NCBI RefSeq assembly: GCF_021228795.1
Contig: NZ_CP089309.1
Coordinates: forward strand, 2,914,001-2,978,000
Reading direction: 5' to 3'
From: Thiocapsa bogorovii
GTDB taxonomy: Bacteria > Pseudomonadota > Gammaproteobacteria > Chromatiales > Chromatiaceae
DNA: 64,000 bases
The notes under the pieces are model-generated. The model ran no database searches, was not told the origin of the DNA, and worked only from the letters and a program-made list of their open reading frames with translations. Positions 1 to 64,000 of the stretch are shown here, one piece after another (within the stretch, counting starts at the first letter, position 1; each line of letters opens with the position of its first letter). The position numbers were made by a program, and so were the translations under genes.

Positions 1-1
1 G

Positions 2-1279
2 CAGTGGCGCGAGCATTTGCGCGTGATGGGCTTCGATCGGGAAACGGCGGGGCAGTTTTTCCGCGAATGTACGCGCGAGCTCCTGCTCCTGGATACGGGC
101 AACGATGCGCATGCCGTCGAGGAGCTCGAGGCGATGGGGCGGTATTTAGGTGTGCCGTGCCGCAGCCGCTATGTCGGATTGGACTATCTGAAGCTCTTTC
201 TCTCGGGTGCTATCGCCAAGTGGCGCCATCTCGCAGCAGAGTCGAAAACCCGCGAGGTCCTGGCCCAGGCCAACCGTAAGGTCGCCGATTACGCCATGGC
301 GTTCGACCTGCTCGTTCGCCTCTCGCACATCACCGACGAGGGGGCCACGATCGCGGCGATTCAGGAGCTCTTCGCGATGCTCTTCGGGTGCACCAACCTG
401 GTGTACGCCCAGGTGGAGGAGGGGCGGGTCAGGGAGATCTTCGCCGCGGAGGAGCGACCGCAGGACCGACTCGATCTGCAGCAGGCGCTCGATGCCCTGC
501 ATGAGGGCTATCTGATCATGCCGTCCGGGAACGGTTTTTTCCTCCGGATCGACTACCGCGATGCTGTCTTGGGCCTGATGTTGGTGCGCGAGATCCCGTT
601 TCCCGCCTATCGGGATCAATATCTGAATCTCGGGCTGGCGATCTCCAATCTCTGCGGTTTGGCGATCTCCAACGCACGCACCTTCGTGAAGCTTCAGGAG
701 ACCGAGCAGAACCTGCGCCGAGAGCGCGATATCAATGCTGGGCTCTTCGAGCAGGTGCGGGCCCTGGCCGATACGGATCCCCTCACCGAGCTGCTCAACC
801 GCCGTCGCTTCTCGGAGCTGGCGGAGGCCGAGTTCGCGCGTGCCAAGCGGTTTTCCAACCCGATCGCCGTGATCATGCTCGACATCGATCACTTCAAGCG
901 CGTCAACGATACCTATGGTCACGGTGTCGGCGATCAGGTGCTCAAGGCGATTGCCGAGCGGCTACGCGTCGTTCGGGTGTCGGACATCCTGGCCCGGTAC
1001 GGGGGCGAGGAGCTGGTGGCGCTGTGCCCCGAGACAAACGCCCAAGAGGCCGAGCGACTCGCCGAGCGACTGCGCATGGCGCTGCGCGAGCACGCCATCG
1101 AGACCACGGAGGGTCCGATCCCGATCACGGCGAGCATCGGTGTGGCGACGCTCGAGGACGATGTCGACCATCTCGACGATCTCGTCGATCGTGCCGACCA
1201 GGCGCTCTATGCCGCGAAAACCGCGGGGCGTGATTGCGTTCGGGTCTACGGGAGGAACGCCCACATCCCCGAGTCCTGA
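2..1279 (+). CDS. Diguanylate cyclase with GGDEF domain (5' end outside window)
   Basis: The frame is open from the first bases, so the real start lies upstream; about 425 residues are visible. The last ~165 residues are a GGDEF domain: entry motif DPLTELLNRRRF, metal/substrate segment DIDHFKRVNDTYGHGVGD, and active loop GGEEL near base 1000. RVSD lies five residues before the loop and fits the RxxD product-inhibition site. The family condenses two GTP to cyclic di-GMP. The preceding ~150 residues look GAF-like (inference); the first ~90 are not recognised. There is no EAL domain and no obvious membrane segment in the visible part, so I expect a cytosolic sensor-cyclase. Confidence 0.9.
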   Translation, partial: QWREHLRVMGFDRETAGQFFRECTRELLLLDTGNDAHAVEELEAMGRYLGVPCRSRYVGLDYLKLFLSGAIAKWRHLAAESKTREVLAQANRKVADYAMAFDLLVRLSHITDEGATIAAIQELFAMLFGCTNLVYAQVEEGRVREIFAAEERPQDRLDLQQALDALHEGYLIMPSGNGFFLRIDYRDAVLGLMLVREIPFPAYRDQYLNLGLAISNLCGLAISNARTFVKLQETEQNLRRERDINAGLFEQVRALADTDPLTELLNRRRFSELAEAEFARAKRFSNPIAVIMLDIDHFKRVNDTYGHGVGDQVLKAIAERLRVVRVSDILARYGGEELVALCPETNAQEAERLAERLRMALREHAIETTEGPIPITASIGVATLEDDVDHLDDLVDRADQALYAAKTAGRDCVRVYGRNAHIPES

Positions 1280-1649
1280 GCCAGTCTGTCCACTGGGTGT
1301 GGCAGCGTGCGATCGGCGTCGTCGAGCGCGCAGCGTGTGAGGGCCCGGCGTGAAGTGCTTTTCCAGGTCGGTTCCGCTAGGCTAAAGGGTCTCGGTGCGC
1401 CGCAGGTCGGCGAGTTTCGGACTCCAGGGCTATGATTCCAGTCGGCAACGAGATCATCGTGAGCCAGAATCTCGTCCTATCGATCGACTATCTCGCTAGG
1501 CAAGGCTCGGCCTGCGTTGAGCTTGTCGAGACAATCAGACGCTCGCACCTGGTGAAACAGCGGCAGGTCGACCGTCAGTTGGCGCATCTGTACCGTCATC
1601 TTTGAGTGCGCCGTCGCATCGAGCCTGCCCGCCGCTCGAGCCGGAGGGA
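1280..1649. other. Intergenic stretch with one doubtful 57-codon ORF
   Basis: 370 bp between the convergent cyclase and hydrolase genes. The only open stretch is 1432-1605 on the plus strand (ATG start, 57 residues, no good ribosome site). Part of it, around 1517-1530 (gttgagcttgtcgaga), resembles a short sequence often dispersed in proteobacterial intergenic DNA, so I do not call it a gene. Confidence 0.4.
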
Positions 1650-2563
1650 TCACCGGGCGTCGGGGGTTTTGCTCGATTGCGGATCGAGCACCGTCGCGGT
1701 GAGGAACTCGCGCACCACGCGCTGATACGCCTCGGGTTGCTCGATCATCGGCAAGTGGCCGCAGTCATCGAGCTGAACCTCTCGGACGTTGCGGATCCGG
1801 GCTGCGAGCGCACGGGCACCCGATGGCGGCATCACGGCATCCGCCTCGGCGTTCACCATCAGGGTCGGTGTCGCCATCGTCTCCAAGACCGCCGTGAAGA
1901 CCGGGCTTCCGGCACCGACGGCACACTCGAGCGCGCTGAGCGGATCCGTGCTCAAGAACTCCCGTACGCCGATACGCACCATCTCCTCGTCCACGGGGAG
2001 CTGGTGCAGGACGTGCGCCGCGATCGCGCGATACACTAGCGGCTGAGCGCCGAGCCAGTCGATCGTCGGGCGCGAGAGCGCGAGCCAGGGCCGTGACATG
2101 GCCAGCCAGGGCCGCCAAAGCGACAGGACGAGGTTCATCTGATGGAATGCGTGCGTCAAGGCGAAACGCTCGAGCGCGTTGCGGGCGGTGCCCAAGCTGG
2201 TGAGCACGAGTCGACCGACCGCTCGGGTCGATGCGCCGCGACCAGGATCGCGACGGCAGCACCCCAAGAATGGCCGTTGAGGTCGAGGCGATCCAGGCCT
2301 AAACGGTCGGCGAAGTCGATGACCAAACCTGCCATTGCTTCGGGACCGGCCGCGCCGGATCTGGCGGGCGTCTCTCCGTGACCCGGGAGGTCCAGGGCGT
2401 ATAGATCGCGGATGTCCGAGAGGTCTGCTGCGGTTTGCTGCCAGTGCCGCGAGGATCCACCCCAGCCGTGGATCAGCAGGAGAGGCGGTTTGCCGTTGGT
2501 GACCTTCCGATAGACGACAGGGCCGTCGGCGAGCGTCAGGCGATGCCGGGTCGAGAAGTCCAT
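1650..2563 (-). pseudogene. Alpha/beta hydrolase, interrupted by a frameshift
   Basis: Start ATG at 2563 has GGAG eight bases upstream. The N-terminal half carries the oxyanion segment HGWGG and the nucleophile elbow GHSWG; it reads correctly to AAHRPER and then leaves frame near base 2220. The rest continues in another frame (VGRLVLTSLG...) and holds the acid (NAEADAV) and the catalytic histidine (DDCGHLPMIEQP). Restoring one base between GAGCG and GTCGGT gives a continuous ~300-residue hydrolase with all catalytic residues. Either a recent inactivation or a sequencing error; the substrate cannot be told from sequence. Confidence 0.8.
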
Positions 2564-2678
2564 CGGCGTTGCTCCGTCAAAGTTGTGTGCGGCGCAGCAT
2601 AATGGCCGTCCCAAGGGCTCGCAAGACCTCGTCAGAACGAAAGCGGCAGCCCCGCATCACACCCGAGAAGGTGCAACC

Positions 2679-3179
2679 ATGACCAAAATCACGCCGGCTT
2701 CCCTGCGCATCAGCGTCGCCGCGCTCACCATCACGTGTGTCTTGATTGCGAGCTGCTCGGGCCCGCGCGAGGATGTGCGCGTGAGCTTCTGCAAGAAGCT
2801 TGTGGCGACACAAGTCGGGTCGCCGGGCTCAGTGCGCTGGACGGACGTGGAGACCCGGCCCCGCGGCCATTCGGGGCTTTCGGTCGTGCTGGGGTTCGAA
2901 TCCGGTGGTGTCGGCACGCGTCGGACAGCGACCTGTCACTATCGATACAACGCGGTCGACGACACCGCGTTGACACTGAGCGACCCCTTGTCCGCCTACT
3001 CGACTTCTCCGGAGACCATGTCGATCGACGGCGAGTCATTGTCCAGGTCCGCGCTTGCCGAAGCGGTCAAGCAGGCGGTGATCGCTCAAGGCAAGGCGAT
3101 CATCGACCGTGCACAGAAGGGGATCGAGGATGCCGCTGCGATGGCGCGCGAACGGCTTGGATCCGGAACCGGTAACTGA
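2679..3179 (+). CDS. Putative lipoprotein of unknown function
   Basis: 166 residues. I chose ATG 2679 because GAGAAGG lies seven bases upstream; longer versions add a non-signal-like leader. Residues 1-27 form a lipoprotein signal with lipobox IASC, so the mature protein is probably lipid anchored in the envelope. Two further cysteines follow (SFCKKLV and ATCHYRYN). The C-terminal ~40 residues are an Ala/Lys/Glu-rich helix. It is divergent from the broken hydrolase across ~115 bp that must hold both promoters. I recognise no family. Confidence 0.75.
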   Translation: MTKITPASLRISVAALTITCVLIASCSGPREDVRVSFCKKLVATQVGSPGSVRWTDVETRPRGHSGLSVVLGFESGGVGTRRTATCHYRYNAVDDTALTLSDPLSAYSTSPETMSIDGESLSRSALAEAVKQAVIAQGKAIIDRAQKGIEDAAAMARERLGSGTGN

Positions 3180-3203
3180 AGCCGGCAAGGCCGTCGATGG
3201 CGG

Positions 3204-3755
3204 TCAGAGCAGGCGTTGGATGGCTTGGATCATCTTCTCGCTCTCCGGGCCGGTGCGGCTGGGGAAGACCTCGACGACCTTCCCGTCTCGATTGATCAGG
3301 TACTTGTAGAAATTCCACTCGGGGTAAACGCCCGTCTCCGCGGCCAGCTGCTCGAAGAAGGGTGCCGCCGCGCCCTTACGGACTTGAACCTTCTCGAACA
3401 TCGGAAACTCGACCGAGTAGGTTAGGCGGCAGAACTCCTGGATCTGCTCCTCGGTGCCGGGCTCCTGATTGGCGAAGTCGTTGGACGGGAAACCGAGGAC
3501 CACCAGCCCGCGCTCGCCGTATTCACGGTTGAGGGCCTCGAGTCCCTCGTACTGGCCGGTGAAGCCGCATTTGCTCGCGGTGTTGACCGCAAGGATCACC
3601 TTACCCTGATAGGCGTCGCACAGTCGCACGGTCTCGTCGCCGGCGAGGCGACGCATCTCGAAGTCGAGGGCCGGGGCGCACGCGGCGAAGGCGGCGCCCG
3701 GCAACAGCAGTGTTCCGAGCATCGGGAGCAGGACGAACATTCGCATCTTCCACAC
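3204..3755 (-). CDS. Exported glutathione peroxidase family protein
   Basis: 183 residues. A signal peptide (hydrophobic core LLPMLGTLLLPG, likely cut after AFA) sends it to the periplasm. The fold motifs are present: NTASKCGFTGQY with peroxidatic Cys63 in place of selenocysteine, FPSNDFANQEPG, and WNFYKYLI supplying the Trp and Asn of the active site. The family reduces hydroperoxides with thioredoxin or glutathione; bacterial Cys forms often prefer thioredoxin. The following gene on the same strand is unrelated, so it is probably transcribed alone. Confidence 0.9.
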   Translation of the reverse strand: MWKMRMFVLLPMLGTLLLPGAAFAACAPALDFEMRRLAGDETVRLCDAYQGKVILAVNTASKCGFTGQYEGLEALNREYGERGLVVLGFPSNDFANQEPGTEEQIQEFCRLTYSVEFPMFEKVQVRKGAAAPFFEQLAAETGVYPEWNFYKYLINRDGKVVEVFPSRTGPESEKMIQAIQRLL

Positions 3756-3891
3756 CTCGTCAGGTTGTTCATGACTTAGACAGAGTGGGAGATGTGGCGG
3801 TCAATCCCTGAACACAATGGCCGGCTGTCGTTCGGTGTGCCCAATATCGGCATCTTCAGGTGACGCGTGCCGATCGCTGCGCCCTTGCGGT

Positions 3892-5424
3892 TCAACGTCC
3901 GTTTTCGAAAGCACGGGCGCCCCGCGCTGCCTCCGCCTCGCCTTTCGCGCCGTCGTTCTTCTCGGCGAGAGGCGCCTCGATGATTCCCTCCTCGATTCGC
4001 TCCACGATATACGGAAAGAAGGGATTCCAGGACAGGCGCACAAGCGAGTCCAGACTCATCACCAGAACTCCGCGCTCGCCGCGGATCGCCAAAGCCCCGA
4101 GGTGGGCACCGAAATCCTCGTCTTCGTTCGGCTCCAGACCGTAGAGCGAATCGTCGATCGGAAACGGCAGCGCGACGTGCGAGAGCGAGAAGACGTCGCG
4201 CGGATAGGTCAGCCCCAGCACTCTGACCCGCTCGGTCGTCTCCCCCGCGTCGGTGGCCCGCTCGACAACGTCGCTGCTGTCCGGGCCCACATTGGTGATG
4301 ACCGTTGTCTTGAAGGTGCGCGGCGTCGCCGGGAGCAGGCGGTCGAGTGCGGTCTCGGTGCCGGGTCGCATCAGCGGACCGAACTTGGTGTTGCGGTTGA
4401 TATCGAAGAGCACCAGCTCGCTCCCGTTATCCGGGAGCTGAGCGTAGAGACTCGTGACGATGGCGCGCGTGCTGACCGTGAAATCGACCACGGATTGGAA
4501 GGTGATGATCGGGGGCAGCTCCTCGACACGCCCCTGGCGTGCGTAGCGGGCGATGCGCGGTTGCAGCGCGCGTGTCAGGAGGGACGACTGGCGTGCCCCG
4601 TTCACCGGAAAGGAGTTGTACTTGAATGGATTGAACTCGGGGATGACGCCGAGCCAAGCAGCATTCGCGAATGCCGGAAAGACCGCGGGCAAGCCGGCGA
4701 ATCCCGCAAACCTGGCCATCTCGGTGATCCCGATCATCGGAGTGATCAGGATGACCCGATTCGCTTGCCGCAGGGAGGGGTCCTCGACGGCGTCGAGCAC
4801 ATAGTTCATGGCCAACGCCCCGCCGTTGGAGAAACCCACCAATTGCAGGGGTGCCGATGGCCCGATCCGGCGCGCGGCCTCACGCACGGCCAAGCGCGTT
4901 GCGGCCGACCAATCCCCCCAACGCACGGTCGTCAGCCCGGCCGGGACGGTCCCGTGCCCGGGCAGGCGGATCCCGATCACGACATATCCCGACTCCCGGT
5001 AATGGCGGCCGATGTGGCGCAGGCTATAGGGCGAGTCCGTCAGGCCGTGGAGCAGAACAACTGCACCCCGGGGCTCGCCGTCGGGCTCGAGGATGTAGGA
5101 GCGGTTCCAGTCCCGGGCGAAGCGCCCCGGATAGAGCGGGCTTCCCTCGAAGTAGCGGTTGGAGAGGAGGCGCTCCTGCGGCGCGAGCCTGTCGGTGACC
5201 TCCGTGCGCACCTGATCGACAAGCAACTGCTCCCGCTCCAAATAGGCTGTCCAGTCGGCCTTGTCGAGCTCCTCGGCAACCATTTCGTCCGGGGCGAAGG
5301 TATGCCACAGGGCGAGCGGGTCGCTTCGGTACGCGTCGTAGGTGCGCACGGCGAGGAAGGTCAATGCGCTTACGGCGATGAGCTGTGCGACCAGTTTCAG
5401 GATTCGTGCCGTCCTCGCAAGCAT
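3892..5424 (-). CDS. Membrane-anchored alpha/beta hydrolase (esterase-like)
   Basis: 510 residues from ATG 5424, where GAGGAC lies upstream; a longer frame exists but its N-terminus is not protein-like. Residues ~6-30 are one hydrophobic segment (signal anchor), so the catalytic domain is probably periplasmic. Motifs in order: LLHGLTDSP (oxyanion), GIRLPGHGT, nucleophile elbow GFSNGG, and LSHVALPF, whose His is a good candidate for the triad. At ~510 residues it is longer than typical esterases. Substrate unknown. The C-terminal ~30 residues are charged and Ala/Glu rich. Confidence 0.82.
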   Translation of the reverse strand: MLARTARILKLVAQLIAVSALTFLAVRTYDAYRSDPLALWHTFAPDEMVAEELDKADWTAYLEREQLLVDQVRTEVTDRLAPQERLLSNRYFEGSPLYPGRFARDWNRSYILEPDGEPRGAVVLLHGLTDSPYSLRHIGRHYRESGYVVIGIRLPGHGTVPAGLTTVRWGDWSAATRLAVREAARRIGPSAPLQLVGFSNGGALAMNYVLDAVEDPSLRQANRVILITPMIGITEMARFAGFAGLPAVFPAFANAAWLGVIPEFNPFKYNSFPVNGARQSSLLTRALQPRIARYARQGRVEELPPIITFQSVVDFTVSTRAIVTSLYAQLPDNGSELVLFDINRNTKFGPLMRPGTETALDRLLPATPRTFKTTVITNVGPDSSDVVERATDAGETTERVRVLGLTYPRDVFSLSHVALPFPIDDSLYGLEPNEDEDFGAHLGALAIRGERGVLVMSLDSLVRLSWNPFFPYIVERIEEGIIEAPLAEKNDGAKGEAEAARGARAFENGR

Positions 5425-6054
5425 TGGAGGGGTCCTCGTTCGGAACGAAAGGCGGAATCGCCGCGAACACTCAGGCTTCCGAAGCGTCGCGGACGCTCTC
5501 GAAGAGACCGATATCCCAGGCCACCAGATCGCGTCGGACGGCGTCCGCACGCAACGCCAGCTCAATGGCTGGTCCGTTGAAGCCCGGCAGTGCGGCGTTC
5601 ACCGACATGGCTGCGCCCTTCTGCTCGAACTCGTTTCCGGGCGCCGTCGCGGACACCCATGCAAAGTCGGGTACGTCGATGAAGTCGATCCGGTCGCAGA
5701 GCCCGTCACATTGCCGGCCGGCATCGTCACCCTACTTTTCGGAGAATCTGAGCTATGATCGCGAAGCCGGATTCCGGCTCGAAGGGGTCGGAGCACACCC
5801 CGAAGGGATGAAACGCCGACCGCCGGACGATACGCCGAAGGCCGTCGGTGAACAACCCGACCCGGCGTGGGATGCTCCGGCGACAATCCGCTCGCGAGCG
5901 GCCGAGTCCTTTGGTGGCCGGCGTTGACGGGGGGCGTTGACCGGATGGCCGGGCGGTCCCGTTCGACCCGTCCGAGGACACGTCTCCGACCGCTTCATCG
6001 TGAAGGAAACTGCCCGTTCCCAGGGCGTTGATACTGAGATTAGGAGAGACCAAT
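5425..6054. other. Gene-poor gap with one possible 45-residue ORF
   Basis: 630 bp between the esterase start and the glycine-zipper lipoprotein. The one candidate is 5471-5608 on the minus strand: ATG with AAGGG seven bases upstream, encoding 45 residues (begins MSVNAALPGF) and ending 46 bp before the esterase start, as a small leader gene would. I cannot link it to a family. Elsewhere I see no convincing gene, only the upstream region of the lipoprotein at 6055. Confidence 0.3.
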
Positions 6055-6279
6055 TTGAAGACGATCGCTATCTCTTTGACCCTTGCTGCTGCCGTTGTGC
6101 TCTCGGGCTGCGGAAGCACCACGGGGGCCCGTGTCGGAAGCGGCACCGCACTTGGTCTTGCGACCGGCGCCGCGATCGGGGCGTTCAGTGCTCAGGCCGG
6201 AGCGGGCGCGCTGATCGGTGCCGGCGTCGGGGCGCTCGGAGGCTATCTCGTCGACGAGCATAAGAAGGGCAATCTGTAG
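6055..6279 (+). CDS. Small glycine-zipper lipoprotein
   Basis: 74 residues with an unusual TTG start: AGGAGA ends seven bases before TTG 6055, and reading from there gives a clean lipoprotein signal ending in lipobox LSGC. The ATT upstream in the same frame has no ribosome site. The mature part is almost entirely small residues (GSGTALGLATGAAIGAF, AGAGALIGAGVGALGG), a glycine-zipper pattern seen in outer-membrane proteins such as SlyB/YMGG types. It probably inserts in or packs against the outer membrane. The 272-bp inverted-repeat element lies directly downstream. Confidence 0.8.
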   Translation: MKTIAISLTLAAAVVLSGCGSTTGARVGSGTALGLATGAAIGAFSAQAGAGALIGAGVGALGGYLVDEHKKGNL

Positions 6280-6322
6280 CGTCGTGGTGCGGGTCCGTGA
6301 ACTGCCCGCACCGCGCTGACTC

Positions 6323-6594
6323 CTAGTACCTCGTTCCACCTTATTTTGCACGCTCAGAGCCCCCCGAAGGCGTCAGGGCAAGGCACAGCCCGCGGGGAAT
6401 AGTGGGTGCTATTTCCAAGGGCTGTAGCGCTGCCCTGGCGCCTTTGGTTGGCTCCCGAAGGGCGAGGCGAGAAGCGTTCAGCGCCGTTGTTGCGCGAGCT
6501 TGAAAGAGGGTTACTCTTCCTTCACTCGCGCGCCCAGCCGCTGAACGCTTCTCGCCTCGCTGAGCACGCAAAATAAGGTGGAACGAGGTACTAG
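6323..6594. mobile_element. 272-bp MITE-like element with 35-bp terminal inverted repeats
   Basis: The left end 6323-6357 and the right end 6560-6594 are inverted copies matching at 33 of 35 bases. Both start with CTAG and then TACCTCGTTCCACC reading inward. Immediately inside the right end is a second, perfect 22-bp inverted pair, 6462-6483 with 6539-6560. The element carries no transposase; it does contain a minus-strand frame of 76 codons (6341-6571) that spans it almost end to end. The size and ends fit a non-autonomous element mobilised in trans, possibly by an IS630/Tc1-type enzyme because the ends abut TA (inference). No direct repeat beyond TA/CTAG is visible. Confidence 0.7.
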
Positions 6595-6689
6595 ACTCCG
6601 AGAGCTGTATGGGCTCGGCCGAGCGAGGGTTTCCTCATGAGCGGGGAATGCTCGAGCCGATCTTCGCACCCTGATCCGAGGAAACATCC

Positions 6690-7184
6690 ATGAGTGATCT
6701 GATTGTCGTGTCGTTCCCCGAGGAGCATCTGGCGTTCGAGTTGCGCGCAGAGCTTGCCAAGATGCAGAAGGCCTACCTCATCGACATGGAAGACGTGGTC
6801 GTCGTAACCAAGGACGATTTAGGTAAGGTTAAGCTCCATCAGGCCGTCAATCTATCCGCGGTCGGCGCGGTCGGCGGCGGCTTCTGGGGGATGTTGATCG
6901 GTTTGGTGTTCCTCAACCCGCTGCTCGGCGCGGCGGTCGGCGCCGGCGCCGGCGCGCTTTCCGGAAAATTCTCGGATATCGGTATCAACGACGACTTCAT
7001 GAAAGGCTTGGCGCAGAACTTCCAACCCGGCTGCTCCGCGGTCTTCATCCTCGTGCGCAAGGTCACGGCGGATAAGGTCCTCGACGGGCTCGAGGGGTTC
7101 AAGGGCAAAGGCAAGGTCCTGCAGACCTCGCTGGAAAAGGACCAGGAAGAGAGTCTGAAGGCGTTCCTGGAAGGCACGAGCTGA
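6690..7184 (+). CDS. DUF1269 family membrane protein
   Basis: 164 residues, ATG 6690 preceded by GAGGAAAC, a good ribosome site. The sequence opens with SDLIVVSFPEEHLAFELR and DMEDVVVVTKDD, then a Gly-rich hydrophobic hairpin (residues ~55-90, GAVGGGFWGMLIGL ... GAAVGAGAGAL), then a soluble tail. This order is characteristic of the DUF1269 family, whose function is unknown. The hairpin should make it membrane associated. Its upstream region ends in the inverted-repeat element, so that element may have brought or broken its promoter. Confidence 0.85.
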   Translation: MSDLIVVSFPEEHLAFELRAELAKMQKAYLIDMEDVVVVTKDDLGKVKLHQAVNLSAVGAVGGGFWGMLIGLVFLNPLLGAAVGAGAGALSGKFSDIGINDDFMKGLAQNFQPGCSAVFILVRKVTADKVLDGLEGFKGKGKVLQTSLEKDQEESLKAFLEGTS

Positions 7185-7272
7185 ACACACCCGAGGGGTA
7201 GGGTGGGGGCGGTGCGGTCGATCCGCGCCGTTCCGCTCCTCGGACCTCGACCCTCCGAGCCGACGCTGCCGT

Positions 7273-10200
7273 TCATTCGCCGTCGATCGGTTTATCCGGC
7301 GTGGGTTCCATCCCTCGCCGGCCGGACCTTGCCAGCTCGATGCTCCAAAACAGATCGACACTCGGGCTTCGACCGCTTTGGGCTTCCAGCTGGATGCGGT
7401 CGGTCAGGTTGCGGCGCAGCCTGAATCGATTCCGGGCATCGCCGAGTCCGGTTTCGTACTCGAGGAAGGTTCCGGGTGCGATGTATCGGCCGAAGGCGAG
7501 CGCCGCGCTTTGGTCGGCATCGGTGCCACGGGGTGCGATTCCGGTGATCAGGAAGGTGATCGCGTCGGACTGGCTCATTGCCGGATCCGTGTTCGAGAAG
7601 AAGGTGAATTGCGGGTCGGCGAGTGTGCCGATGACCCTGACGTTTGCCGTCGTCCGACCGCTACCGCGCTGTGCGAGAAAGAGCAACCCCGGATTCCGGA
7701 TCGGGCTTTGGACCCAGATCAGCTGGCCGCGGGAAATCGTTAAGGGTGCCACCAGATCCGCCGTCGGTCCGAATCCGGTCGGAATCCGGTAGCGTCCGTC
7801 GAGGATCTGCAGCTGTCCGTCGCCCGAGAGGTTACGTCCGGGCGTTTGGCTCAGGTCGAGGTTTCCGGCGAGTCGTCCGGACAAACCGAAGGCATCCAGA
7901 TTGACCCCCTCGCCGACGCGTAGCCCGATTGCGAGGTCGATCGGATAGCGCGGTGGGCGGTCCGTTCCCTTGATGACGACGTCGTTCGATGGCCTCACCG
8001 TCCCCTCGGGAAGCGCCCGCGGGGTGATCCGCGCCTCGGGGATGAGGATCTCTCCACGCACCCGAGCGCCCTCGGTCGTCGCGTCCACCTCAAGCCTCGG
8101 TGAGACCCTGACGAGATATTCGCTCGTGTCGATCAGGACGAGACGCTCTCCGGCGGCATGAATCCGTGCACGCGGGCCCTCCGGACCAAATCCGCCCTCG
8201 CCGCCGATCGTAAGGCGCTCGCCGCCGACGTCGGCGCCTCCCGAAAATCGGATGCGCTGTGCCGAAGCAGCGGTTGCCGAGAGCGTCAGATCCGCGACTG
8301 CCAGGCCGACGAGCGGGACATCGAATCCGCCGCGATCGACACGGACCTCGCCGCGAAGGTCGGGTTGTCCGAGTGTGCCGCTCAGCGCGAGATCCGCGCC
8401 GAGTGCGCCTCGCGCGCGGGTCAATTGGGGTATCGGGCGTGCCAACCATCCCAAGCCGTCGAATTGCGCTCGGAGCCGACCGCTCAACGGTTGCGCGGCG
8501 CGGAGCGGATCGTCGAGCCGCCAGCCGGCCAGCTCCAGATCGATATCGGCCTGGCCCGATCCTTCCAGCGGCACGACCAGCCGGCCGCGCAGGTTGCCCG
8601 GTCTTGCATCGACATCGAATCGTGCGCCCGAAAACACGAGGACCTGATCCTGACCGCGTGCGGACGGAAGGCGCAAGCGGCCGGCCGGAAGGCTGGCCGT
8701 CGCACGCCCTTCCAAGCCTGTTCCGGCGGCGACGAAGCGCCCGTCGAGCGCGGCGCGACCTTCCAGCAAGAGTTCCTGCGGCAACAGGGGCGCGACAAGG
8801 TCAAGATCGAGCCGGTCGACGGCGACCGCCAGCATCACGGCCGGGCTCGCGTCCCGCGAGATCTCGAGGCAACCGCCGGATCCGCGATCGTGCCGGAGGC
8901 AGAAGGGTCCCGCGGCGAAGCTCGGCCAATTGATCTCGATCGGACTTGTCTGATTGATGCGCCAGGTCTCGAAATCCCGGCTGTCCAAGCGCAGCTGTGT
9001 CACCTGTCCGCGATAGCGGCCTGTCTCCGTCAGCCCACCCGAGAGGGCCAACTCGACCGAGAGCGGGGCGCCCGCCAACGATAGACCGAGTCGATGGTCC
9101 GCTCGTCGGCCCTCGCCCCGGATCGAGAGACGCGTCCAGGGCCGGTTCTCGATCAGAAGTTCCTCGCCGTCCAAGCGGATCTCCAGACGTCCCTCGGGCG
9201 CGAGATCCAGGTCGGCGAGGCCAGACAGACGTGCGATCCCGTGTTCTGCGACCCTGAGGTCTTCGGCGTTCAGCTCGATCCGCAGCCGCGGCGAGCCGAC
9301 GGCACCGGAGACCGAGCCGGAGGCTCGTAACTGCCCCGCCGTCCCTGGATAGAGGCTCGCCAGGTCGGGCGATTCCAGCGCGAAACGCAGCTCGAGCGCC
9401 CCGTCCAGCGCACCGTCGATCTGCAGCGTGCTCGGCCCGGATTCGGCGTGAAGGGCATCGATGATCAGTCGGCCATCGGCGAGCTCGAGTTCTCCGCTCG
9501 CGGAGACCGGATAGCCGCGCAGCTCGCCGCTCAGCCCTTCGAGTGACGCGCTGAATGCGGGGCCCGCCTCGGTGAGCCGGCCTCGGGTCGCGAGCTGCAG
9601 ATCGAGAAGGCCGGACCAAAGCTCAGGGTCGGTATCCACGACGAATGCGGCGAGCAACTCCGCGGGGTTCAGTGCCGTGCCGCTCAGGCGCAGATCCCAA
9701 GCCGGTGCGGAAACCGAGGTGTTCAGATCGATCAGACCCCTCGCAGAGAGTTGCATGACCGAGTCTGCGCGGCGTAAGTCCAGAGACCGGATTTCGAGCT
9801 CGGGGTCTTCCCACTGCAGATCCAGCGAGGCGGCGAGGTGTCCGAGAGCGGGTCGCTCGGCGGATTCCGCTTGGATCTCGCCGGTCATCCCGGTCGATGT
9901 CCTATCACCCTGAATCGCGAGGCTGCCGCTGACCGCAACCTCGCGCAGCTCGGCATCGAAAGCGGGCAGATCCACCGCCACGAGATCGAGCGTACCGCTC
10001 CACCGGGCATGCCCGAGCGGATCGCTGATCTCGACATCGAGATCGACATCGGCGGAACCGGTCACCGTGCTCTGTGCAGTGAAACGCGTCAGGTCTCCGT
10101 TCAAACGGGAGTGGCCCAAAACCCAGGCGTTCGGCGTCGGCCGCAGCTCCCAGTTCAGGTCAAGATCGAGCGGGTAAGCACCGGTCAATCGTGCCGTTCC

Positions 10201-10890
10201 GCTGCCTTGCCCTTCAAACGCCGACTCGGCCAGGACGGCCGCGACGCGGTCGATGGACAGCAGGCCGTCCTCGAGCTGCCCGGAGAGTTCGGCCCGTTCG
10301 ACCACGGCAAAAGGCGGGTCACCGGCCGCCGTGAAGATTCGCAGGCGCTCCACGCGTGCTGACCCCAGCTCGAGGGCCAGCGGCAAGAGCAGATCGGGCA
10401 GAACAATAGGGTCCTCGGGGCCTCGGGCGCCATCGCTCAACATCAGGTCGACGTCCGTCGCACGGATCTCGGCGATTGAAAGGGTTCCGCCGAAGGCGCG
10501 CAGGGGCGACCACGCAAGATCGATGCGGCCGACGCGGATCGCGACGGCCGGCAACTGGATCGAGAGATCGGCGAGGACGACATGACCGAACAGTCGCCCC
10601 TCCACCTGACCGACCTGAAAATGGTCCGGTACCAGCTCGGCGAGCAGTTCAACAAGCGTGCGCAGACCGGACTGGGTCGCACCCAACCAGAGCAGGAACA
10701 GCAGGAAGACGAGAGGAAATCCGGCAAAAGGCCGCGGATTCAGGACGCGGAAACGGTGCTGCCGCTGCCGCGGGCGCGAGGCGAGCGCGGTGTCGGGTGT
10801 CGCAGGATCGGGCCCGGATCCGCCGGCAGGCGCCGGCCGATCCGCATCGGCCGGCGCCTGTGGACCCTCGGTGTCGGGCAGATCGGTCAT
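7273..10890 (-). CDS. tamB: Translocation and assembly module protein TamB
   Basis: 1205 residues from ATG 10890. A Pro/Ala-rich cytosolic N-terminus is followed by one membrane anchor (residues ~54-72, PFAGFPLVFLLFLLWLG). Then comes a very long run of beta-rich repeats of the kind that form the periplasmic groove of AsmA-like lipid-transfer bridges, and finally the conserved TamB C-terminal domain (GRYIAPGTFLEYETGLGD, RLRRNLTDRIQLEAQSG). The family spans the periplasm and moves phospholipid toward the outer membrane, classically with the BamA-like partner TamA. No tamA is next to it here. The upstream gene on the same strand (DUF3611) is 83 bp away. Confidence 0.93.
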   Translation of the reverse strand: MTDLPDTEGPQAPADADRPAPAGGSGPDPATPDTALASRPRQRQHRFRVLNPRPFAGFPLVFLLFLLWLGATQSGLRTLVELLAELVPDHFQVGQVEGRLFGHVVLADLSIQLPAVAIRVGRIDLAWSPLRAFGGTLSIAEIRATDVDLMLSDGARGPEDPIVLPDLLLPLALELGSARVERLRIFTAAGDPPFAVVERAELSGQLEDGLLSIDRVAAVLAESAFEGQGSGTARLTGAYPLDLDLNWELRPTPNAWVLGHSRLNGDLTRFTAQSTVTGSADVDLDVEISDPLGHARWSGTLDLVAVDLPAFDAELREVAVSGSLAIQGDRTSTGMTGEIQAESAERPALGHLAASLDLQWEDPELEIRSLDLRRADSVMQLSARGLIDLNTSVSAPAWDLRLSGTALNPAELLAAFVVDTDPELWSGLLDLQLATRGRLTEAGPAFSASLEGLSGELRGYPVSASGELELADGRLIIDALHAESGPSTLQIDGALDGALELRFALESPDLASLYPGTAGQLRASGSVSGAVGSPRLRIELNAEDLRVAEHGIARLSGLADLDLAPEGRLEIRLDGEELLIENRPWTRLSIRGEGRRADHRLGLSLAGAPLSVELALSGGLTETGRYRGQVTQLRLDSRDFETWRINQTSPIEINWPSFAAGPFCLRHDRGSGGCLEISRDASPAVMLAVAVDRLDLDLVAPLLPQELLLEGRAALDGRFVAAGTGLEGRATASLPAGRLRLPSARGQDQVLVFSGARFDVDARPGNLRGRLVVPLEGSGQADIDLELAGWRLDDPLRAAQPLSGRLRAQFDGLGWLARPIPQLTRARGALGADLALSGTLGQPDLRGEVRVDRGGFDVPLVGLAVADLTLSATAASAQRIRFSGGADVGGERLTIGGEGGFGPEGPRARIHAAGERLVLIDTSEYLVRVSPRLEVDATTEGARVRGEILIPEARITPRALPEGTVRPSNDVVIKGTDRPPRYPIDLAIGLRVGEGVNLDAFGLSGRLAGNLDLSQTPGRNLSGDGQLQILDGRYRIPTGFGPTADLVAPLTISRGQLIWVQSPIRNPGLLFLAQRGSGRTTANVRVIGTLADPQFTFFSNTDPAMSQSDAITFLITGIAPRGTDADQSAALAFGRYIAPGTFLEYETGLGDARNRFRLRRNLTDRIQLEAQSGRSPSVDLFWSIELARSGRRGMEPTPDKPIDGE

Positions 10891-10973
10891 CGGTGCCTGA
10901 AAAGAAGCCCGAAGGACGTTGGCCGCGTCGGTACAGCGCGCGACGCGGCGGGATAACCGATCGGGAAGGCGTT

Positions 10974-11609
10974 CTAGACGACGACCTTGCCCCCGCCGTA
11001 TTCGGGCGAGCCTTCGGTCACTCGGAACAGTAGCCAAAGGCTAAATACCAAGACGACCAGTTCGGCCAGAAGCGTGAGCACCATCGACATGAGGCTGAGC
11101 ATATCGACGGCCGACACCCAGCTCGCCGGTCCTGCTCCCGTCGTTTGAATGACGGGGACACCGCCTTGCGGCGCGGCCAGGAAGTAGAAGAGCAGGTGCG
11201 CAACCTCGACGAACATCACCGTGATGGTGAAGAAGATCGCCAGGCTGCTCGCTAAGAGACCGATCCACACGCTTCCGGCAAGCTCCGTCTCCGTCGGGGA
11301 GGTTTCCGGTCCTTTAATCTTGTCGGCGATACGCGTGTACCGAAAAAACCAAAAGGTGGTAAAGACCAGCATCGCCAAACTTCCCAGCGTCAGATACTCG
11401 ACGATCGGCAGTCCTGCGCGCGGCCCCGTCACCGATTGCGCGAATACGAAGCTGTAAAGCATGAGGACGAGCGGGATCACGCCGACTAAAACCTGAATCC
11501 AGAATCCGGTCCAGCCCAGCCGTTTGAAGGATTTTGCCAGGCTTTTGTGCGGCAATGCGCGCGTATCCGAGAGCTTGGTTTCGACCCAATTTTTGAACAC
11601 TTTCAGCAT
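10974..11609 (-). CDS. DUF3611-like integral membrane protein
   Basis: 211 residues from ATG 11609; the frame extends further upstream but that part is not protein-like. After a basic N-terminus (KSFKRLGWTGFWIQ) there are four membrane segments, at roughly 33-55, 68-90, 112-140 and 165-190. The arrangement and the RLGWTGFWIQ and FWFFRYTRIADKI segments resemble DUF3611 proteins, known mostly from phototrophs and related to the chloroplast Tic21/PIC1 group (family memory, not verified). Transport function is possible but unproven. Likely co-transcribed with tamB. Confidence 0.65.
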   Translation of the reverse strand: MLKVFKNWVETKLSDTRALPHKSLAKSFKRLGWTGFWIQVLVGVIPLVLMLYSFVFAQSVTGPRAGLPIVEYLTLGSLAMLVFTTFWFFRYTRIADKIKGPETSPTETELAGSVWIGLLASSLAIFFTITVMFVEVAHLLFYFLAAPQGGVPVIQTTGAGPASWVSAVDMLSLMSMVLTLLAELVVLVFSLWLLFRVTEGSPEYGGGKVVV

Positions 11610-11871
11610 GTCGACTCGATCCTTAATCTGGGTTGGCATTCGAAAAACCCGCGAACGGGCGGTTGTCGTCACATCGATTCAAGCAACTTATGCGATTCTG
11701 GAGCCGTCTCGAACGTGATCGAGCGGTATCGAGCCTGTCGAAAACCCTCGATGGAATGCGGCAAAAGGATAGTCGCGCCGCCTCACCGTCGCAAGACGTG
11801 CTTCCGGCGCCGCAGACGCGATCGCGTCGTCGACTAAGTCGATGATCCGCATCGACCCTTTCGGACGTTTG

Positions 11872-13083
11872 TCACGGATCATGTCCCGATGCAGGAGGCT
11901 CGACCTCGAGATCAAGCCGCCGTGCCAGCCAAGGGATGGTCCAGCCCTGCAGAACGAGCGAGGCGATGACCACCATGAAGACCACGTTAAAGAAATTCAC
12001 GTCGACGGGGCCAGGACTCATGACCGGGATGATCGCGAGGAAGATCGGGACAGCTCCCCGCAAGCCCACCCAAGCGATAAAGAGACGCTCTTCGAGACTG
12101 AACGTGAACGGTGCCAGACCGATCGCCACCGCAAGCGGACGGGCGATGAAGATGAGGAGAAAGGCCAACCCGGCCGCATGCATGATCTCGCCCGTGAACT
12201 GATGCGGCGTGACCAGTAAGCCGAGCATGAGGAACATCAGGATCTGACTGAGCCAGGCGAGGCTCCCGTGAGTGATGTCCAGCTCCTCCCGGCGCACCCC
12301 GCTGACGCGATCCATCAGGACCACCCCGCAGATATAGACCGCGAGATAACCGCTGCCGCCGATCAATTGGGTGCCGCCGAACAGGGCCATGGCGCCGGAT
12401 AAGGCCAATACGGCAAAGAGTCCGCTCGCCAGCTCGAGGCGGTTGATCAGCCAGGCGAGGATCAATCCTCCCAGAAGCCCTGCACCAGCCCCCACCCCCA
12501 ACTGCAGCACGAAGGCACCGCCCAGCTCCCACGACAGCTCGGCACTCCCGGCATCGACGAAGGACACCAAGACGATGGTCAGAAAGATCGCCATCGGATC
12601 GTTGAGGCCGGACTCGACCACGATCGTCTCCATGACGCGACCTTTCAGCCGGATGCCCCGACCTTGCAGCAGCAGGAAGGTCGCCGCCGCGTCCGTCGAT
12701 CCGACGACGGCGCCGAGCAAGAGGGCCACCAACAAGGAAACCCCCAGCAGCCAGACCGACAGGCCGACAACGGCAGCGGTGATCAACACGCCGACCGTCG
12801 CGAGCGTCAGGGCCGGACCCCAGCAGACGCGGATATCGCGAACCCGGGTACCCAAACCACCAGCAAACAGGATCACCGCCAGTGCGATGCTCCCCACGCG
12901 GTAAGCGAGCTCGAAGTCGTCGAACGCGTATCCCCCCGGCCCGTCCTGACCGACGAGCATGCCGATCCCGAGGAAGATCAGGAGGATCGGCGCGCCGAGA
13001 CGGATTGCGAGCGGGCTCATGAGAACACTCAACAGAACCAAGCCGGCGCCCGCCAAAAGAGCCCATTCCAATGACACGATCAC
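11872..13083 (-). CDS. CPA1-type cation:proton antiporter, short form
   Basis: 403 residues, about 12 membrane segments. Signature sites are ADAAAT-type GSTDAAATFLLL and ESGLNDPMAIFL, the Asp/Asn-bearing unwound helix of monovalent cation/proton antiporters. The closest named group is the NhaP2/CvrA potassium/proton exchangers, but those are ~570 residues with a cytosolic TrkA-C regulatory tail; this one stops after the last membrane helix (WTIPWLARRLDLEVEPP). So it keeps the transport core and lacks the usual nucleotide-sensing domain. Expected role: pH and K+/Na+ homeostasis at the inner membrane. Confidence 0.85.
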   Translation of the reverse strand: MIVSLEWALLAGAGLVLLSVLMSPLAIRLGAPILLIFLGIGMLVGQDGPGGYAFDDFELAYRVGSIALAVILFAGGLGTRVRDIRVCWGPALTLATVGVLITAAVVGLSVWLLGVSLLVALLLGAVVGSTDAAATFLLLQGRGIRLKGRVMETIVVESGLNDPMAIFLTIVLVSFVDAGSAELSWELGGAFVLQLGVGAGAGLLGGLILAWLINRLELASGLFAVLALSGAMALFGGTQLIGGSGYLAVYICGVVLMDRVSGVRREELDITHGSLAWLSQILMFLMLGLLVTPHQFTGEIMHAAGLAFLLIFIARPLAVAIGLAPFTFSLEERLFIAWVGLRGAVPIFLAIIPVMSPGPVDVNFFNVVFMVVIASLVLQGWTIPWLARRLDLEVEPPASGHDP

Positions 13084-13143
13084 GCTTAACCTCGTCTTCT
13101 CATCTCATTTGACCTCGCCGGTATTGACGGCCCGTTCGGCGCC

Positions 13144-13995
13144 TCAGTAGCGCTTCAATAGATCGTCGTAGGCATCGAATCCGACCAGCTCGCGGAGCGT
13201 GCCGAAGTCGACTCTGCGCGTCGGTGTGCGTCCGGCGGCCAGATCGGCGAGGGCCTCGCGCATGGCAAAGACGGCCGCGCTCAACAGGGTCAGCGGGTAG
13301 GCGGCGATGCGGTAGCCGATCTCGGCGAGATCGGTCGGCGGGAGGATGGGTGTGATGCCCTCTTCGAGCATATTGGCCATCTTGATGCCGGGGACCTCGG
13401 TGCAGAAACGGCGCATCTCGGCGGCGTCGCGCGGTGCTTCGAGAAAGAGGATGTCGGCGCCCAAGTCGGCGAACGCCTGCATCCGCCGCAGAGCCTCCTC
13501 CAGGCCGAGCGCGCTGCGTGCATCTGTGCGCGCGACGATCAGTGTGCCCGCGCCGGCGTCGCGCGCATCCACGGCCGCGCGCACCCTGCGGATCGCCTCG
13601 TCGCGGTCCACGACCTCCTTCACGCCGGTGTGACCGCACCGCTTCGGCATGACCTGATCCTCGATCATGACGCCCGCGAAGCCTGCGCGGGCATACTGAT
13701 CGACGGTGCGCCGGACGTTGGCTGGATTGCCGTGTCCGGTATCCCCGTCGCCGATGACCGGGATGTCCACTGCCTCGCAGATGTTGCGCCCCTGATCGAG
13801 CATCTCCGTGACCGAGATCAGACCCGTGTCCGGCAGGGCCAAGCGGCTCGCCGAGACCGCGAAGCCGCTCATGAAGGTCAGCGGAAATTCGGCCTGCTCG
13901 ATCAAGCGTGCCGACAGGGCATCGAAACAGCAGGGCATGACGAGCATGTCGCCGCAATCGAGGAGTGTGCGCAGCCGTGCGGCGGGCTCGTTCAC
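13144..13995 (-). CDS. Isocitrate lyase/PEP mutase family enzyme
   Basis: 283 residues. I use GTG 13995 because AGGA stands nine bases upstream; an in-frame extension beyond it is not protein-like. Fold motifs: VMPCCFDALSARLIE, DGDTGHGN (metal-binding aspartates), EDQVMPKRCGH (loop with the catalytic Cys, as in 2-methylisocitrate lyase) and ARTDARSALG. Members cleave or rearrange C-C or P-C bonds in small acids (methylisocitrate lyase, oxaloacetate decarboxylase, carboxyPEP mutase). No methylcitrate or phosphonate genes are nearby, so the substrate is open. Confidence 0.85.
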   Translation of the reverse strand: MNEPAARLRTLLDCGDMLVMPCCFDALSARLIEQAEFPLTFMSGFAVSASRLALPDTGLISVTEMLDQGRNICEAVDIPVIGDGDTGHGNPANVRRTVDQYARAGFAGVMIEDQVMPKRCGHTGVKEVVDRDEAIRRVRAAVDARDAGAGTLIVARTDARSALGLEEALRRMQAFADLGADILFLEAPRDAAEMRRFCTEVPGIKMANMLEEGITPILPPTDLAEIGYRIAAYPLTLLSAAVFAMREALADLAAGRTPTRRVDFGTLRELVGFDAYDDLLKRY

Positions 13996-14223
13996 GTGGG
14001 TCGATCCTGTCGTGGTTGCCGAGGCTCGAGTATAGCGGCCGTAAGCGCCTGAAGGGACTGAGGCCCATGCTATTAGCCTCGACGCGACCCTTGCGACCAA
14101 CAACATCCATGAGTTTGCTCGGGTCGAAGGGTTACGTGTCGAGCAGTGGGGTTGAGCGATCGTGCGTGCGCATCCATGTCTCACCGATCCCGAAGACAGT
14201 CCGGACAAAGATGCAACCACACC

Positions 14224-14598
14224 ATGCCCGCATTCACGGCCTATTTCGACGGCGGCTGCCCGCTCTGCAGCAAAGAGATCGCCCATTATCGCCAGATCGA
14301 CACGGCGGGAATGATTCACTGGGTCGACATCACCGATGACGGCGGCGCATTGGCCGAAGCCGGGATCGACCCCGCGGACGCGATGCGCCGTATCCACGCC
14401 AAGGAGACCGACGGCCGCGTCCTGATCGGAGTGCCGGCCTTCGTCGCGATCTGGCGTCGACTGCCGGGCTACCGCCGTCTCGCGGCCGTAGTGCAGGGCC
14501 TGCGCCTGGTCGGGCCGCTCGACTGGGGCTACGCGCACTTCGCGGACTGGCGTTTGAGGCGCCGCTGCAAGGATGGCGCCTGTACCTTGACGCCGTGA
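14224..14598 (+). CDS. DCC family thiol-disulfide oxidoreductase
   Basis: 124 residues from ATG 14224. The N-terminus YFDGGCPLCSKEI is the DxxCPxC motif of the DCC (DUF393) family, a small thioredoxin-like group with a redox-active CxxC. It has no signal peptide or membrane segment, so it acts in the cytosol. GVPAFVAIWRRLPGYRRLAAV is the conserved second half. Physiological partner unknown. It stands alone between two minus-strand genes. Confidence 0.87.
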   Translation: MPAFTAYFDGGCPLCSKEIAHYRQIDTAGMIHWVDITDDGGALAEAGIDPADAMRRIHAKETDGRVLIGVPAFVAIWRRLPGYRRLAAVVQGLRLVGPLDWGYAHFADWRLRRRCKDGACTLTP

Positions 14599-14640
14599 GG
14601 GTCGTGTTGGTTTTGACGCCAGCCATCAGCTCGCCCCGTC

Positions 14641-15315
14641 CTAAAGCAGCCCGCGCTCGGCCAGCGAGGTGCCTTCGCCATCGCCGACGATGACGTGATC
14701 CAGGACGCGCACGTCGATCAGGCTTAGGGCTTCCTTAAGACGCTGCGTAATCCGTAGGTCCGCCTGGCTGGGCTCGGCCACGCCCGATGGGTGATTGTGG
14801 GCAAAGATCACGGCGGCGGCGTTGGTGGCGATGACCCGTCGTACGACCTCGCGGGGATGCACGCTCGCCCCGTCGATCGTCCCGTGGAACAACTCGTCGT
14901 AGCTGATGACCCGGTGCCGATTGTCGAGGAAGAGACAGGCGAAGATCTCATGCGGCGAGCGGTACAGACGCAACTTGAGGTATTCGCGGGTCGCCTCGGG
15001 GCTGGTCAGCACATCTTGACCGCGAATCCGCGAGAGCAGGTAGCGGTGGCTGAGCTCGAGGACCGCCTGAAGCTCGGCGAACTTGGCTGTACCGAGACCT
15101 TTGCCCTCGCAAAAGCGCTTCTTGTCCGCGGCGAGCAACCCGACAAGCCCGTCGAAATCCGCCAGCAGCTCGCGCGCTAGATCCACGGCGCTCTTGCCGC
15201 GCACGCCGGTGCGCAGAAACAGTGCCAGCAGCTCGGCGTCGGATAGGGCGCCGGCGCCGCGTTCGAGCAACTTCTCCCGCGGCCGTTCACCCTCCGGCCA
15301 GTCCTTGATCGGCAT
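14641..15315 (-). CDS. radC: RadC family JAB-domain protein
   Basis: 224 residues. An N-terminal helix-hairpin-helix region ([27 protein letters not shown]) is followed by a JAB/MPN domain with the metal motif [10 protein letters not shown] ... HNHPSG ... [10 protein letters not shown]. The name says DNA repair, but the function of RadC is not settled. It is divergent from coaBC across only 68 bp; this radC/coaBC arrangement is standard in Gammaproteobacteria. Confidence 0.93.
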
Positions 15316-15383
15316 GCGACCTCCGTCGATGGGTTGCGTTAAACTGCGGCCTGTTCCGCAGCGGCAGTGTACACGTTTAGGTC

Positions 15384-16595
15384 ATGGATCCAAGCCCTCG
15401 CAATCAGGTGCTGCTCGGTGTCGGCGGCGGCATCTCCGCCTACAAGTCGGTCGATTTGGTGCGTCGCCTGCGCGAGCGCGGCTTTGTCGTGCGGGTCGTC
15501 ATGACACATGCGGCGACGGCGTTTGTCGGCCCTTTGACCTTTCAAGCCGTCTCCGGGCATCCGGTTCGGACCGATCTTCTCGATTCGGCGGCCGAGGCCG
15601 GCATGGGCCATATCGAGCTGGCGCGCTGGGCGGATCGGCTCCTGATTGCCCCGGCCACGGCGGACCTGATGGCGCGCCTCGCGGCCGGGATCGCCGATGA
15701 CCTGCTCACGACCTTGGCCTTGGCCACCGAGGCGCCGTTGATCCTCGCCCCCGCGATGAATCAGCAAATGTGGCGCCATCCGGCGACGCAAGACAACCTG
15801 GCCCGCTTGGTCGCCCGCGGCGCGCGCATCCTGGGACCGGCTGTCGGCAGCCAAGCCTGCGGAGATCAGGGGCCGGGACGGATGCTCGAGCCGCTCGAGA
15901 TCGCCGAGGCGCTGAGCCGATCGGACCTGCAGCCGCTGGCCGGCGTCCGCATTCTTCTGACCGCCGGGCCGACCCGCGAGCCGCTCGATCCGGTGCGCTA
16001 TCTCGGCAATCGCAGCTCGGGCCGTATGGGCTATGCGCTGGCGAGCGCGCTGACCGATTTGGGCGCGCACGTGGTTCTGATCAGCGGACCGAGCGCACTT
16101 GCGCCGCCGGCGGTGGCCGAGCTGGTCGAGGTCGAGACGGCCCTGGAGATGCACGCCGCCGTCACGGCTCGCGCGCGCGCGTGCGATGTCTTCGTCGCCA
16201 CCGCCGCGGTGGCGGACTACCGGCCCGCCGAGCCCGCGGGTAGCAAGATCAAGAAGGCCGCCGAGGCGCTGGAGATCCGGCTGGTGCGCAACCCGGACAT
16301 CCTGGCCGAGGTTGCCGCCCTGCCGACGCCGCCCTTCACGCTGGGCTTCGCGGCCGAGACGAACGATGTCGAGCAGTACGCGCGCGGCAAGCTGAAGGAC
16401 AAACGGCTGGACATGATCGCGGCCAATCGCGTCGGCGGCGCCGAAGGCGGATTCGAGCGCGAGGCGAACGCACTGCTCGTGCTCTGGAACGGGGGGCGGC
16501 GCGAGTTGCCCATGATGTCGAAGGTCGAGCTCGCGCGCGAGCTGGCCCTAATGCTCGCGGAACGTTATGGCGAACACCATGCTGCATCCTCTTGA
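15384..16595 (+). CDS. coaBC: Phosphopantothenoylcysteine synthetase/decarboxylase
   Basis: 403 residues, the usual full-length fusion. The CoaC half (1-190) has the FMN site [13 protein letters not shown], a histidine in [18 protein letters not shown] and the catalytic Cys in [12 protein letters not shown]. The CoaB half (190-403) has [33 protein letters not shown] and GFAAETND. It ligates cysteine to 4'-phosphopantothenate and then decarboxylates it, steps two and three of coenzyme A synthesis, in the cytosol. Its 3' end overlaps dut by 29 bp, indicating a shared transcript. Confidence 0.96.
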
Positions 16596-17037
16596 GGTCA
16601 AGATCCTGGACCTGCGCCTAGGCCGCGACTTTCCCTTGCCGGCCTACGCGACGGAGGGTTCCGCCGGGCTCGACCTGCGGGCCATGCTGGAGTCCCCGCT
16701 CGATCTTGCGCCCGGCGCGGCCGAGCTGCTGCCGACCGGCATGGCCGTGCACATCGCCGAGCGCAACGTCGCGGGTTTGATCCTGCCGCGCTCCGGGCTG
16801 GGGCATCGGCACGGGATCGTGCTCGGCAACCTGGTCGGGCTGATCGACTCGGACTACCAGGGGCCGCTCATGGTCTCCTGCTGGAACCGGGGGACGGCGC
16901 CCTTCCGCATCGAGATCGGCGAGCGCATCGCCCAGCTGGTGCTGGTGCCGGTCCTGCAGGCCCAGCTGACGATCGTCGAAGACTTTGCCGCATCATCGCG
17001 GGGCAGCGGCGGCTTCGGCCACACGGGCCAACACTGA
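16567..17037 (+). CDS. dut: dUTP diphosphatase
   Basis: 156 residues. All five trimeric dUTPase motifs are present: [40 protein letters not shown], and [10 protein letters not shown] at the C-terminus, which closes over the active site. It hydrolyses dUTP to dUMP, keeping uracil out of DNA and feeding thymidylate synthesis. Starts inside coaBC (ATG 16567, or ATG 16579 four codons on), so translation is coupled. Confidence 0.96.
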
Positions 17038-17050
17038 CGCGCCGCTGCCC

Positions 17051-19389
<2,339 letters not shown>

Positions 19390-19401
19390 GCCGGAAAACG
19401 C

Positions 19402-20043
19402 CTAGGTCCCGTAGCGTGCCCGGTAGGCGCGCACGGCCTCGGCGAAGGTGTCGAGCTCGGGCTGCTCGTCGAGGTAGGTCACGAGATCGGTGAGGCTGAC
19501 GATGCTGTAGACCGGGATGCCGAAGGTTGCGGTCACCTCGGCAACTGCGGATCGGCCGTCCTGGCCCTGCTCCTGCCGATCGAGTGCGATCACCACGCCC
19601 GCCGGCTCGGCCCCGGCATCGCGGATGATCTGGACCGATTCACGCACCGAGGTGCCCGCGGTGACCACGTCGTCGATGATGAGGATCCGTCCGGCCAAGG
19701 GGCTGCCGACGATCAGACCGCCCTCGCCGTGATCCTTGATCTCCTTGCGATTGAAGGCATACGCGGTGTCTCGGCCCGATTGAGTGGCGAGCGCCATGCT
19801 GGTCGCCGCCGCCAGCGGGATGCCCTTGTAGGCCGGCCCGAACAGCACGTCGAACGTCGGGGCGACATCCAGGATGCATCGCGCGTAGGCGTTCCCCAGG
19901 CGGGACAGCCGCTCGCCCGTGTTGAAGAGGCCGGCGTTGAAGAAGTACGGGCTTTGACGACCGGACTTGAGCGTGAAATCGCCGAAGCGCAATGCGCCGA
20001 TCTCGGCGGCGAAGGCCAAAAATTCGCGTTGGTAGTCTTTCAT
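19402..20043 (-). CDS. pyrE: Orotate phosphoribosyltransferase
   Basis: 213 residues from ATG 20043, with AAAGGAA six bases upstream. The PRPP-binding signature [15 protein letters not shown] and the N-terminal [18 protein letters not shown] and [11 protein letters not shown] segments are those of OPRTase. It joins orotate and PRPP to form OMP in pyrimidine synthesis. It is convergent with argB, the stops being 12 bp apart, as in other Gammaproteobacteria. Confidence 0.96.
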
Positions 20044-20128
20044 ACGGGATTCCTTTCGGATCTTTGAGCTGATTGGCGAGCGCTGACAGCCAAATAGCCA
20101 ACAGCCCGCTCTAGACGAGGTACGGAGC

Positions 20129-20815
20129 ATGATGGAGACAGCGCCGGGGATCTACTTGACCGCCTTTCTGGTCGGCCTGCTGGGCGGTGTCCATTGTCTG
20201 TCGATGTGCGGCGGTCTCGTGGGCTCCTTGACCTTAGGCTTGGATCCACGGATCCGTCGCGACCCCTTGCTGATGCTGCCCTATCAGCTGACCTACAACC
20301 TGGCCCGCATCGCCGGATACGCCACCGCGGGCGCGCTGTTCGGCGGGCTCGGCGCCTTGCTGCTCCAACTCGACGCCTTTCAGATCATGCAGCGCGTCCT
20401 CTATGGCATCGCCGGGGTCGTCATGATCCTGCTCGGGCTCTATCTCGGCGGCTGGTGGCGTCTCATTGCCGTGGTCGAGCGTGCGGGCGCCGTGCTCTGG
20501 CGGCGTCTCGAGCCCCTGGGTCGACGCGTGCTGCCGGTCCGCAATCTCATGCAGGCCGCGGCACTCGGCTATCTCTGGGCCTGGATCCCCTGCGGTCTCG
20601 TCTACAGCGTCCTCATTACCGCGGTCGCCACGGGCAGTGTCCTGGACGGGGCGCTCGTCATGCTGGCCTTCGGCGCCGGCACCCTCCCGAACCTCCTCGG
20701 CATCGGCCTCCTGGCCGGCGCCGCCGCCCGCATCTCCGAGCGCGCATGGGTCAAGCAAGTCGCCGGGCTGTTGGTCATCGGCTTCGGCCTCTACGCCCTC
20801 TGGCAACTCTATTAA
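20129..20815 (+). CDS. TauE/SafE-like (UreH_2) membrane protein
   Basis: 228 residues with six or seven membrane segments. The motif [11 protein letters not shown] near the N-terminus and [11 protein letters not shown] near residue 150 identify the UreH_2/TauE-SafE-like group, often linked to metal handling and cytochrome oxidase maturation; the conserved Cys/His suggest metal binding (inference). Either of two adjacent ATGs at 20129 and 20132 may be used. Its TAA stop lies inside the left end of a dispersed repeat element (20812-20897). Confidence 0.85.
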
Positions 20816-20897
20816 ATCGCGCTCTTCATTGACATGCCCCGTCATCAGATGGGCCTTGGTCGTGCGCACATGGAACGCTGGAGCTGGCGCGATTTAA
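20812..20897. repeat. Dispersed inverted-end element, copy 1
   Basis: 86 bp bounded by a perfect 11-bp inverted pair, TTAAATCGCGC (20812-20822) and GCGCGATTTAA (20887-20897), 64 nt apart. The left end contains the stop codon of the upstream membrane-protein gene. It belongs to a family of nine copies in this window. Confidence 0.8.
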
Positions 20898-20917
20898 GTA
20901 TTCAAAAATTTAATTGC

Positions 20918-21005
20918 TTAAACCGCGTCGGCTCAAAGGTCTGTTCGCGGCCAAATCCGGCCCTTTCAACTCGAACCTCGCCTGTCGCAAGAAGACGCGG
21001 TTTAA
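20918..21005. repeat. Dispersed inverted-end element, copy 2
   Basis: 88 bp bounded by TTAAACCGCGTC (20918-20929) and GACGCGGTTTAA (20994-21005), a perfect 12-bp inverted pair with the same 64-nt interior as copy 1. An AT-rich 20-nt linker joins copies 1 and 2. The right end supplies the TAA stop of the minus-strand DUF4426 gene. Confidence 0.8.
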
Positions 21006-21448
21006 TCCGTGAAGAACTGTTGCTGCAGCTCGATTGCCGCGGGCTCGGCACCGCCCGGCGGAGTGACCTGGATTTCGAAATCCACGATCTGGAGATTTGC
21101 GATCGGAAACTGTCCGACATAAGAGACGCCTTCACCGACACGGATCTCGCGCATCGGGATTGCGCTCGCAGGCGCGTCCCCGGTGCGTGCGGTGGCCTCG
21201 ACACGAGCCGGCACGTTTTCCCGCGTTCCGTCCGGGTGCGGCTTGACGATCGAGACGGTCAGCACGCCGTTGAGCTTGCTGCGTTGGATCCGGTAAAGAT
21301 TCGCGATCTCGGGATTGAGCATCTCGGTCGTCATGGCGTTGGTGTAGATGGTGTAGTCGCCGACGACAACCGGGCCTTCGGCCCAAGCGCTGTTGGCTGC
21401 GAGCAGTCCCGCGGCGACCACGACCCCTAGGGTTCGTTGAATGATCAT
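21002..21448 (-). CDS. DUF4426 periplasmic protein
   Basis: 148 residues from ATG 21448, with ACGAGG eight bases upstream. A signal peptide ends at AWA before EGPVVVGDYTIYTNA, so the protein is periplasmic. YTIYTNAMTTEMLNPEIANLY and the beta-rich remainder match the DUF4426 family, which in Pseudomonas follows the proC-yggT-yggU genes exactly as here. Function unknown. Both flanks carry dispersed elements: copy 2 forms its stop codon and copy 3 lies 26 bp upstream of its start. Confidence 0.82.
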   Translation of the reverse strand: MIIQRTLGVVVAAGLLAANSAWAEGPVVVGDYTIYTNAMTTEMLNPEIANLYRIQRSKLNGVLTVSIVKPHPDGTRENVPARVEATARTGDAPASAIPMREIRVGEGVSYVGQFPIANLQIVDFEIQVTPPGGAEPAAIELQQQFFTD

Positions 21449-21474
21449 GTTGAAACCTCGTTTGGCGGATAAGA

Positions 21475-21559
21475 TGAACCGCGTCCGCTGCGACATGCGT
21501 TCTCGACACGTGGGCTCGGACGTTAATGAATCAACGACCGTCCCGGTAGACGCGGTTCA
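21475..21559. repeat. Dispersed inverted-end element, copy 3
   Basis: 85 bp bounded by TGAACCGCGTC (21475-21485) and GACGCGGTTCA (21549-21559), a perfect 11-bp inverted pair 63 nt apart. Both arms carry the same T-to-C change relative to the consensus, which suggests paired selection or a copied variant. It lies in the region upstream of DUF4426 and may hold its promoter. Confidence 0.75.
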
Positions 21560-21577
21560 GAAGTCAGGAAAAATCTC

Positions 21578-21663
21578 TAAACCGCGCCAGCGCCCAGTTG
21601 TCGGGGTTGCTGCAGCACCGAGCGCCCTGTGGGACAGGCCATGTCACTGCGAGCGCGGTTTAA
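21578..21663. repeat. Dispersed inverted-end element, copy 4
   Basis: TAAACCGCGCC (21578-21588) and GCGCGGTTTAA (21653-21663) are inverted over ten bases with a 64-nt interior. It follows copy 3 after an 18-nt AT-rich linker. Its right end runs into the minus-strand yggU gene and encodes that protein's last residues (IKPRSQ) instead of a stop. Confidence 0.75.
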
Positions 21664-21946
21664 TCGGGATCGGAAATGTCCGCGGCGCCTGAATCCGCAG
21701 CCGCTTGTACCGCGATTGCTCGCCGCCGATCAAGGACACCTTGGACGGCGCCACGCCGAAGGCGTCCGCGATGAATTTGCGTAGCGCAGTATTACCCTTG
21801 CCCTCGACCGGGGGTGCCTTGATGGCGACCCGATAATGATCGCCCTCCGGCCCGACGAAGGCATCCTTCGGCGCGCGCGGTTTGACGCGCAGCGCCAGTT
21901 CCAAGTCATCGCCATCCCACCGCGACCAGGACTCGGTCTCCGACAC
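21644..21946 (-). CDS. yggU: DUF167 family protein YggU
   Basis: About 100 residues. Core motifs: LRVKPRAPKDAFVG, VAIKAPPVEGKGNTALRKFIA and VSLIGGEQSRYKRLRI, diagnostic of DUF167. Function unknown, though structures suggest nucleic-acid or protein binding. The start is uncertain: GTG 21946 gives the family length but has no clear ribosome site, and a GTG further upstream overlaps the end of yggT. The C-terminal tail IKPRSQ is encoded by a dispersed repeat, so it is probably not native. Confidence 0.85.
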   Translation of the reverse strand: MSETESWSRWDGDDLELALRVKPRAPKDAFVGPEGDHYRVAIKAPPVEGKGNTALRKFIADAFGVAPSKVSLIGGEQSRYKRLRIQAPRTFPIPIKPRSQ

Positions 21947-21975
21947 GATTGAAGGCGCCGCGCTCGAGCCCGGCT

Positions 21976-22551
21976 TCAGAACGGACTGCCGACCAGCCAC
22001 TTGAGCGGCGGGATCAACAGCATCTCGAGCAGGACCAACCCGATCATGACCACCATGGGCGAGAGGTCGATCCCGCCGATGGGCTGAATCAACCGCTGCG
22101 CCGGGCGCATGATCGGATCCGTCAGGCGAGTCAGCAATGCCACGGCGGGGTTGTATGGATCCGGATTGACCCAGCTCAGGATGACGCGAATCAGGATCCC
22201 GAACAGGAAGATGTTGATGAAGAGCTCCACCACGGCAGGTATCGCCCAACCCAGCGCACCGAAGAGCGAGACGTTCAGCCCGAGCACCGCGACCAGCAGC
22301 GCCAGCTCGACGGACTTGAGCAGCCAGGCCACCACCAAGGCGGCCAGATCCATGCCGGCGTAGCCCGGGATGACCTGACGCAGCGGGCGCAGCACCGGCG
22401 AGGTCAGCTTCACCACGAACTGCGAAATCGGGTTGTAGAAGTCGGCCCGCGCCCACTGCAACAGAAAGCGGATCGCCACCAGCGTGATATAGAGTCCGAA
22501 CAGGGTCTGGATCAGGAAGACGGCCGGGTTGGTCAGATAGGATCCGCTCAT
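21976..22551 (-). CDS. yggT: YggT family membrane protein
   Basis: 191 residues with two copies of the YGGT unit, each two membrane helices (LIQTLFGLYITLVAIRFLLQW ... TSPVLRPLRQVIPGYAG; then INIFLFGILIRVILSWVNPDPYNP ... LTDPIMRPAQRLIQPIGG). The family is linked to osmotic protection, turgor and cell division, with unclear mechanism. Its start overlaps the proC stop by four bases, so the two are translationally coupled. Confidence 0.92.
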   Translation of the reverse strand: MSGSYLTNPAVFLIQTLFGLYITLVAIRFLLQWARADFYNPISQFVVKLTSPVLRPLRQVIPGYAGMDLAALVVAWLLKSVELALLVAVLGLNVSLFGALGWAIPAVVELFINIFLFGILIRVILSWVNPDPYNPAVALLTRLTDPIMRPAQRLIQPIGGIDLSPMVVMIGLVLLEMLLIPPLKWLVGSPF

Positions 22552-23378
22552 GCTTGCTCCGACAGGCTCCGGGAGAGATCGACCGCACGGTCATGTGCGG
22601 CGTGCGCGGCGCGCTTCATCAGGGCGTGAAGATCGGCCTTGAGCAGATGCTCGAGTGCACGTTCGGTCGTGCCGCCGGGCGAGGTGACACGCTCGCGCAG
22701 CTCTCCGGGCGTATCCTCGCTCTCCACCGCCATTTTGGCTGCACCCAGCGCGGTCTGGATGGTCAAAAGTCGGGCGGTTTCGGCATCCAGGCCGAGCGAG
22801 ATGCCGGCCTCTTCCAAGGCTTCCATGAAGAGGAAGAAGTAGGCCGGGCCGCTCCCCGAGAGTGCGGTCACCGCGTCGATCTGGGCCTCGGTCTCGACCC
22901 AGCGGGTCAGGCCGACGGCGCGCAGAATGGTCTCGGCGCGATTCCGGCCCTCCTCGCCGACCTCGGGGCTGGCATGCAGACCGATTGCGCCCGTCTGCAC
23001 CATCGCCGGTGTATTGGGCATGGCGCGCACGATCGGCAAGGTTCCGCCGAGCCATCGCTGCAGCGCTTGCTCGGGCACCCCGGCCATGATGGAGAGCACG
23101 AGCGGGGCGCGTGCAGTCACGGCGTCGGCGATCTCGGTGCAGACCTGTGCGGCGAGCTGCGGTTTGACGCAGAGCACGAGCGTATCGGCATCGCTCAGTG
23201 CGTCCCGATTGTCGGCGAAGACCCGGACGCCGTAGCGGGTCTGCAGTATCCGGCGACGATCCGCGCTGGGATCGGCCACTTGGAGCGAGTCAGGCGCATA
23301 GCCGTCGGCAATGAGACCGGCGATCAGACTGGTGGCCATGTTGCCGCCACCGATAAAGGCAATCCTGGTTGTCGTCAT
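22548..23378 (-). CDS. proC: Pyrroline-5-carboxylate reductase
   Basis: 276 residues from ATG 23378. The N-terminal Rossmann motif IAFIGGGNMATSLIAGL binds NAD(P)H. VLCVKPQ, MPNTPAMVQTG and the C-terminal signature SGSGPAYFFLFMEALEEAGISLGL with VTSPGGTTERAL are those of P5C reductase. It carries out the last step of proline synthesis in the cytosol. It lies between yggS (34 bp upstream) and yggT, a standard gammaproteobacterial order. Confidence 0.96.
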   Translation of the reverse strand: MTTTRIAFIGGGNMATSLIAGLIADGYAPDSLQVADPSADRRRILQTRYGVRVFADNRDALSDADTLVLCVKPQLAAQVCTEIADAVTARAPLVLSIMAGVPEQALQRWLGGTLPIVRAMPNTPAMVQTGAIGLHASPEVGEEGRNRAETILRAVGLTRWVETEAQIDAVTALSGSGPAYFFLFMEALEEAGISLGLDAETARLLTIQTALGAAKMAVESEDTPGELRERVTSPGGTTERALEHLLKADLHALMKRAAHAAHDRAVDLSRSLSEQA

Positions 23379-23412
23379 GTCGAGCCCTAAAGAGATCGGA
23401 GGCTGATGAAGG

Positions 23413-24138
23413 TCATTGCGCCGCATTATACGACCGCGGCCCGAAGACTGCCGTGCCCACACGGACCAGGGTCGCGCCTTCGAGGATCGCGGCCTCGAGG
23501 TCGTCCGACATGCCCATCGACAGACATTCGAGCGGTCGGTTCGGGGTGGCTAATCGATCGCGCAGGAGACGCAGGGCGCGAAACGGCGCGCGCTGGGAAT
23601 CTTCGTCCTCGGCGGGTGCGGGGAGCGTCATGAGTCCACACACATCCAGGCCGGGTAGGGTCGCGCACGCGGCGATCATGTCCGCGATCGCGTCCGGCTC
23701 GACACCGCCCTTTGTGGTCTCGCCGCCGACGTTGACCTGGATGCAGACCTTGAGCGGGGGCAGTGTGCTCGGACGTTGCTCGCTCAGACGACGGGCGTGG
23801 GCCGCATCGGACAGACCGTGGACCCAATCGAAACGGGTCGCGATCTGGCGGGTCTTGTTCCCCTGGATCCGGCCGATGAAGTGCCACTCGATATCGGCAA
23901 GGTCGGCGAGCAGGTCGATCTTCTCGATCGCTTCCTGGACATAGCTCTCGCCGAATGCGCGTTGGCCGGCGGCGTAGGCGGCACGCACGGCGTCGGAGCC
24001 GTGGGTCTTGCTCACGGCGAGCAGCGCGACACTGCCCGGCGGGCGCCGAGCGCGCTCGACGGCCGCGCGAATCCGGGCCTGCACCTCGCGCAGACGCTTC
24101 GGGATGCCGTCGTCGCCGATTGCCTCGAGCCTGTCCAT
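23413..24138 (-). CDS. yggS: YggS family pyridoxal phosphate homeostasis protein
   Basis: 241 residues from ATG 24138, with AAGGG upstream. The PLP-binding lysine lies in LLAVSKTHG; FGESYVQEAIEK, WHFIGRIQGNKTR and CLSMGMSDDLEAAI complete the pattern of the alanine-racemase-like barrel family. It has no known catalytic activity; it buffers free PLP. It begins 11 bp after rdgB ends, in the same transcript. Confidence 0.95.
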   Translation of the reverse strand: MDRLEAIGDDGIPKRLREVQARIRAAVERARRPPGSVALLAVSKTHGSDAVRAAYAAGQRAFGESYVQEAIEKIDLLADLADIEWHFIGRIQGNKTRQIATRFDWVHGLSDAAHARRLSEQRPSTLPPLKVCIQVNVGGETTKGGVEPDAIADMIAACATLPGLDVCGLMTLPAPAEDEDSQRAPFRALRLLRDRLATPNRPLECLSMGMSDDLEAAILEGATLVRVGTAVFGPRSYNAAQ

Positions 24139-24149
24139 CGCGCGGCCCT

Positions 24150-24773
24150 TCAGACGTCGGCGCCGGCCGACTTCAAGAGGGCCTGCAGGGCACGCAGGGC
24201 CTGACCCCGGTGGCTCAGGCTGTTCTTGGTCTGCGGATCCAGCTCCGCGGAGCTGCACCCGTGCGTCGGCACCCAGAAGATCGGGTCGTATCCGAAGCCG
24301 TGCTTGCCGCGCGGGGCGGTAAGGATCGAGCCCTCCCAGGTGCCCTGGCAGATGAGCGGCGTGGGATCGGCAGGATGGCGCAGATAGACCAAGACGCATT
24401 GGAATCGGGCGGTGCGTTTGGATTCTTCCACCCCTTTCAGGTCGTCGAGCAGCTTCTCCAGATTGGCCGTATCGGATGCCCCGGGCCCCGCATAGCGTGC
24501 GGAATAGATGCCTGGCGCGCCGGCGAGTGCGTCCACCTCCAAGCCTGAATCGTCGGCTAGGGCCGGGAGATCGCTGTAGCGCGCGGCATGGCGTGCCTTG
24601 AGGATCGCGTTCTCTACGAAGGTCAGCCCCGTCTCTTCGACGTCCGGCACGGCGAAATCGCTCTGAGGGACCGCTTTGATGCGGGCGCTCAGCAACAGCT
24701 GATTGATCTCTCTGACCTTTCCCGGGTTGTTGCTGGCCAGGACGAGGGCTTCGCCGGCGTGCGGGATACTCAT
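24150..24773 (-). CDS. rdgB: XTP/dITP diphosphatase
   Basis: 207 residues. VLASNNPGKVREIN, TFVENAILKARHAAR, ALADDSGLEVDALAGAPG and HGFGYDPIF are the Ham1/RdgB motifs. The enzyme hydrolyses deaminated purine nucleoside triphosphates (ITP, XTP and their deoxy forms) to monophosphates, keeping them out of nucleic acids. It lies between rph and yggS, as in many relatives. Confidence 0.96.
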   Translation of the reverse strand: MSIPHAGEALVLASNNPGKVREINQLLLSARIKAVPQSDFAVPDVEETGLTFVENAILKARHAARYSDLPALADDSGLEVDALAGAPGIYSARYAGPGASDTANLEKLLDDLKGVEESKRTARFQCVLVYLRHPADPTPLICQGTWEGSILTAPRGKHGFGYDPIFWVPTHGCSSAELDPQTKNSLSHRGQALRALQALLKSAGADV

Positions 24774-24813
24774 GTCGTTCTCCTTGTCTAGCGATCGGGT
24801 ACGGGCACCCCTG

Positions 24814-25560
24814 TCATGCGTTTTCCAGTGCGGAGCGCTGAGCGGTTTGGATTTCGCGGATGCCGGCGGCGCCGACCGCGATGAGTGCGTCGAGCTCGGC
24901 GCGGGTGAAAGGCACGCCCTCGGCGGTCCCTTGGACCTCGACGAAGCGGCCTTCGCCGTCCATCACCAGGTTCATGTCGGTTTCTGCGGTTGCATCTTCG
25001 GCATAATCGAGATCGAGGACTGCGACTCCTTTGACGATGCCGACCGAGACGGCGGCGATCTGTGTGTGGAGCGGATTGGTGGTGATCTCGCCGCGTGCCA
25101 GCAGCCCGTCGATCGCGTCGCGCAAGGCGACCCAGGCGCCGGTGATGGACGCGGTGCGGGTGCCCCCGTCGGCCTGCAGGACATCGCAGTCGAGCGTGAT
25201 CGAGCGCTCCCCGAGTGCGTTCAGATCCATCGCCGCGCGCAGCGACCGACCGATCAGGCGCTGGATCTCGAGCGTCCGTCCGCCCTGCTTGCCCCGCGCC
25301 GCCTCACGCGGACTGCGGGTATCGGTCGCGCGCGGGAGCATTCCGTATTCGGCGGTCACCCAGCCTTTGCCCTGACCCTTCAGGAAGGGCGGGACCTGCG
25401 ACTCCACGCTTGCGGTGCAGAGCACGCGCGTCTCCCCGAACTCGACCAGCACGGAGCCCTCCGCATGGCGGGTGAACCCGCGGGTCAATCGAATCGGCCG
25501 CAGTTCGTCGGGGCGGCGCCCGGACGGCCGCACAGGGGCGTTTGCAGAGGTGTCTGTCAT
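24814..25560 (-). CDS. rph: Ribonuclease PH
   Basis: 248 residues. Phosphorolytic exoribonuclease motifs: [66 protein letters not shown] and [18 protein letters not shown]. It trims tRNA 3' ends using phosphate. Divergent from yicC beyond the kinase gene, the arrangement seen in Pseudomonas and relatives. Confidence 0.96.
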
Positions 25561-25605
25561 GGCGATGCTTGCTCTCGAAACCGGAACGGGTATGGGGTGG
25601 CGTGA

Positions 25606-26526
25606 CTATTCGGATGCACTCGGAGGCGTGCCCGACACCGTGTCCGAGCTTCGGGCCACCTGTTCAAGGACCCCCGCAAGGAGCTCTCCGGCATCCTGTG
25701 GACGGTCGCCGATCTCCATCGACATCGACCAATCGACCAGCCTGAGTAAGGGGAAAGGATACCGGGTTTTCAGCTCCTCCGTGGCCGGAATCAGGGTATC
25801 TTCCTTCTGGCGCTGGGGTGCGGGGGGCGGTGTGCGTCCTTCCATGCAGGCGCGGATACTCGCCCCGACCGCGTAGACGTCGGTCCAGGGTCCGATATGA
25901 CCGTCGCGCAGGTATTGCTCGATCGGCGAATAACCTGCGGTGACGACCTGTCCGCCCCGTGCGCGGCTCTTCGCCAAGGGGTGCACGGCACCGAGATCGA
26001 GCAACATGGGTCGGTTGCCGTGCCTCAGGTGGATATTCCCGGGTTTGACGTCGAGATGGACCATGGAGCGGCGATGCAGCAGTGACAGGGCGTCGAGAAC
26101 CGGGATAAAGACATCGAGGATGAAGGTCGTGCTCAGGCCACCGCGCCGCGCCTGTACATAGGCCCCGAGATTGCGCCCGCGCTCGTTGGGCATGACCAAA
26201 TAGCCCGTATCGTTGGCGAGGAAGAAATCCAAGACCCGTACGATCGAAGGGTGCTTCAAGGACGCGAGGGCCTTGGCCTCTTGAAAGAACAACCTACGCC
26301 CTTGATACAGATTCTCGGCGAGCTGCGGCTCGCTCGCCATCACGCGCCGGGCGCTATCGCGCCGCGCGATCTTCTTGGGCATGTATTCCTTTATCACGAC
26401 CTCTTCGCCCGAGTCCTCGTCATAGGCGAGGTAGATGAGACTGAAACCGCCCTGCGCGATGGTCTTCACGACCCGATACGGACCCAGCAAGGTGCCGGCG
26501 GGCAGGCTGTCTCGGGCGACGGCCAT
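25606..26526 (-). CDS. Hanks-type serine/threonine protein kinase
   Basis: 306 residues from ATG 26526. Kinase subdomains in order: a degenerate glycine loop TIAQGGFSLIY, lysine in VVIKEYMP, glutamate in FFQEAKALASL, catalytic loop HLDVKPGNIHL (Asp, Lys and Asn kept), LLDLGAVHP in place of DFG, and GYSPIEQY in place of APE. It should be active. No membrane helix or sensor domain follows, so it is a soluble minimal kinase. It is 45 bp upstream of rph on the same strand and faces yicC. No PP2C phosphatase is next to it, although one often accompanies this group. Confidence 0.85.
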   Translation of the reverse strand: MAVARDSLPAGTLLGPYRVVKTIAQGGFSLIYLAYDEDSGEEVVIKEYMPKKIARRDSARRVMASEPQLAENLYQGRRLFFQEAKALASLKHPSIVRVLDFFLANDTGYLVMPNERGRNLGAYVQARRGGLSTTFILDVFIPVLDALSLLHRRSMVHLDVKPGNIHLRHGNRPMLLDLGAVHPLAKSRARGGQVVTAGYSPIEQYLRDGHIGPWTDVYAVGASIRACMEGRTPPPAPQRQKEDTLIPATEELKTRYPFPLLRLVDWSMSMEIGDRPQDAGELLAGVLEQVARSSDTVSGTPPSASE

Positions 26527-26943
26527 GATGGTCTCTGTCGGTCTCCGTTCGGGGTTCGGCGGCACGCAGTCGGCCGCGGGCAAGTCAAACGCTCGGAGTA
26601 GAATCCTGCGCCCGCGGGCGAAACAAGGCAACGTATACCGAGCGTACGGGATCGGTCGATCCTCGTTGGACTCCGACAGGGGCGCGCTCGGCGTCGGGTA
26701 GACTCTGAGTGCGGTGCAGCCGACACCCCGGACGGACTCTCGGTGTCCGCGGCGCATCGACCGAGAGTGATCGATCGCTTCCTGCTTCTTGCCGTTGCGT
26801 CCGGCAGGGCGACCCGGATAATGGTCGTCCGGAGTCCGGATCCCCGCGAGCGGTCGCACGCACTCGGTCTCGCCGCCGCTCGAGGCGCCCGAGCGCCGAC
26901 GCCTCAATCGTCGCCCCCACATCGATCCCCAAGGTAAGACACC
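26527..26943. other. Divergent intergenic region, kinase/yicC
   Basis: 417 bp between the divergent kinase and yicC genes. I see no convincing ORF on either strand and no strong inverted repeat. It should contain the promoters of the yicC side and of the long minus-strand kinase-rph-rdgB-yggS-proC run. Confidence 0.4.
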
Positions 26944-27810
26944 ATGATCAAGAGTATGACGGCCTTCGCGCGCGAGTCGCGCTGCGGTGATTTCGGCGAG
27001 CTGACCTGGGAGCTGCGGGCCGTCAACCACCGCTATCTCGAGCCCCACCTGCGGTTGCCCGAGGAGTTGCGCGCGCTCGAAACCGGCGTGCGCACTCGAC
27101 TGGCCGCCCGCGTGCAACGCGGCAAGCTCGACTGCAACCTGCGCTATGTCCCAGCCGTCGGATTCACCGGAAGCCTGCGGGTCAACCGAGCCTTTGTCGA
27201 GCAGCTCCTTGCGGCCGGGCAGGAGGTCGGCGCCATCATCGGTCGCGGTGTCGACCCGTCTCCCTTCGAGCTGCTGCGCTGGCCCGGCGTGCTCCAGGAG
27301 CAAGACCGCGACCTGGATCAGGTGACGGCCGCCGCGCTGGATCTTCTCGAAACCGCAATCGACACCCTTCTTGCGACCCGCGAGCGCGAGGGCGAGCGCC
27401 TGGAACGCCTTCTGGCCGATCGCTGCGACCGCCTGCAGGAGAGCGTGGTGCGTGTGCGTGCCCGGATGCCCGAGGTGATGACGAGCGTGCGGCGGCGTCT
27501 TGCCGAACGTCTCGCCGAGCTGCGCGCCGAGCTGGACCCCGCGCGCCTTGAGCAGGAGATGGCCCTGGTCGCGGCGCGACTGGATGTCGACGAAGAGATG
27601 GACCGTCTCGTCGCCCATGTCGCCGAGGTTCGGGACGTGCTCAAACGCCGCGAGCCGGTCGGGCGCCGTCTGGATTTTCTCATGCAGGAGCTCAACCGCG
27701 AGGCCAACACCCTGGGTTCCAAATCAGCCGACGTGGAGGTCACCCGAGAGGCGGTCGAGATGAAGGTCCTGATCGAGCAGATGCGCGAGCAGGTGCAGAA
27801 TCTGGAGTGA
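26944..27810 (+). CDS. yicC: YicC family endoribonuclease
   Basis: 288 residues. The N-terminus IKSMTAFARES and the repeated ELRAVNHRYLEPHLRLPEELRALE are the YicC_N signature. The C-terminal DUF1732 segment (EEMDRLVAHVAEV ... GRRLDFLMQELNREANTLGSKSADVEVT) is complete. Members are single-strand RNA endonucleases that can modulate small-RNA turnover. In most Gammaproteobacteria gmk follows directly; here 2.4 kb of minus-strand, decayed DNA separates them. Confidence 0.94.
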   Translation: MIKSMTAFARESRCGDFGELTWELRAVNHRYLEPHLRLPEELRALETGVRTRLAARVQRGKLDCNLRYVPAVGFTGSLRVNRAFVEQLLAAGQEVGAIIGRGVDPSPFELLRWPGVLQEQDRDLDQVTAAALDLLETAIDTLLATREREGERLERLLADRCDRLQESVVRVRARMPEVMTSVRRRLAERLAELRAELDPARLEQEMALVAARLDVDEEMDRLVAHVAEVRDVLKRREPVGRRLDFLMQELNREANTLGSKSADVEVTREAVEMKVLIEQMREQVQNLE

Positions 27811-27891
27811 CAAGGAGGTTTGCGTTACGTGCCACGATGGCCGGAGTCACGAACAAGGCACGCATGCTTCTCCGGGCAACACGCAAGACCC

Positions 27892-28215
27892 TCAGACGCG
27901 AGTCTTGTTCCGATCTTCCGCCGGACGCGGGCGCATCGCGATCAAGATCAAGACGAGGGGTAGCTCGATCAGGAAGACCAGGGTCGCGAACAGCACCAGC
28001 TTGACCTGACCCATGACCATGGCGCCCATGATGGCGACCAATCCGAGATTGCGGGTGCTGAATTCGATCAGCAGCGTGAAGCGGTCCTCGCTCGGAAGGC
28101 GCGCGACCGACCCCACGATGAAGCCTGCAGCCATTGTGATGATGCAGAAGGGCAACGCGGTCGGAAGGGCCGCGCGGACAGCCGCCCCTAGCCCTTCGTC
28201 CTGGTCGATCAGCAT
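27892..28215 (-). pseudogene. C-terminal remnant of a BASS-type transporter (probable)
   Basis: 107 residues, all hydrophobic helices: ALPFCIITMAAGFIVGSVA, then DRFTLLIEFSTRNLGLVAIMGAM and VLFATLVFLIELPLVLILIAM. The EFSTRNLGL segment resembles the E-x-x-xRN-x-x-L motif of bile-acid:sodium symporters, which are ~300 residues with ten helices; only the last third is here. The 5' part is missing and the regulator gene ends 28 bp upstream. I read it as a truncated gene, but a short real membrane protein is possible. Confidence 0.5.
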
Positions 28216-28243
28216 GATGCCTACCAGGTCGGATCCGCACCGG

Positions 28244-29819
28244 TCACGGGAGGGTGCGCCTGGACCGACGTGTCCCTTCGCGTGGTGCGGCGGGCCGCAG
28301 GATACCCAACTTCCGCATCCTCGAGCGCAGTGTATTGGGATTGATCCCCAAGCACTCCGCAGCGTTGCCCGTGCCATTGATGCGCCAACCGCAGCGCTCG
28401 CACGCCGCCAGGATGTGGTCACGCTCCACCTGTTCCAGGGTGCGGATGTCGGCCGCAGTCTCGGGCCCCGGCGCCGCGCCGTGCATCGGCCTAACCCTGT
28501 CGGCCACGGGGAGGCGCTCGACCGACAGCGTCGAGCCCGACGAGAGGATGAGTGAGCGCTCGACGATGTTCTCCAACTCTCGCACGTTGCCCGGCCAATC
28601 GTAAGCCATCAGCTCGGCGATCGTATGGTCCGGGATGCGGGTCACCTGTCGGTCCAGCTTGGCTCGGAGCTTCTCGACGAAATAGGCGGTAAGGAGTGCA
28701 ATATCCTCCCGGCGCTCGCGTAGCGGCGGCAGCGTAATGGGGAAAACCCCGAGACGATAGTAGAGGTCGGCACGAAAGGTTCCCTCCCGCGCCATGGACT
28801 CGAGATCACGATTGGTCGAGGCAATCACCCGCGCGTCGCTGCGCCGGGTCGTCGTCGAGCCCAGCCGCTCGAACTCGCCGCTCTGCAAGACCCGCAGGAG
28901 TTTCGCCTGGAGCTCCAGCGGCAGCTCGCCGATCTCGTCCAGAACCAAGGTACCGCCGTCGGCGACCTCGAAACGGCCGACCTTGCGGGCGAGGGCCCCC
29001 GTAAACGCGCCCTTCTCATGGCCGAACAGCTCGCTTTCGATCAGTGTGGCCGGCAAGGCCGCGCAGTTGACCCGGATGAGTGGCCGCTCGGCCCTGCGGC
29101 TGCGCTTGTGGACAGCGGTCGCGATCAGGTCCTTGCCGGTGCCGGTCTCGCCGAGCACCAGGACCGTGCTGTCGGTGGGGGCGACTTGCTCCACCTGAAG
29201 CAGTACTCGCTTCAGGGCTATGCTCTCTCCCACCAGCTCGTCGAATTCGCGGCAATGCAGCACCTCTTCTCGCCACACCGCGTTCTCCGCCTCCACCCGT
29301 TCGCGCAGTGCCAGGTTCTCGGCGAGGGCGGCCTTGAGCTCAACCTCTTTGCGCCTTCGCAGCATTGCGTTCGCAAAGGCCCCGGCGAGCAGGCGCAGGC
29401 GTCGGACTTCGGGTTCGGTCCAGGTGTGTGTCTGGCGGATTGCCCCGAATGACAGCCAGCCGAGCGAGCCGCCGGTCGCGGAGAGCGGAAAGGTGGCCAT
29501 GGAGCGAATCCCGAGTGTGCTCAGGGCCTCCGCGTCGGCCGCCGCCTCGGGCGGAAGGTCGGCGATCCGGTTGACGACGACCGCGCTGCCGGAGCGCAAC
29601 CGAGGGGCCAGATAGGGAAAGCGGGATTCGAAAATCGGCGACGGCACGGGCTCGATGCCCGGCACGGCCCAGGAGTGGGTCGTCGAGTACCTCCGGCTCC
29701 ACGTTGACGAAGGACGCCGTCAGATCGGCAAGGAGATCCTCGAAGCCGGTCGCGTTGACCTGGCCCTCTGCAGCGGGATCGGCATCTCGATTGCGATTTG
29801 CCCCGGAAGGAATGCTCAC
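28244..29819 (-). pseudogene. Sigma-54-dependent regulator with damaged GAF domain
   Basis: The C-terminal ~470 residues are intact. The AAA+ core has Walker A GETGTGKD, sigma-54 loop GAFTGA and Walker [10 protein letters not shown]; arginine-finger region and [10 protein letters not shown] follow, and a Fis-type HTH ends it ([17 protein letters not shown]). The N-terminus is broken. [15 protein letters not shown], the usual start of such GAF proteins, lies in another frame (GTG 29819), and about 40 residues of the GAF domain are missing where the frames meet near 29690-29700. Restart from GTG 29665 could still make a constitutive or unregulated activator. The natural target was probably the adjacent transporter. 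Confidence 0.75.
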
Positions 29820-30181
29820 GACCGAACAGGACGTCTTCGGATGTGCTGCAAGTGTACTCGCATCGACCCGAATCACGATATTTCGATATCGACGACACGT
29901 CATCAAGGTTTGAGGAGCGCCGGCGAGAGATCCGCCGAGCTGGATACGGGTCTTGGCGACCCGGTGCAGATCGCCGCGACCTGCTCGATCCGCGTGCGCG
30001 CCCGGCACCGGCGCGATATTCTGGTGCCCTATCCGGTCCGAGGTCGCGTGCAGGCCGCCCGATCTCGAGCCTTGTCTTGATGCCCGGTGCCGTACCGGAC
30101 GTCTCGGCAGTTCGATAACTATCCGCGTGGTCGGGGTCACCATCGGCCGGCCAACCCCTAGTTCAAACGGTTGAGCGCATC
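29820..30181. other. Intergenic region upstream of gmk
   Basis: 362 bp between the damaged regulator and gmk. No convincing ORF on either strand. Short GC-rich self-complementary runs occur, but I see no clear terminator or operator. It must carry the gmk-rpoZ-spoT promoter. Confidence 0.35.
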
Positions 30182-30793
30182 ATGAGCGAAGGTATCCTCT
30201 TTATCGTCTCGGCCCCGTCCGGCGCCGGGAAGACTTCGTTGGTTAAAGCGCTCTTGGCGCGTGATCCGGGGCTTTCGCTGTCGGTCTCCTGTACGACGCG
30301 TGCGCCTCGCGCCGGCGAGCAGGACGGCGTCCACTATCATTTCATCGATCAGGCGCGGTTTCGGGAGTCGGTCGCCGCGGGTGAGTTTCTGGAGCATGCC
30401 GAGGTCTTCGGCAATCTCTACGGGACACGCGAGGCCGATGTCCGCGAGGCACTGGCTGCCGGGCAGGATCTGATCCTCGAGATCGACTGGCAGGGCGCGC
30501 GGCAGGTCCGCGAGCGCTTTCGCTCGGCGGTCGGGATCTTCGTCTTGCCGCCGTCGATTGCGGAGCTGGAGCGTCGTCTGCGCGGGCGGGGCACCGACAG
30601 CGATGCGGTCATCGCCGATCGGATGGCGCAGGCGCGCGACGAGATGGCGCATGTCGAGGAGTACGGCTATCTGGTCGTCAACGATGCGTTCGACACGGCC
30701 CTGGATGCACTCGCGGCCATCGTTCATGCCGAGCGACAGCGTTTCGAGCGGCAGCGGCCGCGGTTGGGGTTCTTGCTCGATCCCTTGACGTGA
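30182..30793 (+). CDS. gmk: Guanylate kinase
   Basis: 203 residues. P-loop SAPSGAGKTSLVKAL, GMP-binding CTTRAPRAGEQDGVHYHF and VFGNLYGT, and LEIDWQGARQV are complete. It phosphorylates GMP to GDP with ATP, setting the guanine pool used for GTP and (p)ppGpp. Followed by rpoZ and spoT in the conserved order. Confidence 0.96.
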   Translation: MSEGILFIVSAPSGAGKTSLVKALLARDPGLSLSVSCTTRAPRAGEQDGVHYHFIDQARFRESVAAGEFLEHAEVFGNLYGTREADVREALAAGQDLILEIDWQGARQVRERFRSAVGIFVLPPSIAELERRLRGRGTDSDAVIADRMAQARDEMAHVEEYGYLVVNDAFDTALDALAAIVHAERQRFERQRPRLGFLLDPLT

Positions 30794-31016
30794 TGCGGGT
30801 GAGCCGCCGGGTAAGCCGTCGCTCCCTGCTGGTTCGCCATGTATGTTAGGCTCTTAGCACAACGCTACCGCGTGGGCGGCCGGCTCCGAAGGGCATGAAC
30901 GGCGAGCCCGCCCGCCTGTCGAACGAAGACGAGTCCCTGCACCCGCGTCCGTCGTATTCCCCGGCCCAGCGGGCCGGTGCCCCGGATTTTCGAGACCCCG
31001 ATGGAGAACATTTCGA

Positions 31017-31332
31017 ATGGCCAGAATTACCGTTGAGGATTGCCTCAATCACGTCGACAACCGTTTCGATCTGGTGCTGCTCGCAACCAAGCGGGCCCGC
31101 CAGCTGGCGAACGGCGTCGAGCCGATCTTGCCGTGGGCCAACGACAAGCCGACCGTCATGGCGTTGCGCGAGATCGCCGCGGGCCATATCTCGACGGCAA
31201 TTCTCGACGGCAATGGTTCAGGCCGCGCAGCGCGAGATCGACGAAACCACGGCCGCCTTGGAGCAGGCGCTCGCCGAGGAGCTTGCCTCCGAGCTCGGCG
31301 AGGCGGAGCCCAAGGGCGATCCGCGCGAGTAG
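31017..31332 (+). CDS. rpoZ: RNA polymerase omega subunit, frameshifted near the C-terminus
   Basis: Residues 1-65 match omega ([28 protein letters not shown] ... [15 protein letters not shown]), covering the core that wraps the beta' tail. After HISTAILDG the frame slips: the natural acidic helical tail ([20 protein letters not shown] ... EPKGDPRE, stop 31332) is one frame away. Deleting one A of GGCAATGG (31209-31213) restores it. As written, the frame runs on to 31724, deep into spoT, giving a 235-residue product with a basic, low-complexity tail. A sequencing error or a tolerated mutation, since the tail is dispensable in E. coli. Confidence 0.85.
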
Positions 31333-31419
31333 GTTCGGTATGCGGCTCGACGAGGATCTGCAAACGACCGCGGGGTTTGGCCGTACAAGGGCCGACGCTC
31401 CGACCGGGCGTGACTCCTC

Positions 31420-33663
31420 ATGAGCCCGTTCGATGTCGGATCCATGCGAACCGCCCTCCTCCCCGTCGTCGACCACACCTCCGAGCAACCGGTTCGGTCC
31501 GCCGCGGAGGAATGCGACCGTGCGCCCGTGGCCCGTTATTTGATCAGCGACCTTTGCGCCTATCTGGAGACCTACCTCCCGCCCGAGCAGGTCAGCGAGT
31601 TCTATCGGGCCTATCTGTTCGGTGCCGAGGCGCACGAGGGTCAGAGCCGCAAATCGGGCGAGCCCTACATCTACCATCCGGTCGCGGTGGCGCGCATCCT
31701 CGCCGAGATGCACATGGACTATAAGTGCCTGATCGCGGCACTGCTTCACGACGTGATCGAGGATACCCCGGTCGACAAGGAGCAGGTCGCGGAGGTTTTC
31801 GACGAGGAGATTGCGGATCTCGTCGACGGGGTCAGCAAGCTCTCGCAGATCGAGTTCGAGTCGCGCGCCGAGGCCCAGGCGGCGAGCCTTCAGAAGATGC
31901 TCCTCGCCATGACGCGCGACATCCGCGTCATCCTGATCAAGCTCGCCGATCGGCTCCACAACATGCGCACGCTCGCGTCGATGCACCCCGATGCCTGTCG
32001 AAGGATCTCACGAGAGACGCTCGACATCTTCGCCCCCATCGCCAACCGTCTCGGCATCAACCGCGTTCGGGTCGAGCTCGAAGAGCTGGGGTTCCTGCAC
32101 CATTGGCCCTGGCGCCGTCACGTGATTCAACGCGCCTTGCAGAAGACCTGCGGTGCGCGTGTCGAAATGGTCGGCACGGTAGAGACGGCCCTCAAGCGGG
32201 CCCTGCATCAGGAGGACATCCACGGGGAGGTCGAGGGCCGACGCAAGCATCTCTACGGTATCTATCGCAAGATGCGCGAGAAGCGACGAGCCTTCTCGGA
32301 GGTGGTGGACGTCTTCGCGTTCCGGGTCACGGTGGATCGGATCGACACCTGTTATCGGGTGCTCGGGCTGGTCCACAATCTCTACAAGCCGGTGCCCGGG
32401 CGATTCAAGGACTACATCGCCATCCCCAAGGCGAACGGGTACCAGTCGCTCCACACCGTGCTCATCGGCCCGCAGGGCATCCATATCGAGATCCAGATCC
32501 GCACTGAGGACATGCAGCGCATGGCCGAGTCCGGGATCGCCGCGCACTGGCTGTACAAGAGCGGCGATCAATCCACGGCGAATGCCACGACATTGGCCTC
32601 GGAGTGGTTGCAGAATCTGCTTGTGATGCAGCGTGCGGCCGGCAATTCGGTGGAGTTCCTCGATCATGTGAAGATCGATCTCTTCCCCGACGAGGTTTAC
32701 GTCTTCACGCCCAAGGGTCGCATCCTGACCCTCAAACGGGGTGCTACGGTCATCGACTTCGCCTACGCGATCCATTCCGATGTCGGCAACACCTGTGTCG
32801 CCGCGCGGATCGACCGACGCATGGTCTCGCTCAGCACGAATTTGCGCAGCGGCCAGACGGTGGAGATCATCAATGCACCCGGCGCTAAGCCGAATGCGGC
32901 CTGGCTGAATTTCGTCGTGACCGGCAAGGCCCGCGCGAGCATCCGGGGCTATCTGAAGAACCTCAAGCAGCGCGAGGCCCAGGTGCTGGGGCGGCGCCTG
33001 CTGAGTGCGGAGCTCGGCGCATTCGGGGTGGATTTGGAGAGCCTCGACCCGATCCGTGTCGCGGCCTACCTGGAAGAGGCCAATCAGCGCACGCTCGACG
33101 ACCTGCTCGGGGATATCGGGCTCGGCAATCGTCTGGCCGCATTCGTAGCGCGTCGCTTGGCCGGGGGCGATGACGACGATGCGACCCAAGCGATGCAGGC
33201 CGACAGGAATCTCCATCCCCACCGCTTGGCGATTCGCGGCACCGAGGGGATGGTGGTGAGCTTCGCGCGCTGCTGCCGGCCCATCCCGGGCGATACCATC
33301 GCCGCGCTCTTCAGTCCGGGTCGGGGGATCGTGGTCCATCGCAGTGAATGCCGCAACCTCGGCAGCCTGGAGACCAAGCGCGACAAACGTCTGGATGTCG
33401 AATGGGCCAACGAGCCGGACGGCGAGTTCCCGACCGAGATCCGGGTCGAGATCGGCAATCGACGCGGTGCGCTCGCGGTGGTGGCCGGGGCCATCGCCGA
33501 GCTGGGCTCGAACATCGAGAATGTCCATTCCCGCGAGAAGGACGGTATGACCACGGCGTTGGAATTTCTTATCCTCGTCAAGAGCCGTGTGCACCTCGCG
33601 CGCATCATGCGCCGCTTGAGACAGATCCCGTTGGTCTTGCGGATCACCCGAATTCCGCGCTGA
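31420..33663 (+). CDS. spoT: Bifunctional (p)ppGpp synthetase/hydrolase
   Basis: 747 residues, full length. The HD hydrolase domain has [31 protein letters not shown] and the downstream [12 protein letters not shown]. The synthetase domain has [22 protein letters not shown] and [13 protein letters not shown] ([29 protein letters not shown]), zinc-finger ([11 protein letters not shown]) and ACT ([24 protein letters not shown]) domains follow. Retention of the HD motif points to SpoT rather than a hydrolase-dead RelA. It sets stringent-response alarmone levels. A second in-frame ATG at 31444 is an alternative start. Confidence 0.95.
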
Positions 33664-33829
33664 GGTTCTCGATCGCGATCCGGCGCCGCACCCGCGTCGC
33701 ATTCGGCTCGCGGGTTGCATCCGAAACCCACCGGCGCCATCTCCCATGCCAGATGCGTGGTTGGAGTCAGTCCGACCCGCGACCATCAAGCCGTACGCTC
33801 TCGGGCGTGCCTCAGACAAGGGTCAACTC

Positions 33830-34246
33830 ATGTCCGAACTCACGATCGACGAGCGCTGCACGCTCACGCGCCGCATCATGTCGCTGCTGGAAGGCTGGAA
33901 TCTCGGTGCGAGCGACATCCTGGTGCTTCTTCAACTGCCGGCCGGCATCAAGGCGCGTAACCTCTCGCGCTATCGGGACGAGGAATGCTTCCCCGACGAT
34001 CCTCAGGTCAATCGCCGGCTCTCCTACCTGGTGCGTATCGAAGACGCCCTGCATACCTACTTCCCGCGCAACCCGGAAATGCGCCACCTCTGGGTCAAGC
34101 GCGCCAACAAGCAATTCAACAAACGCGCGCCGATCGCGGTGATGGTCGAGGACGGCGAGAGCGGGCTGATCTCGGTCCTCTCGCATCTGGACTGCACCTT
34201 CGCGTGGGATATGACGGGGTCGAAGGCCGAATACGGTAAGGGCTGA
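33830..34246 (+). CDS. DUF2384 (Xre/MbcA/ParS toxin-binding) protein, orphan
   Basis: 138 residues from ATG 33830, with AAGGG seven bases upstream. LLEGWNLGASDILVLLQLP, YRDEECFPDDPQVNRRLSYLVRIEDAL and the MRHLWVKRANKQFNKRAPIAVM tail are the toxin-binding fold found in antitoxins of RES-type toxins. No RES toxin or other partner lies upstream or downstream, and no separate HTH is obvious. It may be a solitary antitoxin or a domesticated regulator. Located 166 bp after spoT. Confidence 0.8.
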   Translation: MSELTIDERCTLTRRIMSLLEGWNLGASDILVLLQLPAGIKARNLSRYRDEECFPDDPQVNRRLSYLVRIEDALHTYFPRNPEMRHLWVKRANKQFNKRAPIAVMVEDGESGLISVLSHLDCTFAWDMTGSKAEYGKG

Positions 34247-34314
34247 CCCATAACCTCTCCTGGCTCGCCAAAACAGTCCGTGCGGGTGGGCGAGCCGCGA
34301 GGGTAGATGCGCCA

Positions 34315-34391
34315 GGGTGGACAAGCGTAGCGCAGTCCACCAGCTCCGGTACTGGAATCGGTTGACTTCGCTGTGCTCGTCCACCCTACCG
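34315..34391. repeat. Inverted pair of GGGTGGAC palindromic repeats
   Basis: Two copies of a REP-like unit in opposite orientation. The first (34315-34344) reads GGGTGGACAAGCGTAGCGCA then GTCCACCAGC; the second is its inverse around 34362-34390. Each unit is itself a hairpin (GGTGGAC/GTCCACC) and the pair can fold into one large one. A very similar unit lies at 54451-54480. Positions downstream of hemF and priA suggest a 3'-end or transcript-stability role. Confidence 0.65.
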
Positions 34392-34454
34392 CGCTTGTGC
34401 GGCCTAGGGGGCTTGACGTGTCCTTGCAGCCGCTTCCAAGCACGACCGACCGCT

Positions 34455-35411
<957 letters not shown>

Positions 35412-35539
35412 TTATCATGAGACGATTGGTCGGATAGTACCGAATCTTGACCCGGAGGGGTCCCTCTCGCCCGACTCGCCGCGATCGGCCAACGGTCCTG
35501 TGAGTCTCGCGAGCCATAACACCAATAGGAGACAACCCG

Positions 35540-36106
35540 ATGTCCATCGCCCTGCGCTCGCTGCTGATCGCCCCCGTCCTGCTCGTCGGCTCCGCTCTCG
35601 TCTCGGCCGACCAGCCCGTCGCCTTTCTGACCTTTCAGTCGTCGGTCCCGGACGCCTGGGTCGCGGAGACGCCCAAGAGCGAGATGCGCCAGCTCCAGTT
35701 CACGGTGCCTGCGCCCACCGGCGGCGAGGGCGGCGACGGGGCCGAGTTCGTCGTCTACTTCTTCGGACCCGGTCAGGGCGGGACACTGGAGGCCAACATC
35801 GAACGTTGGCAGTCTCAGTTCAAGGGCCCGGACGGCGCGCCCGTCGAGCCGACCGTGACGCAGATCGGCTCGGAGGCGATCCCCGCCACGCTGGTCGAGC
35901 TGCGCGGAAGCTACGGCCGCAGCGTCGGCATGGGTCCAGGCGACGACGTGCAGACGGATCGCATGCTCCTTGCGGGCGTCATCGAGACGCCGGAAGGCAA
36001 CCTCTTTCCGCAGCTCCACGGCCCGGCGGACCTGGTCGCGGCGCAACGCGACGGCTTCATCGCGTTCGTGAAAGGGATCCAGCCGGCGGCACCCGCGACG
36101 CCGTAA
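35540..36106 (+). CDS. Exported protein of unknown function
   Basis: 188 residues. A signal peptide (SLLIAPVLLVGSALVSA, cut before DQPV) directs it to the periplasm. The mature part is beta-rich with a Gly-rich loop (PTGGEGGDGAEFVVYFFGPGQGG) and ends in a Pro/Ala tail. I recognise no named family. It is 23 bp upstream of the acylase gene and probably co-transcribed with it. Confidence 0.75.
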   Translation: MSIALRSLLIAPVLLVGSALVSADQPVAFLTFQSSVPDAWVAETPKSEMRQLQFTVPAPTGGEGGDGAEFVVYFFGPGQGGTLEANIERWQSQFKGPDGAPVEPTVTQIGSEAIPATLVELRGSYGRSVGMGPGDDVQTDRMLLAGVIETPEGNLFPQLHGPADLVAAQRDGFIAFVKGIQPAAPATP

Positions 36107-36129
36107 GCCGAGCTGCGGGGGGCAGACAG

Positions 36130-38592
36130 GTGCCACGTCGGATCCTATTGCTCATCGTTGCGATCCTGGCCATCGGCCTCTTGGCAGGTGCCGCCGGCTT
36201 GGCGTGGGTCGCGAAGCGGGGCGAGCCAAGCTATATGGGTAGCCGGGCCATTCCCGGGCTCGAAGCACCGGTGCGCGTACGCTACGGGTCCCATGCCGTC
36301 CCGACGATCGAGGCCGACAGCCTCCATGACCTGCTATTCGCCCAAGGTTACGTCGTAGCGCGCGAGCGGATGTGGCAGATGGATCTCCTGCGTCGTCTCG
36401 CCGGCGGGACGCTGGCGGAGATTTTCGGGGCCTGGGTGCTTCCCGCGGATCGTTTCTTCCGCACCATGGGGCTCGACCGCGAGGCCGAGCGAAGTCTGGC
36501 CGTGCTCGACATCGAGGAAAGGGCTCTCCTCGAGTCCTATGCGGCGGGCGTGAACGCCTATCGGACGGAGGCGACGACGGAGCGCCGTCTGCCGTTCGAG
36601 TACCTAGTCGTCGGCGCCGCTCCCGCGCCCTGGACTCCGCAAGACAGCCTCCTGATCGGCGGCTACATGGCCTGGACGCAGTCCTACAACCTGCGGGCCG
36701 AGCTGACGTTTCTTCGTCTCGCGGCCCGCATCGGCCCCGAGCGGGCGCGCGAGCTCTTCCCGACCGATGCCGGCATCCCGGCGCCGGAGGTGCCGCCCGA
36801 GCTGGTCCGCGAGCTGGCACAGGAACAGGGGCGGACCCGGATGCGCGGCGATCGGCAAGGGCCGACGATCGAGCCCGTGCTGGAGATCGTCGCCCGCCTC
36901 GGGCTGCCCTTGCCTGCGGCGGCGAGCAACGGCTGGGCGGTGAACGGGCCCCGGACGGCCGACGGCGAGGCATTGCTCGCCAACGATCCCCATCTGGCGG
37001 CATCCCTGCCTGGGATCTGGTACCTGCTCGAACTGATCGCACCCGACCTGCACGTCGCCGGGGCGAGCCTGCCCGGCGTCCCGCTGGTGATGATCGGGCA
37101 CAACCGGGATCTCGCCTGGGGCTTCACCAGTACCATCGCCGATACGCAGGACATCTTCGTCGAGCGCCTCATGCCCGACGGCAAGAGTGTCGAGCGAGCG
37201 GACGGGCGTTCGGAGCCGATCGCGACCAGGGTTGCGCGCATCTCGGTCAAGGGTGCCGAACCGGTCGATCTGGTCATCCGCTCGACCGGCAACGGGGTGA
37301 TCGTCAACGACATCCTGGGTCCGATCACCAAGACCCCGATGGACCTGCCGAGTCTGGACACGCCCCATCTGCTGGCCCTGCGCGAGACCAACGATCTCCC
37401 CGATCGCGCCTTTGCAGGGCTGCTGCGTCTGAACCGAGCCGAGACACTCGCGGAGGCCGGCGAGGCCATCCTGGAGTTCAAGCAGGTCGTTCTGAACCTC
37501 ATGTCGGCGCACCGCGACGGCGGCATCGCGCTGCAGATCAGCGGTGTCCTGCCGCAGCGCGGCAAGGGCTCGGGCGCCTTCCCCTCGCCGGGTTGGGTCG
37601 ACGGCTATGCCTGGCGGGGGCTCGTACCCCAGACGCGCAACCCGCGGCGCGCCGATCCGCCCGGTGCGGCCTTGGTCACAGCCAACAACCGCATCGTTCC
37701 GGTCAACTACCCGGTGACCATCAGCAATGCCTGGATGGCACCCTTTCGCGCCGAACGCATCGCCGAGCGGCTCGATGCGGCCGGCCCCTTGACGCCCGAG
37801 GCGATGGCGGACATCCAGAACGATCGCATCAGCACCGAAGCACGGCTGGCCCAAGCCGCCCTGCGCCGCATGGAGATGGATCTGCAGTCGGTCGATCAGG
37901 AGGCCTGGAATATCGCCGCGGAGGAGCTTCTCGACTGGGACGGCGATATGGCGGGGTCCAGTCGGTCCGCGGCCTTCTTTGCCTTGCTCGAGCCGGCGCT
38001 CTACAGGGCGCTCTACGAAGACGAGCTGGGAGAAGACCTCGAAGCCATGACGGCGATGGCCATGTTCGCTTACAGCCCCCTGCAGGAGATGCTCCGCAGC
38101 GGCCGTTCGAGCTTCTGGGATGATGTGACGACGCGCTGGACCGAGGGTCCTGCCGAGATCTGGGCGCGGGCGATCAAGGACGCGAAGGCGGATCTCGATG
38201 GCCGGATCCGAAATCCCGAAGACGCGCGCCTGGACCGGATTCGCACCCTGACCTTCCCGCATGCTTTCGGTACCTTGCCCTTGGTCGGCCGTCTCTTCAA
38301 CGTCGGTCCGATCGGTGTCGGCGGGAACGTGGATACGGTGAACGTGATGAAGCCGATGCCGCTCGCACCCGAGGAGTCCGTCTTCATCCCCTCGATGCGG
38401 GTTGTCCATACGCCCGCGGATTGGGCGCGTACCCGCGGCGTGTTGCCGCTCGGTCAGTCCGGGCACCTCTTTTCCCGCTATCGAGCCGACCAGCTCGATG
38501 CTTGGTTGACGGGCGAAACCTATCCTTGGCCCTGGAACGGGCCAAGCGAGCAAGAGTCGATCGGTGTTCTGATGTTGGCCCCGGGTCTTTGA
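36130..38592 (+). CDS. Penicillin acylase family (S45) amidohydrolase
   Basis: 820 residues from GTG 36130; a longer frame is open but not protein-like upstream. One N-terminal membrane/signal segment ([22 protein letters not shown]) places it in the periplasm. FAQGYVVARERMWQMDLLRRLAGGTLAEIFG is the alpha-chain signature. The nucleophile is Ser266 in AASNGWAVNG, exposed by self-cleavage in this family. NDPHLAASLPGIWY and MIGHNRDLAWGFT belong to the beta chain. Members cut amide bonds of beta-lactams or acyl-homoserine lactones, so quorum quenching is a possibility I cannot prove. Confidence 0.92.
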   Translation: MPRRILLLIVAILAIGLLAGAAGLAWVAKRGEPSYMGSRAIPGLEAPVRVRYGSHAVPTIEADSLHDLLFAQGYVVARERMWQMDLLRRLAGGTLAEIFGAWVLPADRFFRTMGLDREAERSLAVLDIEERALLESYAAGVNAYRTEATTERRLPFEYLVVGAAPAPWTPQDSLLIGGYMAWTQSYNLRAELTFLRLAARIGPERARELFPTDAGIPAPEVPPELVRELAQEQGRTRMRGDRQGPTIEPVLEIVARLGLPLPAAASNGWAVNGPRTADGEALLANDPHLAASLPGIWYLLELIAPDLHVAGASLPGVPLVMIGHNRDLAWGFTSTIADTQDIFVERLMPDGKSVERADGRSEPIATRVARISVKGAEPVDLVIRSTGNGVIVNDILGPITKTPMDLPSLDTPHLLALRETNDLPDRAFAGLLRLNRAETLAEAGEAILEFKQVVLNLMSAHRDGGIALQISGVLPQRGKGSGAFPSPGWVDGYAWRGLVPQTRNPRRADPPGAALVTANNRIVPVNYPVTISNAWMAPFRAERIAERLDAAGPLTPEAMADIQNDRISTEARLAQAALRRMEMDLQSVDQEAWNIAAEELLDWDGDMAGSSRSAAFFALLEPALYRALYEDELGEDLEAMTAMAMFAYSPLQEMLRSGRSSFWDDVTTRWTEGPAEIWARAIKDAKADLDGRIRNPEDARLDRIRTLTFPHAFGTLPLVGRLFNVGPIGVGGNVDTVNVMKPMPLAPEESVFIPSMRVVHTPADWARTRGVLPLGQSGHLFSRYRADQLDAWLTGETYPWPWNGPSEQESIGVLMLAPGL

Positions 38593-38802
38593 TCGAGCTC
38601 GAGGCCGCGAGTCGGCGTCGGCAAGTCCCGACACAATGCTTCGGTGCTCGCGTGTCGCGCCACGGGCGACATCCGTCGAGGTTGTGCCGACGATCGGAAG
38701 GACGGCACCGCGCCGGCATTTTGCGCCTCGCAAAGCTCGGCGCAACCACGGCCGAGCGGGTGCGGCGTAGCCCGCCGCGGCCTTTCGGTTTCGGGATGCG
38801 TT

Positions 38803-39240
38803 TCAGGTCTCCAGCCAAAAGGTCACGGGGCCGTCGTTGACCAGGCTGACCTGCATGTCTGCACCGAAGCGTCCGGTCGCCACCCGGGGATGGTCGGCAT
38901 GTGCTCGTGCGACCAGGTCATCGAAGAGGCGCTGGCCTTCGTCCGGCGGTGCGGCGGACGTGAAGCTCGCGCGGGTCCCCTTGCGGGTGTCGGCGGCTAG
39001 TGTGAATTGCGGAACCAGGAGAAGACCGCCTCCGATGTCGCGCAGGCTGAGATTCATGCGGTCGTCGGCGTCCGGGAAGACCCGATAACCGATCAGACGC
39101 TCCAGCAGACGCGCTCCGCGGGCCGATGTATCGCCTTGCTGCACGCCGACCAAGACCAGAAGGCCGCGCTCGATAGCACCGATCGTCTCGCCGGCAACCT
39201 CGATACGGGCACGGGAGACACGTTGCAATAAACCGATCAT
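38803..39240 (-). CDS. dtd: D-aminoacyl-tRNA deacylase
   Basis: 145 residues from ATG 39240, with AGGA upstream; a longer frame exists but this start fits the family. [55 protein letters not shown] and [24 protein letters not shown] are the complete DTD blocks. It removes D-amino acids and glycine mischarged on tRNA, recycling the tRNA. 210 bp separates it from the convergent acylase gene; I see no gene in that gap. Confidence 0.95.
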
Positions 39241-39561
39241 CTTGAATCCTGACTCGAGTCCGGAATGATAGATGTGACGAGTTGAAGCGATGAACCTGAG
39301 TGAGCCGGGACATGAACGGGTGAAGAACCTTGCACCCATGTGCCCTCGAGCAATGTTCTCTTTCGCAGGGGTGAACCCGGAAACCGATCAACGGAGTGGA
39401 TGCGGGGTTCCCGGAAAGTCGTGCACCCCCGAAGCCTGGAAGGTGTGCTCAGAGCCTGCCTTTAGATACATCCCGAAGGGTCTCCCGGGCCGTGCGCAAC
39501 GCGTGGAGGCGGGATCTGTCCGACGGGTTCGGATCGCCCCCGAAGATCGTTGCATCGGGGA
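39241..39561. other. Intergenic region with no clear feature
   Basis: 321 bp between dtd and the MBL-fold gene. Possible frames there are antisense to neighbours and lack ribosome sites. A weak GC-rich imperfect repeat near 39400-39425 is the only structure seen. Confidence 0.35.
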
Positions 39562-40527
39562 TCATCGCTTCGCCCGCCGCTTCAACCAAACCTCCAGTCC
39601 CTGCGCATTGAGCTCGGTGTCCAAGCTCAACAGCTCGGCGATGGCGTCGTCCGATAGGGCGACACCGTGTGCGTGGGCGCCGGCGACCAGATAGGCTCGC
39701 ACGGCGTTCTTGATGCGGGACTCGCGGTCCGGGTCGGTGTTGCCCTCCTCGGCGAGTGCGATGTCGGCGAGGGCGCGGATGCTGGCGCGCAGGTCGTCGA
39801 CCAGATCCGCGGGGTGTTGGACTCGGCCGTAGTGGGTGAGATACATGGCCCTGGGTGTGTAGGCCATGAGTTTATCGAGGCTGGTGAGCCAGGCATCGGG
39901 ATCGAAGGCGACCGGGGTGGTCGGGGCGAACAGCCAGGGGCCGGCGGCGGTGTCGAATTCGCGGTAGGAGATGCCGAAGGTGTCGCCGGTAAAGAAGCCG
40001 CGGCTGGTCTCGTCGTAGATGCAGCCGTGGTGGTTGGCGTGTCCGGGCGTGTCGATGAACTTCAGCGTGCGGCCGGCGAGGTCTAAGGTGTCGCCGTCCG
40101 CCGCGATGATGACGCGCGCTTCCGGCACCGGGGTAAGCGCCCCGAAATCACGCGCGAAGGCCTCCTCGCCGTAGACGGCCGTGGAACCGGCGGTCAGGCG
40201 GCTCGGGTCGATCATATGGGTCGCGCCCTTGGGGTGAATGACCAGGCGCGCGTTCGCGCAAGCGGCCATAAGGGAGCCGGCACCGCCGCCGTGGTCGAGG
40301 TGGACATGGGTCGGGATGACATAGTCCACATGCTCCGGGGTCAGGCCCAGGTCGGCGATCACGCCGAGCAAACCCGGAACGGAGTTCGCGGCGCCGGTGT
40401 CGATGAAGGCAAGCCGATCCGCGGAGCGCACCAGGTAGCAGGCGGCGAGGCCGTGACGGTAGAGACCGGTCTCGAGGCAATAGATGCCGTCGTCGATGTA
40501 TTGGTAGGGTGCGGGTACGGTGGACAT
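39562..40527 (-). CDS. MBL-fold metallo-hydrolase
   Basis: 321 residues from ATG 40527. The metal-binding motif HVHLDHGGG is intact and is followed by the other ligands (DTPGHANHH, GDTFGI, YLTHYGRVQ). This is the metallo-beta-lactamase fold of the glyoxalase II/hydrolase type. It has a C-terminal extension of ~80 mostly helical residues (DLVDDLRASIRALADIALAEEG ... LEVWLKRRAKR). No signal peptide, so cytosolic. Substrate unknown. Confidence 0.85.
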   Translation of the reverse strand: MSTVPAPYQYIDDGIYCLETGLYRHGLAACYLVRSADRLAFIDTGAANSVPGLLGVIADLGLTPEHVDYVIPTHVHLDHGGGAGSLMAACANARLVIHPKGATHMIDPSRLTAGSTAVYGEEAFARDFGALTPVPEARVIIAADGDTLDLAGRTLKFIDTPGHANHHGCIYDETSRGFFTGDTFGISYREFDTAAGPWLFAPTTPVAFDPDAWLTSLDKLMAYTPRAMYLTHYGRVQHPADLVDDLRASIRALADIALAEEGNTDPDRESRIKNAVRAYLVAGAHAHGVALSDDAIAELLSLDTELNAQGLEVWLKRRAKR

Positions 40528-41027
40528 GCGCGTGCGTGCTCCGATGTGAATCGCGTATTTTGGTCGGGGATCGAGTCTAAACCAAGCGCTGTCTTGATGC
40601 AGCGCAGCACTCATCGGGATCCGGGATTCGTATCGGGTAACATCACGGAGTCGATGGCTTTTTCCGTATAAACGGACGCCTGCATGACGTAAGCTCAAGC
40701 CCCTGGAATCGGGATCATGGCCGGCGTCGTGTGTTGCCGCGAAGGCGTTGGACATTCACCGAACGTTCGGCGCGGATGCCGGCGCGACCGCGGCATCTCG
40801 GGATTGCTCCCGAGGCGGATCTGCCGAAACCTCGGCCTTCGCAACGGATCCGGCCCGATGCGCTTGCCTTTTTCGTAAACCTTGTAGACCCTTAGTGCCT
40901 CGCTCAGTCTTCGCTCGGGGTCGTGTTGCTCGGGACCTGAAGGATTGCCGGCCTGCGCGCCGGCCGATACCGCAGCTCGGGGCAACTCCCCCTCGCCGGT
41001 TTCAATAACAATATCGGAGGATTTAGG
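40528..41027. other. Divergent intergenic region
   Basis: 500 bp between the divergent MBL-fold and DUF2189 genes. No convincing gene. A small hairpin occurs at 40945-40962 (GCCGGC/GCCGGC, 6-bp arms). The DUF2189 gene's ribosome site GGAGG lies just upstream of its start at 41028. Confidence 0.4.
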
Positions 41028-41813
41028 ATGGACAATACCGCCGTCGCGGACGAACCGCGCCATGTGGACCCACGCGTCAACAAGATCACCCTGGATCACC
41101 CCTGGCAATGGCTTGCCAAGGGTTGGCGGGACATCAAGACAGCACCTGTCTACAGTCTGAGATACGGCGCCATGATCGTGCTGCTCAGCGGCCTGATCGT
41201 CTTGCTGACGATTGTCGGGCACTTGACCTTTTTGATCCCCTTCCTGACCGCGGGCTTCTTCCTGATGGCCCCGTTTTTGGCGATCGGGCTCTATCAGATG
41301 AGCGCGCACCTGGAGCGCGGAGAGCCGGTGGATCACTGTCAGGCATTGGAGGCGTTCAAGCGTAATCAGGGTCAGTTGGGGATCGCGATGGGGTTCCTCG
41401 TGATGACGATGCAGCTCTGGATCCTGGCATCCGTCTTCCTCTTCATCATGATGTTCAACGACCCCTTTCCGCCGTTTTCGCGTTTTATTCCGGTCGTGGT
41501 GCTTTCGGGCGAGTACACGGGGCTGATGGTCTCGGTGGTCCTGGTCGGCGCCTTTTTCGCCATCTGTGCCTTCTGTATCAGCGCCATTTCGGTGCCGATG
41601 CTGATCGACCGCCCGATCGACGGCTTCACCGCAATGCGCACCAGCGTCCGCGCGGTGGCGCTGAATTGGCTGCCCATGCTGCTGTGGGCGACGCTCTTGG
41701 TCGGGATCGTGGGGCTTGGGCTACTGACCTTCTATGTCGGGCTCTTCATCGCTGTCCCATTGGTGGGTCATGCGACTTGGTATGCCTATCGGGATCTGGT
41801 GCCCAGAGACTGA
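41028..41813 (+). CDS. DUF2189 integral membrane protein
   Basis: 261 residues, ATG 41028 with GGAGG upstream. After ~40 soluble residues (LDHPWQWLAKGWRDIKTAPVYSLRYGA) there are six membrane helices. The central loop ERGEPVDHCQALEAFKRN is typical of DUF2189, an uncharacterised inner-membrane family. Its TGA stop is followed by CTAAGCCGCGTC (41815-41826), a diverged end of the dispersed element family without its partner arm. Confidence 0.85.
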   Translation: MDNTAVADEPRHVDPRVNKITLDHPWQWLAKGWRDIKTAPVYSLRYGAMIVLLSGLIVLLTIVGHLTFLIPFLTAGFFLMAPFLAIGLYQMSAHLERGEPVDHCQALEAFKRNQGQLGIAMGFLVMTMQLWILASVFLFIMMFNDPFPPFSRFIPVVVLSGEYTGLMVSVVLVGAFFAICAFCISAISVPMLIDRPIDGFTAMRTSVRAVALNWLPMLLWATLLVGIVGLGLLTFYVGLFIAVPLVGHATWYAYRDLVPRD

Positions 41814-42119
41814 GCTAAGCCGCGTCCCGAGGGTTGTGCATGCTCCGAGCGGCCCTCGATCTTCCACGCGCCATACTCGCGTGTAAGCGTTCGCACCCAC
41901 CCTCCCCAGCCCTCCCCCGCAAGGGTGGAGGGAGCGCGTCCACACAAGGCAACAGTGTTTCGGTTCCCCTCGCGGGACGGGTCCGAGCGGTTCTCCAACT
42001 CGGCGTCGATGCGTATCGAACGCGTTCTGTTATCGTCCTAGACCGCGTCGGCGAGGATCTCGCTGATGTCTGCAAGGCCGATCCAACCCCGAGCTCGCGC
42101 ATGAGCCCTCGGACGCGGT
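41814..42119. other. Intergenic region holding repeats
   Basis: 306 bp between DUF2189 and the sulfotransferase gene, convergent. It contains a lone repeat end at 41815-41826, a C-rich run around 41898-41934 (ccctcccc ... gggtggaggg), and dispersed element copy 5. No gene is seen. Confidence 0.5.
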
Positions 42120-42123
42120 CTAG
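42038..42123. repeat. Dispersed inverted-end element, copy 5
   Basis: 86 bp bounded by CTAGACCGCGTC (42038-42049) and GACGCGGTCTAG (42112-42123), a perfect 12-bp inverted pair 62 nt apart. Both arms share a T-to-C variant. The right end supplies the TAG stop of the sulfotransferase gene. Confidence 0.75.
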
Positions 42124-42782
42124 TCCGGCTCGAATCGATAGCCGAGCAGCTCGACATCTGCGGCGAAGTGTCTCGCGACCAGCTCGGCGGTGGCATCCGT
42201 GTAATACGCCCGATAGTCCTTGCTGCGATCGGTTGCCTTTCGCGCATGCGGCAGTGCCGGCGCGGGGATCCCGATGCGCTCGCAGGCGAGGGCGAAATCC
42301 TCGTGCAGACGCTCGTAGCGACCGATGAAGTCGACGATCACGGCCCCGTGCAGGTCGATCAGGTAATCGCTCTGCAGCTCGATCGAGGTGTCGACGTGAT
42401 ATTGATAGGGCCGCTCCGGGTCGAGCTTCCAGCGTAGGAAGGGCTCGAACTCGGTATGGCCGCCGAGGTATTGCGGCCGCTCGCGCCGGATGTGGTGGAA
42501 GGAGCTGACCTGGAGGTCCCAGGGGTTGCGCACGAAGGCGAACTTGAACAGTCCGTCGAAGACCTCCTTGGGCAGCATCTCCTTCGCAGCGATCGCCTTG
42601 GCATGGCGGGGCAGTTTGGTGGCGATGCGATGCCCGCTGAGATGGCTCAGACGGCTGCACAGGAACATGGACCAATACCAGGGATCGCGCCAGCGCAGCC
42701 CTTCCAAGGCGGCGCGCACGCTGGTTCCGCCGGTCTTGGCGATGTGGACGAAGAGAAAGCGGTATTTGGGCGAGAGCAGCAT
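42120..42782 (-). CDS. Sulfotransferase family 2 protein
   Basis: 220 residues. FLFVHIAKTGGTSVRAAL is the 5'-phosphosulfate loop that binds PAPS, and FAFVRNPWDLQVSSF holds the 3'-phosphate-binding residues, as in the family that includes carbohydrate sulfotransferases. The acceptor is unknown; a surface glycan is plausible. No signal peptide. The gene stands alone between convergent DUF2189 and xerC, with its stop codon in a dispersed element, which suggests it was added to the region. Confidence 0.82.
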   Translation of the reverse strand: MLLSPKYRFLFVHIAKTGGTSVRAALEGLRWRDPWYWSMFLCSRLSHLSGHRIATKLPRHAKAIAAKEMLPKEVFDGLFKFAFVRNPWDLQVSSFHHIRRERPQYLGGHTEFEPFLRWKLDPERPYQYHVDTSIELQSDYLIDLHGAVIVDFIGRYERLHEDFALACERIGIPAPALPHARKATDRSKDYRAYYTDATAELVARHFAADVELLGYRFEPD

Positions 42783-42891
42783 GGTGTCCGGTCAGCGCGG
42801 CCGATAAGCCTGAACGCGTTTGTTGAGCACGCCTGGAATGAGATCCGCGGCACGATCGGCCCGTCCGGGTTCGACGCCGGAGGAGGCCGCG

Positions 42892-43806
42892 TCAATCCGA
42901 CCGGGGTGTCTTCTTCTTCGCACGCGGATGGGCCTGGTCATAGACCTGCGCGAGATGCTGGAAGTCGAGATGGGTGTAGATCTGGGTCGTGCCGATATCG
43001 GCATGGCCGAGCAGCTCCTGAACCGCGCGCAGATCGCCCGACGACTCCAGCAGATGGGTCGCGAAGCTATGCCGCAGCAAGTGCGGATGCAGGTCGCGCG
43101 TTGCGCCGTGCTCCCGGGCCCAGCGGGCGATGCGCAGCTCGACCGTGCGCGGGTTGATCCGCGTCCCGCGGCTGCTCACGAAGAGCGCGGGCTCCTCGGC
43201 CGCGGCCAGATTGGCGCGCACCAGCATCCAGCGTTGGACGGCCTCGCGGGCCTTGCTGCCCACCGGCACGCGCCGGGTCTTGGATCCCTTGCCCAGCACG
43301 CCGAGCTCGCCCTCGGCCATGTCGATGTCGCCGACGTTGACCGAGACCAGCTCGGCGAGCCGCAAGCCCGAGGAGTAAAACAGCTCGATCATCGCCTGGT
43401 CGCGGATCGTGAGCAGATCATCGTCGGCCGGATGATCGAGCAGGCTGCCCAACTGATCCGCGTCGAGTGTCGCCGGCAGTCGGCGCGGGCTCTTCGGCGC
43501 CCGCACCCCGACCGCCGGATTGGATCCGGCGAGACCCTCGCGCAGCAGCCAGCGATAGAGACTGCGCAGGCTGGAGAGCTCGCGCTGCAGGGTCTTTCCG
43601 GAGGCACCGCGGCGGTGACGCCAGGCCAGATACTGGCGCACGGCCTGCTCGTCGAGCTTCTCGATGGAGAATGATTCGGTCTCGCTCAGCCAGGCGTTCA
43701 GCCGCTCGAGATCGCGACGGTAAGCGATCAGGGTCTGCTCGGACAGCCGGCGCTCATGGGCGAGATGGCCGAGAAAGGAATCGATCAGGTCGCCCGATGT
43801 ACTCAT
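42892..43806 (-). CDS. xerC: Tyrosine recombinase XerC
   Basis: 304 residues. The N-terminal SAM-like domain (DSFLGHLAHERRLSEQTLIAYRRDLERL) precedes the catalytic domain with Arg in FYSSGLRLAELVSVNVGD, HLLRHSFATHLLESS, LGHADIGTTQIYTHLDF (His/Arg and nucleophile Tyr). With XerD it resolves chromosome dimers at dif. No Shine-Dalgarno is visible; five 7-bp tandem repeats occupy the region just upstream of the start. Confidence 0.94.
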   Translation of the reverse strand: MSTSGDLIDSFLGHLAHERRLSEQTLIAYRRDLERLNAWLSETESFSIEKLDEQAVRQYLAWRHRRGASGKTLQRELSSLRSLYRWLLREGLAGSNPAVGVRAPKSPRRLPATLDADQLGSLLDHPADDDLLTIRDQAMIELFYSSGLRLAELVSVNVGDIDMAEGELGVLGKGSKTRRVPVGSKAREAVQRWMLVRANLAAAEEPALFVSSRGTRINPRTVELRIARWAREHGATRDLHPHLLRHSFATHLLESSGDLRAVQELLGHADIGTTQIYTHLDFQHLAQVYDQAHPRAKKKTPRSD

Positions 43807-43815
43807 GTCATAGCG

Positions 43816-43850
43816 GTGAGTGGTGAGTCGTGAGTGGTAAGTGGTGAGTG
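43816..43850. repeat. Five tandem copies of a 7-bp repeat upstream of xerC
   Basis: GTGAGTG, GTGAGTC, GTGAGTG, GTAAGTG, GTGAGTG on the plus strand, i.e. CACTCAC-type heptads 10-44 nt upstream of the xerC ATG on its own strand. Only two single-base deviations. Copy number could vary by slippage and alter leader length. Confidence 0.8.
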
Positions 43851-43870
43851 CAGACCGGAGCTTCGGCGAG

Positions 43871-43882
43871 GACGCGGTTTAA
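43871..43882. repeat. Lone end of the dispersed element family
   Basis: GACGCGGTTTAA with no partner 62-64 nt to its left (expected near 43797-43808, inside xerC). It is followed by a 21-nt AT-rich linker and then copy 6, the same tandem spacing as copies 1/2 and 7/8. Confidence 0.6.
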
Positions 43883-43903
43883 AATTCTAATTCTTTCATC
43901 ATC

Positions 43904-43990
43904 CTAAATCGCGTCAGCTCCGACGTTTATGGATTTGGCCGAGGCAGACCCCACCCAGAACCGATGCATATCGCACCGGACGCGATTTAG
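43904..43990. repeat. Dispersed inverted-end element, copy 6
   Basis: 87 bp bounded by CTAAATCGCGTC (43904-43915) and GACGCGATTTAG (43979-43990), a perfect 12-bp inverted pair 63 nt apart. The right end supplies the TAA stop of the DUF484 gene. Confidence 0.8.
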
Positions 43991-44688
43991 CTCGTCTCGT
44001 CGCAGTGCCCAAGCGGCACGACGCGCAGCTTCTGTCCGAGGATCTCGCCGAGCCGGTCGAGCAGCTCGGTGCCCATTTCGGGGCGAAAGCGCTCGGCGTC
44101 CTGGCTGCCGATCGCCAGCACGCCGGCATGCCCATCCGCACGGATCGGCACCAGAGCGGCCGAATGGATCGCCGCGCCCGTCTCACCGAAGAGGATCTGC
44201 GCCTTCTCGGTGTTGATCGGGCCACACAAGGCATGGTGGCGATCGACGAAGTCGCGAAACGCCAGCGTCAGTGCATCCGGTCGGGTGCCGCTCTCGTTCT
44301 CGGTCTGGAAGAGCTTCAGCGTCATCGCCTCGGCCGAGAACTCGGTCAGGAGCGCATCCTTGAGCAGTGTGCAGATCTGCTGCGAATCCTGCGCGGCGAT
44401 GAGCTTCAGGACCAGGTGGTGGAGCCGGCCGGAGAGTGCCTCGTACTCGCGGGCACGCGAGATGAGATGCGTGAGGCGGTGGCGCTCCGCCTCCAGCTGC
44501 TTGCGCAAGACGCGCACCTGCTGCTCGATCAGAGAGACCGCGGCCCCCGAGTCGTGCGGGATCTCGAGCGCCGCGAGGACCTTCGGGTTGCGGGCGAAGA
44601 AGGTCGGATCCTTCAGTAGATAATCGGTGACCTTGGATTCGAGATCCGGGTCTTCGGTCGCGACGGGCGCGGGTTCGAGGGGAGTCAT
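43987..44688 (-). CDS. DUF484 family protein
   Basis: 233 residues. A coiled-coil region (VSLIEQQVRVLRKQLEAERHRLTHLI) leads into a GAF-like domain (LHHLVLKLIAAQDSQQICTLLKDALL ... AALVPIRADGHAGVLAIGSQDAERFRPEMGTELLDRLGEIL). DUF484 genes sit between dapF and xerC in most Gammaproteobacteria; function unknown. Its stop codon is part of dispersed element copy 6, which separates it from xerC. Confidence 0.9.
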   Translation of the reverse strand: MTPLEPAPVATEDPDLESKVTDYLLKDPTFFARNPKVLAALEIPHDSGAAVSLIEQQVRVLRKQLEAERHRLTHLISRAREYEALSGRLHHLVLKLIAAQDSQQICTLLKDALLTEFSAEAMTLKLFQTENESGTRPDALTLAFRDFVDRHHALCGPINTEKAQILFGETGAAIHSAALVPIRADGHAGVLAIGSQDAERFRPEMGTELLDRLGEILGQKLRVVPLGHCDETS

Positions 44689-44791
44689 GCGCGATACCTC
44701 CCTGCCGGGGTGAGGTCGGACCTCGCGATCTCGGCCCGATCCGCGGTGGTGTGTTGGGTTTCATGGGTGCGGCCGGGGCCGCCGAGTCTTC

Positions 44792-45634
44792 TCATAGCGC
44801 GATCTCGCCTTCAAAGACCTGCACGGCCGGCCCGGTCATCCAAACGGACTCGCCGGGTGCGTTCCAGGCGATCAGCAGATCGCCGCCGGGCAGGCTGACC
44901 CGGACCCGCCCGTCCACCAGGTCGCATCGGCGGGCGTGCACCATGGCCGCGCAGGCCCCGGTGCCGCAGGCCAAGGTCTCGCCGGCGCCCCGCTCGTAGA
45001 CACGCAGGCGCAGATGGTCGCGGGCGAGGACCTGCATGAAACCGACATTGACCCGTTGCGGGAAGCGCGGGTGCGATTCGACCAACGGGCCCAGACGTGC
45101 GACCGGCGCGGTGTCCAGGTCCTCGACCGAAATGACGGCGTGCGGGTTGCCCATCGAGAGCGCGCCGATCACGAGGGACTCGCCCGCGACATCCAGTGGA
45201 TAGGTCTGCGCCGGTCGATCCGTCTGAAAAGGGATCCGATCGGGCTCGAATTCGGGCGTACCCATGTCGACACGGACTTGGCCTTCGTCTTCCAAATAGA
45301 GACGGATGGGACCGGCGGCCGTGCCGACCGGGATCTCGTCGTGCTCGGTCAGGCCGCGGTCGCGCACGAAGCGGGCGAAGCATCGCGCGCCGTTCCCGCA
45401 TTGTTCGACCTCGGAGCCGTCGGCGTTGAAGATGCGGTAGTGAAACTCGGTGCCGGGCAGGCGCGGCGGCTCCACCAGAAGGATCTGATCACAGCCGATC
45501 CCGAAGCGCCGGTCGGCCAGCCGGCGGGCCAGCGCGGGGTCGATCGCGATGGGGCGCTCGGTGGCATCCACAACGACGAAGTCGTTGCCCAGGCCCTGCA
45601 TCTTGCTGAAGGCGAGCCGCATCCCTGCACTCAT
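44792..45634 (-). CDS. dapF: Diaminopimelate epimerase
   Basis: 280 residues. The two catalytic cysteines are in [13 protein letters not shown] and [26 protein letters not shown] at the start and [11 protein letters not shown] in the middle are family blocks. It converts LL- to meso-diaminopimelate for peptidoglycan and lysine. The start overlaps the methyltransferase stop by four bases (ATGA), indicating translational coupling. Confidence 0.96.
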
Positions 45635-46302
45635 CCGGGCAGGCGACCCGAGACGGCCAGATGGCGGTCGCTGACCACGCCGACCTCGAGCCCTTGGAGC
45701 CCCGCGGCGGCCAGCTGCTCGGTGACCTCCGCCGGCTCGAAGGCTGCGAAGAGCGAGTTGCGGAAGTCATCGCGCAAGACCTTCGGCTCGCCGGCGGCAT
45801 AGGTCGCCACCAGCGCCTCGACCCAACCGGCCGAGGCCGGGCGCATCAGGTCCATGATCAGCACCGGAGCACCTGGCTTGCCGGTCTCGATCAGGGTTTG
45901 CCACAAGACCTGCGGGTCGTGCAGATGGTGCAGCAGACTGTTGGAGATGATCAGGTCGTAGCCGCCGCGATCCAGGGCCGCGGAGGGGATCCGATCGCAG
46001 ATCAGTCGACACCGCTTGGCCACGCCGGGCAGGGCATCGAGCGCGCTTCGGGCAAGATCGAGCATGGGCCGGGAGCCGTCGAGCGCATCGCAGGTCGCCT
46101 TGGGCCAGGCGCGCAGGAAACGGATAACGATGTCCGCCGGCCCGCAGCCCAGATCGAGCACCCGCGCGCCGTCGAGCGGACCCGGCTCGAGCCGGCGCAG
46201 CAGCTCGATGAAGAGGGTGTTGGATTCGTTGAAATCCGCTTGGGCGTAGGCGAGCGCCTGCTCCTGCGTGTCCATCAGCTCGGGCTCGAGACGGCGTTTC
46301 AT
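45631..46302 (-). CDS. Class I SAM-dependent methyltransferase
   Basis: 223 residues. [16 protein letters not shown] is motif I for SAM binding, [13 protein letters not shown] motif II, and [16 protein letters not shown] the post-motif typical of small-molecule methyltransferases. Substrate unknown. It overlaps lysA upstream and dapF downstream by four bases each (ATGA twice), so the three are made together. The gene is not part of the usual lptM-lysA-dapF cluster, so it is a lineage-specific insertion tied to this operon. Confidence 0.87.
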
Positions 46303-47549
46303 GACGGTAGAACGGACTCCCCGGCGTAAAGGCTCGCGACGGTCTCGCGCTCGCGCACTAGATGCACGTGGTCGCCGTCGACCATGACCTCGGGTACGCG
46401 CGGGCGACTATTGTAGTTGGAGCTCATGGTGAAGCCGTAGGCGCCCGAGCCGCGCACGGCGAGCAGGTCGCCCTCGCGCAACGCCAGCTGCCGGCCCTTG
46501 CCGAGGAAGTCCCCGGTCTCGCAGACCGGACCGACCAGATCATAGCGGGCCGGCTCCGCCTCGGTGTCGTGGATCACCGGCACGATGTCCTGAACGGCCT
46601 GATAGAGTGCGGGGCGCACCAGGTCATTCATCGCCGCATCCAGGATCGCGAAGTGACGCGTGCCGTTCTCCTTGAGATATTCCACGCGGGTCAGTAGAAC
46701 GCCGGCGTTGCCGGCGATGGCGCGGCCCGGCTCCAGGAGGATCTCGTAGGGGCGATCGCCAAGCTGGTAGCTCATGGCCGCGGCATAGGCGGCGGGTTCC
46801 GGGGGATGCTCTTCGGTGTAGCGGATGCCGAGTCCGCCGCCGATGTCGAGATGCGCGATCGGGATGCCGATCTCGCCGAGCCGCTCGGCCAGGGTCAGCA
46901 CGCGCCCGAGCGCGTCGATGAAGGGGGCCAGATCCGTGAGCTGCGACCCGATATGACAGTCGATGCCGATCACCCGCAGGTTCGGCAGGGCCGCGGCCCG
47001 CACATAGACCTCTTCGGCCGCGTGGATGTCGATCCCGAACTTGTTCTCCTTCAGGCCGGTGGCGATGTAGGGGTGGGTCTGCGCGTCGACGTCGGGATTC
47101 ACCCGCAGCGACACGGGCGCAACCACACCCATCTCCCCGGCGATGCGATCGAGCCGGATCAGCTCGGACTCCGACTCGACGTTGAAGCAGCGAATGCCGA
47201 CCTCCAAGGCGAAGCGGATCTCGTCCTCGCGCTTGCCGACCCCGGAGAAGATCACCTTGGCCGGGTCGCCCCCGGCGGCGAGCACGCGCTCGAGCTCGCC
47301 GAGCGAGACGATGTCGAACCCCGAGCCCAGGCGCGCCAGGACGTTCAGCACCGCCAGATTGGAGTTGGCCTTGACGGCGAAGCAGACCAGGTGCGGATGA
47401 TCGCGGAAGGCGCGGTCGAAGGCGCGCCAATGGCGCTCCAGCGTCGCACGGGAATAGACATAACAGGGCGTACCGAAACGCGCGGCGATGTCGGCGAGCG
47501 GGACATCCTCGGCGTAGAGGACATCGTCGCGATAATTGAAGTGATCCAT
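46299..47549 (-). CDS. lysA: Diaminopimelate decarboxylase
   Basis: 416 residues. PLP lysine in CFAVKANSNLAVL, FNVESESELIRLDRIA, HIGSQLTDL, GGGLGIRY and EPGRAIAGNAGVL, and the partner-subunit cysteine in CETGDFLGKGR. It decarboxylates meso-diaminopimelate to lysine, the last step of the pathway. Confidence 0.96.
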   Translation of the reverse strand: MDHFNYRDDVLYAEDVPLADIAARFGTPCYVYSRATLERHWRAFDRAFRDHPHLVCFAVKANSNLAVLNVLARLGSGFDIVSLGELERVLAAGGDPAKVIFSGVGKREDEIRFALEVGIRCFNVESESELIRLDRIAGEMGVVAPVSLRVNPDVDAQTHPYIATGLKENKFGIDIHAAEEVYVRAAALPNLRVIGIDCHIGSQLTDLAPFIDALGRVLTLAERLGEIGIPIAHLDIGGGLGIRYTEEHPPEPAAYAAAMSYQLGDRPYEILLEPGRAIAGNAGVLLTRVEYLKENGTRHFAILDAAMNDLVRPALYQAVQDIVPVIHDTEAEPARYDLVGPVCETGDFLGKGRQLALREGDLLAVRGSGAYGFTMSSNYNSRPRVPEVMVDGDHVHLVRERETVASLYAGESVLPS

Positions 47550-47597
47550 GCGGTCTCGGGAGGCTCTCGGCTTGAGGTGATTTTGGGGGCGATTCGG

Positions 47598-47807
47598 CTA
47601 GGGTCTGTCTGGAGGCGCGGTCGATTCCGGAGGCGGAACGGCCGCGCTCGGGACAACCGAGCCGATCTCGGCTGCGGACGCCGGAACCTCGACGACCGGC
47701 GGTTCGGGCAGATAGAGGGGGCCCTTCTGACCGCAGGCCCCGATCATACTCGCGATGCCGAACACGGTGACGAGGAGGTAGAAGGCTGTTCCGGCCCAGC
47801 AGTTCAT
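47598..47807 (-). CDS. lptM: LPS assembly lipoprotein LptM
   Basis: 69 residues from ATG 47807. Lipoprotein signal with lipobox in ASMIGACGQKGPLYLP; CGQKGPLYLP is the diagnostic mature start of LptM (YifL), which promotes correct LptD maturation at the outer membrane. The rest is a Pro-rich tail. lptM-lysA-dapF is a conserved order. A strong hairpin lies 49-97 bp upstream of its start. Confidence 0.9.
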   Translation of the reverse strand: MNCWAGTAFYLLVTVFGIASMIGACGQKGPLYLPEPPVVEVPASAAEIGSVVPSAAVPPPESTAPPDRP

Positions 47808-47855
47808 GTGTGCCTCGTGTGGATCGGTCCCATGACGACCGGGAGTATAACCGGA

Positions 47856-48030
47856 CTTGATGTTGGTCGGGCGGCTCCCGCAGGAGCCGCCCACCAACAT
47901 CAAGGTGATTGAAACCTGACGTGGTGCAACGGTCGGAGGGGATATCCTCGGTAGATTGGTGCGGTTCCTTCGTCACCGCACCCTACTGCTCGGACAGGGG
48001 GCGTCGGGTGACGCAAAGGTTTCAATCACC
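47856..48030. repeat. Cluster of nested inverted repeats upstream of lptM
   Basis: Three structures in 175 bp. (1) 47856-47904: two 22-bp arms, CTTGATGTTGGT-GGGCGGCTCC and its complement, with a 1-nt bulge and a very short loop. (2) 47904-47917 GGTGATTGAAACCT and 48017-48030 AGGTTTCAATCACC, a perfect 14-bp inverted pair enclosing the rest. (3) 47958-47982: GGTGCGGT/ACCGCACC hairpin flanked by TA-rich edges. They sit between lptM and the META-domain gene and encode nothing. Likely REP-like elements. Confidence 0.7.
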
Positions 48031-48209
48031 GGCGACTTGACACGCGTGCCTTGCGGGCAGCCTTGACGGCATGGGAAGGCGACCTACGCCCTCGCGTGGC
48101 GCGGAGCGCCGGGGGGCGGTATGACACCGCGGGAGCGATACCGCGAGCGCATCGGGTCCGGGTGGCCGGACTCATGACCGTGCTCCGATCGGTCGCATCC
48201 TCGAGGGGC
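48031..48209. other. Remainder of the lptM/META intergenic region
   Basis: 179 bp with no supported gene. A minus-strand frame (48026-48247) there overlaps the end of the META gene and has a composition unlike its neighbours, so I do not call it. Confidence 0.3.
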
Positions 48210-49058
48210 TCAGCGTGTCTCGGTTGCTTTCGCGGTCTCGGGGACAACCCGGAAACGCGCGGCAGTCGCGCCGTCTTCGGTCGTCAGCCAGAGCTGCTCG
48301 CCCTCGATGCGATAGCCTCGCACCATCCCGAGCGCCGCGGCATAGGCCGCCGCCTGCTCGGCAACCGCCTGCGGACCCCGGCAGGCCATGCGGGTGGTGG
48401 CGATGGGTCCGATCATGAGCCGACCCTCCTCCAAGGTGTAACCGCTCATGTAGCGGTTGCAGCCGTCGGAGCCCGAGAGGGTGCCATCCGGGGTCAAGGC
48501 CAGTGTGATCTCGGTGCCCTTCACCGTCGAGACCAGCGCCTGCTTGCCGTTGTTGTAGGTCTCCAGGCGCCAGGTGTCGCCGACCAACGGGGTCTCGGTC
48601 AGGGTTTCCAGCAGGATCAGGACGGCGCCACCGGCATCGAGCAGCTCCAACGTCCGTTCGGCCTGTCGATATCCGGCCACGGCAGCGAGATGCGTCGTGA
48701 TCGCCTGCTCCAGGGCCATCAACGACTCCTCGCAGGCCATCATGGTCATGGCCATGCGCGGGTCGATCGTCAGGTGATCTCCCTCGAGGGTGTAGCCGCC
48801 CGAGAAGCTGTTGCAGCCCACTGTTCCGGAGACGCGACCCTCGGCGAAGGCGAGTCGCGGCGGCACGTCGCGGGGCTCGATGGAGACGAGATCGGTATCG
48901 GCCTCGGCGTCGGACCGATAGGCGAGGATCCGCCACGCCGTCGCGTCGATCGCGGGCACGGCAGTCTCGGCGCTTCCCGCCATCGGCTCATCGGTCGCAA
49001 CGGACGGGACGACCGTGCCGATCAGGCCGAGAAGGACCAGGGTTCGAAGGGCTGACAT
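48210..49058 (-). CDS. Exported protein with two META domains
   Basis: 282 residues from ATG 49058, with AGAGGAT upstream. A signal peptide ends near SVATDEP. The mature protein has two tandem META (HslJ-like) domains: first TAWRILAYRSD ... GTVGCNSFSGGYTLEGDHL ... MAMTMMACEESLMALE, second DTWRLETYNNGK ... SGSDGCNRYMSGYTLEEGRL ... ATTRMACRGPQAVAEQ. Each has the conserved Cys pair. META domains occur in heat-shock and envelope-stress proteins; function unclear. It is divergent from the TolC-like gene across 370 bp. Confidence 0.85.
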   Translation of the reverse strand: MSALRTLVLLGLIGTVVPSVATDEPMAGSAETAVPAIDATAWRILAYRSDAEADTDLVSIEPRDVPPRLAFAEGRVSGTVGCNSFSGGYTLEGDHLTIDPRMAMTMMACEESLMALEQAITTHLAAVAGYRQAERTLELLDAGGAVLILLETLTETPLVGDTWRLETYNNGKQALVSTVKGTEITLALTPDGTLSGSDGCNRYMSGYTLEEGRLMIGPIATTRMACRGPQAVAEQAAAYAAALGMVRGYRIEGEQLWLTTEDGATAARFRVVPETAKATETR

Positions 49059-49428
49059 GCGCAAGATCCTCTGGATTGCGGTGGATTGGGGTTGGGGTTT
49101 TCGGCCATCGATACAGTCGACGCGGCGCACCGTGCGCCGGCACGAAACACCCCCCGTCGATTGGTTGAGTGCGGCGTCACAGCGCCAGTGTAACCCCGCC
49201 CGAATTACCTGCCGAGCCGTCACGGGAAGCCGGATCGGTAAACCCGAGCGAATCGCTTGAGCCCCGACCCGTAATCGGCTTAATCTCCCGGTTCGCCGGA
49301 TCGCGCTCACGGATCCCGGCTCACGAATCCCCGCCCGACGAGGGCAAGCCGGCAACGCGATGCGCGAGGTGGTTCCATTCCATGGCAGGGCCAACGTCCG
49401 AGACGCCGATACGCACGGATCCTCAACC
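49059..49428. other. Divergent intergenic region
   Basis: 370 bp with no convincing gene. Must hold promoters of the META-domain gene and the TolC-like/adaptor pair. No palindromic operator stands out. Confidence 0.35.
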
Positions 49429-50421
49429 ATGAGTATCGTGCCGCGCCGCTGTGCGCTCGGAAGCCGAATCTTCGTCCTGCTCGCCGGAGCTGTCTTTACT
49501 ACGGCCTCGGTAGCGGCCATCTCCGATCCGCTCGGCCTGGAGGAGGCCCTGGAGGCCGCGTCCGGTCACCCCCGGGTCGCGGCCTCGCCCGAGATCGCCG
49601 GTCTTCTTCCCCGGCGCCAATCGCTCTACCTGGACTGTCAGCGTCTTGCCTTTCGCAGCTCGAGCGTTGCCGACCCCGAGCGCAACCGCCCGCTCGAACC
49701 TTTGATCAGCGCCCGAGACGCGCAACGCCTGGAGATCATGGAGCGCTTCTTCGACGTGCTGCTCGCCGATCTGAGCTTTTCCACCGAGAGCGAGGCCATG
49801 GCGGTTGCCTATATCCAGTTCGACCGCGCTTCCGTGCGCAACGAGCTCGGCCAGATCTCGCCGCTACGCGTGCTGGAGCTCGAGGCGGTCTATCAGGAGA
49901 TCCTGCACCGCCGCTCGGCAAGCGAGATCAGCCAGCAGTTGACGCGCGCGCTGCTCGCACAGGCCCTCGGCAATCCGGCCGATCTGCCGCGTAACCTGCT
50001 GCAGCCCACCCTCGCGATGCCGCCCGAGCCTCCGCCGACCCTGGACACCGTCCTCGCACAAGCGCTTGAGACCCCCGTCGTGCGCGACCTGCTGGAGGGC
50101 CGCTCGCAGGCCGACCGTGACCTCATTCAGATGGAGGTCCGCCAACAGGCGCTGGAGCTGCTGCTGCGTCTGCGGGCATTGACCGCGGCCGAGCGCAACC
50201 TGCGCACCGAGTTGGCCTGGCGCGATCTGAAACTCGACGAAAGTCGCACACTCTACGAGCAGGAGGTGACCGCCGACCTCGGTTATTCCATGAGTCAACA
50301 GACCCAGACCCGGCAGCAGAGCCAACGGGTGAGCTTCTGCCGCGCACTGGTGTGGGCCGAGCTCGAGGCCCTTACCGGACAGCCCCTCGCCGAAGCGACA
50401 CACGGAGATCAAGATCAATGA
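49429..50421 (+). CDS. TolC-like helical exported protein, short
   Basis: 330 residues from ATG 49429. A signal peptide (FVLLAGAVFTTASVAA) is followed by long amphipathic helices. RLEIMERFFDVLLADLSFSTESEAMAVAYIQFDRASVRNELGQISPLRVLELEA resembles the second helix of TolC-type outer-membrane channels, and ERNLRTELAWRDLKLDESRTLYEQEVTADLG resembles the last one. TolC proteins are ~430-480 residues with beta-barrel strands between helices; here those strands appear to be missing. It overlaps the adaptor gene by four bases, so both are made together. Role in export is inferred. Confidence 0.6.
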   Translation: MSIVPRRCALGSRIFVLLAGAVFTTASVAAISDPLGLEEALEAASGHPRVAASPEIAGLLPRRQSLYLDCQRLAFRSSSVADPERNRPLEPLISARDAQRLEIMERFFDVLLADLSFSTESEAMAVAYIQFDRASVRNELGQISPLRVLELEAVYQEILHRRSASEISQQLTRALLAQALGNPADLPRNLLQPTLAMPPEPPPTLDTVLAQALETPVVRDLLEGRSQADRDLIQMEVRQQALELLLRLRALTAAERNLRTELAWRDLKLDESRTLYEQEVTADLGYSMSQQTQTRQQSQRVSFCRALVWAELEALTGQPLAEATHGDQDQ

Positions 50422-51191
50422 CGAAACAGGCGTGGTTCATCGCCCTCGGCGTGCTCATGCTCGCGACGGATGCCTTCGCCGTCGAGGAGCTCAAAGGTTG
50501 GCTCGAATGGGTGCATGAGGTGGAGATGCGCGTGCTCGAAAACGGCGTGGTCGACGAGGTCCTCGTCAGCGCCGGTCAGCATGTCGCTAAAGGCGATCTC
50601 CTGTTGAGGATGGACCAGCGCGAAGCCCAAGCCAGGCTCCTGGAGGCGAAGGCCCGCGTCGCCCGAGCGCGCGTGGAGACGGAGAAGGCCGGGCGCGATC
50701 TGACACGCAGCCAAGAGCTGTTCGATCGCGGCTTGATCGCCATCGAGGAGCTCAAGGACGCCGAGCTTCAGCAGCTCGCCGCTGCGGCGGAGGAGGAGGC
50801 TGCGAAAGCGGCCGAGGCCACGGCCCAAGTCGCACTCGAGCATACCGAGCTGCGCGCCCCTTTTGACGGGATCGTGGTCTCGCGTAAGGTTTGGAACGGC
50901 GCTGTGATCTACAAGACGATCCAGCAGGAGCCCCTCATCGTGATCGCACCGGACGATCAAATGCTCGCTCGCGCCCTCGTCACCGCCGGCACGCTGCGGC
51001 GCTTCAAGCCGGGCCAGCCGGCACGCATCAAGATCAACGGGGCCATGCGCGACGGTCGCGTCTACAGTCTCGGCGTGCAGGCCGTACGCGTGGAGCTCGA
51101 AGGCGCCGTCTACTATCTCGACATCATCTTCGATCGCCGCCCCAACGAGCTGCTGCGGCCTTCCGAGACTGTGCAGATCGTTTTGCCCTGA
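50418..51191 (+). CDS. HlyD/RND-type periplasmic adaptor
   Basis: 257 residues from ATG 50418. A cleavable signal (IALGVLMLATDAFA) replaces the usual membrane anchor. Lipoyl half-motifs (GVVDEVLVSAGQHVAKGDLLLRMD and TELRAPFDGIVVSRKVWNGAVI) flank a ~70-residue coiled coil. A beta-barrel domain (ARALVTAGTLRRFKPGQPARIKI) follows. This is the membrane-fusion-protein plan of efflux and secretion systems. No ABC, RND or MFS pump is encoded next to it. ATGA overlap with the TolC-like gene. Confidence 0.8.
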   Translation: MTKQAWFIALGVLMLATDAFAVEELKGWLEWVHEVEMRVLENGVVDEVLVSAGQHVAKGDLLLRMDQREAQARLLEAKARVARARVETEKAGRDLTRSQELFDRGLIAIEELKDAELQQLAAAAEEEAAKAAEATAQVALEHTELRAPFDGIVVSRKVWNGAVIYKTIQQEPLIVIAPDDQMLARALVTAGTLRRFKPGQPARIKINGAMRDGRVYSLGVQAVRVELEGAVYYLDIIFDRRPNELLRPSETVQIVLP

Positions 51192-51243
51192 GGTCGCAGC
51201 ACGGCGGGCAAATCGATGCTCGAGCACGCCTTCCCTGACCCAA

Positions 51244-51642
51244 TCAGACCCAGTTCTCGATGCTCAACCCGCGCACACGCTGAAACTCTCTCACGTTGTT
51301 GGTCACAAGTGTGCAATTAAGGTGTAGGGCATGCGCCGCGATCAGCAGGTCGTTGGAGCCAATCGGCGTTCCTTGCGTTTCCAATTCACGACGTATCTCC
51401 GCGTAGTCATCGGACGCTGCTTGAGGCCAATCCAGCACCGGACAGTAAACCAGAAAGTCCGCTAAGGCCGCCGTATTCTCCTCCCTTCGCTGACTCTTCC
51501 GGATGCCGAATCGCAGCTCGGCCAGCACGATGGCGGACAAGCCGACCTCACCGATCGCAGTCCGTCGTAACCGCGCCTGCACCCCGTGAGGGTGGCGTTT
51601 CATGATGTAGATGCAGATGTCGGTATCGAGCATCCAGCGCAT
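51244..51642 (-). CDS. vapC: VapC-type PIN-domain toxin
   Basis: 132 residues. Acidic PIN residues: Asp in MLDTDICIYI, Glu in LAELRFG, Asp in GSNDLLIAAHAL and Asn/Asp in LVTNNVREF. PIN toxins are Mg-dependent ribonucleases, many cutting initiator tRNA or 23S rRNA. The start codon overlaps the vapB stop by one base (TGATG), the usual antitoxin-first arrangement. Confidence 0.92.
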   Translation of the reverse strand: MRWMLDTDICIYIMKRHPHGVQARLRRTAIGEVGLSAIVLAELRFGIRKSQRREENTAALADFLVYCPVLDWPQAASDDYAEIRRELETQGTPIGSNDLLIAAHALHLNCTLVTNNVREFQRVRGLSIENWV

Positions 51643-51908
51643 CAGAGATTTTCCCTGGATTGGGGAGGTGGGTCATCGACGCTGTCGGGCACATCGTCGG
51701 TGAGGTGCCGTCCGCGGGCAAAGTAGTCGTCCCATGAGCGTGGCTTGGGTGTAAGCACGATACTGTCGCCCTCTCGGCGAATCAGCACCTCCTCAGCATC
51801 AATCTCGAGGTCACGAGGTAAGCGCACGGCCTGATTGCTCCCGTTGCGAAAGAGCCGTGCAGTACGCGGTAGGATCGGGTCAGCTGCGGGAGACTGGGGG
51901 TCGGTCAT
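51642..51908 (-). CDS. vapB: VapB-type antitoxin
   Basis: 88 residues. An AbrB/MazE-like swapped-hairpin DNA-binding domain (TARLFRNGSNQAVRLPRDLEIDAEEVLIRREGDSIVL) is followed by an acidic tail (WDDYFARGRHLTDDVPDSVDD) that would wrap the toxin. It neutralises VapC and represses the operon. A palindrome 13 bp upstream of its start is the likely operator. Confidence 0.9.
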   Translation of the reverse strand: MTDPQSPAADPILPRTARLFRNGSNQAVRLPRDLEIDAEEVLIRREGDSIVLTPKPRSWDDYFARGRHLTDDVPDSVDDPPPQSRENL

Positions 51909-51920
51909 AGAAATATCTCA

Positions 51921-51943
51921 AGCCTATGCAATTGCCATAGGCT
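51921..51943. promoter_or_regulatory. Probable vapBC operator palindrome
   Basis: AGCCTATG (51921-51928) and CATAGGCT (51936-51943), a perfect 8-bp inverted pair separated by seven bases, just upstream of vapB. The position and symmetry fit autorepression by VapB-VapC. The rest of the 51909-52209 gap has no gene. Confidence 0.6.
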
Positions 51944-52209
51944 AAACGTCGAAGACCATCTGGGTCAATCTTCATCGGTGCGGATTCGATGCGACGAGGT
52001 TCCACCACCTTCGCTCACATGTGAGATGCCTCTCGTCCTGAGGCCTCGACGGTGGTCGGTCTTCTGCACATGGGAGCCCTGGCATCGGCCGCTTTCTCTC
52101 AATCGTCGTCGCGCCGCGAGGGCGATTCGACGAGTCCGAGGGAAAAGTCAAGACCCGCCACCGGTCGTTTCGCCTTGCTTCCGCGCAATGCACGCCCACC
52201 TTGCGGTGC

Positions 52210-52746
52210 ATGATCACGAACACGCATTTTACCTTCCGCGGTCTGCTGCCGGGTCGTCTCGGGAAGCGCCGCCCTCCGCCCGAGACGGTCGCGCGGGTCG
52301 ACCTGGATCGGCTGATGGGGACTTGGTTCGAAGTGGCCAGGCTGCCGAATCTCGAGGCCGACGGCCCTGGGCAGCAGAGTGTGAACGTCACGGCGACCTA
52401 TGCGAAGCGCCCCGACGGCCGTATCACCGTTCGAACCGCGGCCTACAACGCAAAGGCCCGGATGCGGCGCAACGAGGTGAATGGCACGGTCCATCCCGCC
52501 GACCCGAGCGGCGCGAAGCTGATCTTGAGATTCTTCAAGCTGATTCGGGGCGACCTCTGGGTCATCGGGCTGGACCCGGAGTACCGATGGGCGCTGATGG
52601 GGACGCCGAGCCGTAAGCGGCTTTGGCTCATCGCCCGCGCCCCGCGGATCGAGCCGGACGACTATGGTCGCGCCATGGCGATCGCGGTCGCGCAGGGCTA
52701 CGACGCGGCGCGCGTCAAACCGACGCTGAATGAGGTCCCGACCTGA
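52210..52746 (+). CDS. Bacterial lipocalin (Blc-like)
   Basis: 178 residues from ATG 52210. DLDRLMGTWFEVARLPN is the lipocalin GxW signature; AYNAKARMRRNEVNGTV, LILRFFKLIRGDLWVIGLDPEYRWALMGTPSRKRLWLIAR and ARAPRIEPDDYGRAMAIAVAQGYD complete the barrel and C-terminal helix. Classical Blc is an outer-membrane lipoprotein; here no lipobox or clear signal is seen, so the location is uncertain. Binds small hydrophobic ligands in other species. Confidence 0.88.
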   Translation: MITNTHFTFRGLLPGRLGKRRPPPETVARVDLDRLMGTWFEVARLPNLEADGPGQQSVNVTATYAKRPDGRITVRTAAYNAKARMRRNEVNGTVHPADPSGAKLILRFFKLIRGDLWVIGLDPEYRWALMGTPSRKRLWLIARAPRIEPDDYGRAMAIAVAQGYDAARVKPTLNEVPT

Positions 52747-52974
52747 AGCGGGGCCGCCAAGCGCCCGGCGCCCCCGCCGGCGACCAGGGGCCGGCGACCG
52801 TTCGTCTCCGAGAGGGGCGCGGTCGGTCTCGCGCGCGAGCGAACACTCGACACCCTGCCGACGCCGCGTGTCCAGGTGTGCGATCGGCCGGCAGCGGGCT
52901 GCCCCAACGATGTGACCGCGTGGCGTCTCGGTGCGACACGCGCCGATCCAGCGGTTTCCGTGTGCCGCGATGTC

Positions 52975-53806
52975 ATGCCCGAAGGCCCTGAAATCCGCCG
53001 CGCCGCGGACCGCATCGCCGCGGCCATCGCCGGCCAAAGACTCGCCGAGGTCCGCTTCGGTCTGCCGCGCCTGCGCCGATTCGAGGACGAGTTGATCGGG
53101 GCCCGAGTCGTCGCGGTCGAGACCCGAGGCAAGGCCCTGCTGATCGCCTTACGAGCCGGGCCTGACCCTCTACGCCCACAATCAGCTCTACGGCGTTTGG
53201 TACGTGCGCCGGCGCGGGGAGCTGCCGAGCACCGCCCGCAGCCTGCGGGTAGCCCTGCACACCGAGACCGACAGCGCACTCCTCTACAGCGCGTCGGACA
53301 TCGCCGTGCTGGACGCCGACGAGCTGCTGCGCCATCCGTACCTTGCCCGGCTCGGCCCGGACCTGCTCGACCCCTCGCTGCACTGGCGCGACCTGGCCCG
53401 GCGGCTGCACGGGCCCGCCTTCCGCAACCGCAGCCTCGGCGCCCTGTACTTGGATCAGGGCTTTCTCGCCGGGCTGGGCAACTACCTGCGCAGCGAGATC
53501 TTGTTCGCGGCCGGATTGCATCCGGCGCAGCGTCCCCGCGACATGGACCGGAAGACCCGCAATCGGCTGGCCCGGGCGACGCTGGAGATCGGCTGGCGCG
53601 CCTATCTCGGCGGGGTCACCAATCCCGAGGTCCGGGTGGCGGCACTCAAGGCCGCGGGGCAGTCGCGCCGTGGCTATCGCTTTGCCGTATTCGGTCGCGA
53701 CGGGCTCCCCTGCCATGTCTGCGGTGCGGCCATCGAGCGGATCGAGGTCGGCGGGCGGCGGCTCTACCGGTGTCCGAGCTGTCAGCCGTGCGCGTCGACG
53801 CGATGA
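52975..53806 (+). pseudogene. nei: Endonuclease VIII (Nei), interrupted by a frameshift
   Basis: Start [14 protein letters not shown] with catalytic Pro2/Glu3 at ATG 52975. Reading is correct to [11 protein letters not shown] and then shifts near 53158-53163: one extra C in GGGCCTGACC moves the frame away from [15 protein letters not shown]. In the second frame the helix-two-turn-helix region ([20 protein letters not shown]) and zinc finger ([24 protein letters not shown]) are complete. Removing one base restores a ~276-residue glycosylase/AP-lyase for oxidised pyrimidines. Either a real loss or a sequencing error. Confidence 0.85.
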
Positions 53807-53876
53807 TCGCCGATATCGGTCGGAACGGGCTGTCGCGCCATGTCTCGCCCGCGGTCCTCGGTTTCGTCGACCCCGC

Positions 53877-54248
53877 CTATCCCGGCGCCCCGGACCCGAC
53901 GGCGCCGCGAAGGGATGTCGGGCAATCAGATAATATAGGCCGGAAGCCACGGTCGAGAAGCGACTGATCCACACCGTAAGAGCGCACCTGGATGGTTTGA
54001 CCCGGCTCTACCGGAACGCTCGCGCGCAACACCGAGAGGATCTCCATGCGATAGACGACGTCGAAGCGCTCGGTGGATTCCGCCGCGGTCTGCACCTGCA
54101 GGACCTTGACCTCGAGGACCGCTCGGGCACCGGCCTTGAGCGTCTGCACCGCATCCGGCGGCAGCACCGCGCGGACCGTCCCGGTCAGGAGAGCGAGCAG
54201 CCCGAAGGCAGCGATGGCGGCGGATTGCATCAAGCGGGTCGCGGACAT
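53877..54248 (-). CDS. Small exported protein of unknown function
   Basis: 123 residues. A signal peptide ([16 protein letters not shown]) precedes a beta-rich mature part ([50 protein letters not shown]). The last ~25 residues are Gly/Ser/Pro-rich and may be a truncated or shifted end. No family recognised. Convergent with nei. Confidence 0.55.
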
Positions 54249-54450
54249 GTCGTTTCATCCTCTTCGGGTTCACGCGTGGCCGGGTCGTCTGAGTGTGCGG
54301 GCGGAAGAACCCGGTCGGCTTGCCCCGGCCTCGGCCGAGGTCGAGAACCGGTTGCCAAACGGGTGAAGGAGCATCAAGTACTCCTCGGACCCTGACGAGA
54401 CGGATATCCCGGGCATGTTGCGGCCGCCGGACCGAGCACCTGGACGCGTC

Positions 54451-54480
54451 GGGTGGACAAGCGCAGTGCAGTCCACCAGC
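54451..54480. repeat. REP-like unit downstream of priA
   Basis: GGGTGGACAAGCGCAGTGCA then GTCCACCAGC, a near-copy of the unit at 34315-34344 (28 of 30 bases agree). It forms a GGTGGAC/GTCCACC hairpin. It lies 36 bp downstream of the priA stop on the priA strand. Confidence 0.6.
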
Positions 54481-54515
54481 CCCGGCGAAACTCGACAAGA
54501 GCAACCGCTCGACGC

Positions 54516-56816
54516 TCAGTACATATCCTGCGGATCCACGTCCAGCGACCAGCGCAGTCCTTTGCTTCTGGGTAAAGCCCGCAGGGCGCGGCTCCAGCTG
54601 GCCAGAAACCGCTGGAGTCGCGGACGTCGGGAGGATTGGATCAGAAGCTGGGCGCGGTAGCGCCCACCGCGGCGCTCCATCGGCGCCGGGACCGGGCCGT
54701 AGCACTGCACTCCGGTCTCGGCGCGCCGTTCGGCAGGGCCCTCGTTGAGTTCCTCCTCCTGCCCTTCTGCAAGCCCTTCTGCAATGAGGCGGGCCTGATT
54801 CAAGAAGGCCGTCGCGGTTTCGGCGGTCGGGGCCTCGGCGCGCAGCAGCACGAGATGGCTGAACGGCGGTAGCTCGGCCTCGCGCCGCTCGGCGAGGGCC
54901 GTGGTCGCGAAGCCCGTGTAACCCTCGCGCAAGAGGCTTTGTAGCAGGGGGTGCTCGGGGTGGCGGGTCTGAAGGACCACTCGCCCGGGGCGCTCGGCAC
55001 GTCCTGCGCGTCCGGTGACCTGCACGATCAGTTGCGCGGTGCGTTCCGGTGCGCGGAAATCGCTTGCGTAGAGCGATTGGTCGAGATCCAGGATCCCGAC
55101 CAGGGTCACGCCGGGGAAGTCGTGCCCTTTGGCCAGCATCTGCGTGCCGAGCAGGATCTGCACCTCGCCGCGCCGGACCTCGTCCAGCAGGCGTGCCAGC
55201 TCGCCGCGACGCCGGGTGGTGTCGCGGTCGAGCCGGGCGATGCCGACGCCCGGAAACAGGGGGCGCAGCTCCTCGTCGAGTCGCTCGGTGCCGCGTCCGA
55301 GCATGCGCAGATCCGTCCCTTTGCAGTCCGGACAGGTGTCGGGCAGCGGCCGAGTCCAACCGCAGTGGTGACACCAGAGGCGTCGGCGGGCCAGGTGGAG
55401 GGTGAGGCGCGCGTCGCAGTGCGGGCATTCGCCGACCCAACCGCAGGCGTGACAGGTGAGCACCGGGGCATAGCCGCGACGGTTCAGAAAGAGGAGTACC
55501 TGATTGCCGGCGGCGATCTCGGTGCGCATCTCTTCGCGCAGGACCGCGGAGAGCCCGGCCTGGAGCGGCTGATTGCGGATATCCAGCAGCGAGGTCCGCG
55601 GCGTGCAGGCGGCGCCCGCGCGCTGGGGCAGGCGCAACCAGCCGTAGCGGGCGGTCTGCGCGTTGTTGAGCGTCTCGAGCGAGGGTGTCGCCGAGCCGAG
55701 CACGACCGGGCAACCGACCAGCTGGGCGCGTCGCACGGCGAGATCCCGTGCCGAGTAGCGGAATCCCTCCTGCTGCTTGAGCGAGGCGTCATGCTCCTCG
55801 TCGACCAGGATCAGCCCGAGGCGCGGCAGGGGCACGAACACCGCCGAGCGCGTCCCGAGCACGACGCCTGCGTGTCCGGAGGCGGCGCGGTGCCAGGCTC
55901 GCTCGCGGTCTCCGGCGGCGAGCCCGGAATGCAAGACAGCGGGCGGGTCGGGCAGTCGCGAGGCCAGGCGCTCGCGCAACTGCGGGGTCAGGCCGATCTC
56001 GGGAACGATCAGGAGGGTCTGGGCGCCGCGGGCGGCGGCGGCCTCGATCAGGCGGATGTAGACCTCGGTCTTGCCGCTGCCGGTCACGCCATCGAGCAGG
56101 AATGGGCTGAAGCCGCCGAGCCCGGCGGCGACCCGACGAAGCGCCTCGGTCTGATCCGCATTGAGCTCGGGACCGGGTTCGGGCTCGGCGCCTGAGGTCT
56201 GGGTGACGGGTCCCGCCGGCGTGAGGCGGCAGGTCTCCAGCAGGCCGCGTGCACGGAGGCTGCGCAGCGTCGCCGCACAGGGGCCAAGGCGTGCGTTCAG
56301 ATCGGCCACCGCGATGCCCTCGGGTACGGACCTGACCAGGGTCAGAAGCTCGCGCTGCTTCGGGGCTCGCCGCAGTGTGTCGAGATCCAGTGTTCGACCG
56401 GCCAGTGTCGCCGAGACGCCTGGGATCTGCTCGTCCATGATGGGCATGGCTCGGCGCAGACGGGCGGGGAGCGCGCTGAAGAGGGCCTCGCCGATCGGTT
56501 GCCGGTAGTAGTCCGCCGCCCAACGGATCAGGGTCAAGTCGGCTGCGCTCAGGACGGGCCGCGGATCGAGCAGGCGCTCGATCGGCTTCAGACGGGCGGG
56601 ATCCTGATCGGAGGTGTCGCGCAGCTCGAGCAGGATGCCCACGCGCCGACTTCGGCCGAAGGGCACCAGCACGCGCTGACCGGGCGACAGTGACGGCGTT
56701 GCCGAGGAGTCGTCCGATGCCGGAGATGGCATCAGATAATCGAACGCATCCATCAGCGGCGCCGCGACGGCGACACGCAGGATCGGACCGGGCTTTCTGA
56801 TCGGGGCGGGTGGCAC
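54516..56816 (-). CDS. priA: Primosomal replication restart helicase PriA
   Basis: 766 residues, probable GTG start at 56816. The N-terminal 3'-DNA-end-binding domain (ILRVAVAAPLMDAFDYLMP, QRVLVPFGRSRRVGIL) is followed by the helicase core with Walker A GVTGSGKTEVY, VDEEHDASLKQ and the zinc-binding cysteines (VLTCHACGWVGECPHCDARL, CHHCGWTRPLPDTCPDCKG). LIVQVTGRAGRAERPG is helicase motif VI. It reloads DnaB at stalled forks. Monocistronic here. Confidence 0.96.
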   Translation of the reverse strand: MPPAPIRKPGPILRVAVAAPLMDAFDYLMPSPASDDSSATPSLSPGQRVLVPFGRSRRVGILLELRDTSDQDPARLKPIERLLDPRPVLSAADLTLIRWAADYYRQPIGEALFSALPARLRRAMPIMDEQIPGVSATLAGRTLDLDTLRRAPKQRELLTLVRSVPEGIAVADLNARLGPCAATLRSLRARGLLETCRLTPAGPVTQTSGAEPEPGPELNADQTEALRRVAAGLGGFSPFLLDGVTGSGKTEVYIRLIEAAAARGAQTLLIVPEIGLTPQLRERLASRLPDPPAVLHSGLAAGDRERAWHRAASGHAGVVLGTRSAVFVPLPRLGLILVDEEHDASLKQQEGFRYSARDLAVRRAQLVGCPVVLGSATPSLETLNNAQTARYGWLRLPQRAGAACTPRTSLLDIRNQPLQAGLSAVLREEMRTEIAAGNQVLLFLNRRGYAPVLTCHACGWVGECPHCDARLTLHLARRRLWCHHCGWTRPLPDTCPDCKGTDLRMLGRGTERLDEELRPLFPGVGIARLDRDTTRRRGELARLLDEVRRGEVQILLGTQMLAKGHDFPGVTLVGILDLDQSLYASDFRAPERTAQLIVQVTGRAGRAERPGRVVLQTRHPEHPLLQSLLREGYTGFATTALAERREAELPPFSHLVLLRAEAPTAETATAFLNQARLIAEGLAEGQEEELNEGPAERRAETGVQCYGPVPAPMERRGGRYRAQLLIQSSRRPRLQRFLASWSRALRALPRSKGLRWSLDVDPQDMY

Positions 56817-57273
56817 GTTGGTCGAGCGCTTGTTTCGAGGACGGGTTTTAGGGACAGGCGACAGTCGTCGATTAGACGCGAGACGTCTGCGCTTGGCTAG
56901 AAAACACCGCCAATCACTTGTCGTGGAACATGAAACCCGAGCAATTCACAATTTCTGTGGATAAGTCTGGGGATGACGGGTGCAAAGTCGACGCGAACAG
57001 GCGTCATTGTTACGGTTATGTTCGTTTGGAAACTTTTTAGCCAATTTGTAAACATGAGTCTGATCAGTCGCTTGAATACCGGGCAAGTGCCTCTTCCGGG
57101 GCGACGGGAACATTCGCCGAGGGTCTTTGGCGGCATGCGCGGCGGCTGTGAATGATCAGTGGGTTAAAGAACGGGTTCTCCACGATTCGATCGCGAAACC
57201 CGTTGACGGCGCCGGCTTGCGCGAGAAGGTCAACTGTGTATCATGCTCGCAAATTCCGAGCCGTAACGCCGCT
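56817..57273. other. AT-richer intergenic region with one perfect DnaA box
   Basis: 457 bp between divergent priA and the HNH gene. It contains TGTGGATAA at 56956-56964, the exact complement of the consensus DnaA box TTATCCACA, within unusually AT-rich DNA (about 56935-57065). Only one perfect box is present, so this is not evidence of an origin. It probably holds the priA promoter. Confidence 0.45.
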
Positions 57274-57903
57274 ATGTTGTCACTGACTCAACAGGTACTG
57301 CGAACGGATTTGGCGGGTATGCCGATGGAGTGGGTGGACTACCGGGTTGCCGCCCGGTTGTATTTCCTCGGGCAGGTGGCCTATGCCTGCGGGGATGCCT
57401 TGTTCGAGCTCCGCGGCGGTATCAATTCGAGTACCCATCGACAGAGTCGCTTGGAGATCCACTCCATCATCGCGACCTACGGGACGCATCATGCCCTGAA
57501 CAAGCTTCAGGACGATTATGCACCACCCCTGTCGAACCGCACCCTGTTTCACCGCGATGACCACATGTGCATGTATTGCGGCAGCCGCTTTTCGGGGCGT
57601 CATCTTTCGCGCGATCACGTACGTCCCACCAGTCGTGGTGGCCAGGATGTCTGGAACAACGTCGTGACCGCCTGTGTGCGGTGCAACAATTTCAAGGCCG
57701 GGCGGACGCCCGAGGCGGCCGGGATGGAGTTGTTGGCGGTGCCCTTCACGCCGACGCACGCGGAGTACATCTTCCTGATGGGGCGCCACGTCCTGGCGGA
57801 TCAGATGGCCTTCCTACGAGCCCACTTTCCGCGCTCGAGTCCGCTGCATCGACGCATCGCTCGGGGTATCGACGAGACCTCGATGCATGAATCCGATGCG
57901 TGA
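57274..57903 (+). CDS. HNH endonuclease family protein
   Basis: 209 residues from ATG 57274. A ~100-residue N-terminal part with Leu/Ala-rich helices is followed by the HNH domain: CMYCGSRFSGRHLSRDHVRP with Cys pair and catalytic His, then NNVVTACVRCNNFKAGRTP with the second Cys pair and Asn. So it binds zinc and probably cuts DNA. No methyltransferase, intron or phage genes are nearby, so it is a solitary chromosomal member of a widespread uncharacterised group. A longer start upstream lacks support. Confidence 0.85.
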   Translation: MLSLTQQVLRTDLAGMPMEWVDYRVAARLYFLGQVAYACGDALFELRGGINSSTHRQSRLEIHSIIATYGTHHALNKLQDDYAPPLSNRTLFHRDDHMCMYCGSRFSGRHLSRDHVRPTSRGGQDVWNNVVTACVRCNNFKAGRTPEAAGMELLAVPFTPTHAEYIFLMGRHVLADQMAFLRAHFPRSSPLHRRIARGIDETSMHESDA

Positions 57904-57946
57904 GTCCTCCAAGTGAGCCCGGCAAATTGCCGGGTCATTGATCCGG

Positions 57947-58822
57947 ATGAATGATCGCGAGGCGATCGCACGCCAAATCGCGAGTGCGACCGGACGACCT
58001 TTCCGCCTCCAGCGAGAGCAGTCGGTCGGCGGCGGTTGCATCAATCGCGCGGTGGTTCTCGGCGACGGTGCGTGGGCCTATTTCGTCAAGCTCAACAGCG
58101 CCGACCGTCTGGGGATGTTCGAAGCGGAGTCCGAGGGCCTCGCCGCCTTGCGCGCGGCGAATGCGATCCGAGTGCCCGAGCCTGTCTGCACAGGTCTTGC
58201 GGGCAACCAAAGTTTCCTGGCAATCGAACACCTCGATCTCTCCGGGCGTTTGGACGGCGCGGAGGCGGGCCGCCGACTGGCGCAGCTGCATAGAGTCACC
58301 GCTTCCAACTTCGGCTGGCATCGCGACAACACCATCGGGTCGACCCCCCAGCACAACCTTCGAGCGTCGGAGTGGGTCGACTTTTGGCGTGCGCATCGGC
58401 TCGGTTTTCAGCTGGATCTGGCCGCCCGCAACGGCTACGGCCGCGCCTTGTCGGACCCGGGCGAGCGCTTGATGTCGGTCCTCGAGGATCTGATCGGTCA
58501 CCGTCCCGTGCCGTCTCTGCTTCACGGCGATCTTTGGGGCGGCAACATCGGCGCAACCCGCGAGGGTGAGCCGGTCATCTTCGATCCGGCCGCCTATCAC
58601 GGTGATCGGGAGACGGATCTGGCCATGACCGAGCTCTTCGGCGGCTTCGGGTCCGACTTCTACGCGGCCTATCGCGAGGCTTGGCCGCTGCCGCCCGAAT
58701 ACGGCACGCGCCGGATCCTCTACAATCTTTACCATGTCTTGAATCACCTCAACCTTTTCGGCGGCGGCTATCTCGCACAGGCCAAAGGAATGATGGATCG
58801 GCTGCTGGCGGCGGTGCGCTGA
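57947..58822 (+). CDS. Fructosamine kinase-like protein
   Basis: 291 residues from ATG 57947. Motifs of the FN3K/aminoglycoside-phosphotransferase fold: GGGCINRAVVL, AYFVKLNSADRLGMFEAE, LHGDLWGGNIGA (catalytic Asp) and VIFDPAAYHGDRETDLAMTELFGGF. Family members phosphorylate ketoamines on glycated proteins, allowing deglycation. Upstream is a small GC hairpin (57918-57934, CCCGGC/GCCGGG) that may attenuate transcription from the HNH gene 43 bp before. Confidence 0.88.
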   Translation: MNDREAIARQIASATGRPFRLQREQSVGGGCINRAVVLGDGAWAYFVKLNSADRLGMFEAESEGLAALRAANAIRVPEPVCTGLAGNQSFLAIEHLDLSGRLDGAEAGRRLAQLHRVTASNFGWHRDNTIGSTPQHNLRASEWVDFWRAHRLGFQLDLAARNGYGRALSDPGERLMSVLEDLIGHRPVPSLLHGDLWGGNIGATREGEPVIFDPAAYHGDRETDLAMTELFGGFGSDFYAAYREAWPLPPEYGTRRILYNLYHVLNHLNLFGGGYLAQAKGMMDRLLAAVR

Positions 58823-58945
58823 GGACCGGTGTGCGCGGTGCGGGGATTCGTCGTTTCCTTGAAGATGACGGATATGTTAAAAGTCCGCTATTGCGACCAA
58901 GATTTGTCCGATCTCTGATTGAGTTACGCCGACCCTTTCTTCTCC

Positions 58946-59461
58946 ATGCCCAGAGAGCTTCTCATCCTGCGACACGCCAAGTCCGACTGGGACTCGGTCG
59001 CGACGAGCGACTTCGATCGCCCTTTGGCCAAACGCGGAAAGAGCGACGCCCCCAAGGTCGGAGCCTGGCTCTATCGGGAGGGTCTGGTCCCGGATCTGGT
59101 GGTGAGCTCCCCGGCCGAGCGCGCCAAACAGACCGCGTCGAAGGTCTGCAAGTGTCTCGACATCAAGAAAAAGCAGATCGTCTGGGATGTCGACATCTAC
59201 GAGGCCGAGGCACCGAAGCTCTTGTCCGTCCTCGGGCGCTGTTCCCCCGAGGCAGCGACCGTCCTGCTGATCGGCCATAACCCGGGTCTCGAGCAACTCC
59301 TCATGCACCTCGTCGGCGAGGATCTGGAGATCCCGGACGACGGCAAGCTCCTCCCCACCGCCACCGTGGCCCGCCTGGAGATGCCGGACGATTGGAGTGC
59401 GCTGCCGTGCGGCAGTGCTCAGCTGATCTCGATCACCCGCCCGCGCAGCCTCAAAGGCTGA
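58946..59461 (+). CDS. sixA: Phosphohistidine phosphatase SixA
   Basis: 171 residues from ATG 58946. Histidine-phosphatase motif LLILRHAKSDWD (the His is the phospho-acceptor), VVSSPAERAKQTA, and LIGHNPGLEQLL with the second His. SixA acts on phosphohistidine of phosphotransfer proteins. It follows the kinase-like gene by 123 bp. A dispersed element starts 12 bp after its stop. Confidence 0.9.
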   Translation: MPRELLILRHAKSDWDSVATSDFDRPLAKRGKSDAPKVGAWLYREGLVPDLVVSSPAERAKQTASKVCKCLDIKKKQIVWDVDIYEAEAPKLLSVLGRCSPEAATVLLIGHNPGLEQLLMHLVGEDLEIPDDGKLLPTATVARLEMPDDWSALPCGSAQLISITRPRSLKG

Positions 59462-59473
59462 TTCCGTCACGAC

Positions 59474-59560
59474 TTAAACGGCGCCCGGAGCGGTATGCGA
59501 TGTTTTTGGATGGGATCGGCCCCGTCAGACTTGACTACCGCTGGAGCCGGCGCGGTTTAA
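59474..59560. repeat. Dispersed inverted-end element, copy 7
   Basis: TTAAACGGCGCC (59474-59485) and GGCGCGGTTTAA (59549-59560), inverted with one mismatch, interior 63 nt. The interior's right side shares CGCTGGAGC with copy 1. Confidence 0.7.
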
Positions 59561-59581
59561 AACATTAAAAAATAGATTATT

Positions 59582-59667
59582 TTAAGCCGCATGCCCGCTA
59601 AGCGCCGTGGATGCACTAAATGTAGAGCTTACTCGAAAATGAGCATCTTACTCGGGACGCGGTTTAG
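59582..59667. repeat. Dispersed inverted-end element, copy 8
   Basis: Diverged left end TTAAGCCGCATG (59582-59593) and right end GACGCGGTTTAG (59656-59667), interior 62 nt. It follows copy 7 after a 21-nt AT-rich linker. Confidence 0.65.
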
Positions 59668-59725
59668 CCCGGCCGCCGCGTCCCGGCAGCGTCCGATCGA
59701 TAAGACCCTCTTTCGCTTTCTTCCC

Positions 59726-59811
59726 CTAAACCGCGCCCCGCCAAGTCCGCGTGTGACCGCCAAGGCCGCAGCGACCCCGCAACATCGCCTGTCGTGTCGA
59801 GCGCGGTTTAG
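59726..59811. repeat. Dispersed inverted-end element, copy 9
   Basis: CTAAACCGCGCC (59726-59737) and GCGCGGTTTAG (59801-59811), inverted over 11 bases, interior 63 nt. The right end supplies the TAA stop of the EF-G paralogue. Between copies 8 and 9 lie 58 nt instead of ~20. Confidence 0.75.
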
Positions 59812-61856
59812 AGATCGAACCTGTCGAACTCCATGCTGAACTGCCCGCGGCCTTGGGTGAGGCTGCGCAGCGCTGTGGCATAGCCGAGGAGGGGTTCGAG
59901 GGCAGCCTCCGCACGGATCGCGACGTCCTCGCCGACGGACTCGGTGCCCTGGATCAAAGCGCGTCGCGCCTGCAGATCGCCTAAGACCGTGCCGAGGCTC
60001 GGCTCCGGGATCACGACCTCGACACGCATGATCGGATGCATCGCCGTCGGCTCGGCGCGCTCGAGCGCTTGGCGCAACGCCTTGGATGCCGCTGCGCCGA
60101 GGGCCTCCGGGGTCGAGGCCGCGCCGAAAAGCTCCACCTCGGTGATCCGCACCGAGATGTCCTGCACTTGAGCGGCGAGCAAGGGTCCGGCCGCCAGTGT
60201 CGATCTCAGCGATTGCTCGATCGTCTCGCGTTGCAGCGTGCTCGGCTCTGCCCCTTCGGGGATGACGCGAGCGGCCCATTCGAGCCGTTCGCCGGTCCCT
60301 CGCGCGAGCGGCTCGATCGCGAGTGCGACGCGCGCCATGAGATCGTGCTGGCGCGGATCGGCGGTCGGCGGCGGCGCAAACACGACATCCGCCGATGCCG
60401 GCCGGCGGATGGTCTCGCGAACGGCGACGGCCGGTCGGCCGCTGCGGATCCGCACGCCGAATTCGCGCTCGATGCGCTCGAGTACGATCTGGATGTGGAG
60501 CTCTCCCATGCCGCGCAACAGCCGCTGGCCGGTCTCGGGATCCTCTTCGACGCGCAGGGTCGGGTCCTCTTGCTGGACCTTGTCCAAGACCTCGAGCAGC
60601 TTCTCTTCATCCGTGCCGGCGGCGGGCTCGATCGCCAGCCCCAGCACCGGGGCGCGGGCCTCGATCCGTTCGAGGCTCAGAAGGTGGCCGGGGGCGCAGA
60701 GTGTATCGCCGGTCGAGGCCAGCCTCAGTCCAGCCAGGAGGACGATCTCGCCGGCTTCGGCCCGATCGATGCGGGTCTTCTTGCCGGCATCCACATCGAA
60801 TAGCCGTGCGACCTGCTCCCGCCGAGCCCCGCCGGTCGGGGTCGGCACCTCCACCGTGTCGCCCGGCGATAAGATCCCGCGATAGATCCGCGCGAACACA
60901 TGACGGCGTCCCTCCCAGAGTTGGACCTTGAAGGCCAGGGCCGCCAGCGGACCCTCGGTCCCCATGGCAATCTCGACCTCGGTCCCGTCCGGGAGGATGG
61001 CATGCGCCGAGGGTCGGTCGAGAGGAGCGGGAAGGAAATCGACCACCCCATCGAGCAGCGGTTGAACCCCGAGATTCCGAAGCGCACTTCCGCCGTAGCA
61101 GGGGCAGAAGCGGCCCGCCAGCGTGCCGCGACGAATTGCGTTGCGAAGGGCATCGGGCGGCGGCTCCTCGCCTGCCAGCACGCCTTCGGCCAGGTCCTCG
61201 TCCATCTCGGCGGCGGCCAGGTACAGGGACTCGCGCAGATCAGCGGTCGCGTCCCAGAGTGCGTCCGGACACGGCTCGGTGACGAGCGCGTCGCCCTGCT
61301 CGCCGAGGAAACCAATTCGCCTTCGCCCGATCAAATCCACGACCGCGCCCTCGTCCGGGAGCGGAACGGTGATGGCGACCGGCTCGATCTTCAGGCGCCG
61401 CCGAACCGCGTCGAGCGCCCGCCGGTAGTCAGCCCCGGGGCGATCCATCTTGTTGACGAAGAAGAGGGCGGGCAGATTGAAGCGGGTGCGCTGACGCCAT
61501 ACCGTCTCGGTTTGAGGCTCGACGCCCCGCACCCCGTCGAGTACTAGGATGCAGCCGTCGAGGACGCGCATGGCGCGCTCGACCTCGATCGTAAAGTCGA
61601 CATGACCGGGTGTGTCGACCAACTGCAGTAGGTGCTCTCGCCAGGGTGCCTTCGTCACGGCGGCGGTGATGGTGATGCCGTGCTGTTGCTCCTCGGCCAT
61701 GTAGTCCATGTGGGCGGCGCCGTCGTGGACCTCGCCGATCTTGTAGGACGCGCCGGTGTAGAAGAGGATCCGCTCGGTCAGCGTGGTCTTGCCCGCATCG
61801 ACGTGGGCGGCGACGCCGATGTTGCGGACGTGAGACAATCGCGACAGTTTTTTCAT
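59808..61856 (-). CDS. fusA: Elongation factor G paralogue
   Basis: 682 residues. GTP-binding motifs G1 HVDAGKTTLTERI, G2 GITITAAV, G3 DTPGHVDF, G4 NKMD; domain II, and C-terminal EF-G domains with LRGMGELHIQI and MHPIMRVEVVIPEPSLGTVLGDLQARR. Shorter than canonical EF-G (~700) and not next to rpsL-rpsG-tuf, so it is a second, divergent copy, of the FusA2 or ribosome-protection type. Exact role unknown. It starts 33 bp from the divergent L,D-transpeptidase. Confidence 0.88.
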   Translation of the reverse strand: MKKLSRLSHVRNIGVAAHVDAGKTTLTERILFYTGASYKIGEVHDGAAHMDYMAEEQQHGITITAAVTKAPWREHLLQLVDTPGHVDFTIEVERAMRVLDGCILVLDGVRGVEPQTETVWRQRTRFNLPALFFVNKMDRPGADYRRALDAVRRRLKIEPVAITVPLPDEGAVVDLIGRRRIGFLGEQGDALVTEPCPDALWDATADLRESLYLAAAEMDEDLAEGVLAGEEPPPDALRNAIRRGTLAGRFCPCYGGSALRNLGVQPLLDGVVDFLPAPLDRPSAHAILPDGTEVEIAMGTEGPLAALAFKVQLWEGRRHVFARIYRGILSPGDTVEVPTPTGGARREQVARLFDVDAGKKTRIDRAEAGEIVLLAGLRLASTGDTLCAPGHLLSLERIEARAPVLGLAIEPAAGTDEEKLLEVLDKVQQEDPTLRVEEDPETGQRLLRGMGELHIQIVLERIEREFGVRIRSGRPAVAVRETIRRPASADVVFAPPPTADPRQHDLMARVALAIEPLARGTGERLEWAARVIPEGAEPSTLQRETIEQSLRSTLAAGPLLAAQVQDISVRITEVELFGAASTPEALGAAASKALRQALERAEPTAMHPIMRVEVVIPEPSLGTVLGDLQARRALIQGTESVGEDVAIRAEAALEPLLGYATALRSLTQGRGQFSMEFDRFDL

Positions 61857-61889
61857 CCGATTTCAACCGATACAGAAGCGAGAGAATCT

Positions 61890-62855
61890 ATGAGCGATAT
61901 TGTTCTTGACCGACGCAAACGCGCCTGGATCGCCACGGCGGTCTGCGCGTCTCTGTTGGGCGTCGGGGTCATCGACGGTGCCGGCGCCGAGACCTTCCGC
62001 CTCGAGAACCCGAATGACTCGGTGGTGGGGGTTCCCTTCTACTTCAAGGCGCGTGCCCAAGATACCTTGCTGGACGTCGCACGCCAGAACGGGCTGGGTT
62101 TCGACGACATGCGTCAAGCCAACCCCGAAGTCGATATCTGGGTGCCCGGTGAAGGCACGCCTGTCATGGTTCCGGCCTTCTACGTGCTTCCGGACACACC
62201 GAGGACCGGCATCGTGATCAATCGTGCCGAAAAACGCCTCTACTACTTCCCGCCGAATGATCCCAACGAGGTGCGGATCTACGCCATCAGCGTCGGCAAA
62301 GACGCGATGGGCACTCCGCTCGGAAGCTTCACGGTGATCGAGAAACGCAAGGATCCGACCTGGACGCCCGGGCCGAACGTGCGCGCTGCTCACGCGGCAT
62401 ACGGCGACATCCTGCCGGCGGTCGTCCCGCCGGGCCCCGACAACCCGTTGGGCAAGTATGCCATGCGTTTGAGCCGTCCCGATTACCTCATCCACGGGAC
62501 GAGCCAGCCGTGGGGGCTCGGGATGGAGGTCAGCGGGGGCTGCATCCGCATGTACCCTGAAGGTATCGAGGAGCTCTACGGTTTGACCGATATTTCCACG
62601 CCAGTGAACATCATCGATCAACCTTACAAGGTCGGATGGCGTGGAGACGAGCTTTACTTGGAGGTCCAGACCGGCGAGAAAAGCGTGCGCCGGACCGCGA
62701 GAGAGGTGATCCCTCAGTGGGTGAAGGATTCCGAAGGCGTGACGATCGACTGGGAGGCGGTGGAGAGAGCCGTGCGTGAAGACACCGGCATCCCACAACT
62801 CGTGGGAAGCCGGCGCAGTCCCTCGGAAGGGTCTTACTTGCCCATGATCTTCTGA
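61890..62855 (+). CDS. L,D-transpeptidase (YkuD family)
   Basis: 321 residues from ATG 61890. A signal peptide ends near GAGAETF. A LysM-like segment (ARAQDTLLDVARQNGLGFDDMRQANP) precedes the YkuD domain with HGTSQPWGLGMEVSGGCIRM, whose Cys (~218) is the nucleophile. It works in the periplasm on peptidoglycan. Homologues ErfK/YbiS/YcfS link Braun lipoprotein to diaminopimelate. The lpp-type gene is convergent with it and overlaps its last 22 bases. Confidence 0.9.
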   Translation: MSDIVLDRRKRAWIATAVCASLLGVGVIDGAGAETFRLENPNDSVVGVPFYFKARAQDTLLDVARQNGLGFDDMRQANPEVDIWVPGEGTPVMVPAFYVLPDTPRTGIVINRAEKRLYYFPPNDPNEVRIYAISVGKDAMGTPLGSFTVIEKRKDPTWTPGPNVRAAHAAYGDILPAVVPPGPDNPLGKYAMRLSRPDYLIHGTSQPWGLGMEVSGGCIRMYPEGIEELYGLTDISTPVNIIDQPYKVGWRGDELYLEVQTGEKSVRRTAREVIPQWVKDSEGVTIDWEAVERAVREDTGIPQLVGSRRSPSEGSYLPMIF

Positions 62856-63031
62856 TACATGCGGTCAAGACGCTCGGTGTTGGCGTTACAGCAAGCCTGG
62901 GCACTGTTGGCAGTGTCCATGGCCTGCTGAGCCATGTCGCGAGCGGTCTGGTCGGTGGTGCAACCGCCCAGCAAGGAAACGCCGAGAACGGCAACAGCGG
63001 ACAGGGAAGCGAGCTTGACGATCTTGGTCAT
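62834..63031 (-). CDS. lpp: Lpp/Braun-type murein lipoprotein
   Basis: 65 residues from ATG 63031, with AGGAG ten bases upstream. Lipobox LLGGC gives a short mature protein of 42 residues with a helical heptad pattern (TARDMAQQAMDTANSAQ, TERLDRMYQKIMGK). It ends in Lys, the residue that E. coli Lpp uses to bond to peptidoglycan. Shorter than E. coli Lpp (58 mature residues). An unusual CC pair lies mid-helix. Convergent overlap with the L,D-transpeptidase likely to attach it. Confidence 0.85.
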   Translation of the reverse strand: MTKIVKLASLSAVAVLGVSLLGGCTTDQTARDMAQQAMDTANSAQACCNANTERLDRMYQKIMGK

Positions 63032-63468
63032 CGTTTTAAATCTCCTGAAGTTGGCCACTAGGCCCTATGTATATAACACATAACCACGGGTTTTTCCGAA
63101 CCTCGGGCCCCGCCCCGCTCGGGCGCGCCGGGAGGGGGTGGGCCGGAGGCAGGCCGTTGATCGCGCATTTGTTGCTTTTGCCCCACTCGAAGGCGGGTGA
63201 GACGCCGCCTACAGACGCGGATCATCGTACAGATTGAGGCAAATTTGACTACGTATCAAGTCCGCAACGGTGGTCCAGGCCATTTTTTTTCCGCGAGGTA
63301 TCGAGAACGCTTGCCGAAAGGAAGGCGAAGCGCGCCTCGCGGATCGAGATGGAGCGTCACGGAACCCCGGAGCTGGAACGCCGCACCCTTGTGGGGCAGA
63401 ATCGCGCTCGGTCGATGATGCCGACGCCCCGTCGTGCGACCGCCCTTGTCGGCCCGAAGGAGATGCAG
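63032..63468. promoter_or_regulatory. lpp upstream region with candidate promoter
   Basis: 437 bp before the next plus-strand gene. On the minus strand, an AT-rich stretch GTTATATACAT (about 63069-63079) lies 38-48 bp upstream of the lpp start and could be a -10 region; no good -35 hexamer is seen. The rest (63110-63460) is GC rich with no supported gene. Confidence 0.3.
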
Positions 63469-64000
63469 ATGCGCCGTTACTACGGTCGTTCGGTCGAAGA
63501 ACCGGGAGCGCGATCCGCGCAGGCCTCGTTCCGCTGCGATGGGTTTGTCCGCGACGGCGTCATTGCCGCACCTCCAGGGGATCCGGTGTCGCTGAAGACG
63601 CTACCGCCCTTCCTGCGTGCGCTCTTGGTAACGGACGGCACCGTGACCAAGATCCTGGAGGCCTATTTTTGGGAGCCGGTCACGGTCGATACACTCGAGC
63701 AGCGCTTCGAGACCGCCGAAGAGACCGTTCCCGCGATCCATGTCGCCCCCGGCGATCGCTGTCTGATCCGCGATGCGCGGTTGCGCGGAACGGATTCGGG
63801 GCGAAATTTTGCCGAAGCGTTTTCGCTGATTCGAACCGAGTTTATTCCCTCCGGCTTCCGCCAGCGCTTGATCGATCGCGAGATCGGCATCGGTGTGTTG
63901 ATTCGAGACAGTGGTTTGGAAAGCTATCGCGAGGTCTTAGACGTCGGCATAGAGGTGGATTCGGACGGCCGCCGCGCTGTATGCCGAACCTATCGCATCA
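63469..64000 (+). CDS. Chorismate lyase-like (DUF98) protein, 3' end outside window
   Basis: 177 residues are visible before the window ends. ATG 63469 has GAAGGAG seven bases upstream. LPPFLRALLVTDGTVTKILEAYFWEPVTVDTL and the later RQRLIDREIGIGVLIRDSGLESYREVLDVGIE match the chorismate pyruvate-lyase-like family (DUF98), which makes 4-hydroxybenzoate or related products for quinones or pigments. The start and first half are clear; the product is inferred. Confidence 0.7.
   Translation, partial: MRRYYGRSVEEPGARSAQASFRCDGFVRDGVIAAPPGDPVSLKTLPPFLRALLVTDGTVTKILEAYFWEPVTVDTLEQRFETAEETVPAIHVAPGDRCLIRDARLRGTDSGRNFAEAFSLIRTEFIPSGFRQRLIDREIGIGVLIRDSGLESYREVLDVGIEVDSDGRRAVCRTYRI

Follow-up and report, generated by a model that had tools for sequence, protein, structure and literature searches.

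Probable MITE-like repeats at stop codons in Chromatiaceae, with paired arms and an interior of fixed length

Why should a short repeat keep its two ends and its length while the sequence between them drifts? This question is raised by a 64,000-nt stretch of the Thiocapsa bogorovii genome (the window; contig NZ_CP089309.1, positions 2,914,001 to 2,978,000), in which nine copies of a repeat, 85-88 bp each, are present where an initial annotation had placed them. In every unit ~12-bp inverted arms (YTAAACCGCGYC) enclose an interior of 61-65 nt, and the unit ends read YTAAAC / GTTTAR. The arms in the window are near consensus, with three mismatches in 12 positions in the left arm of copy 8, and the paired substitutions reported for four copies are real: T at position 6 in copies 1 and 6, TGA in copy 3 and TAG in copy 5, each time in both arms. 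Profile HMMs pick up six of the nine (copies 2, 3, 6, 7, 8 and 9). Neighbouring copies are separated by 16, 20 and 21 nt and in one case by 58 nt, which corrects the 18-21 nt given earlier for the AT-rich linker.

Five of the nine copies supply a stop codon and four supply none. Copy 1 (20812..20897, minus strand, an orientation that is weakly supported) forms a composite with copy 2 (20918..21005, plus strand) across an AT-rich linker of 20 nt (20898..20917). A DsbD_2-type gene (20129-20815, plus strand) takes its TAA stop (20813-20815) from the left arm of copy 1, and a minus-strand DUF4426 gene has its stop (21002-21004) supplied by the right arm of copy 2, whose arms are identical across the seven ortholog sequences compared. 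Just upstream of the DUF4426 gene lies copy 3 (21474..21560, minus strand), adjoined by copy 4 (21577..21663, plus strand, again weakly supported); the arms of both are decaying in relatives, and a minus-strand ORF adjoining copy 4 terminates ~18 nt within the element. A minus-strand sulfotransferase-like gene owes its TAG stop (42120-42122) to the right arm of copy 5 (42038..42123, minus strand, oriented by eye), and the far arm mirrors this TAG. Copy 6 (43904..43990, plus strand) supplies through its right arm the TAA stop (43987-43989) of a minus-strand DUF484 gene; its T at position 6 stands in both arms in the six ortholog sequences compared, and on its left (43871..43903) alignment shows the inner arm that remains of a decayed partner, together with linker. 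Copies 7 (59474..59560, minus strand, subfamily A) and 8 (59582..59667, plus strand, subfamily B) form a composite with an AT-rich linker of 21 nt (59561..59581), and copy 7 lies 12 nt past the stop of a histidine-phosphatase-like gene. Finally, a minus-strand elongation factor G-like gene receives its stop (59808-59810) from the right arm of copy 9 (59726..59811, plus strand). The initial annotation had made no link to stop codons.

Across the whole genome of this strain the exact arm-pair pattern gave 211 matches per strand and the reversed control none. Arm spacings in an 864-kb genome sample peaked at 86 (22 pairs), 87 (31) and 88 (15), other spacings from 40 to 180 mostly gave 0-1 pairs, and a second rise at 192-196 came from doublets; random spacing of the arms, named at the outset as what would refute the pattern, was thus not borne out. 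A de novo search for other arm families at 86 nt found few. Helical phasing was rejected, since most pairs spaced by 70-76 or 95-99 nt reuse the arm of a normal copy. In the Thiocapsa group of purple sulfur bacteria the copies run into the hundreds, the repeat being present at high copy number in at least eight of the 11 same-genus genomes searched, and near-identical copies are numerous in the sister genome G001. The named matches, among the matches listed, lie in Chromatiaceae. Viral contigs gave no match to the exact GTC-arm pattern, which leaves a phage link without support. Literature searches for such a repeat, or for repeats of the host group, gave no description of it, and six repeat-related words looked for in a Thiocapsa genome paper (PMC10892978) were all absent.

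The interiors, at first described as unrelated, are for the most part homologous, since 70 of 88 copies fall into one cluster. Of the six window copies in this set, copies 7 and 8 belong to the large cluster, copies 1 and 4 form a pair, and copies 2 and 9 are singletons; subfamilies A-D were distinguished among the interiors. The claim of constant length held: in a collection spanning 56-71 nt for interiors and 5-60 nt for linkers, 345 of 372 units have an interior at most 1 nt off the mode, as have 142 of 186 linkers, and within 7 nt of the mode the standard deviation is 1.08 for interiors (370/372) and 1.53 for linkers (177/186). One common mobile form couples two units of different type head to head through an AT-rich linker of ~21 nt, ~194 bp in total, and these pairs are amplified in G001. 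All 29 adjacent HMM-detected pairs (19 in the strain's own genome, 10 in G001) consist of one A or D unit and one B or C unit, head to head. Of 20 high-scoring A copies in G001, chosen largely because their scores were equal, 19 are accompanied by a B- or C-type partner, which is damaged in some cases.

Insertion itself is seen in a single clean filled/empty case, where CCCC-TAA-TTC in G001, G008 and G010 corresponds to CCCC-TAAACC...GGTT-TAA-TTC in G007. A TAA stop was hit, TA or TAA flanks the insertion on both sides, and the stop was rebuilt; TA and TAA duplication are indistinguishable here, and the left unit of the inserted copy is internally deleted. At the composite of copies 7 and 8, no TA is visible in the empty sites. 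Statistically, insertion units adjoin stop codons far more often than do other available YTAR sites. In two sets, 37 of 73 and 22 of 44 insertion units have a called stop next to an outer arm, compared with 102 of 817 (12.5%) and 32 of 397 (8.1%) of the YTAR sites that are free and lie outside any called CDS (odds by Fisher test 7.2 and 11.4), the units including TGA-stop copies and YTAR excluding TGA; because the gene calls were codon-usage ORF calls made in this analysis (77.6% and 76% coding), the counts of free intergenic YTAR sites are probably overestimates and the expected stop fraction an underestimate. Elements with a called stop at neither arm number 440 of 656. Where one arm encodes a stop (n = 210), the same triplet recurs as a mirror image in the far arm in 194 (164 TAA, 24 TGA and 6 TAG). 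Both counts pool several genomes, so that orthologs are not independent; 12 elements combine TGA in both arms with a called stop. Landing on TA and starting with A would be a simple means by which an insertion leaves the gene that it hits intact.

Judging from aligned orthologs, both arms are after insertion more conserved than the interior, by a margin that varies with the handling of decayed copies. Divergence per site is 0.066 in arms and 0.189 in interiors (ratio 0.35, bootstrap 0.19-0.52, 13/13 loci) among orthologs retaining the element, total losses being unscored, when loci with fewer than three sequences are left out and nine of 82 rows are dropped for a length outside 84-90, more than 12 gapped bases or at least seven arm differences, a rule that seven of the nine fail. 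With all 82 rows, some badly placed and some with one arm truly lost, the values are 0.120 and 0.204 (ratio 0.59, 11/13 loci). Arms are slower than interiors also among the non-reference species (13/13 loci; 11/13 unfiltered), at 4 of 13 loci they are conserved no better than the slower flank, and the interior drifts at about the flanking rate with its length kept. At six loci where one arm encodes the stop, the two arms show equal conservation (51 versus 52 differences in 984). That the ends are conserved and paired is upheld; the further claim of selection on pairing is less certain. It is favoured by the slower arms, by in-place double arm changes at four orthologous loci and by concerted arm changes at positions 3-7 and 11 in samples of 100 and 54 elements, each drawn from one genome, and opposed by positions 8-10 and 12, where changes in these samples are mostly one-sided.

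We favour, with a probability of roughly 0.6, the reading that these are non-autonomous MITE-like repeats of the Chromatiaceae that insert at stop codons, after which selection keeps the arms paired. A transposase would move the repeat, and on insertion at a TAA stop, as in the one clean case, the flanking TA and the element's first A restore TAA. Copies at gene 3' ends would be retained for a role that needs the arms paired, or acting jointly, at a fixed distance, most likely as a structure at the 3' end or as a site on the DNA to which both arms contribute binding. Against this reading count the decaying copies 3 and 4, the weaker ratio with all rows kept, the four loci whose arms do no better than the slower flank, the one-sided positions, the single clean empty site, the elements lacking a called stop (four of the nine window copies supply none) and the lack of a matching transposase in the loci read. 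An alternative is an ordinary MITE that does no more than choose TA targets: stops would be the tolerated TA sites in a GC-rich genome, and arms would look good through the sampling of recent or intact copies. The statement in the initial annotation that the pattern is not that of a MITE is not supported, given the terminal inverted repeats, the TA or TAA flanks on both sides (one clean case) and the near-identical copies in G001. Moreover, none of 157 elements lies within a called gene, the arm/interior ratio is only 0.59 once decayed and badly placed rows stay, and TA-ended bacterial MITEs are well known, as PMC2229807 describes. Yet even with the comparison confined to YTAR sites outside CDS, stops are enriched ~4-6 fold, arms evolve more slowly than interiors among non-reference species as well, double changes are concerted at four orthologous loci, and interior length is tighter than linker length; we consider target choice alone a rather unlikely account. 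Arm identity might also have a mutational origin, through template switching from one inverted repeat to the other, which would yield the concerted changes at positions 3-7 and 11. Such switching should favour the ~21-nt linker over 62 nt, yet position 11 differs in 141 of 186 composites across the linker and in 7.5% within units; homogenisation alone should leave divergence between species unlowered, yet the arms diverge less than the interiors, and this process seems a very improbable substitute for selection.

Two further readings concern RNA and known transposases. A transcribed stem starting from the stop codon could serve as a terminator, an mRNA stabiliser or a ribosome-stalling stem, comparable to E. 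coli REPs near stops; the position of the elements at stop codons agrees with this, stop-proximal REPs (within 15 nt) stall ribosomes according to PMC12306157, and several single copies fold better than shuffles while others do not. RNA pairing should, however, favour G-U, and the single mismatches on the sense strand outside position 1, pooled over several genomes with orthologs that are not independent, comprise 27 of G-U type and 30 of A-C type. Terminator-like sites are no commoner than in shuffles (6 versus 8.1 and 0 versus 1.1 in the two stretches scanned), one of the six lying inside an element (copy 8), and a 62-nt RNA loop would have no need of a fixed length. A shared interior RNA fold was rejected, as RNAalifold retained only five arm pairs and single folds vary between copies, and Rfam gave no match at gathering score in the window and nine further loci. 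We regard an RNA 3'-end device as doubtful. REP/BIME elements mobilised by RAYT tyrosine transposases would match the two-type head-to-head pairs with a linker, which resemble BIMEs, and the genome has 14 PF01797 matches; against this, the element flanks no RAYT gene in the 10 loci read (the copy found ~1.3 kb off at one of them is what genome density predicts), and the loop is 62 nt, with no short hairpin bearing a GTAG or CGTC tag seen, making RAYTs a highly unlikely source. No autonomous element or transposase with the repeat's ends was present in the 34 of 78 transposase loci read (10/14 Y1_Tnp, PF01797; 4/4 DDE_3; 20/60 DDE_Tnp_1), nor did orphan arms reveal one, and arm-like pairs 1.03 kb apart at two loci (L390 and L392) are poor matches.

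A more specific form of the favoured reading, insertion at stops followed by selection on the arms, is possible but tentative: the mobile repeat may now be a standing part of gene ends, which inserts on a stop, rebuilds it and persists as a two-site DNA device. Mainly the pairing arms and their 61-65-bp distance would then be selected, and the stop and its mirror image would co-evolve (TAA, TGA or TAG in both arms). Small intergenic repeats are usually regarded as dead mobile DNA. Here, a comparison within the genus divides the kept parts (two arms and their spacing) from a drifting middle, pairing can be read naturally from the mirrored stop codons, and the repeat offers a testable case of mobile DNA that may have been taken over as a gene-end element.

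Among known systems, an intrinsic terminator has a GC stem, a short loop and a U run, a combination that in the two stretches scanned falls within the Thiocapsa repeat only at copy 8. In integron attC sites, co-varying inverted ends flank a variable middle and the core reads RYYYAAC / GTTRRRY. The repeat shares the co-varying ends and variable middle, but GTTTAR does not fit GTTRRRY and the copies are dispersed, not in cassette arrays. In Neisseria, dRS3 bounds the RS pieces of the NIME. These intergenic mosaic elements combine 20-bp dRS3 repeats with 30-160-bp RS families (PMC3898611), whereas here the arms are plain 12-bp inverted ends and the interiors mostly belong to one superfamily of one length. 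With REPs and BIMEs the repeat has in common a high copy number, head-to-head pairs and a location near gene 3' ends, and according to PMC3733652 a gene's stop, TAG, can come from a REP end. It differs from the 20-40-bp REP hairpin in its 86-bp units, 62-nt interior, lack of a visible GTAG/CGTC tag and lack of an adjoining RAYT in the 10 of 14 loci read. TA-ended bacterial MITEs (Correia/NEMIS, ERIC/RU-1 and RUP) are <200 bp and have terminal inverted repeats and a target duplication, according to PMC2229807. The Thiocapsa repeat resembles them in being short, in its terminal inverted repeats and, in one clean case, in a target-site duplication of TA or TAA, and is set apart by a drifting interior of fixed length, more conserved and co-varying arms, mixed two-unit composites and stop-centred insertion.

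All nine copies of the ~86-bp element reported for the window in the initial annotation were found, with starts at 20812, 20918, 21474, 21577, 42038, 43904, 59474, 59582 and 59726. Across the complete 5.65 Mb host genome the arm-pair pattern TAAACCGCG-N(56-76)-CGCGGTTTA gave 211 exact matches per strand and its reversed control 0. Arm-pair spacing in an 864-kb sample (41 stretches including the window, 7,500 bases masked) peaked at 86, 87 and 88 nt, doublets forming a further group at 192-196, and over all loci examined the outer edges of the arms lay 85-89 apart in 635 nonredundant cases, any other spacing between 60 and 115 occurring at most 8 times; the random spacing that would have refuted the observation was not seen. 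Outside this repeat family, inverted repeats showed a small excess at total lengths of 92-99 nt in the samples from the host and its sister genome (G001). A covariance-model search returned at least 79 matches in eight of 11 genomes of the genus, the host among these, and 6, 12 and 0 in the remaining ones; outside the genus but within the family, one genome had at least 79 and three had 1-3. Altogether 14 of 56 genomes had matches and 42 had none under the stricter filters that were applied. Named genomes with exact matches, among the matches listed, belong to Thiocapsa, Thiobaca, Thiocystis, Lamprocystis and one Chromatiaceae MAG.

The interiors, which had been described as largely unrelated, are one superfamily split into subfamilies (A-D) when compared in orientation. 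Single-linkage clustering with a cut-off at the 99.9% level of shuffled interiors joined 70 of 88, and the 18 outside include window copies 2 and 9; the interior of copy 1 pairs with that of copy 4. The two ends of the element differ: GGCTCC is common next to the 5' arm, and GCATaCCGC next to the 3' arm. Rare internal-deletion forms of 24-47 bp (L036:13447, L094, L122:7269) retain both arms with most of the interior gone.

Adjacent pairs detected by HMM in the two genome samples always (29/29) combine an A/D with a B/C unit, their 5' ends facing; since 45 of 186 composites found by arms alone carry the same position-11 base on both inner arms, mixed composites are usual but perhaps not universal. 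In G001 a partner unit, sometimes damaged, stands beside 19 of 20 chosen A copies and one is alone, and in another genome (G003) a resident copy has gained, precisely at its 5' end, a linker and a consensus A unit. The window composite 59474-59667 has similar ~193-bp matches in at least 8 genomes of the genus, including the host. Between the two units of one host composite lies an insertion sequence of ~1.74 kb carrying a DDE_Tnp_1 transposase (L069:16865-18610), near-identical at more than 25 places in this genome and with a TTAG duplication by eye. A sequence ending GGAAATCACC repeatedly adjoins element ends (flanks of L101, L102 and L114 in G001; L031:4453 in G000), and one element (L072:102-187) is ~1.3 kb from a RAYT-type gene, as expected from element density alone.

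The repeat acts like a TA-targeting MITE that rebuilds the stop codon and so spares the target gene. The clean comparison of filled and empty sites comes from one locus, a gene end reading CCCC-TAA-TTC in three empty genomes (G001, G008, G010) and CCCC-TAAACC...GGTT-TAA-TTC in G007, so that TA or TAA flanks the insertion on each side and the gene has its stop again. What was inserted is a composite with an internally deleted left unit; an element end is also present at this locus in G002 and G004, while G005, G006 and G009 differ and the host has TGA. At 59474 TA was not seen in either of two empty genomes, and at 42038 the element is absent from one genome, perhaps by deletion.

In window copies 1, 2, 5, 6 and 9, arm positions 2-4, counted from the outer end, are the stop codon of the abutting gene, and Pfam domains match over most of the length of these genes; copies 3, 4, 7 and 8 supply no stop. 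A lone arm-like TAAGCCGCGTCC at 41815, just past a gene stop and 220 bp from copy 5, is perhaps a decayed unit. For outer ends facing a gene 3' end, the stop lay exactly at the outer end in 35 of 81 in the host sample (4 more off by one base) and 21 of 55 in that of G001 (3 more), and 0 of 157 elements in these samples were inside called genes. Counted per insertion unit, the values were 37/73 and 22/44, compared with 102/817 and 32/397 for free YTAR sites lying outside called CDS. For the 20 A copies chosen in G001, the top-scoring reading frame had its end precisely on the outer A arm in 8/20 and on the outer arm of the partner in 2/15. Small samples from other genera gave 3/18 elements with a stop (Thiobaca), 4/9 (Thiocystis minor), 3/7 (a Thiocystis MAG) and 0/2 (Lamprocystis).

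Taken as a whole, the data are best explained by a stop-codon-inserting, MITE-like repeat whose arms were then kept (probability about 0.62). At 13 orthologous loci, compared among non-reference species, per-site divergence was 0.066 in arms, against 0.189 in interiors and 0.13-0.18 in flanks, in filtered data that leave out 9 of 82 ortholog rows; arms were slower than interiors at 13/13 loci and than both flanks at 9. At 20918 the arms had 0/504 pairwise differences and the interiors 361/1335. Where one arm encodes the stop (six loci), the gene arm and the far arm are equally conserved, and coding constraint therefore does not explain arm conservation. With all 82 rows kept, a set containing wrongly placed rows as well as rows with an arm truly lost, the values were 0.120 and 0.204 and arms were slower at 11/13 loci; this ratio of 0.59 slightly lowers our confidence in the overall explanation and also in the idea that the arms and their distance were selected after insertion as a two-arm device, which we regard as rather doubtful.

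The proposed covariation of the arms held in part. Among 100 host elements the same change on both arms exceeded the expectation under independence at positions 3 (17 vs 6.0), 4 (3 vs 0.25), 5 (3 vs 0.56), 6 (6 vs 0.9), 7 (3 vs 0.3) and 11 (30 vs 13.7), with little or none at 2, 8-10 and 12; at position 1 it may be due in part simply to the target being a palindrome (CTAG or TTAA). In-place double changes were seen at four orthologous loci (position 3, L069:6632 in G004; position 6, 20812; position 12, 43904 in G007; position 11, 59726 in G007), and one-sided changes are also common at others. For 65 copies the score of a covariation tool agreed with this, being reached by 0/500 shuffles, a result inflated by relatedness; its count of pairs with double changes was reached by 48/500. 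Pairing in RNA is not favoured, since sense-strand arm mismatches outside position 1 were 27 of G-U and 30 of A-C type; terminator-like sites were not enriched in the scanned stretches.

As to known repeat classes, the features tested are not those of a REP. Every MITE feature that could be tested was present save a partner IS, which was not found among the 34 transposase loci read. What sets this MITE-like repeat apart is that, after insertion, the arms and their spacing seem to be retained and the middle not.
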